Assembly: GCA_944322815.1 (NCBI GenBank)
Contig: CALUQB010000024.1
Coordinates: forward strand, 1-44,534
Source of the DNA: an uncultured Bacteroidales bacterium
GTDB taxonomy: Bacteria; Bacteroidota; Bacteroidia; Bacteroidales; UBA932
Direction: 5' to 3'
DNA length: 44,534 nucleotides
How positions within the stretch are numbered: the first letter of the stretch is position 1; every line of letters begins with the position of its first letter. This document shows, piece after piece, positions 1-44,534 of the stretch. Position numbers and translations under genes: made by a program. A model generated the notes under the pieces. It was not told the origin of the DNA. It searched no databases and saw only the letters and a program-made list of their open reading frames with translations.

Positions 1-513
1 ACCTTCCGTGAAAAAACGACGATGAAGGTGCCGGATGAGACTATTTTTTGTATCTTCGTTGAACTGAACCGGTTCGACAAGGAACTTGAGGAGTGTGGGA
101 CTTTGTTGGAGCAGTGGTGTTTCGCCCTGAAACATATCAGCACTCTGGACAGGCTGCCGGAGGAGTTGAGGACGGAGGCTTTCGAGCGTCTGTTCCAGGC
201 CTGCGAGATATCGAGGTTCGAGCCTGAAGTGAAACTTAAATACGAGAAAGAGATGATCACTGAACGGGACTATTACAACATGCTGAACACGGCTAAGGCT
301 GATGGTCTGGCGGAGGGCGAGGCCAAGGGGCGTGAAGAAGGTCTGGCTGAGGGCGAGGCGAAAGGCGAAGCTAAAGGACGTGAGGAAGGTAGAGTTGAGG
401 GACGTGAAGAAGGTCTGGCTATGGCTGCAAAAGAGCTGAAGAAACTCGGACTGCCGACAGACATTATCATCAAATCCACAGGATTATCCGAAGCTCAGAT
501 AGCTAAATTGTAG
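1..513 (+). CDS. Rpn family PD-(D/E)XK nuclease/transposase, C-terminal part (5' truncated by window)
   Basis: The reading frame is open from base 1, so the true start and the nuclease domain lie outside the window; an internal Met at 22 is not a convincing start. The visible part is the helical linker (WCFALKH, then LPEELR and FERLFQACEISRF) followed by a very charged hinge built from repeats of the type GLAEGEAKGREEG, and a C-terminal helix ending TGLSEAQIAKL. This architecture, with an EG/KG-rich hinge and a small terminal helix-turn-helix-like element, is typical of the Rpn/PDDEXK_2 proteins that are abundant in Bacteroidales. These act as DNA endonucleases or recombination-promoting proteins. 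Catalytic residues cannot be inspected here. A second copy of the hinge lies immediately downstream. Confidence 0.8.
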   Translation, partial: TFREKTTMKVPDETIFCIFVELNRFDKELEECGTLLEQWCFALKHISTLDRLPEELRTEAFERLFQACEISRFEPEVKLKYEKEMITERDYYNMLNTAKADGLAEGEAKGREEGLAEGEAKGEAKGREEGRVEGREEGLAMAAKELKKLGLPTDIIIKSTGLSEAQIAKL

Positions 514-696
514 AGAATTGGATAAGCCTGAAGTGAAACTTAAATACGAGAAAGAGATGATCACCGAACGGGACTATTACAACATGCTGAACACGGCTAA
601 GGCTGACGGTCTGGCAGAGGGCGAGGCGAAAGGACGTGAAGAAGGCCTGGCAGAGGGTGAGGCGAAAGGCGAAGCTAGAGGTCGTGAAGAAGGTCG
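221..696 (+). repeat. Tandem duplication of Rpn tail DNA (221-392 and 525-696)
   Basis: About 172 bases starting at 221 recur at 525 with a constant offset of 304 bases and no gaps. Twelve codons differ between the copies; by my reading eleven are silent and one is Lys to Arg. Similarity stops abruptly where the two different C-terminal helices begin. Confidence 0.85.
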
Positions 697-808
697 TAAT
701 GAAGAAAAGATACGGATAGCTAAGGCTCTCAAGGAAAATGGAGTCGCCGACAATATCATTGCAGCCACTACAGGAATACCGGAATGGCAGATCGCTACTC
801 TTGAATGA
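518..808 (+). CDS. Orphan duplicate of the Rpn C-terminal tail
   Basis: This frame encodes about 96 residues. It begins with the same PEVKLKYEKEMITERDYYNM segment and EG/KG hinge as the preceding Rpn gene but ends in a different terminal helix (NGVADNIIAATTGIPEWQIATLE, shown in part). It is in a different frame from the upstream gene (offset 304 bases), so it is not read as a continuation. The only start at the 5' end is TTG at 518; in-frame ATGs follow at 557 and 584, the first preceded by a purine-rich run. There is no nuclease domain. Either it is a leftover from tail exchange, or a short protein made from its own start, comparable to the intragenic RpnS antitoxins of E. coli. Translation is unproven. 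Confidence 0.4.
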   Translation: MDKPEVKLKYEKEMITERDYYNMLNTAKADGLAEGEAKGREEGLAEGEAKGEARGREEGRNEEKIRIAKALKENGVADNIIAATTGIPEWQIATLE

Positions 809-913
809 CTGCGAATGGAAGAAGCTAAGTAGAACATTTCATCGGACTGTCGTTAAAATCAGTTCAAGAGAATGAGGGGAATTCTAAAAAGCAAGCTTTG
901 AAATTACAGCATT

Positions 914-1663
914 TTAATTTCCCTCAACAAATGAATTTCCGGTGATATCAGGCGGAATGATACGGTCCCATGACTGAGGCAGGGGTGCCTCAATGGTCAT
1001 CTCCTCTTTTCTGACAGGATGGATGAAATTCACCCTCCGCGAATGCAGGCTGATACAGCCGTCCGGATTCGAACGGGGAGCACCGTATTTCAAGTCCCCC
1101 TTGATCACGCAACCCATATCGGACAACTGACACCTGATCTGATGATGTCTGCCGGTAAGCAGTTTCACCTCCACCAGCCAGTATCTTTCAGTCTTACACA
1201 ATAGTCTGTACTCAAGTTCCGCCAGTCTGGCATCCTTTCTCATGGATCCGGGCCTGCACATATACGACTTGTTCTGAGCCTCGTTCCTCCAGATGTAGCC
1301 CGATAGCTTTCCCTCAGGCTGCGGCGGTTCGGCACAGACCAGGGCCCAGTAATATTTGTGGATACCGCCAGTGCGGAACATTTCATTCAGACGGACCAGA
1401 GCCTTTGAAGTCTTGGCCAGAATGGTGATCCCGCTCACAGGCCTGTCCAGACGGTGCGGCACACCCACGAACACACTGCCGGGCTTCGCATCGCGCATAG
1501 CGATGAATGACTTGTACAGGTCCGTCAGGGTCTCATCGCTGGTCTTGTCAGCCTGTACTATCTCCCCCGCCCTTTTGTTCACCACCAGCAGGTGGTTGTC
1601 TTCATACAGTATGCGCCTTCCGGCATCCCTGTATTCCTCATCCGATAATCTTCTGTACTGCAT
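914..1663 (-). CDS. RluA family RNA pseudouridine synthase
   Basis: Isomerises uridine to pseudouridine in rRNA or tRNA in the cytoplasm. The catalytic motif is VPHRLDRPVSGI, in which the Asp of HRLD is the nucleophile; the usual T after the motif is replaced by V, as in several Bacteroidota homologues. The C-terminal TGRHHQIRCQL motif and SLHSRRVNF also fit the RluA family. There is no S4 domain, consistent with the compact length of 249 residues. The ATG at 1663 (MQYRRLSDEEY) was chosen because it avoids a 49-base overlap with the upstream gene; a Met at 1732 would extend into it. Last gene of the surface operon. The exact target base cannot be assigned. Confidence 0.85.
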   Translation of the reverse strand: MQYRRLSDEEYRDAGRRILYEDNHLLVVNKRAGEIVQADKTSDETLTDLYKSFIAMRDAKPGSVFVGVPHRLDRPVSGITILAKTSKALVRLNEMFRTGGIHKYYWALVCAEPPQPEGKLSGYIWRNEAQNKSYMCRPGSMRKDARLAELEYRLLCKTERYWLVEVKLLTGRHHQIRCQLSDMGCVIKGDLKYGAPRSNPDGCISLHSRRVNFIHPVRKEEMTIEAPLPQSWDRIIPPDITGNSFVEGN

Positions 1664-1683
1664 CTTCAAATTCTTTACTGGAC

Positions 1684-4203
1684 CTATTTCCAATCGGACG
1701 GGATTTCTTCGTAATCCGAAAGATTCCCGCAACCTCCGAAAGCTCCGCCAAATGTCAACGGTGTCACAAAATAATCAGGATTCTTATATCTGTCGTACAA
1801 ATGGTATTTGACTCCATCAACTATTGTATATGGAGATTCTCCCATAAGATCAAAACAGTAAAAAAATGCCGATCCAAAATCATAAACCTTTCTGTTATTG
1901 TCAAATATATTTACCGGCACATGCGTCAAAGACTTGCAATCAACAAAGATATTCGCAAACGAAGTGACATTCTCACAATTCCAGAACAATCTTTCGGGGA
2001 CTGTCGTAATTGACGTATTCCGCAATACATCATTGAATGTAGTAACATTGATGCAGTCCCAGAATATCTTTTCAGGAATTTCCTGTAAGGACGTACACCC
2101 GTTGAATACTGACGTAAAATTCCTGACATTCACACAATCCTTGAAAATATTCTCCGGAATATTCGAAAGCGAAGAACAACCATAAAATGTTTCTACAAAC
2201 TCTACAGCTGAAGAACATCCTTCAAATAAATTATCAGGTATTATTGACAATGACTTGCAATTGAAAAAAATTCTGGAGAAGTAATTTGTATTTTGACAGA
2301 ACCTGAAAATGCCGTAAGGTACTTCCTTTAGTCTGTAACAATAACTAAATGCATCATTAAAACTATTTACCTCCGAAAAAGCTCCGATATCATCCAATGG
2401 AATGGATGTAAGGATATCGTTCCTCGTGAAAGCATTTCCCATATCATTCAGCCCGGTTTTTCCCCATTGCAAGACTTCAGTGACACAGTGTACAGGAAGA
2501 TAGCCTGAATCCAGACGGGTAACCCGTCCAGAAATCCTCACTTCGAATGAAGTCGGGACATCCACATCGTATTTATGCCAGACCAGATTCTCATCTGACC
2601 AGATCTCTTCTCCGTAATATTCCACATCCCCGTCACCCCAGTCCACATAGCAGTCCAGTGTACCTGCAAGAGGCAGATATGCCGTAAACTCGTTCACATA
2701 ATTCGCCCTGACTGTGAAAATCATGTCTTCAGGGTCTTCGGGATCCCTGCACAGCTGCACTATTTCGACAGCTCCGAGATAAATACGGCCGGCAGCATCA
2801 TATAAGGAAATCGCTGCATGCCGCTCACTGTCCCCATCGTTTGGGGCTGCAGTCGCAGTCAGCCTGTATCCATGATTTCCAAGGTCTGATGTTTCCACTG
2901 AAATCCAGGTACTGCCGTCCTCGATACGGGCAGTCAGGCCGAGCGAAGACGTGATCTCCGTGACTATGGTCTCACCCTCGTATGATACGGCATATTTGCT
3001 CCTGTCCATGGTGAAATAGGCTGATTCCTGACTGACCGTGATTTCCGTAAAGGGAGTCTCATCATTGGTCTGTGCATATATCAGGAGCTTAGCCGTGCGG
3101 ACAGAAAAGCCGTCGTTCATAGTCGCCCTGAGAGTGATTTTCTCATTCCGCATTTCCGCCCTGGTCTCAGGCACTATTTCGAGCCATCCCCAAGCCTCGC
3201 CAGACAGTTCCATACGATAATCGAAATTCACGCTGAACGGGATAGAAATTTCTCCGCCGTCAGGGGAGATGCGGTATTCAAGTCCTTCCTCGAATATGAT
3301 GCGGCTTTCGTAGAATGAGATAACCTTCACGAAAGCCACACCGCTTTCATTGGTCGCCATGACATTTATGAATCCGTCGGTATAAGTGTTCGGACACGTG
3401 ATTCTGATGATACCCCTGTCATAACCTTCAGGCTCCACTGCGGCTACATAGTTTCCGTCAGAAGAAGCGGTGACTATGGTTTCTTCATCGGCGCCTGTAA
3501 GGGTATAACCTACCATTATGGTCTTTCCTCCTGCTATTCCCGTCACATCATCCTGAATATCGAATTCAATGCTTACTGGCTGCAATCTGGGTAGTTCGAT
3601 CTCTGTCCCGTCTGCAAGAGTCAGCACTACCATCGTATCCGTATGGGTGACAGAGGAGAAGAACGAATTACCGGTAGACGGACCTGTCCGGTTCCATGTC
3701 TGTCCGCCGTCATACGAGATTTCCCAGTTCCCGTCAGTAATCCGGAACTGCGGGGTAATTCCGTCCTTGCCTTCAGCCTGGATACGGCTCCCTTCCTCAT
3801 CGAGCATCCATTCCCCGTCCACTGTCCAGTACAGAGTGCCGTCTTCTTCCCTGACACTGACTTCGGGTGTATGGGCATCGAGACCGTCTTCTCCGTTGTA
3901 GATGTTCACCACGCCGCTCTCAGTGAAGACCATCGAATAACCTATAGTCTTCCCGTTCTCCACTATCGCCGTGACGGACCGGACAAACTCGTTTTGCTGA
4001 AGGGCCTCCACTATGGTCCTCAAGGAGGAAATGTTCTGATTCATATCCCGGCACAGATTCTCGAGGGCTTCTATGCGTTCTGTATTCTCTGCCAGGGTAT
4101 TTTCTATCATCTTGTCAGATTCCCGGAACTCTTCTACCAGGAAATCCTTGCAGCCGGCAATGGCCAGACATGCTATAAGCAGAATATATATTTTTCTATT
4201 CAT
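1684..4203 (-). CDS. Surface lipoprotein with DUF4988, WGDG and BspA-like leucine-rich repeats (paralogue A)
   Basis: The signal peptide ends in a lipobox (AIAGC, Cys18) followed by Lys-Asp, which resembles the Bacteroidota surface-export signal. Order: short coiled coil (about 30-70); DUF4988 (about 60-180, with NGEDG and YWTVDGEW); two or three Ig/BACON-like beta domains (about 200-500); a strand-rich module with VDWGDG (about 510-570); then six leucine-rich repeats with a 27-residue period (C-x12-C, SLxxIPExIF); and a conserved cap ending EIPSDWK. Such proteins are usually adhesins or matrix-binding proteins. Only 18 bases separate it from its paralogue. The repeat region is clearly more AT-rich than the rest. 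One repeat (NVLRNTS region) has lost its second Cys. Confidence 0.85.
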   Translation of the reverse strand: MNRKIYILLIACLAIAGCKDFLVEEFRESDKMIENTLAENTERIEALENLCRDMNQNISSLRTIVEALQQNEFVRSVTAIVENGKTIGYSMVFTESGVVNIYNGEDGLDAHTPEVSVREEDGTLYWTVDGEWMLDEEGSRIQAEGKDGITPQFRITDGNWEISYDGGQTWNRTGPSTGNSFFSSVTHTDTMVVLTLADGTEIELPRLQPVSIEFDIQDDVTGIAGGKTIMVGYTLTGADEETIVTASSDGNYVAAVEPEGYDRGIIRITCPNTYTDGFINVMATNESGVAFVKVISFYESRIIFEEGLEYRISPDGGEISIPFSVNFDYRMELSGEAWGWLEIVPETRAEMRNEKITLRATMNDGFSVRTAKLLIYAQTNDETPFTEITVSQESAYFTMDRSKYAVSYEGETIVTEITSSLGLTARIEDGSTWISVETSDLGNHGYRLTATAAPNDGDSERHAAISLYDAAGRIYLGAVEIVQLCRDPEDPEDMIFTVRANYVNEFTAYLPLAGTLDCYVDWGDGDVEYYGEEIWSDENLVWHKYDVDVPTSFEVRISGRVTRLDSGYLPVHCVTEVLQWGKTGLNDMGNAFTRNDILTSIPLDDIGAFSEVNSFNDAFSYCYRLKEVPYGIFRFCQNTNYFSRIFFNCKSLSIIPDNLFEGCSSAVEFVETFYGCSSLSNIPENIFKDCVNVRNFTSVFNGCTSLQEIPEKIFWDCINVTTFNDVLRNTSITTVPERLFWNCENVTSFANIFVDCKSLTHVPVNIFDNNRKVYDFGSAFFYCFDLMGESPYTIVDGVKYHLYDRYKNPDYFVTPLTFGGAFGGCGNLSDYEEIPSDWK

Positions 4204-4221
4204 GACTGAAATATTTCAAAA

Positions 4222-6726
4222 TCACTTCCAATTATCCGGGATATCCGGAAAGTCCGAAAAGCCTTCACATCCGCTGAAACACCCGCCGAATAATAAAGGA
4301 CTTGCAAAATAATCAGGATTCAGATACCTTTCGTAAATATGATATTTGATTCCATTTATAACTGTATATGGAGATTCTCCTGTTAGTTTTGAACACCCCA
4401 TGAATGTAGTTTCAAAATTAGATACTCTTCTATTGTTATCAAAAAGATTCACAGGCAGATCTGACAATGACCAGCAGTCAATAAAGGCATTAAAAAAAGA
4501 TGTTACCTGAGGACAATTTATGAACAATTTTTCAGGTATCGATGTAATGGATCTGCATTGAGAAAACGAATTGAAAAAACTGGTCGTCTCGAGACAATCC
4601 CAAAATAGCTTTTCAGGTAAATTCTTCAAAGAATAACATCCCATAAAAATTTCATCGAAATTCTTTACACTCTTGCAGCCTTCAAACATATTTTCCGGAA
4701 TAGTTTCTAACAGATAACATCCGTTGAATGTCCCGTAGAAAGCCTCTGCTGAACAACACCCCTCAAAAAGAGCGTCAGGAATAGAAACAAGACTATGGCA
4801 TTTGCTGAAAGTCCAATCAAATGAAACCGTTTTGCCACAAAAACGGAAAAGCCTTTCCGGTATTTCCGCCAGATTCCTGCAGTCTTCAAAAGTTCTCGTA
4901 AAGTCTGTCACTTCCGAAAAGGAACCGTTTTCATCCGGCGCAATGCTTGTCAGAAGATTGTTCCGGACAAACGCATAATACATGGAATTCAAGCCAGTCC
5001 TTCCCCATTGCACCACTTCCGTTATCGCCGGAGCTGGAATATCATATGAATAAAGAGAAGTGACAGTTCCCGATATACGGACAGTGAAATACGCAGCCGA
5101 CGACACATCATAAAGGTGAGACGGCATCACGGAGGTTACATGCTCCACACTCCCGTCTCCCCAGTCCACGATGCAGTCCACCGCTCCTGAAAGAGGCAGA
5201 TATACGGTATAGTCATTGGCCTGATTCGCCCTGACAGTGAATATCATGTCATCAGGATTCTCTGCTCCGTCCTGAAGCTGGACTATCTCTATCTCATCCA
5301 GGAGAGAACCGGTACGGCTGTTCGAAATACGGATCACGGCTTCCCTGCCGGCACCGGTATTGGACTGAACCCTGCCGTTCAGGACGAAGACGTTCTCTTC
5401 CTGTCTGCCGAGAGAGTATGAGAGCCAGTCTTCGGCGGCATCGGAGACTTCGATATCGAGAGAAGTCCGGACAGTACAGCTGAACGGCTGTTCCTCATGC
5501 GTCAGCACGAACCGTTTCCTGTCCACGGAAAAATCAGCCGCGGACTGTATCACGGTGATTTCAGACTGGGGCTCGTCAGGATTGTTCAAAGCTATCAGTT
5601 CTATGATCCCGGTGCGCTCGGTAAACTCATTGTTCATCTCTGCCATGACGGTAATGGACCTGTCCTGCATTTCGGCCTTGGTCTGCGACTGCCTGGTGAG
5701 CCAGGGAGCGGACGGAATTTCTATATTGTAATCGAAATTCGCGCTCAGCGGTATCGCCAATGTCGCGCCTCTGGCCGGTATCCGGTATTCAAGACCATTA
5801 GGGAAATATATTTCCCTCTCATAGAAATTGATGACCCTGGTCTTCGAATATCCGTTCTCGTCATAAACAGATACGGAAATGTGGCCGTCTTCGTAAAATT
5901 TCGGGCTCGTGATGATAATGGTCCCTTCGGAAATGCTCTTCCTTTCCACCCGGACCCGATAGTTTCCGTCCGATGCAGCCGTGACCAAAGTGTTCTCAGT
6001 CGCATTGAATACGGTATAGTTCACTGATATTTCCTTTCTGGCCTCAACCCCGGTCTCGTCACCCTCTATGTCGAATTCGATGAATACATAGAACGGAAGC
6101 GAGAACGAGGTCCCGTCCGACAGGGTAAAGACTACCTTGCTGTCCGTAGCTTCTATGGACTCGAAAATATCATTGTCATCACCGTCTGCCTTGCCGATAT
6201 TAGTCCATGTACTGCCGCCATCGTAAGAGATTTCCCAATATCCGTCAGTGATACGTACCTCTGGCACCGTGGCATCCAGACCTTCGCAATATATTCTGCC
6301 TCCGTCCCCGTCAGTTAGCCATTCGCCGCCTACCGTCCAGCAATATCTGCCATCCGCATCTTCCCTTATGCCTATTTCAGGCATGGGACAGCCCAGACCA
6401 TCGGTACCGTCATAGATCCTGATACTCTTGCCGCTGTGAAAGGATACCATGCATCCTGTCCTGCCGTTTTCAGAAAAATCCCTGACTTCCGTGATGAAAT
6501 CACTGTCATTGACAGCCTGTACCAAAGCCTGAAGGGAAGAAATATCGGTATTGGTCCTGGAAACGATGTCTTCCAGGCCTTCTATCCTGTCAGTGTTTTC
6601 CTCCACCTTGTTCTCGAGATCCACATTCCGAATCCACATACTGTCAAGCCACGTATCTGAACAGCCGCACAGCATGAATACCGGAAGGATATAAAATATG
6701 AGACTGGAATATTTCATCGGGTTCAC
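4222..6726 (-). CDS. Surface lipoprotein with DUF4988, WGDG and BspA-like leucine-rich repeats (paralogue B)
   Basis: Same architecture and length (834 residues) as the protein encoded just downstream: lipobox MLCGC (Cys22), coiled coil, DUF4988 (NISSLQ-like segment then IYDGTDG and YCWTVGGEW), beta-sandwich domains, VDWGDGSVEH, six 27-residue C-x12-C leucine-rich repeats and a C-terminal cap ending DIPDNWK. Met4 (6717) is an equally good start because it leaves a typical MKYSSL signal peptide. Sequence identity between paralogues is high in the WGDG, repeat and cap regions and lower in the middle beta domains. Expected location is the outer membrane, facing out. Ligand unknown. Confidence 0.85.
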   Translation of the reverse strand: MNPMKYSSLIFYILPVFMLCGCSDTWLDSMWIRNVDLENKVEENTDRIEGLEDIVSRTNTDISSLQALVQAVNDSDFITEVRDFSENGRTGCMVSFHSGKSIRIYDGTDGLGCPMPEIGIREDADGRYCWTVGGEWLTDGDGGRIYCEGLDATVPEVRITDGYWEISYDGGSTWTNIGKADGDDNDIFESIEATDSKVVFTLSDGTSFSLPFYVFIEFDIEGDETGVEARKEISVNYTVFNATENTLVTAASDGNYRVRVERKSISEGTIIITSPKFYEDGHISVSVYDENGYSKTRVINFYEREIYFPNGLEYRIPARGATLAIPLSANFDYNIEIPSAPWLTRQSQTKAEMQDRSITVMAEMNNEFTERTGIIELIALNNPDEPQSEITVIQSAADFSVDRKRFVLTHEEQPFSCTVRTSLDIEVSDAAEDWLSYSLGRQEENVFVLNGRVQSNTGAGREAVIRISNSRTGSLLDEIEIVQLQDGAENPDDMIFTVRANQANDYTVYLPLSGAVDCIVDWGDGSVEHVTSVMPSHLYDVSSAAYFTVRISGTVTSLYSYDIPAPAITEVVQWGRTGLNSMYYAFVRNNLLTSIAPDENGSFSEVTDFTRTFEDCRNLAEIPERLFRFCGKTVSFDWTFSKCHSLVSIPDALFEGCCSAEAFYGTFNGCYLLETIPENMFEGCKSVKNFDEIFMGCYSLKNLPEKLFWDCLETTSFFNSFSQCRSITSIPEKLFINCPQVTSFFNAFIDCWSLSDLPVNLFDNNRRVSNFETTFMGCSKLTGESPYTVINGIKYHIYERYLNPDYFASPLLFGGCFSGCEGFSDFPDIPDNWK

Positions 6727-6765
6727 CTTATATTGTTGTATTCAAACATTTCCTTGGCAGGACGG

Positions 6766-8754
6766 TCACTGGAACACCTCGTCATCGGATTCCGAATTCA
6801 GACCGTAAGTCTTGATCAGGACGGATATTTCCGGATCGAGATTCCCCCTGAACACGTATGACGGATTCTGTCTGCATGACTTCACATAACACTCTACAGC
6901 CTTCTCGAAATCGCCTTGGCGCGAATACAGGACTGCCAGCAGATAGTTCACCTTGTCTGTCTTCTCCAGTTTTTCGAGAATCCTCATGGCATTGGCATTC
7001 CTGTCGGTCCCTATGTAGGCCACGGCTGTATTGAAATCATCGTAAGGTTTGAGCAGAAGAAGCGCTCCTGCATAATCCATGTCACGCAGAGCCTGCACTC
7101 CCCTCATGTACGTACTGTCCAGCACGGTAGTGTGCACGGTGTCCTTGACCATGCCTTTCCTGTGCAGATAGAAATTGAACTTGACGGTACGGAGTTTCGG
7201 ATACAGGCTTTCCTTTATGTAACTGTACGTTTTGGTCTGTCTCAGACGGCTTTCCCTGACATCCGGATTCGGCTCTGTACGAATGTCCTGATAGAGTTTT
7301 TTCTGTCCGTCATTCATCACCACATCAGCCAGGACCAGATCATCCAGGTCGGTCCAGTTCTCAGGGATACAGCGAGGTGTGAATCTGATGGCTGGTGCTT
7401 CCGGTATGGTATCCGTCCAGGTCTCATCCATGTTTTCAACCAGACCTGCCGCCATCTCCAGGGAATCCCTGTATTCTTCCATGAAATCCTCGAAATAGGC
7501 AGATACGGATTCTGAACGCTTCTGTGCAAGGGAACTGTTGAGAGCATAGGATCCTTCAGGTGAGGCAGTCGCACTCACGATGATGGAGTCCAGATCAAAG
7601 ACCTCGTTTCGTACCAGGGAAGACAGGGTCCGTTTTATCAGTTCTATCTCGTATGCATTGTTCCCGAAATCCGGCACCACATCGGATTTTCCGACCTTGA
7701 AGTCAATATGGGCTTCCGTATTGGCCGATGCCCTGCGCTCAATGACTTTGGTCAGATATCTCTCCGTATTGTCAGTAAAGGCGGAAATGGAACTTATGTA
7801 GAAAGTCAGGGGTTCGCTCCTCGGTATCGAATAGATACGTTTGGCTTCTTCGTAGATGTCCCCACTCAGGATAATGTCGACCTTGCGCAGTTTCGGTCTG
7901 GTATTGATGGTCTGGACGTAATTATATACGAACTCCCCGTCCGATGAGACGATTACGGAGTCGAGGCGTATGCTTTCGGTGACTATCGGGACTTTCACGT
8001 ACTTCCTGTACATCTTGTCCATCCGGCTCTTCCGTCTCTCGTTCATATTCCTGGCGAACTTGTTCGTATAGTGTTCGACCGCCTGTCTCTGGCTGACGCC
8101 GTAGGACGAATAGAAGACTTCTTCCGAGACGAAAGTGGAGTCGCCTTTGTAGGCATAAATCTGGGGGATGTACCGTTTCAGAAAGATCTCCAGCTGTCTG
8201 ACATTGATGAATTTCGTGGAGTCCCTGACGATTCTGGACAGGAATCTGTCGTACAGTTCGTATCCTCTGAGCTGGGCTTTTCTATAGGCGGCACCTGTAA
8301 TGATGACGGGATCCAGCCTGATGCTGTCTCCCAATACGAACATGTCCGGATAGAAACGAAGCTGCCATTTGCTGTCCATCATGGACGGAGGGACTATGAC
8401 CTGGAAAGCCAGGTCCACCTTTCCGTTTCTCTCTGCCACATTTCTGAAACGGGCTGTGATGGTTGCGGCCCTGATGACTTCATTCGCGACCATCTCACCT
8501 GTCTCTTCGTCCTTTATGGCTTTCATGATGATCATTTCCCTGCCCTCGTCATCCCTGACAGTCAGGGTGTCCTTGGCTACCGGAATATCATCCTTTATAT
8601 CCGGCAGATAATCCGGCTGGTTGCCGAGAGCCAGCTGGACGGAGCCTGCTTCATTTTTGCGGAGTTTGGACAGTTTCCTGTTCGTGGCACATGACACGGC
8701 GACAGATGCCAGCAGGACGGCTGTTATGATTCTTATGACGGTAAGTCTGCTCAT
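6766..8754 (-). CDS. DUF3868/OmpA-like lipoprotein with C-terminal TPR
   Basis: Signal peptide with lipobox (AVSC, Cys22). The first 330 residues are a DUF3868-type region (conserved FRFYPDMFV-like and RYIPQIYAYKG segments); the middle holds an OmpA-like domain (IDFKVGKSDVVPDFGNN, then ATASPEGSYALNSSLAQKRS), which normally binds peptidoglycan; the last 100 residues form TPR-like helices (YAGALLLLKPY, LAVLYSRQGDFEKAVECY). In Bacteroidales this family accompanies DUF3575 proteins upstream of fimbrillin-type lipoproteins and is thought to help anchor or assemble surface structures. Here it follows a DUF3575 gene by 14 bases and precedes two LRR lipoprotein genes. Confidence 0.82.
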   Translation of the reverse strand: MSRLTVIRIITAVLLASVAVSCATNRKLSKLRKNEAGSVQLALGNQPDYLPDIKDDIPVAKDTLTVRDDEGREMIIMKAIKDEETGEMVANEVIRAATITARFRNVAERNGKVDLAFQVIVPPSMMDSKWQLRFYPDMFVLGDSIRLDPVIITGAAYRKAQLRGYELYDRFLSRIVRDSTKFINVRQLEIFLKRYIPQIYAYKGDSTFVSEEVFYSSYGVSQRQAVEHYTNKFARNMNERRKSRMDKMYRKYVKVPIVTESIRLDSVIVSSDGEFVYNYVQTINTRPKLRKVDIILSGDIYEEAKRIYSIPRSEPLTFYISSISAFTDNTERYLTKVIERRASANTEAHIDFKVGKSDVVPDFGNNAYEIELIKRTLSSLVRNEVFDLDSIIVSATASPEGSYALNSSLAQKRSESVSAYFEDFMEEYRDSLEMAAGLVENMDETWTDTIPEAPAIRFTPRCIPENWTDLDDLVLADVVMNDGQKKLYQDIRTEPNPDVRESRLRQTKTYSYIKESLYPKLRTVKFNFYLHRKGMVKDTVHTTVLDSTYMRGVQALRDMDYAGALLLLKPYDDFNTAVAYIGTDRNANAMRILEKLEKTDKVNYLLAVLYSRQGDFEKAVECYVKSCRQNPSYVFRGNLDPEISVLIKTYGLNSESDDEVFQ

Positions 8755-8768
8755 GATTCACTGAATAA

Positions 8769-9341
8769 TCAGAAAAGATACATCACTGATACTGAAATAT
8801 TGTCAGGAGCGATGAAAGCCTTGGGACCGCTTTCCCTTATCCTCATACACTGCGGACAGTGATACAGATTGTGTTCGAGCAGTCTTCCTCCCCATACCCC
8901 GGCTCCGAATTCCATATTGAAATGCTTGCTCAGCATCAGAGTATAGCCGAAAGACAGGCTTGCGCCCAATGCCTTTCCTTCATTGAGGGCATATCTCCAT
9001 ATTCCTGTATCCGAAAAATCCGAATACTGGCATCTGGCAGCAATCCACCAGCCTGAAAATATATACCATGGCCAGAACCGGACTCCCACAAAAGCTGTAG
9101 TCTGCCTGTTCATTACAGCCAGACCGGATGACTTCCTGATGAAAGACCAGGGATTGTAACGGGCGCCGGCTTCGACTGAAAAATGCCTGGAGACATCTAC
9201 GCCTACACCGATATTCGCCGTACCGAAATTCAGCCAGTCCACGGCGTTCGTCGATATGGCCACATTCTGCGCCTCTACTGTCTGCGGCTTGGCCGCCAAT
9301 ATCAAAAAAAACAGGAAATATAGCAGGATACGGTATTTCAT
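8769..9341 (-). CDS. DUF3575 domain outer-membrane protein
   Basis: About 190 residues from the ATG at 9341 (MKYRILLYFLFFLILA). A longer frame to 9398 would run into the upstream terminator hairpin, so this start is preferred. A cleavable signal peptide ending near VEAQN is followed by alternating beta strands (VAISTNAVDWLNFGTANIGVGVDV, shown in parts: STNAVDWLNFGT and NIGVGVDVSRHFSVE) and ends in YLF, the aromatic C-terminus of an outer-membrane beta barrel. Matches the DUF3575 family. First gene of the surface operon. Four Trp residues lie in the WPWYIFSGWW stretch. Confidence 0.85.
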   Translation of the reverse strand: MKYRILLYFLFFLILAAKPQTVEAQNVAISTNAVDWLNFGTANIGVGVDVSRHFSVEAGARYNPWSFIRKSSGLAVMNRQTTAFVGVRFWPWYIFSGWWIAARCQYSDFSDTGIWRYALNEGKALGASLSFGYTLMLSKHFNMEFGAGVWGGRLLEHNLYHCPQCMRIRESGPKAFIAPDNISVSVMYLF

Positions 9342-9367
9342 TATGAAAATCAGGTCAGGTCTCCAAT

Positions 9368-9398
9368 AAAAAAATTGCCGGACCGGACGGTCCGGCAA
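9368..9398 (-). terminator. Rho-independent terminator of the polyene-type operon
   Basis: A perfect 10-bp stem (9375-9384 with 9389-9398, TTGCCGGACC) with a GGAC loop is followed on the minus strand by seven T (9368-9374). It lies ten bases after the stop of the hydrolase gene and so closes the 20-kb operon. Confidence 0.9.
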
Positions 9399-9407
9399 AT
9401 TTATGAA

Positions 9408-10223
9408 TTATTTCCTTAACTGCGGTACTGAAGCGAAGGACTTTTTCATGAAAGCGACTACTGTCCCTATGACTTCCTTCCGGTGTCTCTTCAGGAAATG
9501 CCCCTCGCCCTCGATCAGGTGAAGTTCGCTGTCCTCATATGTCCCGTCATACCTGACACTATATGAATAAGGGACTATCCTGTCCTTTTTTCCATGTATG
9601 ATGCAGACTTTCCCGGTATACAGGCCGGAAGTCTCGTAAACAGGCAGTTTCTGCGCTTCCCTGATGAATTTTCTGCCCAGCTTGTGGAACATCACATTGA
9701 CGTACTCAGGAGGATCGGATGCGTCATATCTTGCACCCATGCATTGTCCGGCCAGGGCATCATCCTTCAGGACTGCTGCAGGCGCCAGCAGAGCCAGACA
9801 GACAGGTTTCCGCGGCGAATCTTCCAGTTTGCCGGCCAGCATCCCGGCCACTACGCCGCCCTGTGAATGGCCTGCAAATCCTATGGCCGAAACATAAGGC
9901 AGGCTGCAGACATAGTCGAACACGGCTTCCGCATCAGCGATTTCATTCGAGATGGTCATGTCCACGAAATTCCCTTCGCTGTCACCATGGGCGTTGAAAT
10001 CGAATCTGATGGAGGCTATCCCCTGCCCGGCCAGCGCCCTGGCCAGATGAGGTATGGGATATATTTTCTTGCAGGACATGAAGCCGTGCATCAGAATGAC
10101 CATGGGACAACGGTCCCGGTCTCTGTCGAATCCTTCCGGAAGCGTGATGGAGGCAGAAATGCCGCCCTGAGTACCATGTATGTCGTACTGCCTTTTCTTG
10201 CTGAAAATCTTGAAAATGGACAT
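9408..10223 (-). CDS. Alpha/beta hydrolase, last gene of the polyene-type operon
   Basis: A 271-residue serine hydrolase without signal peptide. Nucleophile elbow GHSQGG (Ser120), oxyanion strand LMHGF (about 44-48), acid in GKKDRIVP (Asp214) and base in GEGHFL (His242) are all present, so it should be active. The family includes esterases, thioesterases and acyl-transfer enzymes. Because it sits 26 bases after the ligase gene in the same operon, cleaving or transferring an acyl intermediate of the pathway is a reasonable inference, but the substrate is unknown. Confidence 0.85.
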   Translation of the reverse strand: MSIFKIFSKKRQYDIHGTQGGISASITLPEGFDRDRDRCPMVILMHGFMSCKKIYPIPHLARALAGQGIASIRFDFNAHGDSEGNFVDMTISNEIADAEAVFDYVCSLPYVSAIGFAGHSQGGVVAGMLAGKLEDSPRKPVCLALLAPAAVLKDDALAGQCMGARYDASDPPEYVNVMFHKLGRKFIREAQKLPVYETSGLYTGKVCIIHGKKDRIVPYSYSVRYDGTYEDSELHLIEGEGHFLKRHRKEVIGTVVAFMKKSFASVPQLRK

Positions 10224-10249
10224 ATCCGATATTTTATGCAGCCATGCGG

Positions 10250-11581
10250 CTACTGTTTGTAATATTTTCTGTCCAGCTTGCCGTTATATGTTCTCCGGAT
10301 GGAATCCGTCTTTTCATAATAGACAGGGACCTTGTGCGGCTCAAGCTTCGACTTGAGCTCCCTGGCGAGGGCGTGCTTGTCCAGCTCCGCATCGTCTTCC
10401 ATGACCACGAGGAGCTTCAGGACAGTGCCTATGACAGGATGGGTGGCTGCTATGCAGATACAGTCCTTTACCGACGGTATGGAAGACGCAGCGTTTTCGA
10501 TCTCGACAGGGTCTATCTTGTAGCCTCCGACATTGATCACATCCCCCTGACGTCCTTTCAGGTGTATCATGCCGTCCTCATCCATGAAACCGATATCGGC
10601 ACTGTGGATTTTCCCGTCCTGCAACACACGTGCGGTATTTTCCGCATCTGCCACGTAGCCGCTCATGACAGTAGGTCCGGAAATGATGAGATTTCCGTCC
10701 GGACCGATTTCCACGGTGGAATTCTTCATGGGGCGGCCGATGCAGCCTTCCATGTATTTCCCGTCATTGAAATCATAAGTGCAAACAGCCCCGATTTCCG
10801 TACCGCCCAGAGTATTGTACAGACGTGAATGCGGCAGTGCCTTGGCGAGCTGTTCCATGTCGTGGCTGGAAATGGGAGCCGCTCCTGTTTCGATGAAATC
10901 TATCTTGTCCGCCAGAGCGCAGAGCCTGTCATACGAGAACTGCATCAGAAGACGGATGCTGGCAGGCACCAGGAAAGTGGCGAACTTCGTGTAAGGAAGC
11001 CTGAACACATCGAAAAAGGCGTTCATGTCTTTCAGTCCGTCCAGAATACAGACAGTACCGCCCACTGTCAGTATCGGATGCATCTTGAAAAGTGATGCGA
11101 TATGGCTCAACGGTCCGCTTATGATGAACAAGAGTTCAGGAGTGAGGTGGAAATCGCAGATGAAATTATCCGCGCAGGATACCAGGGCCGTCTCAGAGAG
11201 CATGACCCCCTTCGATTTGCCTGTAGTACCTGTCGTATACAGGATGTCCCGGATACCGTCATCGAAGGTACAGGAATCCACCTCCTCCTTGACGGCACGG
11301 AAATTCTCTTCCAGCGCCTTGGATTCGAGAGGTACGGCTATGGCTTTCAGATGATGCACCGCACAGTACGTAACGACGAAGTCTATATCCTGGGTCGCAC
11401 GGTACACATACGGACGGTGAGGTTCAAGTCCCTCCGACTGTAATCCGGCAGCACGTCTGACGATGCTGTCCCATAGTCCGGAATAAGTGATCCGGCTGTC
11501 TCCGCACTCTACAGCCACCTTGTCCGGAGTAGCGACAGAATGAGCATGAATGCTTTCTTCCAGTGTCATGATATGCGTCAT
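10250..11581 (-). CDS. AMP-dependent acyl-ACP/CoA ligase (ANL superfamily)
   Basis: Activates a carboxylic acid as acyl-AMP and passes it to a thiol, probably an ACP of this cluster. Motifs: phosphate loop YTTGTTGKSKG (115-125), GGTEIG, the IGFMDEDGMIHLKGR hinge and the C-terminal catalytic Lys in NGKLDR (Lys435). At 443 residues it is short for the family; the region before the phosphate loop is compressed. The ATG overlaps the ACP stop as ATGA, so the two are translationally coupled. Met5 (11569) is an alternative start. In aryl-polyene clusters such a ligase loads the aromatic starter; the starter here is not identifiable from sequence. Confidence 0.85.
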   Translation of the reverse strand: MTHIMTLEESIHAHSVATPDKVAVECGDSRITYSGLWDSIVRRAAGLQSEGLEPHRPYVYRATQDIDFVVTYCAVHHLKAIAVPLESKALEENFRAVKEEVDSCTFDDGIRDILYTTGTTGKSKGVMLSETALVSCADNFICDFHLTPELLFIISGPLSHIASLFKMHPILTVGGTVCILDGLKDMNAFFDVFRLPYTKFATFLVPASIRLLMQFSYDRLCALADKIDFIETGAAPISSHDMEQLAKALPHSRLYNTLGGTEIGAVCTYDFNDGKYMEGCIGRPMKNSTVEIGPDGNLIISGPTVMSGYVADAENTARVLQDGKIHSADIGFMDEDGMIHLKGRQGDVINVGGYKIDPVEIENAASSIPSVKDCICIAATHPVIGTVLKLLVVMEDDAELDKHALARELKSKLEPHKVPVYYEKTDSIRRTYNGKLDRKYYKQ

Positions 11582-11799
11582 TTGTTCAGTTTTGATTCCA
11601 CGAGGCTGACCAGAGAGTCGATAGACTTGAAATTCCTGGGCGTGACGTCAGTAGCGTCCAGGGTTATGCCGTATTCATCGGAAAGTATCATCAGAATATT
11701 GGCGATATTCAGCGAGTCCAGTTCGCTGAACAGGAAATCCGACCCGAAATCCACTGTAGGGAGCGCGTCGGAGAGAAGGGAAAGGATGTGTTCTCTCAT
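11578..11799 (-). CDS. Acyl carrier protein (ligase-coupled)
   Basis: A 73-residue acidic four-helix carrier with the phosphopantetheine site ELDSLNI (Ser29). It overlaps the exporter stop and the ligase start by ATGA on both sides, which suggests it is the partner of the ligase and carries the starter unit. It is less like FabF-type ACPs than the other two ACPs of the operon, with D-S-L but no preceding G. Confidence 0.85.
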   Translation of the reverse strand: MREHILSLLSDALPTVDFGSDFLFSELDSLNIANILMILSDEYGITLDATDVTPRNFKSIDSLVSLVESKLNK

Positions 11800-14552
11800 A
11801 ATTTATCCGTAAATTCTATATTGTTTACAAAATCTTTTGCCGAAATCTCGGCCACCCGCCGTCTGTCTTCGTCAGGGATGCAGGCTCTCACCCTTATTTC
11901 CGGACGGGAAAGGGCAATGAGCATGGCTTGTTCTCCATAGCCCGGATCATTGAATGAATATGTCTCTCCGGGAGCTGCTTTCAGATCCGGGATTTCAAAT
12001 CCGCGCAGATTCCGCGTGACAGTACGGAGAATCTCTTTCGGCTTGTAAATGTACCTGCCCCTGACCTGCCATACCGGATCGGTCTTACTGCCGGAAAGAA
12101 GTGTTCCGATGGTCACGGGATGCCTGCGCTGTACACCGTTTTTCATGGTAAGCCACCTGAACATCAGCGGCGGAATCAGGTACGACATGAGCACTACGGA
12201 AAACATGCCTATGATAGTCACCTCCGCCAGTGAATGCAAGGCAGGATGCCTGGATACGATCAGCGTACCGATGCCTACGAACATGATGAGAGCGGACTGC
12301 AGGATGCTGACCTTGTACGAACCGAGTATCGGCCGGCGGTACGTATATTCATGCTGGCATCCCTCCGTCATGAATATGGTGTAGTCGTCCCCCTGTCCAA
12401 AAATGAAGGTAGCCAGAATCACATTCACTATGTTGAACTTTATGCCTGCCAAAGCCATGATACCGAGAATCCAGGTCCAGCTGACAGCCATGGGCAGGAA
12501 AGATATGACAGCCAGCTCTATGCGTCCGAAAGAGAACCACAGGAAGAAGAAGACTATCAGCGAACAGGCCCAGCCTATGTAGTTGAAATTGTCTGACAGA
12601 TTCTGTGTGAATGCGCTGTTCATTCCCGCCACATCGAAGCTGTCCTCAAAGCATGACTTCACCGTCTCCACGAGTTCCGGCTCCACATTCAGTATATTCA
12701 CGACATAAGACAGATCTCCGGTCTGAGTCATATTCCGGCTGAAAACGGACGATATCAGAGGGGCGAAAAATTCAATATCCTGCGGTACATAGTCTCCCGA
12801 CTTTTCCGCCAGTGCAAAGAATTCCGAAAAGGCAGTCCTGGAAAAACCTGCCCTGGCAGCCGACTCCGCAAGACCGTCCGTCAGTCCGTACCTGTGTCTT
12901 GAAACGAAATCTTTCCACATTCCGAGACGGTGCCACTGTCCTTCCTCCGACACGAGGAATGCGGATACGCCGCTGTAACCGGCCACCTGCCCGGACGCCA
13001 CCAGGCTGTCTATGACCGGCAAGACGGAAGCATCCTGTGCCAGGGCTTCATCATAGTCTTTCCCGGAAGAAAACACATAGACACTCTGTGCCGTATGTGA
13101 AGTGTTTCCGGCAAGCAGATTCCGGAAATACTGCATATCCTCCCTCTGCCCGTCACTCATGTAATTGATATTCGCCAGGTTCGAATCGAAGCCGGTTCTG
13201 CCGCTGAACAGGAAGAGGATGACCGTGATGACTGCCGTGCATACCACGAAAGGCATGTTCTTTTCAGGGGAAAATCCGGCTATACGGGAGATGACCCTGG
13301 TCCGTCCTGCAGGGACAGGGGTTCCCTTGACGAAGTGCGGCAGGTACAGGAGTACGAAAATGATAGTGCCGACAAGAAGAAGGGATGCGAAGAGACCGAG
13401 ATCCCTCAACGCTGCCGACTGCAGAGGGACCAGTGTCAGGAAAGCTCCCACCGTGGTGATATTTCCTACGACAAGAGGCTGCATCACCTCTTTCAAAGTC
13501 ACCCTCATGTCCGGAGCAAGCGACCTGTGGACTATCAGGTGGAGCGGATAGTTGACCGCAATGCCGAGGATCACGCTCGATATTCCGATGACGATAATGG
13601 ACACGCTGTCGTTCAGCAGCGACATACCTCCGAGAGCGAACAGCCATCCCCACCCTATCGACAGGAACAGAAGCAGGATATTGCGTACCGAACCTATCGT
13701 ATAAAGGACAAGCAATACTATCAGGACCACCGAAAGAGAGATAGCCAGCATGCTGTCCTTCTTGATCCTTTCCGCATTTTCCACGGCTATGGCCGGACCT
13801 CCGGCAATACGGGCCTCTATCTCCGGATATTCGGCTTCCATATCCGATATCGCATCACGGATGAGGGACAACAGTTCGGAATTGTGTTCAGTTTCGCTGT
13901 TCCCGAACGGTGAAGTCAGCATCGCTATGGCACGGCTCATGTCCGGAGTGAATATATACCCGTCATACAGCTCCATGCCAAGCTGCGGGATTTCTGTCCG
14001 AAGCCTTCCCAGAACCGGAGAAAACAGGCCGAGAGGATCCTTCGTGATGCCTGAAACGGCCATGCCTCCCGACGGGAACATAAGCGCACGCTTGTTTTCC
14101 GCCATCCGTCTGTCCGTATACCCCGGCAGGGCCATCAGGCTGTCCATGCGCGCATAGTCTTCATCCGTAAGGAAATAAGGAATATTACCGTAAACGAAAT
14201 CAGACACTTCGGTGATGCGGTCCATATCGAACCTGACCGTCAGATCGGAACACCAGCCGAGAGTATCCCTCTCCGACAGGGCATCCCCGAAATATGACAT
14301 GGCTTCAGTCACCAGGTCAGGGTCATCCGGATTGTTGAAAATGACAAACAGCCTGTCTGCCCCGGAAATATTCCGGTAAATGGAGAAAGCCTCCTGATCT
14401 GAAGAATCCAGAGGAAGGAAATCGCTTATGTCCTCGCTGTATCTCAGATGAAATATCAGGGCCAGGATAATGACTACGGTTCCTGCCAGCGAAAGCCACA
14501 GGATTCTTTTATGACCGGACAGATAATCGTATATTTCAAGAATTCCTTTCAT
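11796..14552 (-). CDS. MMPL/RND-type exporter with C-terminal methyltransferase-like stub
   Basis: Inner-membrane transporter with two RND halves: TM1 near 20-40, a periplasmic domain, TM2-6 (about 265-405), a second periplasmic domain and TM8-12 (about 650-805). The second half keeps the Asp-Tyr pair expected for proton relay (GQGDDYTIFM), whereas the first half reads AVNYPLHL with Asn in place of Asp. After the last helix come about 115 extra residues, including NDPGYGEQAMLIAL and a following strand, which resemble motif I of a class I SAM methyltransferase but stop after half a domain. Start at 14552 (MKGILEIYDY) is preceded by GGAAAAAG and overlaps the upstream gene by 17 bases; 14576 is possible. 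Likely exports the lipid product. Confidence 0.88.
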   Translation of the reverse strand: MKGILEIYDYLSGHKRILWLSLAGTVVIILALIFHLRYSEDISDFLPLDSSDQEAFSIYRNISGADRLFVIFNNPDDPDLVTEAMSYFGDALSERDTLGWCSDLTVRFDMDRITEVSDFVYGNIPYFLTDEDYARMDSLMALPGYTDRRMAENKRALMFPSGGMAVSGITKDPLGLFSPVLGRLRTEIPQLGMELYDGYIFTPDMSRAIAMLTSPFGNSETEHNSELLSLIRDAISDMEAEYPEIEARIAGGPAIAVENAERIKKDSMLAISLSVVLIVLLVLYTIGSVRNILLLFLSIGWGWLFALGGMSLLNDSVSIIVIGISSVILGIAVNYPLHLIVHRSLAPDMRVTLKEVMQPLVVGNITTVGAFLTLVPLQSAALRDLGLFASLLLVGTIIFVLLYLPHFVKGTPVPAGRTRVISRIAGFSPEKNMPFVVCTAVITVILFLFSGRTGFDSNLANINYMSDGQREDMQYFRNLLAGNTSHTAQSVYVFSSGKDYDEALAQDASVLPVIDSLVASGQVAGYSGVSAFLVSEEGQWHRLGMWKDFVSRHRYGLTDGLAESAARAGFSRTAFSEFFALAEKSGDYVPQDIEFFAPLISSVFSRNMTQTGDLSYVVNILNVEPELVETVKSCFEDSFDVAGMNSAFTQNLSDNFNYIGWACSLIVFFFLWFSFGRIELAVISFLPMAVSWTWILGIMALAGIKFNIVNVILATFIFGQGDDYTIFMTEGCQHEYTYRRPILGSYKVSILQSALIMFVGIGTLIVSRHPALHSLAEVTIIGMFSVVLMSYLIPPLMFRWLTMKNGVQRRHPVTIGTLLSGSKTDPVWQVRGRYIYKPKEILRTVTRNLRGFEIPDLKAAPGETYSFNDPGYGEQAMLIALSRPEIRVRACIPDEDRRRVAEISAKDFVNNIEFTDKL

Positions 14553-15702
14553 CTTTTTCCGCAAATTGGGCCGCACTGTCTACCGGATTCGCATAAATCC
14601 CGAGGAAAACAGACCTCAGCCTGTCAATATCTCCGCTTGCGCCGGAAGATCCGAGACTGGACATGTAGCCGATGAACGCTGCCCTTTCTTCCGGAGTATA
14701 ACGGTTTGAATGCGACATGGTTCCGGACAGGATATCGTGTGCGATATAATTGTTCGGCATAAGACGGTATGCCGAACATATCCTCCTGTCGATGAGGGCA
14801 GCGGCCTGGCGGTTGAAATCATTGGACCGGAGGTCCGAATATGGTTCCAGATCCTCTTCCGTGACCGGCCTGCATATACTGAAGTGGACACGGCCCTTGG
14901 GCTGGCGGATTCCGGTCAGTATGCTGTTCAGGTCTTCTCCAGGCTTCTTGGCGTAAGGTCCCTGCTCTCTGGCACACAGTTCCGCGGCCTTGAGGATATC
15001 GCACGGTTCCCACTCATAGGAAACGGCGACAGGGACTATGTTCAGTTCGCACAAGGACCGGACCTTGTCATCTGGTCCTCCTGCCCTGAGCATGTTTATG
15101 ATGCCCTGATCGGTCCTGTCGATGCCGTCTTTCGTCCTTCCGTTCCGCTGCGCTATCCATACGGACTGCCTCTTTTCCAGAACGGTATGGCGGATATATT
15201 CGGAAAGATGCCTGGATGCATTCAGGAATTCGCGCATGCTCCCTCCCGGACGTTCCACCCTGAACATCTTGTTCGACTTGCCGATATCCACGACCAGTCC
15301 GCCCTGCATCAGATTCGCGCCGAATGTGATCTCCGTGGTCTCCAGACCGTTACCGGCCAGAATCATCTGAAGGATGGACGCATCCAGCATGATGTCGCGA
15401 TGATTCGAAACGAAAGTGTACCTTTTCCCAGGATCCAGCCGGCCGATACCGCTGTACGAAAATCCGGTAGTGCTCCTGTCTATGATCTGCCTGTTCATCG
15501 TGTACATCACTTTCATCTGGAAATCACGGATACAGTCTATGTTCCTGACCATCTCCCGGATTTCCTCTACCGGCCGCTCCGGAAAGACGAATGAAGAAAG
15601 TACCGGGAAAAGAGGATCGTCAGCGATACGGTTCATGGCTGCGTGAATCTCACTGTCGCAGTATGGACGGATGTCATCAAACTTGTTTTCTGCTGTTTTC
15701 AT
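14536..15702 (-). CDS. Lysophospholipid/glycerol-phosphate-type acyltransferase
   Basis: A 388-residue PlsC-like enzyme with the motif SNHRDIMLD (His101, Asp107), the Bacteroidota variant of HX4D, followed by MFRVERPGG and WIAQRNGRTKDG, which correspond to the family's substrate-binding and E/N-G-R blocks. No membrane helix is obvious. In related organisms this domain is often found fused between an MMPL exporter and a methyltransferase; here it is a separate gene directly upstream of the exporter. It overlaps the preceding flavoenzyme stop by 26 bases. Probable role: transferring the finished chain to a lipid or glycan acceptor. Confidence 0.82.
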   Translation of the reverse strand: MKTAENKFDDIRPYCDSEIHAAMNRIADDPLFPVLSSFVFPERPVEEIREMVRNIDCIRDFQMKVMYTMNRQIIDRSTTGFSYSGIGRLDPGKRYTFVSNHRDIMLDASILQMILAGNGLETTEITFGANLMQGGLVVDIGKSNKMFRVERPGGSMREFLNASRHLSEYIRHTVLEKRQSVWIAQRNGRTKDGIDRTDQGIINMLRAGGPDDKVRSLCELNIVPVAVSYEWEPCDILKAAELCAREQGPYAKKPGEDLNSILTGIRQPKGRVHFSICRPVTEEDLEPYSDLRSNDFNRQAAALIDRRICSAYRLMPNNYIAHDILSGTMSHSNRYTPEERAAFIGYMSSLGSSGASGDIDRLRSVFLGIYANPVDSAAQFAEKDERNS

Positions 15703-17197
15703 ACCGGTGAATGCTTTCGATTACGTAATTACGTCCAAGAATGGCTTCGCATGTATTTATGGCCGTGAGCGGTACTCCGCAGAAGCCGTGGATATTGCAG
15801 TTCTGGCCTGTCAGCAGCAGGTTCTTCACTTTCGTGACTACCGGCACCTGGGACAGGGCCATATTGTTGCAGTCTTTCGAATATCCGCACATCGCACCTT
15901 CCTTGATACCATAGAAATCCCTTATAGTCAGCGGAGAGGCGGAATTGACAGCTTCCACACAGTCCCTGAAATGCGGATACAGTTCTTCCATCCGCTCCAG
16001 GAGCTTTCCGGCACACACGGCTTTCCACTCCTCATATCCGGCGTCCCTGTGTCCGTAGCGCGAGTTTTCCCAAGGCTTCACATGGTCCCATGTCATGGGA
16101 GCGGTGATGATCATCTTCGTCGAGTACTCTCCCTGTCCTATTTCAGGAGGGGTCATATAAAGGAAACCGAGAGGCCACTCCCTGTCGCTTCTCCCGAAAT
16201 TCCAGATGTCGCCGTAGGTGCTCATATAGTAGCCGGACCAGTTCATGTACCTGAATGTCCCGGGTCTGAGCTTCAGATTCAACGTAAATGCCGAATAGGA
16301 AACCGGGATCATGTCCAGCCTCGTCCTGTAGGATTTCGGAAGGACAGACGGATCATCGAGCAGAGAGATGAACGTGCACGGATGGATCGCGCTGATATAA
16401 TAGTCGGCCGTGTATTTCCTGCCCTTGCGTGTGGTGACTCCCGTTATCAGCTTGTCCGCTGAACTTACATGTTCCACTCCGTCACCAGAGATGACTTCTC
16501 CACCGTTCTCCACTATGACATCGCGCAGTGCCTCGGCAAACAGAATGCTTCCTCCGGCAAACCGGCTTGGCCCGTTTATGTAGAGCACGGAAATCAGCGC
16601 ATGGATATACGCAGGCGTCATCCCCGGCCGGCCGCCATACAGAGGATTCATATAGGCCAGGACGCTCCTGAGACGCTCGTCCGGAATGTACTTGGCGATG
16701 AAACTGTCGGCAGCCATCAGAAAATCTTCCGAATGGACCGTCAAATAGTCGGATGCCGGACGCAGATAGAACATGTCAAGACTGTCGACTATCCTGAACA
16801 AGGCATCAGTATAGGCTGCAAGATTCTGTCTCTGGTCCGGAAAGGACCCGGCCAGTGCCTCGACGAAATTTTCCCTGCCCTGGGCTATCCTGTAGAATTT
16901 CCTGTCTTCCGCGAAATACAGACTGTCTATCATCATGGGGTTCACGTTTTCGACATGAACCCTGTCGGAAATGCCGAGATACCTGCATATCCGTCTGATG
17001 TTGCCGTCCTCCTGCATGCCTCCTATCACATGCATGCCCGTATCGAAGACTTCTCCGAAACGTGTGAAACTCTGCAGACCGCCTCCGATCGTCGCGTTTT
17101 TCTCTATTACAGTCACCTTCATGCCTTCTTTCGAAAGTATGGCTCCCGTAAAGAGACCGCCCAGTCCGCCGCCTATGATCACTGCACTGCCTTTCAT
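15677..17197 (-). CDS. FAD-dependent CrtI/retinol-saturase-like oxidoreductase A
   Basis: 506 residues from the ATG at 17197, which overlaps the preceding stop as ATGA. N-terminal dinucleotide-binding motif VIIGGGLGGL with the following acidic strand VIEKNATIGGG, and a C-terminal FAD-contact segment LLLTGQNCNIHGFCG. This places it with phytoene-desaturase/all-trans-retinol 13,14-reductase-like enzymes, which add or remove hydrogens on conjugated chains. It is an ancient paralogue of the next flavoenzyme upstream, with the same length and layout but divergent substrate region. A much longer open frame extends upstream in the same phase but lies inside the neighbouring gene. Confidence 0.87.
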   Translation of the reverse strand: MKGSAVIIGGGLGGLFTGAILSKEGMKVTVIEKNATIGGGLQSFTRFGEVFDTGMHVIGGMQEDGNIRRICRYLGISDRVHVENVNPMMIDSLYFAEDRKFYRIAQGRENFVEALAGSFPDQRQNLAAYTDALFRIVDSLDMFYLRPASDYLTVHSEDFLMAADSFIAKYIPDERLRSVLAYMNPLYGGRPGMTPAYIHALISVLYINGPSRFAGGSILFAEALRDVIVENGGEVISGDGVEHVSSADKLITGVTTRKGRKYTADYYISAIHPCTFISLLDDPSVLPKSYRTRLDMIPVSYSAFTLNLKLRPGTFRYMNWSGYYMSTYGDIWNFGRSDREWPLGFLYMTPPEIGQGEYSTKMIITAPMTWDHVKPWENSRYGHRDAGYEEWKAVCAGKLLERMEELYPHFRDCVEAVNSASPLTIRDFYGIKEGAMCGYSKDCNNMALSQVPVVTKVKNLLLTGQNCNIHGFCGVPLTAINTCEAILGRNYVIESIHRYENSRKQV

Positions 17198-18687
17198 AAC
17201 CCGATTCCGTTTATCTGACTGTAAATCCTGTCTGCCGGGACCAGTTCGCTGCATGTGACTATCGTCCCCACCATGACACCGAGCATACCGTGCGAATTCA
17301 CATTCTGTCCGGCGAGAAAAAGGTTCGGGATCTTCGTCCTGTAAGGGACACGGCCTTCCGCTCCCGCATGGATATCCTTCGCCACGCCGTACATGGATCC
17401 GTCCTCTGTCCCGGTATAGTCCAGGTATGTAAGCGGTGTGGACGTGTAATAGCTTTCTATGGAAGCCGCCAGACCCGGCCTGTGTTTTTCTACCTCGGAA
17501 ATGAGGCGTCCGGCATGTTCCCGCTTGAATGCTTCGTATGAATCGCCCCTGCGACCCGGTCTCGTACCGCGCCACCTTTCCACATCCGCGAAATTCATAT
17601 ATGACAGTATCACCCCGCTTTCAGCCCATTCGGCGTGCGCATCATGACAGAAATGCATGTAAAGGAAGCCTTTCGGCCAATTCTCCCGGGTATAATGCTC
17701 GCAGCCCCACGGAGTCCCGCAACCGTAGCCGTAATAGTTCGTATTCATGTACGGCATGGTTCCTGGCCTGAACTTGAGATAGACCGCAAATCCAGAGGCA
17801 GTCTGGGGGATATTGTTTATCCTCGACCTGAAAGCCGGGCGTATCAGCCTTGTATCCAGCATCTCCAGCAGACGTTTCGGATGTACGGTGCTTATCACGA
17901 AATCCGCAGGATAGAACTCTCCGTCTTCCGTTTCCACGCCTGTGGCCCTGGTATCGTCGCAATGTACTTTCACCGCCTTCTTCTTCACAAGCAGCCGTCC
18001 GCCCATATTCCTGATACCGTCCGCGAGAGAAAATGCTATGGCATCGCTCCCGCCCACGACCCTGAACGCACTCCGGTTATAGAAATCCATGATGAACGCA
18101 TGCTGGGAAAACGGGGTCTTGTCCAGCTCTGCGGCATACAGCGGCAGATCGCCTGCCAGCACCTTCTTCAGAAGATCATCTTTGAAAAGGCTGTCCAGGA
18201 CCTCGTTCATGGCCCGGGTCTGATATTCCGTATTCGCCGCCATATCCCTTCCGGCAGAAGTCAGGGAAGAAAGTGAGGATGCCGAGGCTATCCTGCGTAT
18301 GATATCCATGTATTTCGCAAGCGCATCCCTTTCACTCGGGAAATATTGAGACATCTGCTCTATGAATGCCTCGCGGCCGTTAGCGAAACGGAACTCCTGT
18401 CCTGAGAGGCCGACAGTATTGTAACCCGTTCTATCCAAAGGGCTAAGTCTGACAGTATCGGCAAGTCCGAAATACCTCATCAGCCTGTGCATGGTCTGCC
18501 CCGGTGCAGCCGAGCCTATGAAATGCATTCCTGTCTCGAACTTCACTCCTTTTCTGGAAAAGCACTGGAGACATCCGCCTGCCTGCGCACCCTGTTCGAG
18601 AACGGTGACATCATAACCGTTCTTCTGCAGGATAAAGGCGCATGTCAGTCCGCCCAGTCCGGAACCTATAACCACAACCTCAGACAT
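17194..18687 (-). CDS. FAD-dependent CrtI/retinol-saturase-like oxidoreductase B
   Basis: 497 residues. Motifs: VVIGSGLGGL at the N-terminus, VLEQGAQAGGCLQCF, and NLFLAGQNVNSHGMLG near the C-terminus. Same family as its downstream neighbour; expected soluble or peripheral and acting on an isoprenoid-like or polyene acyl chain. The start overlaps the preceding gene by eight bases. The presence of two adjacent, divergent copies suggests sequential steps or a heterodimer. Direction of the reaction (desaturation or saturation) cannot be read from sequence. Confidence 0.87.
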   Translation of the reverse strand: MSEVVVIGSGLGGLTCAFILQKNGYDVTVLEQGAQAGGCLQCFSRKGVKFETGMHFIGSAAPGQTMHRLMRYFGLADTVRLSPLDRTGYNTVGLSGQEFRFANGREAFIEQMSQYFPSERDALAKYMDIIRRIASASSLSSLTSAGRDMAANTEYQTRAMNEVLDSLFKDDLLKKVLAGDLPLYAAELDKTPFSQHAFIMDFYNRSAFRVVGGSDAIAFSLADGIRNMGGRLLVKKKAVKVHCDDTRATGVETEDGEFYPADFVISTVHPKRLLEMLDTRLIRPAFRSRINNIPQTASGFAVYLKFRPGTMPYMNTNYYGYGCGTPWGCEHYTRENWPKGFLYMHFCHDAHAEWAESGVILSYMNFADVERWRGTRPGRRGDSYEAFKREHAGRLISEVEKHRPGLAASIESYYTSTPLTYLDYTGTEDGSMYGVAKDIHAGAEGRVPYRTKIPNLFLAGQNVNSHGMLGVMVGTIVTCSELVPADRIYSQINGIGL

Positions 18688-20212
18688 ATTGCTCTATCTT
18701 GTTTGCAATTTCATCATATCTTTTCCTGCAATACTTTCTCATATACGATGCCTGCTCTCTCGATTCCGGACCGACGGCATTGCGCAGTTCCTCAGGAGAT
18801 ATCCGCCTCCCGATTTCCAGATGGATCATCCCTTTCCTGAGCAGCCGGCCTTTCTTGGGCAGGATTTTGCCTGTCCCGTAAAGGACCAGAGGAATGATAT
18901 CCAGGCCCAGGGCGGCAGCTATGTGGAATGCCCCCTGATGGAACCGTCCTATGCTGCAGTCCATGGAGCGCGTACCCTCCGGATATACGGCTATGCTGTA
19001 CCCTCTCTCCGCCAGTGAACGAAACCGGGGCATAAGCTCATCGAGATTCATGGTGACAGGATAGAATTCCGCCTGGTGAATGGCATAGCTGTACATGGGA
19101 TTATGCCAAACCCAACCGGCTGTCAATACCACTATCTTAGGAGTAAGGGCGAGCAGAGGCAGCAGATCCAGATGGGACTGGTGATTGCAGATGATCACGG
19201 CCGGCCTGGAGAAATCTTCTCCGTACCTGTTGTCCAGAGAGTACCTGGCACCCGGGAACTTATGGTAGATCAGGATGAACTTCGCCATGAAATTCATGAT
19301 GCGGTGGAGATTGTATCTCTTGCGCTCCGTCATCTTCCCTACACCCATGTACAGGTACATGGCAGGAGTCAAAATGAACATGGTGCCGATGATGAAGACA
19401 AGAAACGCATATACGGTACACAGAAAGGCTGTCAGATACCGGAATATCGCGGCAGGAAGTCCGTAAATGACAGCCAGGAGGCACAGGACCATGTTCAGTA
19501 TGGTAATACGCATGAAATCCCTTCCCGGACGGAAATGGGAGACCCTTTCATCCATCGGAGGATAATACACGTTCACAGGTTCGCTCACGAGCCGGACACC
19601 ATGCCACGAGGCCACGACCATCAATGCGAGTTCCGCCTCATATCTCGACGGCAGCAGGGACAGCCAGCGCAGCTTTCTCAGAGGATATAGCCGGTACCCC
19701 GTCTGCGTATCCTTGAGATAATGGCCTGTCTGTACCGCAAACCAGAAGTTGCTGAAAGAATTGGCGAATTTGCTGCCCTTGCTTCTGACAGCATTTTCGA
19801 GATCCTTTCTCTGACCTACTATCAATGCTCCCGGATTCTCCATATTCGCTTTCAGCAGCAGCGGAATATCCTCCGGGAAATGCTGTCCGTCCCCGTCCAG
19901 GGTGACTGCATACGAAAAACCCGCCTTCAAGGCGTACCTGAAACCTGACTTCAAGGCTGATCCTTTCCCTTTATTGACCTTCAGGTCAATGATCACAGGC
20001 TTTTCAGGAAGATTTTCCAGTATTTCCATAGTGCCGTCGGTACAGCCGTCACAGACAACGATGACATCATGACACTGCGCCATGGAACGGGATACGACAT
20101 CAGCTATCGTCCCCGCATTGTTGTATGTAGGGATGACCACGCATATGCCGCGGTCGCGGAGAAGCTGTTTCGAATCCTGCGTATCCATGGCTGTCACTCG
20201 GATATGCTGCAT
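18680..20212 (-). CDS. GT2 glycosyltransferase fused to PlsC-like acyltransferase
   Basis: Residues about 22-225 are a DPM1-like GT2 domain (VVIPTYNNAGT, DGDGQ at 106-110 binding the sugar nucleotide metal). Two hydrophobic segments follow (about 236-295), then a PlsC domain (about 330-500) with HX4D in NHQSHLD (His344, Asp349) and PEGTRS (411-416). The fusion recurs in Bacteroidota aryl-polyene/flexirubin-type clusters. It would couple glycosyl and acyl transfer at the inner membrane. Met9 (20188) is an alternative start that removes the 19-base overlap with the dehydratase gene. Confidence 0.87.
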   Translation of the reverse strand: MQHIRVTAMDTQDSKQLLRDRGICVVIPTYNNAGTIADVVSRSMAQCHDVIVVCDGCTDGTMEILENLPEKPVIIDLKVNKGKGSALKSGFRYALKAGFSYAVTLDGDGQHFPEDIPLLLKANMENPGALIVGQRKDLENAVRSKGSKFANSFSNFWFAVQTGHYLKDTQTGYRLYPLRKLRWLSLLPSRYEAELALMVVASWHGVRLVSEPVNVYYPPMDERVSHFRPGRDFMRITILNMVLCLLAVIYGLPAAIFRYLTAFLCTVYAFLVFIIGTMFILTPAMYLYMGVGKMTERKRYNLHRIMNFMAKFILIYHKFPGARYSLDNRYGEDFSRPAVIICNHQSHLDLLPLLALTPKIVVLTAGWVWHNPMYSYAIHQAEFYPVTMNLDELMPRFRSLAERGYSIAVYPEGTRSMDCSIGRFHQGAFHIAAALGLDIIPLVLYGTGKILPKKGRLLRKGMIHLEIGRRISPEELRNAVGPESREQASYMRKYCRKRYDEIANKIEQYV

Positions 20213-20568
20213 GCCAGCGACAACTTCGCATACACCGTTCCTCCGCCTGTCACGCTTATCTGACAGGAAACGGTATCGCCCTCTTCGATGAACTTGTCCA
20301 GAGTGCAGTCCAGAAGCATGATTTCAGCTGGAGAAATCACTTTCAGGAACTTGATGTTCTTCGCGCATTTCAAGACCAGAGGATGCCCGCAGGTTTCCGA
20401 CATCAGTTCGATGGCGATCTGCATTATGCAGACCCCGGGCGTGATGGGTTCCCCGGGGAAATGTGCCTTGTATATGAAATGTTCCGGATTCAGCCTTATC
20501 GTATAGACGTGGCGGCCGTCTTCGGAAGAAGCGGATACTATGGAGAACAATGAGTCAAGCAGTTTCAT
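20194..20568 (-). CDS. Hotdog-fold 3-hydroxyacyl-ACP dehydratase (FabZ-like)
   Basis: 124 residues with the diagnostic HFPGEPITPG motif (His36) followed by the central helix MQIAIELMSE, whose Glu54 would be the second catalytic residue. Removes water from a 3-hydroxyacyl-ACP to give the trans-2-enoyl form. It is one of two dehydratases in the operon; the other is of a different subtype, so they probably act on different chain positions or in a complex. Confidence 0.85.
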   Translation of the reverse strand: MKLLDSLFSIVSASSEDGRHVYTIRLNPEHFIYKAHFPGEPITPGVCIMQIAIELMSETCGHPLVLKCAKNIKFLKVISPAEIMLLDCTLDKFIEEGDTVSCQISVTGGGTVYAKLSLACSISE

Positions 20569-20587
20569 GATCTGAGAATAATTGTTT

Positions 20588-21211
20588 TCATTTCAAATGG
20601 AAGAGTCCCGGGTCCAGGTCTCCGTTCAGCTTTACATCAGTAAAGCTGATAACAGTCAGGTCTCCTGACTGTTCATGCATTTCGATTCCGGAGACAGTGT
20701 TTCTGGCCGGATCGAAATGCAGGACGAGCTTCGTCCACATCTGCAACATGCTTTTCTTCACCGGAACGAGTGTAACCACCCATTCTCCGGCATCTTCGGT
20801 GACAGAAACGTGGAAAGACTTCTCATCTGACAGACATTTTCCCGATACGCTGCCCAACATGAAGCCGGCCATCTCCCTGTACATACGGTTCTTCCTCACA
20901 TCCACGCTGTCTGTACGTCCTTCGTTTTCCAGAAACACAGTATCGCCGTTCACTATGAATATGCTGGAGTATGGTGAAGTATATTCCCACCTCAGCCTGC
21001 CCGGCTGGCTGCAATACATCTTCCCCTCCGACACCATCCTGTCATCAAGTATCTTCATGCTTTTGGTCTGCACGAAGCTGCATTCCAGACTTTCTATCGC
21101 AGCACTTGCATCCTCTATCCGCCTTATCATTTCATCTTCTCCAGCAGACCGGGACACTGCCTGCAAAGGCAGCAGGCACAAGAGGGAAACTATGAAAATT
21201 TGTTTTATCAT
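20588..21211 (-). CDS. LolA-like periplasmic lipid/lipoprotein carrier
   Basis: 207 residues with a signal peptide (LLCLLPLQAVS) and the LolA-type half-barrel pattern: FVQTKSMKILDDRMVSEGK (in part), PGRLRWEYTSPY and IFIVNGDTVF. Standard LolA moves lipoproteins from inner to outer membrane. Homologues encoded inside aryl-polyene-type clusters are thought to ferry the lipidated pigment instead. Lies 19 bases after the transporter gene and 19 before the dehydratase gene. Confidence 0.85.
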   Translation of the reverse strand: MIKQIFIVSLLCLLPLQAVSRSAGEDEMIRRIEDASAAIESLECSFVQTKSMKILDDRMVSEGKMYCSQPGRLRWEYTSPYSSIFIVNGDTVFLENEGRTDSVDVRKNRMYREMAGFMLGSVSGKCLSDEKSFHVSVTEDAGEWVVTLVPVKKSMLQMWTKLVLHFDPARNTVSGIEMHEQSGDLTVISFTDVKLNGDLDPGLFHLK

Positions 21212-21224
21212 CTCGTTATCTCCA

Positions 21225-21587
21225 TCATCTCGCTATCAAATAACATCCTGCCATTATGAGCAATACGCCTGTCCATTTGAGAAAGTCCACTTGCTCATGA
21301 AAGAACACTATGGCCGCTATCATACCGAACACATAACTCAGCGAAACCAGAGGATAGGCCATGCTGAAAGGATAGTGCTTGATGATATGGAACCAAAGCA
21401 GGCTTCCGGCTCCGTAACACAGACCGCAAGCGGCAAACTGCCAGTTCAGAAATACCGATTTCCAGAAAGCAAGGGTCATGGAAAACGGCAACATACGGAC
21501 AAGTGCGAACTTCAGGAGCACCTGTCCTCCGGCCAGCAACAGGCTCTGGACTATGGCTAACAACAGCAGTGGCATCTTACCTGACAT
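21225..21587 (-). CDS. Small 4-TM EamA/SMR-like membrane protein
   Basis: 120 residues forming four hydrophobic helices (about 6-28, 40-60, 68-92, 98-118) with conserved Gly, Pro and Tyr spaced as in half-size drug/metabolite transporters (PFSMAYPLVSLSYVFGM in part). Such proteins dimerise and may flip undecaprenyl-linked or lipid substrates, as with ArnE/ArnF. Start codon overlaps the preceding stop (TGATG). Role in flipping the lipid intermediate is inference. Confidence 0.75.
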   Translation of the reverse strand: MSGKMPLLLLAIVQSLLLAGGQVLLKFALVRMLPFSMTLAFWKSVFLNWQFAACGLCYGAGSLLWFHIIKHYPFSMAYPLVSLSYVFGMIAAIVFFHEQVDFLKWTGVLLIMAGCYLIAR

Positions 21588-23320
21588 CAGTTCCGTACCA
21601 GTACCAGGGCTTTCGCGAATACGCTCTCAGCCTCTTCCGCATCCGGATTTCCGGCAAAGACCGGAAGCATCTCATCGAATGAAACCACCAGGACCGAGCC
21701 GGCTTTCCCGGTACGTATCAGTCTCCCGGCATCGCGCATCGCCCAGTGCGCGGATTCATCTCCGTGCGAATATGTGATATTGTAGCCATGGCATCCCGTC
21801 CTGATGGCGATGGCTGAACTTATGGTATTGTGGGTGCTCAGCATGAACAGTGTCGGTTTCAGATGCTCTTCATCATTGGAAGCGATGTCTTCCAGGAACT
21901 GCATGCTGATATCCAGCATTCCCCTGGATGTCGCCGTGACTATGGCATCAGGGCAGCTGATTCCAGCATCTTTCAGGGCGCGGAACGCCGCCAGATGGGC
22001 CGCTTTCATCAGTTTCCCCATCCTTCTCGACTCCATCGGAGATATGAACTCTTTCAAGTCTGCCAGCATGTCAGCCGAATCCACGGTTTCGCAGGCCGCT
22101 GTCCTTGAAGAAAAAGCGTCCTTGTGCCCAGACTTGGTTTCCGGTCTGTTCCGGCTGATAACCAGAGACGAATCATTGCCGCCGAATCCGAATGAATTGC
22201 AGACTATATTGTCCAACCGGATTCCAGTAGTCCCGGAAGTAGGGGTGATCAGACCGTCAGCCTGTTTTTTCCATCCGAGATTTGCAGGGGTGAAGTCATT
22301 CTGCATGGCCAGCAGACAGATCACCGTCTCTATCGAACCGGAAGCGGACGTAGTATGTCCGGTAAAAGACTTGGTGCTGGACACCTCGGGCATACTGTCA
22401 CCGAAAATCCGTTTCAGGGCCTGGCTTTCCGATGCATCGTTGTTAGGAGTTCCCGTCCCGTGAGCATTCACATATTGGATATCTCCGGACTTCAGTCCGG
22501 CCATTTCCATGGCATCCTTCATGGCCAGATAGGCCCCTTCTCCATTCTCGGAAGAAGCCGTCTGATGAAAAGCGTCACAACGGTTCCCGTATCCGGTCAC
22601 ATAAGCCATGCTTTCAGGAGAATCCCGTTCGAGCACTACAAATGCGGCACCTTCGCCGAGATTCAGTCCTGTCCTCGTATCATCGAAAGGCCGGCACGGC
22701 TTGCTGTCAAGAATCATCAGAGTATTGAACCCGTTCAGGTGATACTTGCTCAGAGATTCCGAACCTCCGGCTATCACGATGTCGGCTTCCCCGTTGTCTA
22801 TCATTTCCGCACCTAAAATGATAGAATTGAGTGCCGAAGAACAGGCCGTAGAGACAGTGCATGTCTCCACCCCACCCAGTCCTGCAAGCTCGGCTATCTC
22901 ATCCGTGCTTTTTCCGCATTCATTGCCATGGGGAATGTCAGGATGCGGTTTTCCGGCCTTCATCTGCAGATAATACCGCTCCGTCAGGTCCATACCTCCG
23001 ACAGTCGTCCCCGATATCAGGACGACACGCTTGCCGCTGATATCCGTTATGCCTGCGTGGGCCAAAGCCTGGCGTACGGCTATCGCCCCCATCAGTGATG
23101 TACGGCTGACCTGTCCCGGAGCAGTGACCCCCAGCATGGACTTCATCTCTTCGTTCGAAAGCTTTACCTCGCCGACAGGCAGATCGGAATGTTTCGATTC
23201 CAGATATTTCATCTGCCCGATACCTGACCTGCCATTCCGCAATGACTCCAGCACCTGTGAAGCATCGTTGCCGATGGCGCAGATGATGCCGAATCCGGTT
23301 ATGGATATGGGAGCGTTCAT
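21587..23320 (-). CDS. Ketosynthase fused to a chain-length-factor-like second domain
   Basis: Residues 1-395 are a complete KAS I/II-type beta-ketoacyl synthase with the triad Cys160 (STACSSA), His287 (NAHGTGT) and His322 (FTGHTTSASG), plus Lys317. Residues about 425-577 match the Ketoacyl-synt_2 pattern (MGKLMKAAHLAAFRAL, ATSRGMLD, LFMLSTHNTISSAIAI in part, VVSFDEMLPVF) that is a stand-alone small protein in many aryl-polyene clusters. The second domain has no active-site Cys. It extends the polyene chain on an ACP; the fused domain may set chain length. The start overlaps the ACP stop as TAATG. Confidence 0.88.
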   Translation of the reverse strand: MNAPISITGFGIICAIGNDASQVLESLRNGRSGIGQMKYLESKHSDLPVGEVKLSNEEMKSMLGVTAPGQVSRTSLMGAIAVRQALAHAGITDISGKRVVLISGTTVGGMDLTERYYLQMKAGKPHPDIPHGNECGKSTDEIAELAGLGGVETCTVSTACSSALNSIILGAEMIDNGEADIVIAGGSESLSKYHLNGFNTLMILDSKPCRPFDDTRTGLNLGEGAAFVVLERDSPESMAYVTGYGNRCDAFHQTASSENGEGAYLAMKDAMEMAGLKSGDIQYVNAHGTGTPNNDASESQALKRIFGDSMPEVSSTKSFTGHTTSASGSIETVICLLAMQNDFTPANLGWKKQADGLITPTSGTTGIRLDNIVCNSFGFGGNDSSLVISRNRPETKSGHKDAFSSRTAACETVDSADMLADLKEFISPMESRRMGKLMKAAHLAAFRALKDAGISCPDAIVTATSRGMLDISMQFLEDIASNDEEHLKPTLFMLSTHNTISSAIAIRTGCHGYNITYSHGDESAHWAMRDAGRLIRTGKAGSVLVVSFDEMLPVFAGNPDAEEAESVFAKALVLVRN

Positions 23321-23577
23321 TATTTTGTCCTGTGTTTTTCTATATAGTCTGCTATGGAACCGATACTTTTGAATATGGCCTTTCCTTCAGATGCATTCGC
23401 GAGCTTGATTCCGTAATATTTGTCCAGAATCACGATTATCTCCAACGCATCGATAGAGTCGAGACCAAGTCCGTCACCGAAAAGAGGGGCATCATCGTCA
23501 ATATCTTCCGGCGTCACGCCTTCCAGATTCAAAGCATCTATAATCTGCTGTTTCAAAGTCAAAATCAAATCTTCCAT
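23320..23577 (-). CDS. Acyl carrier protein (GLDSID type)
   Basis: 85 residues from the ATG at 23577 (MEDLILTLKQ); upstream in-frame Met would overlap the preceding gene. Phosphopantetheine attachment Ser41 in GLGLDSIDALE. Sits between the two ketosynthase-fusion genes and overlaps one by a single base, implying it carries the growing chain for them. Confidence 0.88.
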   Translation of the reverse strand: MEDLILTLKQQIIDALNLEGVTPEDIDDDAPLFGDGLGLDSIDALEIIVILDKYYGIKLANASEGKAIFKSIGSIADYIEKHRTK

Positions 23578-23588
23578 GACAATTCCAT

Positions 23589-25298
23589 TTATATTGTTAA
23601 TATCCTGATATCTGCCTCGAACGTATCCTCGGCGCTGCAATCCACCCATCCCGTGATCATGCTGCTCACATCGGAACAGGAGAAAGTGGCATCCACTATA
23701 TTTCCCATCAACCTCTCATTCCGTTCGTCCAGAATATAGAACGAAGTCTCTCCCCTGTAACCGTTCCTGATGGCCACTTCTCCGGCAGTTATATTCGGCA
23801 AGGTGAATATGGCCAGCGACGGGCTCGGGAAAAATCCATCCCCGCCGCATATCGTGGAGATGTGCTTGCGGTCAGAAACGATGGTCGAAGAACGGTTGAA
23901 GAACACAAGAGCCCTGTTCACGTCAGGAACGGCAGCATTCTCTTCCCTGACCAGCAACTGCGAAGCCACATAAACCAGTCTGTTGAACACATCCATCTTA
24001 TAAAATTTCGGCCAGTCCGTCAGCATCGTCCTGTATATCCATGTCAGCATGGCTTTCCCGCTCTGTTCCACAGGGATATTCCGGCCGTCAATGCTTAGTG
24101 AAGAATCGGTAAGACGTACTGAATGTACGGTTTGAGGATTTTTCTTCACAGCTGCCCCGGAACCGGCGGTCTTTGCCAGGGCTTTCGAATAAAGCAGGGC
24201 ACCGTTACAGCCGCCGAATCCCGAAATGATTTTCAGGAACGAACTTTTGTCCGTCCTGCCCTCTCGGTTGCTTATGGAAATCCGGCCGCTGACTCCGATT
24301 TCATCGAACCCTCTTACCGGAAGAATGCAGCCGTCATCCAGAGCTCTCATCACCAGAACTGCTTCGAGCACTCCGGCAGCACCGAAAGTGTGACCGTAAT
24401 ATCCCTTCAGGGCCGAAACAGGTACGGATGACAATGATGCACGCTCAAGCGCCACCGATTCCATCTGGTCATTGAACATGGTCGCCGTACCATGGGCGCT
24501 GACTACAGCCAGATCATCCCTGTCCCATCCGTCCAGAGTCCCGGATATCACTGCAAGAGTACCCGCCCCGTCCGGAGACGGTGCGCTCAGATGATAAGCG
24601 TCATTGTCCAGACATCCTTTGACCAGCTTCCACTGTCCTGCACCATCTTTTCCGTCATCACATCTGCCGAAAATGACTGCAGAAGCCGCTTCACCCAGGT
24701 TCAGGCCTCTCCGCTCGATATCGAAAGGCCGGCAGTCTTCAGGAGACAGCGACTTGAAAGACTGGAAAACAGCTACTTCAAAAAGAGACTGGCAGTCGAT
24801 TCCGCACACGACTGCATGATCACAGTACCCCGACTCTATCATCCTGTCTGCAAGCAACTGGGCCGTCACGCCGGAGATACAAGCATTGCATACCACTACA
24901 GGATCATTCGTCATACCGAAATACCCGGCTATTTTCCTGGCCGTGCTTCCCGGAGCCAGGTATGCTCCGTCCCGGGCTTCAGTCGGGCCAAGTTCCTCCA
25001 CATTCGCCTTTGTGGTACTTAAAACGAAAAGCGTCCGCGGTGACCTGATGTCCACATCCGCACGTGACAGCGCATCCTCTATTGCCCTTATGGCCAGGGA
25101 TTCGAAACGGGAATACCCGTTGACAGCCAGTTTCTCCCTCTGTTCCCGAGAAAAAAGCGATGCGACAAACCTGTCAGGCACTCCGTGCCAATTATCATAA
25201 GGTGCCAGAGCGGAACGCCCGGCCAGCAAGGCCCGGTAATTCTGCCCGACAGTTTCACCAAGCGGTGAAATGATGCTGTATGACAAGACTCTGATCAT
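23589..25298 (-). CDS. Ketosynthase fused to a degenerate half-ketosynthase domain
   Basis: Start ATG at 25298 overlaps the thioesterase stop as ATGA; a Met eight codons earlier is less likely. Residues 1-375 form a ketosynthase with Cys140 (CNACISG), His269 (SAHGTAT) and His303 (YYGHTFGAAG), with Lys298. Residues about 415-569 (YKMDVFNRLVYVASQLL, RALVFFNRSSTI, PSPSLAIFTLPN, RGETSFYI) look like an N-terminal thiolase half with no catalytic Cys; this block is a separate short protein in many relatives. Probably partners with the other ketosynthase fusion in chain elongation. Confidence 0.85.
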   Translation of the reverse strand: MIRVLSYSIISPLGETVGQNYRALLAGRSALAPYDNWHGVPDRFVASLFSREQREKLAVNGYSRFESLAIRAIEDALSRADVDIRSPRTLFVLSTTKANVEELGPTEARDGAYLAPGSTARKIAGYFGMTNDPVVVCNACISGVTAQLLADRMIESGYCDHAVVCGIDCQSLFEVAVFQSFKSLSPEDCRPFDIERRGLNLGEAASAVIFGRCDDGKDGAGQWKLVKGCLDNDAYHLSAPSPDGAGTLAVISGTLDGWDRDDLAVVSAHGTATMFNDQMESVALERASLSSVPVSALKGYYGHTFGAAGVLEAVLVMRALDDGCILPVRGFDEIGVSGRISISNREGRTDKSSFLKIISGFGGCNGALLYSKALAKTAGSGAAVKKNPQTVHSVRLTDSSLSIDGRNIPVEQSGKAMLTWIYRTMLTDWPKFYKMDVFNRLVYVASQLLVREENAAVPDVNRALVFFNRSSTIVSDRKHISTICGGDGFFPSPSLAIFTLPNITAGEVAIRNGYRGETSFYILDERNERLMGNIVDATFSCSDVSSMITGWVDCSAEDTFEADIRILTI

Positions 25299-25723
25299 AT
25301 CAGTCCCATATCTTTTTTCCATTCTACATAAAAATCAGGACTGTCCCAGAACAGTTTGAAATCCCTGTCCATGAAAACCTGCACACTGCGGGCGGTAAGG
25401 AACACCGTCCCGTTCTCAGGATCGAAGATTTCATAGTCGAAAATGATCTTGGCCGCTTCCACAGGACAATATGTGATCCTGACCACAGGCTTCATCCCGT
25501 ATATCAGCGGATGCTTGTAATCCATAGAAAGTTTGACTATCGGCGCGTAGATATTCTCCTGGATATATTTATGATAAGACAGCCCGTACTTCACCCCGAA
25601 AGCTTCTCTGGCATCCTCCAGATACAGCGGATACGAACCATGCCATACTACATTCATCATATCCACCTCACTGAACCTTATTTCGAACTGTTTTTCGACA
25701 GACAGGACCACATCGTTTTTCAT
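25295..25723 (-). CDS. 4-hydroxybenzoyl-CoA-type hotdog thioesterase
   Basis: 142 residues. The YbgC/4HBT signature is seen as FSEVDMMNVVWHGSYPLYLEDAREAF in parts: the catalytic Asp in SEVDMM and the N/H-x-x-Y-x-x-Y-x-E-x-A-R block. Hydrolyses acyl-CoA or acyl-ACP thioesters and could release or proofread chains. Coupled to the ketosynthase gene by an ATGA overlap. Confidence 0.85.
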   Translation of the reverse strand: MKNDVVLSVEKQFEIRFSEVDMMNVVWHGSYPLYLEDAREAFGVKYGLSYHKYIQENIYAPIVKLSMDYKHPLIYGMKPVVRITYCPVEAAKIIFDYEIFDPENGTVFLTARSVQVFMDRDFKLFWDSPDFYVEWKKDMGLI

Positions 25724-25753
25724 GACATACCCGGATTAAATTGCACACAAGGT

Positions 25754-26206
25754 TCATTCAATATTCCTGACAGACAGCTTGATTTCCGCAGAGGCTATGA
25801 CTTCCCCTCCGTTTCTGATCTCAGCGACAGCCAGGGTCATCCCGAAAACCTCTTCAAGAATGTCCACTTTGGTGGTTATCACATCTCCGGCAGACGGAAG
25901 ACTGTACACGACATAGTTCCTGACCGCACCTATGAAGCCGACCTGCACATCCTTGTGGAGAATATATTTGTTGTAGAATCCTATTCTGGCGGCACAGGTC
26001 TGCGCTATATTCTCAAGCATTCCCGATGCCGACAGTTTTCCACCGTCCACGAAGATATTACTGTCCCCTATGAGTGTTTCCGTCGTGGAAGTCCGCATTT
26101 CGAAATGTGTCATCCTGCCGATCATGACGAAAGGCTCCTGCTGGGGCAGAATATCATGCACATCTATGGTCCGGAGATATTCCTCCGTATATACAATAGG
26201 TTCCAT
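25754..26206 (-). CDS. Hotdog-fold dehydratase (ApeP-like)
   Basis: 150 residues from the ATG at 26206, which overlaps the preceding stop as TAATG. Pattern DILPQQEPFVMIGRM followed by SGMLENIAQTCAARIG, in which Glu in the central helix is the probable catalytic residue, matches the dehydratase subtype found in aryl-polyene clusters (ApeP-like) rather than classical FabZ. The usual His of the first motif is replaced by Gln (PQQEPF), so activity is not certain. Confidence 0.78.
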   Translation of the reverse strand: MEPIVYTEEYLRTIDVHDILPQQEPFVMIGRMTHFEMRTSTTETLIGDSNIFVDGGKLSASGMLENIAQTCAARIGFYNKYILHKDVQVGFIGAVRNYVVYSLPSAGDVITTKVDILEEVFGMTLAVAEIRNGGEVIASAEIKLSVRNIE

Positions 26207-27084
26207 TACTGCCAAAAATCAAAAAAATTGTACCACTGTGCCGGATATTGGCGCAACCTCTTTTCCAGTTCGGAAACGTATGCCCCGGACAGTTGCCTTA
26301 TCTGCTCCTTCCGCGGACTGTTCCTGTCATAATGAAGAGGCGTCACATATATCGTATATTTTTTCAGTCCGGTCTTCATCACATTGACTGCAAGCACATC
26401 CAGACCGCGCATGGCAGCGACTCTGAAAGGGCCTTGAGGGAATCCGGCAGCCCGGCCGAAAAACATGCATTCCACGCTTTTGGCCTGCCCCATGAATCTG
26501 TCGGTAGGAAAACTTACTATATCCCCGTCACTCAAAGCCTTGTCTATTTCAAACAGATAGTTCATGTCAGCATCCAGAGCTATCATGCTGATGTTTGTCT
26601 TCTCGAACATGCTGTTCCGGTTCGCCATCACAGACGCCTTTTCATCAGCATAAACGACGGCATGAATCGTTTTTCTGTCGGAGACCAGCGAATAACCTGC
26701 GATTTCATAATTCCCTATATGGGAACTCATAAGCAGAAAACCGTCTTCCCGGCCTGCCAGATCCCTGAAACTGTCCATGCCTACGATTTCCACATCGAAT
26801 TTTCTCCCGGCATACATCGCGAACTTGTCTATCACAGCCTGTGCGAACTGACAATGATTGACATACGTAAACCATGCGGCCTTCAGCGGTCCATATCCAT
26901 GGATATGCCTGAAATACCGGTATGCCGTTTTCCTGCTGTAGTTCAACAGCAGGCAGACAGGGACGACGAAAACCGAAGCGAAAAGATATGCAAGACGCAC
27001 ATCGGCATGCCGCAGAAACGCAATCAGCCAGCTGTGCATCCTGCTGTTTCCGTAAGTCGTTCCTGCCCATTCCCTGCGGCTCAT
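26206..27084 (-). CDS. LpxL/HtrB-like lipid acyltransferase
   Basis: 292 residues with an N-terminal hydrophobic segment (about 30-48) and HX4E in SHIGNYE (His122, Glu127), plus the C-terminal WYNFFDFW that is typical of lipid A late acyltransferases. In aryl-polyene and flexirubin-type clusters a homologue probably attaches or primes the acyl chain on a membrane lipid. The start lies three bases after the ACP gene, so the acyl donor is likely that ACP. Confidence 0.87.
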   Translation of the reverse strand: MSRREWAGTTYGNSRMHSWLIAFLRHADVRLAYLFASVFVVPVCLLLNYSRKTAYRYFRHIHGYGPLKAAWFTYVNHCQFAQAVIDKFAMYAGRKFDVEIVGMDSFRDLAGREDGFLLMSSHIGNYEIAGYSLVSDRKTIHAVVYADEKASVMANRNSMFEKTNISMIALDADMNYLFEIDKALSDGDIVSFPTDRFMGQAKSVECMFFGRAAGFPQGPFRVAAMRGLDVLAVNVMKTGLKKYTIYVTPLHYDRNSPRKEQIRQLSGAYVSELEKRLRQYPAQWYNFFDFWQ

Positions 27085-27087
27085 CTG

Positions 27088-27330
27088 TCAGTTTACCTTG
27101 CTTTCGATATAGTCGCAGAATTTGGAGAATGTATCCACGCCGGCCATCTCCTCGGCCTTTATCTTGAATCCGAAATTCCTTTCCACGATCACAACGATGT
27201 CAACGAAATCAAGGCTGTCGATTCCCATATCATCCTTCAGCTTGGCTTCCGGAAAAATCTTGTCTTCATCGATCTCGAGTTCCTCCACCAGAAAGTCCCT
27301 GACTTTCTTCTCTATTTCCATACGGTCCAT
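27088..27330 (-). CDS. Acyl carrier protein (GIDSLDF type)
   Basis: 80 residues; phosphopantetheine Ser39 in MGIDSLDFVD. Strongly acidic with classical ACP helix II (DIVVIVERNFGF). Met4 is an alternative start. Third gene of the operon, directly ahead of the LpxL-like acyltransferase. Confidence 0.9.
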   Translation of the reverse strand: MDRMEIEKKVRDFLVEELEIDEDKIFPEAKLKDDMGIDSLDFVDIVVIVERNFGFKIKAEEMAGVDTFSKFCDYIESKVN

Positions 27331-27353
27331 AATAATCCTTATATTTTAGTTGG

Positions 27354-28580
27354 TTACTGTCTGAATTTCTTGATAATCAATGCGCTGTTCGTACCTCCGA
27401 AACCGAACGAATTGCTGAGCACTGCATTGACTTCTGTATGTACAGTCTGTCTGGCTATGTTCAGACAGGCTGAATATTCGTCAGGTTCATCCAGATTTAT
27501 GTTCGGAGCCACGAAATCATTCTGCATCATGATTAGCGAATAAACCAGTTCGCTCGCTCCGGCCATCCAGCACTCGTGCCCTGTCATGCTCTTCGTACTG
27601 CTTATCAGGGCATGTTTCCCGTGGAAAAGCTTGTCGATAGCCATGGCTTCGAACATATCCCCCTGACGTGTACTGGTAGCATGGGCGTTGATATAGTCTA
27701 TGTCATCAGGAGTCATGCCGGCATCCTTCATGGCACGGGCCATAGCCCTGACACAACCTTCATCGCTCGGCTGGCTGATCACCGGTGTTCCGTTCGACGA
27801 GAATCCGTAACCGGTCACTTCCGCGATGACATTGGCCCCGCGGGCCACAGCATGGTCGTAATCCTCCAGTATGAGCGCTGCAGCACCGCCGCTCGGCACA
27901 AGCCCGTCCCTGTTCCTGTCGAAAGGGCGGCTGGCTTTGGCTGGCTCCTGCATGTTCTTTGAAAACGCTCCCAGTGCATCGAAGGAGGCCATGGAATAAA
28001 AATTGGTTTCCTGTGCACCGCCGCAAAGAACGACATCCTGCAGTCCGTTCCGGATAAGCATGTATGCAAGTCCTATGGAATGACTTCCGCTGGCACAGGC
28101 GGCACTGACAGTGAAATTCACTCCCTTGAGCCTGTAAATGGTACTCAGGTTCATGGTGACGGTAGAATTCATCGCCTGGAATATGAACGACTGTCCCAGA
28201 AGTTCGGTATCATGCTTTTCATCCATGATTCTGGCAGCCTCTATCACCGGCTTGGCAGAAGAATCATTGCCGAATATACAGCCGACTTCATGGTCTTCCA
28301 GATATTTCTCATCGATGTCTGCCATTTTGAAAGCCTGGGCACTGGCCATGAAGGCATACTCGGCCTCTTCGGAAAGCCCGCGGCGCAGATGGCGGTCTAT
28401 AAGTCCTTTCAATACCGGTTTTCTCACTATTCCTGTCAAGGCTGACTGGTATCCGTATCCAAGCCTCTCCTCCTCGATGCCGATACCGGACTTTCCTTCG
28501 AGCAAGGATTCCCTGACTTCGTCAATATCTGTCCCTATGCAGGACCATATTCCCATACCTGTAATTACTACCCGTTTCAT
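27354..28580 (-). CDS. Stand-alone 3-oxoacyl-ACP synthase (FabB/FabF-like)
   Basis: 408 residues with Cys162 (SAACASGS), His300 (NAHATST) and His335 (KSMTGHECWMAGAS), and a C-terminal GFGGTNSALI. Complete KAS I/II enzyme without the extra domain of the other two ketosynthases in the operon. The sequence HECWMAG in place of the common HxLGAAG is unusual. Likely starts or extends the chain with malonyl-ACP. Confidence 0.9.
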   Translation of the reverse strand: MKRVVITGMGIWSCIGTDIDEVRESLLEGKSGIGIEEERLGYGYQSALTGIVRKPVLKGLIDRHLRRGLSEEAEYAFMASAQAFKMADIDEKYLEDHEVGCIFGNDSSAKPVIEAARIMDEKHDTELLGQSFIFQAMNSTVTMNLSTIYRLKGVNFTVSAACASGSHSIGLAYMLIRNGLQDVVLCGGAQETNFYSMASFDALGAFSKNMQEPAKASRPFDRNRDGLVPSGGAAALILEDYDHAVARGANVIAEVTGYGFSSNGTPVISQPSDEGCVRAMARAMKDAGMTPDDIDYINAHATSTRQGDMFEAMAIDKLFHGKHALISSTKSMTGHECWMAGASELVYSLIMMQNDFVAPNINLDEPDEYSACLNIARQTVHTEVNAVLSNSFGFGGTNSALIIKKFRQ

Positions 28581-28596
28581 CGAACTCGCGTCATAA

Positions 28597-29325
28597 TTAA
28601 TACAAACCTCCGTTTATGCTGATGACTTCGCCGGTAATATAGCCGGCCTCGTCGGAACAAAGGAACCCTACAAGCGAAGCTACTTCTTCAGGTTTCCCGA
28701 AACGCTTCATTGGCACCAGCTTTTTCAACTCGTCCTGCGGCAGATCCTTCGTCATATCAGTCTCTATGAATCCAGGAGCCACGGCATTCACTGTCACGTT
28801 ACGTGGTGCAGTCTCCTGAGCCAGGGCTTTCGTGGCCCCGATCAGCGCAGCCTTGGCAGCACTGTAGTTTGTCTGCCCTGCCATACCCTTGAGACCCGAC
28901 AGGGATGTCATATTCACTATACGTCCTCCATGCCCGCGCATCATCATCTTGGGCAGAAGTTGTCTTGTGACATTAAAGAACCCGTGCAGGGTGACATCTA
29001 TGACAGAATGCCAGTCTTCGGCCGGCATCATGAACATCAGATTGTCCTTCCTTATCCCGGCATTGTTCACCAGATATGCGATATAATCGTCAGGATGTGC
29101 CTGCTCCCATGCTTCCAGCCCGCGGCTGACTTCATCCGCGTCCGCGACATTGAACCTGAGCAGTTCCGCATTTCCTCCGGAAGACAGGATCTCGCCAAGG
29201 ACTTCCTCCGCCGCTTTCTGATTTGACTGATAGTTTATGATGACGGGGATTCCCATCCGTGAGAGTTTAAGACAAACGGCCCGACCAAGACCGCGGGAAC
29301 CTCCGGTGACCAAAGCATATTTCAT
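28597..29325 (-). CDS. 3-oxoacyl-ACP reductase (FabG-like SDR)
   Basis: 242 residues from ATG 29325 (MKYALVTGGSRGLG). Classical short-chain dehydrogenase: cofactor loop TGGSRGLG, NNAG, catalytic Ser141, Tyr154 and Lys158 (SLSG and YSAAK), and C-terminal GEVISINGG. Reduces 3-oxoacyl-ACP with NADPH. First gene of the operon; it is the only ketoreductase in it, so it must serve every cycle. Confidence 0.9.
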   Translation of the reverse strand: MKYALVTGGSRGLGRAVCLKLSRMGIPVIINYQSNQKAAEEVLGEILSSGGNAELLRFNVADADEVSRGLEAWEQAHPDDYIAYLVNNAGIRKDNLMFMMPAEDWHSVIDVTLHGFFNVTRQLLPKMMMRGHGGRIVNMTSLSGLKGMAGQTNYSAAKAALIGATKALAQETAPRNVTVNAVAPGFIETDMTKDLPQDELKKLVPMKRFGKPEEVASLVGFLCSDEAGYITGEVISINGGLY

Positions 29326-29375
29326 AACGACTGACACATTTTCCTGTAAAACACATACATCGGATTCCGCTTCGC

Positions 29376-29477
29376 ATGGCAGTGCCGATTTGGCCGCAAA
29401 GATAGGAATTTTTCCTTATACTCCGCATATATGGCACTGCCATTTTGGCAGATTCCACGGCTTCTTGCCGATTGGCA
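29376..29477. repeat. Repeated TGGCA/TGCC motifs around the operon promoter
   Basis: Two 20-base imperfect direct repeats (16 of 20 identical) start at 29376 and 29431, each containing ATGGCA-N-TGCC and TTTGGC. The second holds the perfect inverted repeat ATGGCA-C-TGCCAT (29431-29443). A third, shorter TGCC-N4-GGCA lies at 29466-29477. They flank the -7 element. Possible operators. Confidence 0.55.
29397..29404 (-). promoter_or_regulatory. Candidate Bacteroidota -7 element for the polyene-type operon
   Basis: On the minus strand this reads TATCTTTG, an exact TAnnTTTG element, 72 bases ahead of the fabG-like start. No good TTTG lies at the -33 distance, so it may depend on an activator. Confidence 0.5.
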
Positions 29478-29559
29478 CAAGTTTCGATATTCGGGAGTCG
29501 TCCTCCGGAACGGACAGGTGATCCGGGAAGGATGGACGGGACATTATATGAACATTGAA

Positions 29560-29617
29560 GCCGGCTGAAAAGACGGAATTTCAAGGCTTGTAAAGGAAAG
29601 TTCCCTTTTCAGCCGGC
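29560..29617 (+). promoter_or_regulatory. Long inverted repeat in the dnaK leader
   Basis: A perfect 13-bp inverted repeat (GCCGGCTGAAAAG at 29560-29572; its complement at 29605-29617) encloses 32 bases that can themselves pair (GGAATTTC with GAAAGTTCC, and CAAGGCTTG). There is no T run on either strand, so it is not a classical terminator. It ends 24 bases before the Shine-Dalgarno AAGGAG (29641). Candidate RNA element or repressor site. Confidence 0.6.
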
Positions 29618-29655
29618 CTCAGAAAAGGAAAATAAATAAAAAGGAGATAAATATT

Positions 29656-31551
29656 ATGGGAAAAATCATTGGTATTGACTTGGGAACCACGAACTCTTGC
29701 GTGGCAGTCATGGAAGGCAACGAGCCTACCGTCATCATCAACAATGAGGGACAGAGGACTACCCCTTCCGTAGTCGCTTTCACTGACGGCGGCGAAAGGA
29801 AAATCGGTAATCCGGCCAAAAGGCAGGCCATCACGAACCCTCACAAGACAGTGTTCTCCATCAAAAGGTTCATGGGTGAGACATACGACCAGGTAACCAA
29901 GGAAGTGGAGAGAGTACCTTACAAGGTAGTCCGCGGTGACAACAATACCCCGAGGGTGGACATCGACGGAAGACTTTACACTCCGCAGGAGATTTCCGCG
30001 ATGATTCTTCAGAAAATGAAGAAAACCGCCGAGGAATATCTCAGACAGGATGTCACTGAAGCTGTCATCACTGTTCCTGCATACTTCTCGGACTCGCAGA
30101 GACAGGCTACAAAAGAGGCAGGAAAGATCGCCGGTCTGGATGTAAAGCGTATCATCAACGAGCCTACCGCAGCCGCTCTGGCATACGGTCTGGACAAGAA
30201 GAACAAGGATATGAAGATCGCAGTGTACGACCTTGGCGGCGGTACATTCGATATATCCATCATGGAGCTGGGTGACGGCGTATTCGAAGTGAAATCCACC
30301 AACGGTGACACACACCTCGGAGGTGATGATTTCGACCAGGTGATCATAGACTGGCTGGCTTCAGAATTTGCGGCTGAAAACGGCGGCATAGACCTGAAGA
30401 AAGACCCGATGGCACTGCAGAGACTGAAAGAAGCTGCCGAAAAAGCCAAGATAGAGCTTTCAAGCCAGACTTCTACGGAAATCAATCTTCCGTACATCAT
30501 GCCTGTAGACGGTATTCCTAAACATCTGGTGAAGACTCTGACCAGGGCCAAGTTCGAACAGCTCGCAGATGACCTCATCCAGAGGACTATCGAACCATGC
30601 CGCAAGGCGTTGTCAGACGCAGGCTATACCGCTTCCGATATCGACGAAGTCCTGCTGGTCGGCGGTTCCACACGTATCCCTGCCATCCAGGCTATCGTGG
30701 AGAAATTCTTCGGCAAAGCTCCTAACAAGAGCGTGAACCCGGATGAAGTGGTGGCCATTGGCGCAGCCATCCAGGGCGGTGTACTCGCCGGTGATGTGAA
30801 AGACGTGCTTCTGCTGGATGTGACTCCGCTGTCTCTCGGTATCGAGACTCTGGGCGGCGTGATGACCAAGCTTATCGAATCCAACACTACTATCCCGACC
30901 AGAAAGTCGCAGGTATTCTCTACCGCTGCCGACAACCAGCCTTCAGTGGAGATACATGTTCTCCAGGGAGAAAGGCCAATGGCCAAGGACAACAAGGAAA
31001 TCGGCAAGTTCCATCTGGACGGCATAGCTCCGGCTCCGAGAGGCGTTCCTCAGATCGAAGTGACATTCGATATCGATGCGAACGGTATCCTGAACGTATC
31101 CGCCAAGGATAAGGCTACAGGCAAGGAGCAGAACATCAGGATCGAGGCTTCATCAGGACTGAGCGAAGACGAGATCAAGAGAATGCGTGACGAGGCCAAG
31201 GCCAACGAGGCTGCCGACAACGCCGAGAAGGAAAGGGTCGACAAGATCAACAACGCAGACGCCATGTGCTTCCAGACCGAAAAGAACCTGAAAGAGTACG
31301 GCGACAAGATTCCTGCTGACAAGAAAGGCGCTATAGAGTCCGCTCTGAACAGTCTTAAAGAAGCTGTCAAGAGTCAGAACATCTCAGACATCGACAAGTA
31401 CAACAGCGAACTCGAATCTGCATGGCATGCGGCTTCCGAAGATATGGCCAAAGCTGCAGGAGCCCAGCAGGGCGGACCTCAGGGACCGTTCCAGGGAGGT
31501 CCTCAGGGGCCTCAGAACGGACCTGACAACCAGGGACCTGACGAGCAGTAA
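29656..31551 (+). CDS. dnaK: Chaperone DnaK (Hsp70)
   Basis: ATP-driven folding chaperone of the cytoplasm. N-terminal [17 protein letters not shown], phosphate-2 loop [13 protein letters not shown], adenosine loop [12 protein letters not shown], linker [13 protein letters not shown] and a complete substrate-binding domain are present. Good Shine-Dalgarno (AAGGAG) nine bases before ATG 29656. The C-terminus is unusual: a Gly/Pro/Gln-rich tail ([10 protein letters not shown] and [14 protein letters not shown]) that lacks the acidic EEVK/EEVD-like end seen in most bacterial DnaKs. Codon use is strongly biased, as expected for a highly expressed gene. No grpE or dnaJ is adjacent. Confidence 0.98.
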
Positions 31552-31593
31552 AAGTGATCGGAAGAAGTCTTCCGGAACTTTTGAAGATATGGG

Positions 31594-31635
31594 AGGAGGT
31601 GATTCATGGAGAATTCCAGGATCACCTCCTTTTTT
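31594..31635 (+). terminator. Terminator of dnaK
   Basis: AGGAGGTGAT (31594-31603) pairs with ATCACCTCCT (31621-31630), with a nested TGGA/TCCA pair in the loop, and is followed by a T run to 31635. Confidence 0.9.
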
Positions 31636-31741
31636 GTCCTTTCCGGTCACACCAGTCCAACGGTGACACCGGACCTGTACCACCTGACGTCAGTCCGGGG
31701 AATTATTCTACCCGGCACCGGAGACTTCACCTGACTCATGT

Positions 31742-32818
31742 TCATTTCAGCACAAAATCCGAAACGTTTTTCAGACCGACCAGACCGTAGTACGAACTCT
31801 CTATATCTCCTTTCAGACAGACCAGCCTGCCGAGCATTTCAGGATTTGAAGACAGATTCAGGGCATCCCTGACATCTCCTGACGGAAGTTGGACCGCGAT
31901 ACAGCTTTCCCTCGAAGAAACGGAAGACCGCGGTCCGAGAAGCAGATTCGAAGCCGACTTGAACGGAGGATCGAAAGATGCATTCGCGGAAGTCAGGTCA
32001 CCGCCCACGATAAACCCCGACACCCAGACGTCATCCATCCCGATATTGTCCATGGCCTCACTTACGGTCATCGCGGCATCAACAGACACCCCGCCGGAAT
32101 CACCGCTTCCGATGACATAGGACTCGTTCGTCCAGACTCTGGAGGTATCCAGACTTATGGATATGCCTCCTGCCCCTGCCGGATCGCTACCTGCAGACAC
32201 GGACACTTTCAGGGTGAGTATTTCCTGAGATACCAGAGTCCTGGTCAGCAACAGGGTTTCCTCTCCGTTCTCATACAATACCAGAGAGACAGTACCAGGA
32301 CAGAAATATGCTATCCTGGTTTCCGAATAACCGTACATCAGCCTGCTGTCACCGGCCCTGATGAAAAGCACACCGTCAGGATATGCTGTCAGAAAATCCG
32401 GCGAAATATCCAGTCTGATACCGGAATTGATCTGTCTGCATCCCAGCTCTACCGTCATGACACCGGCCGGTGGCACCACGACACACTGTTCATCGCCATA
32501 CTGCGGCGAAGAAAATTTCAGACCGGAAAAATCTTCGGACCTGACGAAAATACTGTAGCTGCCGGGGGCTATATCGACAGCCTCTGGCAATTCACGATAT
32601 TTTCCGTCGAATATCACGCTTCCCGACTCATCGGAGACAGTGATAAGGAACTCGTTCGTATCCGGAAGTTCCGCAGAAGTCTTCGAGAGCTCTTTCGGAT
32701 TTCCTTCAAACCTGAACATCAGCTTGCCAGGTGCACTGCCGTCCCCTGCCGTCTTTATGCATGAAAGACACAGACAGAACGCAGACACCAGCATCACAGC
32801 CGTGAAAATCTTTTTCAT
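31742..32818 (-). CDS. DUF4493-type lipoprotein
   Basis: 358 residues. Lipobox CLSC (Cys20). The region about 30-160 fits DUF4493 (LMFRFEGNPKELSKTS, IAPGSYSIFVRSED, VVPPAGVMTVELG), a domain of Bacteroidota surface or fimbria-associated lipoproteins. The last 130 residues form a second beta domain (YVIGSGDSGG, VWVSGFIVGGDLT, GRLVCLKGDIESSYYG) resembling DUF6359/OB-fold modules. Monocistronic on the minus strand, facing away from the MBL gene. Function unknown. Confidence 0.72.
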   Translation of the reverse strand: MKKIFTAVMLVSAFCLCLSCIKTAGDGSAPGKLMFRFEGNPKELSKTSAELPDTNEFLITVSDESGSVIFDGKYRELPEAVDIAPGSYSIFVRSEDFSGLKFSSPQYGDEQCVVVPPAGVMTVELGCRQINSGIRLDISPDFLTAYPDGVLFIRAGDSRLMYGYSETRIAYFCPGTVSLVLYENGEETLLLTRTLVSQEILTLKVSVSAGSDPAGAGGISISLDTSRVWTNESYVIGSGDSGGVSVDAAMTVSEAMDNIGMDDVWVSGFIVGGDLTSANASFDPPFKSASNLLLGPRSSVSSRESCIAVQLPSGDVRDALNLSSNPEMLGRLVCLKGDIESSYYGLVGLKNVSDFVLK

Positions 32819-32860
32819 TTTACCTCCTTTTTAAAACTGCCGCACCATCGCGGCCGGAGG

Positions 32861-32868
32861 CAAAAATA
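32861..32868 (-). promoter_or_regulatory. Candidate -7 element for the DUF4493 lipoprotein gene
   Basis: Minus strand TATTTTTG, 43 bases ahead of the start codon. The -33 element is not evident. Confidence 0.4.
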
Positions 32869-32928
32869 CCGTTCCAGTCCTGAACAGACTGTCAGAAAAA
32901 GAAAAATCCGATATAAAAAAAGAAAAAA

Positions 32929-33723
32929 CTAAAGGTTGAACACCGGAGACGGGTAAGTCCTGGGCAGACAACGAAGGTGAACAGTACCTTTCTCCACTCC
33001 GGCTTCCTGAAGTGCGGAAGATGACGCGGCGTATGCCAGCTCCGGAGTATTGTTGTTCTCGCTCAGATGGCACAGGAAGATATTCTTCAGGCCGGGATGC
33101 ACTATCTTCTTCAGAGCGGCGGCACACTCGTCATTGCTCAGATGGCCGCATCCCTCTGCTATCCGTTTCTTCAGCTCCGGAGTATACGGCCCTTTCATCA
33201 GCATATTCATGTCATAGTTCGACTCTATGACCAGGGTATCGGCCCGGGAAGCATATCCCATGGCTTCTTCCGTGACCCTACCGACATCTGTCATGATCAC
33301 GAATCTGTGTCCGTCCATCGTGATGGCATACCCTACTGTCTGTCTTGCGTCATGAGGCACTTCGAAAAATCTGACTGAGATACCTGAAATATCAGCCTCC
33401 TCCCCATCCGGAATTATGTTCCGGTACGGGCCGATGACGGCCGAAGTAAACGAATGGCCGGCCAGAACCTCATCTATGACCGCCGTGGTATAGACCGGTT
33501 TGTGAAGCTTCTTGCAGAACGAGCCGAGGAACTTGATGTGATCCAGGTGCGAATGCGTGACCAGGACACCCATCACTGTAGAGGCATCGATATTGTTTTC
33601 CTTGAACATCTTCACCAGCTTCCGGCAACTGGCCCCGGCATCTATCAGGATACCTTTATCCTGGGATCCGAGATAATAACAGTTCCCGCAGCTTCCGCTG
33701 GACAAACTAAAAAACCTCAACAT
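32929..33723 (-). CDS. YycJ/WalJ-like MBL-fold metallo-hydrolase
   Basis: 264 residues from ATG 33723 (MLRFFSLSSGSCGN); an upstream Met at 33744 would overlap the TPR gene stop. Metal-binding motif THSHLDH, then VPHDARQTVGYA, MTDVG and LCHLSENNN complete the two-metal site. Family members are probable nucleases linked to DNA repair or cell-wall homeostasis. Encoded 17 bases after the TPR gene and likely co-transcribed with it. Confidence 0.88.
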   Translation of the reverse strand: MLRFFSLSSGSCGNCYYLGSQDKGILIDAGASCRKLVKMFKENNIDASTVMGVLVTHSHLDHIKFLGSFCKKLHKPVYTTAVIDEVLAGHSFTSAVIGPYRNIIPDGEEADISGISVRFFEVPHDARQTVGYAITMDGHRFVIMTDVGRVTEEAMGYASRADTLVIESNYDMNMLMKGPYTPELKKRIAEGCGHLSNDECAAALKKIVHPGLKNIFLCHLSENNNTPELAYAASSSALQEAGVEKGTVHLRCLPRTYPSPVFNL

Positions 33724-33740
33724 ACCGATCCCGCCTCCTG

Positions 33741-35759
33741 TCAATTTTCATCCTCACAATACTTCTTGATGACGCTGTATGCTTCGGAAACCCCAAGCTC
33801 GCCGGCACGGGAAAGGTCGATACAGCCTTTTTCCCTGTCTTTAAGATAGATAAGCACAAGGCCTCTGTTGAAGTATGCGTCACCCATATAAGGGTAGAGC
33901 TCTATCGCCCTGGTATAGCTATCTATCGAACTGATATGCTCGGACGAGAGACAGTACAGATTTCCCAGATTGAAATGGAAATATGGGAAATCCGGGACAG
34001 TCTCCACAGCCGACTTCATATCGGCGATGGCTTCCGAATAGTCATACTGGTGCGTAATCTGATCCCTTACCCTGGCTCTTGTATTCCCGGAGTCGTCCAT
34101 CGTCAGGACCTGGACGTTGCTTTCGATAGATGAAATGAATTCTATCATCCTGGCTCTCAGCGCAGCCCTGTTCATATAATAGAAGGACTTGTAATATTTG
34201 TCCAGTCCGGTTTCGCCTGCCGAACCGATAGCCTTGTCGAAATAGCTAAGGGCAGAATTGTACTGCCGGCTTTCAGTCTCATACAAGGCCCTGCAGAAAC
34301 TGTTCATGGCTCCGTCATCAGCTGATCCGTACAGCAGCTGTTCGGCATTGGCCATGACATCCGTGCCGGCAGACAAGGTATCCGAACTTGTCAGGACCAT
34401 CCCCACGGGAGCTTCATCCATGAACCTCTTGAGAAGCGGATTCTCATACCGGTGTTCCAGAGCATACTGCACTTCCGGCTTCCTTTCCGTCAGGACGAAC
34501 CTGTAGAGAGGTCTCAGACGGACATCGATATCCCTGTGCTGCAGGAGCTCGTCATTGAAATCTTTCTGTGCGAAATCTGCATCAAGTGCCAGCAACGCAT
34601 TGTATTTCCTGGTAGTATCGGCGAAAGAAGCCTCTCCGGTGGCTGTCTTCTGCCTGTATTCCTGTACTTTCTTCTGGGCCGTATCATAGTCCTTCCTAGA
34701 TGCGGCATGATCTCCGAGCAGATTCTTCACGTATGCCCTGTTCATATATGCCTTCGCGAAATCAGGATACAGGCCGATGGCCATGTCGTAGTCTTCAAGA
34801 GCATCTTCATAACGTCCCATCTCGATGAAAATGGAGGCCCTGTTGAAATATGCCAGCACATTTTCGGGATTTATGTTCAGAACCCTGTCCATATCGGAAA
34901 GAGCCGATTCATAGTCACCTACCTGTGCACTGATCAGACCGCGGTTATACAGTGTAAGGGCATTCCCGGGCTCATCCCTGAGCACGCGGTTCAGGTCGGA
35001 CATGGCGCTGATATAGTCCTGGTTCTCATAATACATTATGGCCCTGTTGAAATATGCGAACGTATTCGACGTATCCAGAGCTATCGCCTTGTCCATATCC
35101 ACTATCGCATCTTCATACTGATGTCTGGAAGCATATACCCGGCCTCTGCGTATGTATCCTTCGGGATCGAAACGGTCCAGCCTGATGGCCCTGTTATAGT
35201 CATCAAGAGCACGTGTCGTATCCTTCAGGAACAGATAGCAGGCCCCCCTGTTCAGATAGGCTGACGGATCTTTCGGTTCTTTCCGGATATATCTGTTGAA
35301 GTCGGAAACCGCCTTGTCGAACTGCTGCGAAAGGAAATAGGTCACTCCCCTGCTGAAATACAGGCCCACGAACCCCGGACGCAGAGATATGGCCTTTTCA
35401 TAATCTGTCAGGGCCTCTTCATATCTGCCGGAACGGCTCAGGGTGATGGCACGATAATGATATCCCGAGGTGAAGACCGGGTTCTGCCTGACAGAAGTGT
35501 TGAAGTCATTGTATGCACCGCGGATATCGCCAAGATTGTATTTTGCGATGCCACGGAAGAAATAGGTCATATAGTTCGTAGAATCGAGCGAGGCGAGGAT
35601 ATTGAAATTTTCGATGGCATTGGCATACTTGCCGTCCAGAATGGCCTGACGGCCTCTGAAAAAGAAGACATTGGTGTCATATTGTGCCAGCGACTCCTTC
35701 ACGCACAACGTGAGGAGCAATGAGATGATCACCATTATTTTCCTTGACAGGCCCGACAC
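33741..35759 (-). CDS. Exported tetratricopeptide-repeat protein
   Basis: 672 residues with a signal peptide (IISLLLTLCVKESLAQ, cleavage near Ala25). About ten consecutive TPR units occupy residues 30-370, each with the YFNRG/AYxNRA and ALxDYxxAIxLxP pattern, followed by a non-repeat helical linker (about 370-500) and three more TPR units at the C-terminus. A periplasmic scaffold is likely; no enzymatic motif. Member of the abundant Bacteroidota TPR family. Confidence 0.88.
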   Translation of the reverse strand: MSGLSRKIMVIISLLLTLCVKESLAQYDTNVFFFRGRQAILDGKYANAIENFNILASLDSTNYMTYFFRGIAKYNLGDIRGAYNDFNTSVRQNPVFTSGYHYRAITLSRSGRYEEALTDYEKAISLRPGFVGLYFSRGVTYFLSQQFDKAVSDFNRYIRKEPKDPSAYLNRGACYLFLKDTTRALDDYNRAIRLDRFDPEGYIRRGRVYASRHQYEDAIVDMDKAIALDTSNTFAYFNRAIMYYENQDYISAMSDLNRVLRDEPGNALTLYNRGLISAQVGDYESALSDMDRVLNINPENVLAYFNRASIFIEMGRYEDALEDYDMAIGLYPDFAKAYMNRAYVKNLLGDHAASRKDYDTAQKKVQEYRQKTATGEASFADTTRKYNALLALDADFAQKDFNDELLQHRDIDVRLRPLYRFVLTERKPEVQYALEHRYENPLLKRFMDEAPVGMVLTSSDTLSAGTDVMANAEQLLYGSADDGAMNSFCRALYETESRQYNSALSYFDKAIGSAGETGLDKYYKSFYYMNRAALRARMIEFISSIESNVQVLTMDDSGNTRARVRDQITHQYDYSEAIADMKSAVETVPDFPYFHFNLGNLYCLSSEHISSIDSYTRAIELYPYMGDAYFNRGLVLIYLKDREKGCIDLSRAGELGVSEAYSVIKKYCEDEN

Positions 35760-35793
35760 TTTACAAAAATTTCCGTTTATAGCATTATTTTTC

Positions 35794-35801
35794 TAATTTT
35801 G
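35794..35801 (+). promoter_or_regulatory. Candidate -7 element of the M28-like gene
   Basis: Plus strand TAATTTTG, about 60 bases ahead of ATG 35862. It lies downstream of the divergent TPR promoter, so the two transcripts would overlap at their 5' ends. Confidence 0.45.
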
Positions 35802-35825
35802 CTCGCCCGTGAAACGGACAATCGG

Positions 35826-35857
35826 CAAATATACACATTTATCGTGCCTCCATACAA
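35826..35857 (-). promoter_or_regulatory. Candidate promoter of the TPR-MBL operon
   Basis: Minus strand TATATTTG (35826-35833) with TTG 21 bases upstream (35855-35857). The start codon is about 67 bases downstream. Confidence 0.5.
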
Positions 35858-35861
35858 GAAA

Positions 35862-36878
35862 ATGAACAAAAAAAGATTCATACTTACGGTCATTGCCGCC
35901 TTCCTGCTCATATCCGGAGGCATCAGGCTGTCCGGCCAGAGTTTCTGGATCAGCAACGACACTGCAGCCCACAACCTGGTCTGGGAAGAACAGCTGAGAC
36001 GAAGGATAGATTTCCTGACTGATTCATTGTGCGAAGGTCGCGCCACGGGAAGCAGAGGAGCGACCGAAGCGGCATTCTGGCTTATCGACCATTTCAGGAG
36101 GGCCGGTCTCATTCCTTTTGACAGTACATACTCGAAACATGTATTCGCCGGCCACGGCACCATAGGCCACAATATTGTCGGACTGCTTCCCGGTTCGCGG
36201 ATGAAGCCGGCCGACTCATATATAATAATAGGAGCCCACTACGATCATTTGGGAGTACTCGGCGGGAAAATGTATCCCGGGGCGGACAACAATGCTTCGG
36301 GAGTAGCCGCCCTGCTCAGTCTCGCCGATATGTTTTCCGCCATGAGGACCATGGGGAGGACATATGGACAGAGCATAATTTTCGTGGCCTTCGATGCCAA
36401 GGAAATGAACATGGCCGGGTCCGAGGCTTTCTGGAGAATGATCGAGAACGGGGAACTGACAGACCCCCTGTCCGGAAAAGCCGTCACTCCGGAGAAGATC
36501 CGTGCCATGGCGAACATCGAGCAGATAGGCAGTTCGCTCGCCCCGCTTTCATCCGGACGGAAAGACTATATGATAGTTCTGGGTAATCATACTCTCCCCA
36601 CTGCGGAAAGGGAGCTGCTGTCGCTGTGCAACCGTTTCTACGGGACCGGGCTGGAACTTTCAGAAACGTACTACGGAAGTGAAAGGTTCACGGAAGTATT
36701 TTACGGAATTTCCGACCAGAAAGTCTTCGCCGACCACGGGATTCCTGCTGTTTTCTTCACGTCCGGCATCACGATGAACACCTTCAAGACTTACGACACC
36801 ACTGAAACCCTCGACCTGGAAGTCCTCCGCAAAAGGATCATCCTCATCTTCCACTGGCTTGAAAAACTGCTGGGCTGA
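35862..36878 (+). CDS. M28-family peptidase-like protein, probably inactive
   Basis: 338 residues from ATG 35862 (MNKKRFILTV) with a signal peptide/anchor. The fold is recognisable from GAHYDHLG (His126, Asp128) and PGADNNASG (Asp142). The general-base position that is Glu in active members (G-E-E) reads FDAKEM, giving Lys180 before the conserved Glu181. The later Asp ligand is Glu220 (NIEQIG), and the final His ligand (Y-H-T-P-x-D pattern) is Lys309 (NTFKTYD). Active aminopeptidases need these residues, so this is likely a non-catalytic homologue in the periplasm. No frameshift or stop is present. Confidence 0.85.
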   Translation: MNKKRFILTVIAAFLLISGGIRLSGQSFWISNDTAAHNLVWEEQLRRRIDFLTDSLCEGRATGSRGATEAAFWLIDHFRRAGLIPFDSTYSKHVFAGHGTIGHNIVGLLPGSRMKPADSYIIIGAHYDHLGVLGGKMYPGADNNASGVAALLSLADMFSAMRTMGRTYGQSIIFVAFDAKEMNMAGSEAFWRMIENGELTDPLSGKAVTPEKIRAMANIEQIGSSLAPLSSGRKDYMIVLGNHTLPTAERELLSLCNRFYGTGLELSETYYGSERFTEVFYGISDQKVFADHGIPAVFFTSGITMNTFKTYDTTETLDLEVLRKRIILIFHWLEKLLG

Positions 36879-36906
36879 CGTGCCAGGGAAATTAGAATCC
36901 GCGATT

Positions 36907-38253
36907 TTATTCGTCTATGGCAGAAATCTTTCTGAAAATTTCCGAATAAATTCCAGATCTAATTTGCAGCATTTTATCTTTAGGATAAATACGGACCAAC
37001 TTTATACTTGCATTTTCTGTAAACTTCCTTTGCAAATCCTCATCTTTTGCCAATGATATCATAGCATTTGCAAATTGCTCCGGATCATCTACTATCATAC
37101 AATCTTCCCCATCATAAAAATCCTGCCCCTCAATGCCTTTGGAAGTGGTAATTACCGGAGAGAAGCTATTGACTGCGTCTAAAATTTTCATTCTCATTCC
37201 ACTTCCGATCCTGATCGGCACTATGGAAATTTTCCCGTTCAGATAAGCATGCAAGTCTCCGACAAAACCTTCAAATGAAATTTCAGGATATTTCTTCTTG
37301 TATAAATCAGATATTCTCTTATCCCATTTACCGACCACATGAATCCTAAATTCCGAAGATAGTTTCCTCAGATATGGAAGAACTTCAACACATAACCATG
37401 TCACACCGTCATAGTTTGGAAAATGATTATTGTTTCCTACAAAAACAAAATCCAGACCGCATTTCTTGAATTCATGTTTTTGTATACCGTCATAAGTAAT
37501 CGTGGCTGGCGACACCCTGATTTTATTACTGTCAATATGCTGCCCGACAAGAATCTTCTTATCCGTATCGGTTAATGTAATTATAATATCATATTTATCC
37601 AACATGGACAATTCCGTCAACCGTATTCGTTCTACTTGAAGCTTTTCACTTAATGTAGGGTCACGGAAAAGGCCGAGTTCATTGTCCAATCTTATAAACC
37701 TCAATTCATGATGGACGAAAATCTTAAAAGAATCTTTCGGTAAAATCATATACAAAGGCAGAAATTCATAAAACTCCACTTGAATGAAGTCATACTTCTC
37801 CCGGTGAGATATATTCTCCACATGACGGACAAAACCTTCAGTAAGGTAATAATCCCGATTGGTCAGCAAGGAACATCTTCTAGCCAATGCGCTACAATCG
37901 TCATATATTATATGATGTCTCCGGTATCGGGCTACTTTCCGTTTCAAAGAGTCATAAAAATTGAAAACATGACTTAAGAACGAGGAATGATAGTACTGTT
38001 TTTCTTCTTCGGACATGTACAATCCTCCGAAATCGACAGGTTTCTCGTCCTTAGCGTAAAAATACGGATAAAAGGTAACGTTTTTCCATATATCCTCCAA
38101 TTCTCTAATTCTGTCTGCATCTTGACATGTTCCAGGGAAAATAATATGTATATCGTTATCATGTTCTAAATTTTCCACCATTGAGAAAAAAGCCTGGCTT
38201 CCACCTGAATCAAGAGGATAAGGTATATATGGAATGATAAATAGTGTTTTCAT
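36907..38253 (-). CDS. GT4-like glycosyltransferase
   Basis: 448 residues. N-terminal MKTLFIIPYIPYPLDSGGSQAFF and the C-terminal donor-binding block (VFVGNNNHFPNYDGVTWL in part, SIVPIRIGSGMRMKILDA, TTSKGIEGQ) fit GT-B enzymes of family 4. Cytosolic, acting on a lipid-linked or surface polysaccharide. The gene is visibly more AT-rich than its surroundings, suggesting later acquisition. It stands alone between convergent and divergent neighbours. Confidence 0.85.
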   Translation of the reverse strand: MKTLFIIPYIPYPLDSGGSQAFFSMVENLEHDNDIHIIFPGTCQDADRIRELEDIWKNVTFYPYFYAKDEKPVDFGGLYMSEEEKQYYHSSFLSHVFNFYDSLKRKVARYRRHHIIYDDCSALARRCSLLTNRDYYLTEGFVRHVENISHREKYDFIQVEFYEFLPLYMILPKDSFKIFVHHELRFIRLDNELGLFRDPTLSEKLQVERIRLTELSMLDKYDIIITLTDTDKKILVGQHIDSNKIRVSPATITYDGIQKHEFKKCGLDFVFVGNNNHFPNYDGVTWLCVEVLPYLRKLSSEFRIHVVGKWDKRISDLYKKKYPEISFEGFVGDLHAYLNGKISIVPIRIGSGMRMKILDAVNSFSPVITTSKGIEGQDFYDGEDCMIVDDPEQFANAMISLAKDEDLQRKFTENASIKLVRIYPKDKMLQIRSGIYSEIFRKISAIDE

Positions 38254-38281
38254 CTGACAGTGTGACTATTCTACTATCCGG

Positions 38282-38312
38282 CAAAAATAGACATTTTTTA
38301 TTTTCCTACAAA
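38282..38312 (-). promoter_or_regulatory. Promoter of the GT4 gene
   Basis: On the minus strand TTTG (38309-38312), a 19-base spacer, then TATTTTTG (38282-38289): a full Bacteroidota sigma-ABfr match, with the start codon 29 bases downstream. Confidence 0.7.
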
Positions 38313-38398
38313 TGGGGGGATCGTCCTTAAATGATTCTCAAATACGAAAATATCTTTTAAGAAATAAATTTTATAATTCACTAAATCAAAAAAATAGA

Positions 38399-38406
38399 TA
38401 AATTTG
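38399..38406 (+). promoter_or_regulatory. Candidate -7 element for the DUF5672 gene
   Basis: TAAATTTG on the plus strand, 32 bases ahead of ATG 38438. No clear -33 TTTG. The surrounding 100 bases are very AT-rich. Confidence 0.45.
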
Positions 38407-38437
38407 CCATTCGGTAAAAATACCAGTTAACTGAAAC

Positions 38438-39205
38438 ATGAGTGTTGTAATCGTCATTCCCCTGTACAAGACAGACCTCAGGACTGAGGAAGACAAATCC
38501 ATCAGGCAGGCTGTCGCGGTTCTCGGAAAATATCCCATCATAGCCGCTGTTCCAGAGTCATTGGATACAGAAACATTATCGGCAGAATATCCGGAACTTT
38601 CGTTTGAAAGATTCGCTGACGGAAATTTCAGAAGCGTCAGGACATACAACAGTCTGGTTATCTCAGAACCGTTCTATGCCAGATTCAGCCGGTTCGACTA
38701 TATGCTCATATACCAGACAGATGCATACGTATTCAGCGACCGGCTTGAAGAATGGGCGGAAAAAGGTTACGATTACATCGGCGCTCCGTGGATTCCCATG
38801 AAGGAAAAATATTTCCACTGGTACGGTAAAAGCATTCTGCTATTCAACAGACTGTTTCTCCGAAACAATGGAAGATATCCCCACAAGACGAACCTGTACG
38901 GTGTGGGAAACGGAGGCTTTTCGCTGAGAAAAATCAGCAAGTTCATGGAAATAACAGGGAAATACCGTGACAAGATATCAAAAGACCTGTCATCAGGTAC
39001 AAGACTCTATCCTGAAGATCTGTGGCTCTATTATGAACTGAAAGGAACCGACCGGCTCTACACTCCCGGATGGCGCGAAGCTCTGGAATTTTCGTTCGAA
39101 CAGAATCCTGAAGCATCTTTCCATATCAACGGGGATACACTGCCATTCGGCTGCCATGCCTGGTACCACCCGAGCTACGCGGCTTTCTGGAAAGACAAGA
39201 TCTGA
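38438..39205 (+). CDS. DUF5672 glycosyltransferase-like protein
   Basis: 255 residues. Starts MSVVIVIPLYKT, with YMLIYQTDAYVF (the D-x-D-like acidic site), GYDYIGAPW, VGNGGFSLRK and PEDLWLYYEL, and CHAWY near the end, all hallmarks of DUF5672, a family predicted to transfer sugars in surface polysaccharide assembly. No signal peptide. It precedes a GT2 gene by 34 bases and is probably co-transcribed with it. Confidence 0.88.
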   Translation: MSVVIVIPLYKTDLRTEEDKSIRQAVAVLGKYPIIAAVPESLDTETLSAEYPELSFERFADGNFRSVRTYNSLVISEPFYARFSRFDYMLIYQTDAYVFSDRLEEWAEKGYDYIGAPWIPMKEKYFHWYGKSILLFNRLFLRNNGRYPHKTNLYGVGNGGFSLRKISKFMEITGKYRDKISKDLSSGTRLYPEDLWLYYELKGTDRLYTPGWREALEFSFEQNPEASFHINGDTLPFGCHAWYHPSYAAFWKDKI

Positions 39206-39239
39206 ACCGATTCATCATTCTATCCATATTTTTAAAGCC

Positions 39240-40193
39240 ATGCCTTGCCTGAGCATTATCATACCTGTTCACAATACCGCCGGCTATCTGCAGAAATGCG
39301 TTGATTCCGTACGGGCCCAGACACTTTCCGATATTGAAATAATATTGGCTGAAAATCTGTCTGATGACGGTTCTTCCGAACTTTGCGATGAAATCGCAGT
39401 ATCAGACAGCAGAATAAAAGTCATCCATCTGGATATCGCAGGACTGTCACATGCCCGCAACTGTGCCCTGAAAGTGGCGTCAGCCCCTTATATAGGCTAT
39501 GTAGACAGCGATGACTTCATCAGCAATGACATGTACGAAAACATGTACGGTGCGGCCATAAAGTATAATGCAGACGTTGTCTACTGTAATTTCAGAAGAT
39601 TCTCACCGGATATGCCCGTGCCTGAAGACTCAGGAAGCGGGGCTGAGACTGTCAGACGTCCAGACGATGTCATCGCCGACATGTTCATGGAAAGAATCAG
39701 CAGTTCCGCCTGCACCAAAATTTTCCGCAAGGAACTTCTGGAAAACAATCCTTTCCCTGAAGGAATGTATTTTGAAGATCATGCCGTGGTATACCGGATT
39801 ATAGGCAAAAGTTCAGTATGCGTACACATCGACAGGGATTATTACTATTATCTTCAGCGGGATAGCAGCATCTGCCATACGCTTTCACCTGAAAAGGAAT
39901 ATCATTTTTTCATGGCCGAATACGACAGGATAGGATATCTGGACAAAAGCCTGGAAATTCCATCCCGGACGAAAGACGCCATTTTCAGAATGCAGGTTCT
40001 GAACTGTTTCCTGCACCTGAAAAATATTCTGAAAATGAAAGACGCATCAGGGTTCGGAAACGAGATATCGGACATGAGGGCCAAGCTGCTGTCGCTGAAA
40101 CCGGAAAAACAGAGAATGAACGGCAAACTCCGTTACAGACTGTTCCGTCTTGAATACCTGTGGCCGCTGTTCCGTCTTAGCCACAGCCTGTGA
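39240..40193 (+). CDS. GT2 family glycosyltransferase
   Basis: 317 residues from ATG 39240 (MPCLSIIIPVHNT); an earlier in-frame ATG lies inside the upstream gene. GT-A motifs: AENLSDDGS, GLSHARNCAL, the metal-binding YVDSDDF, and the catalytic-base region FEDH. C-terminal basic helices may contact the membrane. Likely adds a sugar to a capsular or O-antigen-type glycan. Confidence 0.88.
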   Translation: MPCLSIIIPVHNTAGYLQKCVDSVRAQTLSDIEIILAENLSDDGSSELCDEIAVSDSRIKVIHLDIAGLSHARNCALKVASAPYIGYVDSDDFISNDMYENMYGAAIKYNADVVYCNFRRFSPDMPVPEDSGSGAETVRRPDDVIADMFMERISSSACTKIFRKELLENNPFPEGMYFEDHAVVYRIIGKSSVCVHIDRDYYYYLQRDSSICHTLSPEKEYHFFMAEYDRIGYLDKSLEIPSRTKDAIFRMQVLNCFLHLKNILKMKDASGFGNEISDMRAKLLSLKPEKQRMNGKLRYRLFRLEYLWPLFRLSHSL

Positions 40194-40207
40194 AGACGGA
40201 AACGGGT

Positions 40208-40236
40208 GGGTGAACCGCCACTTTTAGGTTCATCCC
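40208..40236. terminator. Hairpin between convergent genes
   Basis: GGGTGAACC (40208-40216) pairs with GGTTCATCC (40227-40235) with one G-U pair. There is only a weak pyrimidine tail, so termination strength is doubtful. Confidence 0.35.
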
Positions 40237-40260
40237 TCTCTTCCGGAGCCAGGAACCTTC

Positions 40261-41175
40261 TTATTCCGCCTTGCCTTTCAGATAAAACTTGAACAGGAGA
40301 TAAACTGACAGGTACGGCCACATCCCGGACACGGCCTTGCACAGACGCCACAGAGCATCTCTTGTATAGTCCATCTGTACTGTAGAACGTATGATATTCT
40401 TCAGGTACCGCTTCAGATCTTTCCGGAACATACGAGATTCAGGATATCTGTAGTTTTCTTTCAGCCAGTGCATGAACAGGATAGTACCTTCGAACTTCTC
40501 CCTGTTCATCGTTGTATTCGTGGAAATATTCTCCCCTCCTCCATCTCTCCACATGGCAGCCGCCCCGGGTATATTCACGATGCCTGTATCAAGGCCGAAC
40601 TTATACCACGTAGCATCATCAGAACCCCATGCCAACGGCAGACTGACAAAGCCTCCGGTACGGTCATAGACTTTCCGTGTGAACACATATTCGCATGCCG
40701 TAGATGAAGTCCTGCATCCGAGTTTGTCACACAATACCTGTTCAGCAGTAGATACGCCATCCGGTAACGGAGGATTGGACTTGAATATTTTTCCTGAATC
40801 ATCTATGAACTTCAGATGAAAGCGGAAAATATCGTGGTCAGGATACTTCCTTATCATATCATAAATTCTGGAAACTGCATCATCCGGCATCATATCGTCA
40901 TCCGAAAAGAAATACACATAAGGCTCGGACGACATTTTCACACACCTGTCCCAACTGGCAGTCAGGTCCTTGCGGCCGATATTTTCCTCAAATTTCCGAT
41001 ATACTATATTTATTTCCGTTCTGAAATCGTCTACTATCGCTTCCAGATCATAAGGCGAATTGTCATCACCGATATACAAAACGAAATCCTTGCAAGTCTG
41101 TGAGGCTATGGATTCCAGTGTCTTTCGAAAAAATTTTCCTTTATATGCAGGAATAACTATTGCAAGTTCAGTCAT
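40261..41175 (-). CDS. GT2 family glycosyltransferase
   Basis: 304 residues starting MTELAIVIPAYKG. GT-A signature YIGDDNSPYD, NIGRKDLTASWDR, metal site FFSDDDMM and the acceptor-side WGSDDATWYKFG. Ends in a hydrophobic/basic stretch (YLLFKFYLKGKAE). Nine bases separate it from the CCA-adding enzyme gene upstream, so it is probably the last gene of that operon. Confidence 0.88.
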   Translation of the reverse strand: MTELAIVIPAYKGKFFRKTLESIASQTCKDFVLYIGDDNSPYDLEAIVDDFRTEINIVYRKFEENIGRKDLTASWDRCVKMSSEPYVYFFSDDDMMPDDAVSRIYDMIRKYPDHDIFRFHLKFIDDSGKIFKSNPPLPDGVSTAEQVLCDKLGCRTSSTACEYVFTRKVYDRTGGFVSLPLAWGSDDATWYKFGLDTGIVNIPGAAAMWRDGGGENISTNTTMNREKFEGTILFMHWLKENYRYPESRMFRKDLKRYLKNIIRSTVQMDYTRDALWRLCKAVSGMWPYLSVYLLFKFYLKGKAE

Positions 41176-41184
41176 ACTGTATTT

Positions 41185-42693
41185 TTACTTATTTACAGGT
41201 ACAAGCCCCATTTCCGATGCCTTCCGGCGCATGAGTCTGTCGGCCTCCTCGAAGTTGTTCCCGATCTCTCCGTCGAGAATGGCGTTTTTCACATATTCTT
41301 TCAGTTCCCCGATCTGCCGGCAAGGCGGAATGCCGTAAAGTTCCATCACATACTCGCCCGTGATAGGGTTCTTGAAATTCCTGATGGCATCCTTCTCCTC
41401 CACCTCGACAAGTTTCCGCTTCACCAGTTCGAAATTCTGCCTGAGTCTCTCCACTTTCCTGAGATTCTTGGACGTCACGTCTGCCCGGCAGAGCAGCATC
41501 AGATCATCGATATCGTTCCCCGCCTCGAAAAGGAGACGCCTGACAGCCGAATCGGTGACCTCCTCCGTCACCAGGGCTATCGGTCTGAGATGCAGGAGCA
41601 CCAGCTTCTCCACGTACTTCATCTTTTCGTTCAGAGGCATCTTCAGGGACTTGAAAATCTTCGGGACCATCCTCGCCCCCACTATTTCATGACCATGGAA
41701 AGTCCACCCCGTCTCACTGTCGAACTTCTTCGTTGCCGGCTTTCCTATATCATGCAGAAGTGCGGCCCATCTGAGCCAAAGATTCGGTTCGGTCCTGATC
41801 TTTTCCGTCTCCACCCCGTCCACGAATTCGAAATCCTTCAAGCGGCCTTCGGCAATGGCAGCCGTTTCCTCGGCTGCAATATTGTCGACTACTTCAAGGG
41901 TATGCGAAAAATTTTCCTTATGGCTATGTCCGTCCACATTTTCCGTCCCTTTCAATTTCGACAGCTGCGGCAATATCAGGTCCAGCAGTCCAGTCTCGTC
42001 CAGAAGCCGGAACCCTATGGAAGGGCGGCTGCAGACAAGCATCTTGTTCAGTTCCTCCGCTATTCTTTCCCTGGACAATATTTCCAGCCGGCCCCTGTTC
42101 CTGCGGATGGATTCCAATGACTCGGGGACAATCCGGAACTTGACATCCCCGTCACTTAATTTGGTGGCAAACCTGATGGCCCTTATCATCCTGAGCGGAT
42201 CATCGCTGTAAGTGGTATCCGGATCAAGAGGAGTCCTGATAATGCCGGCCGCGAGATCCCGAATACCTCCGAAAGGATCCACGAGTGCCCCGAAATCTTC
42301 TTTCTGAAGGCTGAATGCCATGGCGTTTATGGTGAAGTCCCTACGCTTCTGATCATCTTCGAGGCTGCCGTTCTCCACTATAGGCTTGCGTGAATCCCGT
42401 CTGTAGGATTCTTTTCTGGCTCCCACGAATTCCACTTCTATGCCTCTGTATTTCAGCATGGCCGTGCCGAAATTCCGGAATACGGACACATGGCTGTGTA
42501 CCGCTGCACCTACAGCCTCGGCCAGCTCTATTCCGCTGCCTTCCACCACCACATCTATATCCTTGCTGCGTCTCCCCAGAAAACAGTCCCTTACATAGCC
42601 GCCTATCACGAATGCCCTCACTCCCAGAGATGAGGCGGTATCCGATATTATCTGAAAAATCTTATGGTCCAGAAACCCTTGTGTAACAGTCAT
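41185..42693 (-). CDS. CCA tRNA nucleotidyltransferase with HD domain
   Basis: 502 residues. Class II nucleotidyltransferase head: GGYVRDCFLGRRSKDID with the Asp-x-Asp metal site, RRDFTINAMAF, and RMIRAIRFATKL. A C-terminal HD domain follows (LLHDIGKPATK, FHGHEIVGA). Adds or repairs the 3' CCA of tRNAs; the HD part may remove phosphates. Relevant here because the tRNA-like sequence at the right edge does not encode CCA. Confidence 0.92.
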   Translation of the reverse strand: MTVTQGFLDHKIFQIISDTASSLGVRAFVIGGYVRDCFLGRRSKDIDVVVEGSGIELAEAVGAAVHSHVSVFRNFGTAMLKYRGIEVEFVGARKESYRRDSRKPIVENGSLEDDQKRRDFTINAMAFSLQKEDFGALVDPFGGIRDLAAGIIRTPLDPDTTYSDDPLRMIRAIRFATKLSDGDVKFRIVPESLESIRRNRGRLEILSRERIAEELNKMLVCSRPSIGFRLLDETGLLDLILPQLSKLKGTENVDGHSHKENFSHTLEVVDNIAAEETAAIAEGRLKDFEFVDGVETEKIRTEPNLWLRWAALLHDIGKPATKKFDSETGWTFHGHEIVGARMVPKIFKSLKMPLNEKMKYVEKLVLLHLRPIALVTEEVTDSAVRRLLFEAGNDIDDLMLLCRADVTSKNLRKVERLRQNFELVKRKLVEVEEKDAIRNFKNPITGEYVMELYGIPPCRQIGELKEYVKNAILDGEIGNNFEEADRLMRRKASEMGLVPVNK

Positions 42694-42717
42694 CTGTCAG
42701 ATTGGAATTAGCGTATT

Positions 42718-43128
42718 TCACATCATGTCCAGCCATGTCGGCAGCCCGGCATCAAACACATAACGGAGCCTGCCGTCAGCCGTTTCCCTCCGGCAGATGA
42801 AGGTGGACTTTCCGTTAGTGATGAATATGTACCTGACTTTCAGCGCCATATTATATACCACGGCCTGGTTCAGTACCGTGTTGTCGATGGCAACATCCGG
42901 TCTTTTGCATTCCACGACCGCCACCGGTGAAGCATCCCTGCCGTAAACGACTATATCTGCGCGGAATTTCTTCCCTCCTACGGATACGGAAACCTCGCTC
43001 ATCATCATATGGAGAGGCACGCCCATCAGCTCATGGAGCTGCGAAATGAACCACTGCCTCACATCCTCTTCGGGCGTGAGTGCCACGTTTTTCTTTCTCA
43101 GCGGGTCCCATACCGTATTCCTGTCCAT
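42718..43128 (-). CDS. HsdR N-terminal-like (PD-(D/E)XK) protein
   Basis: 136 residues: DVRQWFISQL, FRADIVVYG and VVECKRP give the D...ExK nuclease-fold motif of the type I restriction enzyme R protein N-terminal family (HSDR_N_2), which in Bacteroidota is often a small stand-alone housekeeping-like gene. No helicase domain or hsdM/hsdS is nearby, so it is not a restriction system. Starts nine bases after the hydrolase stop and lies 24 bases before the CCA enzyme gene. Confidence 0.85.
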   Translation of the reverse strand: MDRNTVWDPLRKKNVALTPEEDVRQWFISQLHELMGVPLHMMMSEVSVSVGGKKFRADIVVYGRDASPVAVVECKRPDVAIDNTVLNQAVVYNMALKVRYIFITNGKSTFICRRETADGRLRYVFDAGLPTWLDMM

Positions 43129-43137
43129 CTGTTTCAG

Positions 43138-44298
43138 TCAATTTACTTCCGACACGGTCTGCAAAGGTACTGTTTTTTCGAAAAAATCCACTATCCTGCG
43201 CTGCTCCTCTTTCCCACAATGATGTCCTCCTTCGAAAAATTCTGTCCTGAGCCTGCCTTCCGCCCCATGCTCATCATATATGGACTGCATCCTGCCGTAT
43301 GCCTTTTCCACAGCCCAGACCGGGAAAAGATGATCCCGTGTGCCGCTGAGAAAAAGGAAAGGTTTCGGAACCAGTTTCAGGGCAATATCAGGGAAATCAT
43401 ACCGGTCACGGAGTCGCGGTATCAGCATGGCATAGTCCGATGGCTTGTATGGCGTCTTCTCCGCTTCCTTCAAGGTCATCCAGCAGAGAGCAGCCCCGGT
43501 CCTGATGTCGGGACAGAAAGCTGTCAGGAGCCAGGTGCGATGTGCTCCCATCGACCAGCCGAATGCAGCTATTTTTTCCGGATCCACGAAATCCAGCCCT
43601 GCCAGAATCCGGGCTGCACATGCGTCTTCCTCCAGGGTCTTTTCCGCCCAGATGATACCCTTGGCTGCCAGACTGTCATATACGGTCCTCTGCCCTTCGT
43701 ACACTGCTTTCTTCAATGAATCTATCCTGGCCTTTTTCTTGTGTTCTTCGACCGAAGGCTCATCGGCATTTCCGTATTTGAGTCGGGACCATTCCTGACA
43801 AGCCTGAGTACTGCGGCCGCCCCAGTACAACATGTCGGGGACTATGACCACATAGCCAAGCGAAGCCAATGAATCCGCAAAATAGACTCCATCGAAATTC
43901 GTCCTGACAAATTCTTCCGAAGATCTGCGGATATGCAGCGGGGTATCTTCCATAGGCCTGGCCAGCTTTTCCTTTCCTATGTCGAATCTGGCTCCATGGT
44001 CATGCAGAAGGACCAGCCCGGGACGCTTATCCAATGCCGAAGCGCTGTCAGGTACAAGCAGATACGACCTGAGGATTCCGTCCCGGCAGTCTTCCTCTCC
44101 ATTGCCATCGTCTTCCGTCTGGTAATCACATCCGGAAACGGCACTGTATTCTATCAGAAAACATTTATATCCATCCCGCTGCTCACCGTCCACGACCGTC
44201 ATGTCATGTGTATCAGGCAGAGTCCGGGCCATAATACCGGCTCCCGCCAATACAAGAAAGAAGAAAGACACAAGAACTATTCTGACGCAGGGTTTCAT
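43138..44298 (-). CDS. Exported alpha/beta hydrolase (acetyl-xylan-esterase-like)
   Basis: 386 residues with a signal peptide (VSFFFLVLAGAGIMA). Catalytic elements: GLVLLHDHGA (oxyanion side), FGWSMGAHRT with the nucleophile Ser, SGTRDHLFP with Asp, and EGGHHCG with His. The fold and length match abhydrolase_7/dienelactone-hydrolase-like esterases. Secreted or periplasmic; substrate unknown, possibly an acetylated or feruloylated glycan. First gene of the operon that continues to the CCA enzyme. Confidence 0.85.
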   Translation of the reverse strand: MKPCVRIVLVSFFFLVLAGAGIMARTLPDTHDMTVVDGEQRDGYKCFLIEYSAVSGCDYQTEDDGNGEEDCRDGILRSYLLVPDSASALDKRPGLVLLHDHGARFDIGKEKLARPMEDTPLHIRRSSEEFVRTNFDGVYFADSLASLGYVVIVPDMLYWGGRSTQACQEWSRLKYGNADEPSVEEHKKKARIDSLKKAVYEGQRTVYDSLAAKGIIWAEKTLEEDACAARILAGLDFVDPEKIAAFGWSMGAHRTWLLTAFCPDIRTGAALCWMTLKEAEKTPYKPSDYAMLIPRLRDRYDFPDIALKLVPKPFLFLSGTRDHLFPVWAVEKAYGRMQSIYDEHGAEGRLRTEFFEGGHHCGKEEQRRIVDFFEKTVPLQTVSEVN

Positions 44299-44324
44299 AT
44301 AGATTCATTGTTGGTTTATCCGAT

Positions 44325-44356
44325 CAAATTTAGCATAAAGCGCAGCCATAAACAAA
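44325..44356 (-). promoter_or_regulatory. Promoter of the hydrolase-HsdR_N-CCA operon
   Basis: Minus strand TTTG (44353-44356), 20-base spacer, TAAATTTG (44325-44332), 27 bases ahead of the start codon. A full Bacteroidota consensus match. Confidence 0.7.
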
Positions 44357-44429
44357 AAAGATATACGACAAGCTGTTGGAATGGAAGAAGAACGCCAAAC
44401 CCGTACAACTGGCAGGCATAATAATCTGA
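44352..44429 (+). pseudogene. Short remnant resembling the N-terminus of an AAA ATPase (DUF4143 type)
   Basis: Between two in-frame stops the plus strand reads KIYDKLLEWKKNAKPVQLAG, which resembles the opening residues of Bacteroidota ATPases that continue with a P-loop. There is no start codon and no P-loop, so at best it is a decayed stub. Recognition rests on about 20 residues. Confidence 0.25.
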
Positions 44430-44440
44430 ATTACGGTCAT

Positions 44441-44474
44441 AAAAAAACCTGAAGCCGAATGACTTCAGGTTTTT
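44441..44474. terminator. Bidirectional terminator, probably of the edge RNA gene
   Basis: CCTGAAG (44448-44454) pairs with CTTCAGG (44463-44469). Seven A precede and five T follow, so it works on both strands. On the minus strand it would stop a transcript coming from the right edge. Confidence 0.85.
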
Positions 44475-44516
44475 ACATTAATCATTGTGTTATGGGACAC
44501 AAATGTCTAACTTTTG

Positions 44517-44534
44517 TGGGAGCTGAGGGAGTCG
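44517..44534 (-). tRNA. Possible 3' end of a tRNA (cut by window edge)
   Basis: Read on the minus strand the edge gives CGACTCCCTCAGCTCCCA. This fits the end of a T loop (CGACT), T-stem 3' half CCCTC, acceptor 3' strand AGCTCCC and discriminator A. The genome does not encode CCA here. The strong terminator 40 bases downstream on the same strand supports an RNA gene. Isotype cannot be told; a tmRNA is less likely because pair 3-70 would be G-C. Confidence 0.4.

Follow-up and report, generated by a model that had tools for sequence, protein, structure and literature searches.

How does a polyene operon begin its product when the genes that make and activate the known flexirubin starter are missing? 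The question is raised by the window analysed here, the whole of contig C24 (44,534 nucleotides) from an uncultured Bacteroidales bacterium whose assembly spans 2.68 Mb in 64 contigs and is 93.9% complete. Combined ORF, Pfam and NCBIfam analysis confirmed what the initial annotation had described as one tightly spaced minus-strand run of 20 genes: all are co-directional, lie between 9408 and 29325/29337 and are separated by -41 to +30 bases, the largest gap being 30 bases. From 29337/29325 downward, the order is KR, KS, ACP, LpxL-like acyltransferase, DH, thioesterase, KS with half CLF, ACP, again KS with half CLF, SMR/ArnE-like protein, LolA, DH, GT2-acyltransferase, two CrtI/CrtD-like flavoproteins, PlsC-like acyltransferase, MMPL, a small ACP, an AMP ligase and, as gene 20 of 20, an alpha/beta hydrolase (Table 1). 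Since many Bacteroidales repeat the same gene order, the operon is not a product of chance. Upstream of the KR stands TAnnTTTG (29397..29404, minus strand), which we take to be a Bacteroides-type -7 element. At the other end, a DUF3575 gene follows below 9408 on the same strand after only 9 bases, so the transcript may run on beyond the 20 genes. Furthermore, among nine relatives examined, five have the hydrolase (9408-10223 in the window), and in four of these it lies on the strand opposite to the ligase; the conserved core therefore comprises 19 genes, from KR to ligase.

Table 1. Genes of the minus-strand run, from its upstream to its downstream end, with the basis of each assignment.
Gene	Position	Strand	Basis
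KR, FlxB-type SDR	28597..29325 (ORF open to GTG 29337)	-	NCBIfam FlxB_rubin_SDR NF053542, 393.2 bits vs cut-off 340
FabB-like KS, ApeR-like	27354..28580	-	PF00109/PF02801; 62% identity to Persicobacter KS
ACP1	27088..27330	-	PF00550
LpxL-like acyltransferase	26206..27084	-	PF03279
FabZ-like dehydratase, ApeP-like place	25754..26215	-	weak FabZ model; 34% to Persicobacter gene in corresponding place
4HBT thioesterase	25295..25723	-	PF13279
Second KS fused to half CLF-like domain	23589..25322	-	PF00109/PF02801; Persicobacter KSx and CLFx matched as two pieces
ACP2	23320..23577	-	PF00550 on longer ORF; start from Persicobacter comparison and spacing
KS-CLF, one chain (ApeO-ApeC-like)	21587..23320	-	PF13723 at residues 424-574; CLF profile A3
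SMR/ArnE-ArnF-like small membrane protein	21225..21587	-	PF00892; ArnE/ArnF models below cut-off
LolA2-type chaperone	20588..21211	-	NCBIfam LolA2_flexi NF053544, 184.7 vs cut-off 125
FabZ-like dehydratase (ApeI-like)	20194..20568	-	PF07977
GT2-acyltransferase (ApeJ-like)	18680..20212	-	PF00535 + PF01553
CrtI/CrtD/CrtISO-like flavoprotein 1	17194..18687	-	PF01593; carotenoid models below cut-off
CrtI/CrtD/CrtISO-like flavoprotein 2	15677..17197	-	PF01593; start from relatives and spacing
PlsC-like acyltransferase	14536..15702	-	PF01553 below cut-off; conserved place
MMPL/RND-type exporter	11796..14576	-	PF03176
ACP3, 73 aa, proposed dedicated carrier of the starter ligase	11578..11799	-	PF00550, 22.6 bits vs 20.8
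AMP ligase, not FlxY; proposed starter:ACP3 ligase	10250..11581	-	PF00501 + PF13193; structure model pLDDT 89.1
Alpha/beta hydrolase, neighbour	9408..10223	-	PF12146 and others

The comparisons support, as had been suggested at first, an operon predicted to yield a lipid-anchored aryl-polyene/flexirubin-like product and syntenic with the flexirubin/aryl-polyene clusters of Bacteroidota: its KR and LolA pass the FlxB and LolA2 models of the flexirubin set, and its gene order is matched in Persicobacter. The members of an aryl-polyene type II PKS, i.e., KR, two DH, TE, GT/AT, LolA and MMPL, are all present, together with a KS accompanied by a half-size ApeC-like CLF. The CLF profile A3 matched AbApeC (7f28_A, E 3.8e-10), FabF (1j3n, 1.2e-8) and XdApeC (6qsp_B, 5.7e-8) in the PDB, and an Arg pair in the CLF half of the fused KS-CLF, invariant in 13 rows, can be likened to Arg30-Arg31 of AbApeC as described in PMC8358021.

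In the annotated cluster of Persicobacter psychrovividus (plasmid pPP6), the genes encode a lyase, KR, KS, ACP, acyltransferase, methyltransferase, DH, TE, KS, CLFx, ACP, KS, CLF, deacetylase, LolA, a protein passing the LolB2_flexi model, DH, GT, MMPL, FAD protein, C45 peptidase and AMP ligase. The core order KR-KS-ACP-AT-DH-TE-KS-ACP-KS-CLF-LolA-DH-GT-MMPL-FAD is common to the window and the flexirubin (flx) clusters of C. pinensis and Persicobacter. Compared with the Persicobacter cluster, the window lacks the lyase, the methyltransferase, the deacetylase, C45 and the FlxY-type ligase, while it adds the SMR protein, a second FAD protein, a separate acyltransferase and the ACP3-ligase pair; moreover, its KS and CLF are fused, unlike those of the flx clusters, and no DarA was found. 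The CrtI-like pair had been regarded as odd, but the clusters of Chitinophaga pinensis (L106) and Persicobacter (L114) carry a homologue as well: for both window flavoproteins the best match is the one FAD protein of Persicobacter (32% and 34%), and the C. pinensis cluster holds one homologue (36%). Judging by these homologies, such flavoproteins belong to the normal gene set of the family. The "saturated derivative" offered in the initial annotation as one possible product found no support.

It is at the beginning of the pathway that the window departs from its relatives. For C. pinensis, in vitro work has established FlxA as a tyrosine ammonia-lyase and FlxY as a 4-coumarate-CoA ligase (PMC3992019). 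Of the flexirubin set, neither FlxA nor FlxY nor a DarA-like gene was found here. Searches of the window's own genome returned no FlxA (NF053541, E<=1e-200), no FlxY (NF053551, E<=1e-100), no cluster-type methyltransferase (E<=1e-5) and no homologue of a C. pinensis-finding query that we named DarA-like since it adjoins a gene passing the DarB model. An ammonia lyase (PF00221) was found neither in the window nor in the rest of the assembly, and no UbiC (PF04345) was found in the genome. Thus, the lack of ammonia lyase, dar and methyltransferase genes noticed initially in the window holds for the whole genome as searched with PF00221, the DarA-like query and the methyltransferase. The missing dar genes are not the oddity they were taken for, since a DarA-like gene occurs in only 3 of 19 FlxY-type genomes and in none of 26 with the window's type of ligase (the swapped type), so that its absence is common in the order.

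Aryl-polyene clusters without a lyase do have a precedent: the E. coli-type Ape clusters have none, and in them ApeH puts 4-hydroxybenzoate on an ACP and UbiC supplies the acid (PMC8253772). The Ape clusters of E. coli and Xenorhabdus share with the window the KS with half-size CLF and the want of a lyase in the cluster, and their ApeH ligase loads the acid directly on an ACP (PMC8253772 and PMC8358021). They differ in that the window's genome has no UbiC to supply 4-hydroxybenzoate, and the window ligase shares only 23% identity over 175 residues with Klebsiella ApeH. Arcuflavin and xanthomonadin biosynthesis (XanB2 chorismatase plus AMP ligase; PMC3949708) has an aryl starter without an ammonia lyase, but no chorismatase-like gene was seen here; the XanB2-type chorismatase family PF21168 matched 0 of 15 genomes, a search in which the control matched nowhere either. 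Nor did an all-against-all grouping of unannotated ORFs from 30 swapped-type, 25 FlxY-type and 46 other loci yield another candidate starter-making family common to the swapped-type loci. The largest of these groups resemble either LolB2-like proteins or frames read in antisense, and a member of the first unannotated family matches NF053540 only below the cut-off.

The initial annotation had seen no starter enzyme at all, which holds for the lyase-type genes but not for the operon as a whole, because a ligase with an ACP of its own stands at its end. This pair, the proposed starter-loading module, is the real difference from the known flexirubin clusters. The ligase is a class I AMP ligase that matches 93 NCBIfam families, the best 25 of which all remain below cut-off and do not include FlxY, and BLASTP gave no alignment with FlxY better than E 0.14. 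ACP3 overlaps both MMPL and the ligase by four bases. Eighty named loci and stretches of relatives were assembled, of which, besides the window, 30 carry this ligase and 25 carry FlxY. Each of the 31 loci with the ligase has exactly one ACP3 (30 loci are distinct, L013 being identical to L043), and none of the 25 FlxY-type loci has any (phmmer E<1e-12); the sole weaker match was another ACP in L027. ACP3 adjoins the ligase everywhere except in L051, where some 2 kb and a change of strand separate them, and in six loci, five of them distinct (L013, L043, L014, L015, L059 and L080), both are read as one open frame. Seven further loci came from the order-wide search, of which five are new and two have sequence in common with members of the collection. 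ACP3 neighbours the ligase in all seven and other polyene genes lie near in five (L116 by way of L016), while L122 has the pair with only MMPL and L118 shows no convincing polyene genes within reach.

That two genes are fused in some genomes is a classic sign that their products cooperate. The four-base overlaps and the natural fusions favour ACP3 as the carrier that accepts the product of the ligase. ACP3 would then probably bear the starter, and the final product is presumed to be coloured; the link between ligase and ACP3, on which an aryl starter would sit, rests on fusion and neighbourhood. In amino-acid A-domains an Asp holds the alpha-amino group. The window ligase has Ile in place of this Asp, which separates it from the free-standing amino-acid A-domains, and this residue (I161) is nearly invariant in 24 rows; the substrate is therefore judged to be an acid without an alpha-amino group. 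The pairs DltA/DltC and PltF/PltL are alike in that a ligase and a small carrier are encoded together, and the fold search with the ligase model also hit PltF with PigG; in contrast to them, the window ligase lacks the amino-acid Asp, lies in a polyene operon and is naturally fused to its carrier in relatives. An attempt to read the substrate from the fold search led nowhere: feruloyl-CoA synthetase came first, and MatB, McbA, MenE and 4CL were nearly level with it. The KS pocket residues that could be mapped were likewise discarded as readers of the starter, since they do not separate the two types and so speak neither for nor against an aryl starter: ApeR Tyr135 is replaced by Ile/Val/Leu, and Phe202 and Leu229 are kept (15 swapped-type and 5 FlxY-type KS_R), while 28 and 17 KS rows of the two types retain ApeO Phe205. 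A search for the origin of the ligase elsewhere in the phylum returned only its own genome among 395 at E<=1e-55.

The distribution of the two starter systems points to a replacement. In Bacteroidales relatives, a lyase was found beside the KR in five of the six ORFs of about 500 aa tried; the one neighbouring-cluster lyase tested passes FlxA_rubin_TAL (845 vs 700), and the ligase of the same cluster passes FlxY_rubin (700 vs 520). Across 393 genomes of the order, 90 have FlxY and 85 FlxA, 79 having both, 6 FlxA alone and 11 FlxY alone; the window-type ligase occurs in 8, none of which has FlxA or FlxY. In the 50 named genomes, PF00221 proteins of the TAL type (508-551 bits, as against 621-640 bits for the histidine type, a split read from the gap in scores, genome completeness not being given) occur in 12 of 19 FlxY-type genomes, in 0 of 27 ligase-swapped ones and in 0 of 4 of neither assigned type. 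Two swapped-type genomes keep a PF00221 of the histidine-lyase type. Within the set of the window's genus, the fused KS-CLF goes with the absence of PF00221 in five genomes (G000, G014, G035, G055 and G060), as it does in G084 of another family; G040 and G059 have fused KS-CLF matches and only the histidine-type PF00221. The fusion was considered as a mark of the variant and rejected: present in 28 of 29 swapped-type and 5 of 18 FlxY-type rows (L013 and L043 being identical and Persicobacter counted twice), it is a lineage trait rather than a cause.

Fisher's test gave 4.8e-7 order-wide and 1.3e-6 in the named genomes, both ignoring kinship. When the ligase types of 47 labelled rows were placed on a quick 78-row KS tree, 3 changes accounted for them. 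Because independent swaps are so few (about 3), the Fisher values overstate the case; a paired test, with 1-3 pairs, could not reach significance. The opposition between FlxA/FlxY and ligase-ACP3 is thus clear as history and weak as replicated evidence.

We consider it reasonably probable that one lineage gave up TAL and FlxY, kept the polyene core and instead loads an acid directly onto an ACP reserved for this purpose. In the known type, FlxA (TAL) turns tyrosine into 4-coumarate, from which FlxY makes coumaroyl-CoA; both are gone here. Instead, the AMP ligase (10250-11581) would adenylate a carboxylic acid, converting acid and ATP to acyl-AMP, and would pass the acyl group directly to the phosphopantetheine of ACP3 (11578-11799). 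The KS enzymes may then extend the ACP3-bound starter with malonyl units, the action of KR and DH would give conjugated double bonds, and anchoring of the polyene in the membrane and its export would fall to the acyltransferases, GT, MMPL and LolA. The pigment probably begins from a different or a scavenged acid, so the non-standard starter proposed in the initial annotation is still the best reading, given the absent FlxA/FlxY and the different ligase with ACP3. This acid is most likely aromatic and taken from the general pool or the surroundings. A more daring and rather doubtful extension is that ligase-ACP3 scavenges an aromatic acid of the diet or the community, the head group being set by what the host eats and not by the cell's own tyrosine.

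Could the ligase alone have been displaced, the starter still being 4-coumarate or cinnamate, drawn from plant-rich gut contents, and the new enzyme otherwise doing the job of FlxY? We regard this as unlikely. Many of the loci do come from ruminant or horse gut MAGs, and the closest solved structure of the ligase, by sequence and by fold, is feruloyl-CoA synthetase; however, malonyl-, succinylbenzoyl- and other acyl ligases rank almost as high, so that the match says little about substrate, and the ligase-ACP3 pair also occurs in Prevotella amnii (L045), a human vaginal species. Of the genomes with FlxY, 11 of 90 in the order and 7 of 19 among those named lack FlxA, as if the lyase had become dispensable first, and the loss of the lyase is therefore not tied to the new ligase. 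Still less credit is due to the simple gap, a lyase present in the real genome and missing from the MAG: the assembly is indeed incomplete and in pieces, but a TAL-type lyase is absent from all 27 named and all 8 order-level genomes with this ligase, and we hold this explanation to be very improbable.

The pair could also serve in decoration, ligase-ACP3 modifying the lipid or sugar anchor with an acyl or aryl group and the polyene being primed by an ordinary acyl-ACP. Free-standing A-domain and carrier pairs like DltA-DltC do act as decoration modules and provide a precedent; among the PDB neighbours of ACP3 are carriers of the peptidyl and aminoacyl kind, though every match is weak (best E 1.3e-5), and at L118 and L122 the pair has hardly any polyene neighbours or none at all, which also weighs against the starter reading. 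Decoration would nevertheless leave the joint absence of FlxA and FlxY wherever the pair occurs unexplained, and the ligase stands at the operon end, the place of FlxY in known clusters; we find it improbable.

To our knowledge, the aryl-polyene clusters of Bacteroidales are uncharacterized. In Prevotella and rumen Bacteroidota such clusters have been recorded as antiSMASH calls (PMC8241843, PMC8549736, PMC6469967 and PMC12940132); in rumen genomes, 2,800 aryl-polyene clusters were called in 8,160 genomes, among the commonest types of gut and rumen (PMC8241843). The portion of the literature covered by our search contains no description of a ligase-ACP3 start. The two starter systems can be separated by sequence alone, and a large group now labelled "flexirubin-like" or "arylpolyene" is predicted not to make flexirubin. 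Since the ligase-ACP3 pair is small and soluble, the starter acid is directly testable. If the head group were diet-derived, an outer-membrane pigment of gut Bacteroidales would perhaps owe its colour and its strength as an antioxidant to diet.

A few loci of the collection show arrangements of their own. In L042 ACP3 comes after the ligase, in L053 it reads on from the MMPL frame, and a distant FlxY-like ORF (29% identity) is additionally present in L050 and L119, two loci with sequence in common.

Among the 393 Bacteroidales genomes of the order set, the 4-coumarate-CoA ligase FlxY was present without the tyrosine ammonia-lyase FlxA in G077, G158, G226, G235, G260, G290, G314, G367, G399, G437 and G439, and these genomes possibly represent halfway states in which the lyase has already been lost. 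A BD-FAE esterase (PF20434) was seen within or adjoining polyene operons of either ligase type, FlxY or window-type, as exemplified by locus L018.

Polyene clusters with an internal dar-like (dialkylresorcinol) gene pair were encountered in Prevotella, namely at L066 and, by ORF grouping only, at L068, L081 and L082; the DarB of L066 exceeded the cut-off of the NCBIfam model NF053539 (560.9 vs 550). At locus L027, a Radical SAM and B12-binding protein occupies the place that holds a methyltransferase in relatives. At locus L053, the end of the MMPL exporter continues in frame into the carrier protein ACP3 (residues 950-1049 of the stop-to-stop frame), a sequence arrangement that may represent an exporter-carrier fusion.

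Two large proteins with DUF4988/BACON domains, which are probably located at the cell surface, are encoded downstream of the window operon, and a transposase fragment is located at the contig end.

Coordinates of the features described
Locus	Position	Feature
L018	8159-9028	BD-FAE esterase
L066	12850-14918	dar-like pair
L027	12239-13606	Radical SAM/B12-binding protein
L053	16587-19733	MMPL-ACP3 frame
Window	1684-6726	DUF4988/BACON proteins
Window	22-513	PD-(D/E)XK transposase fragment
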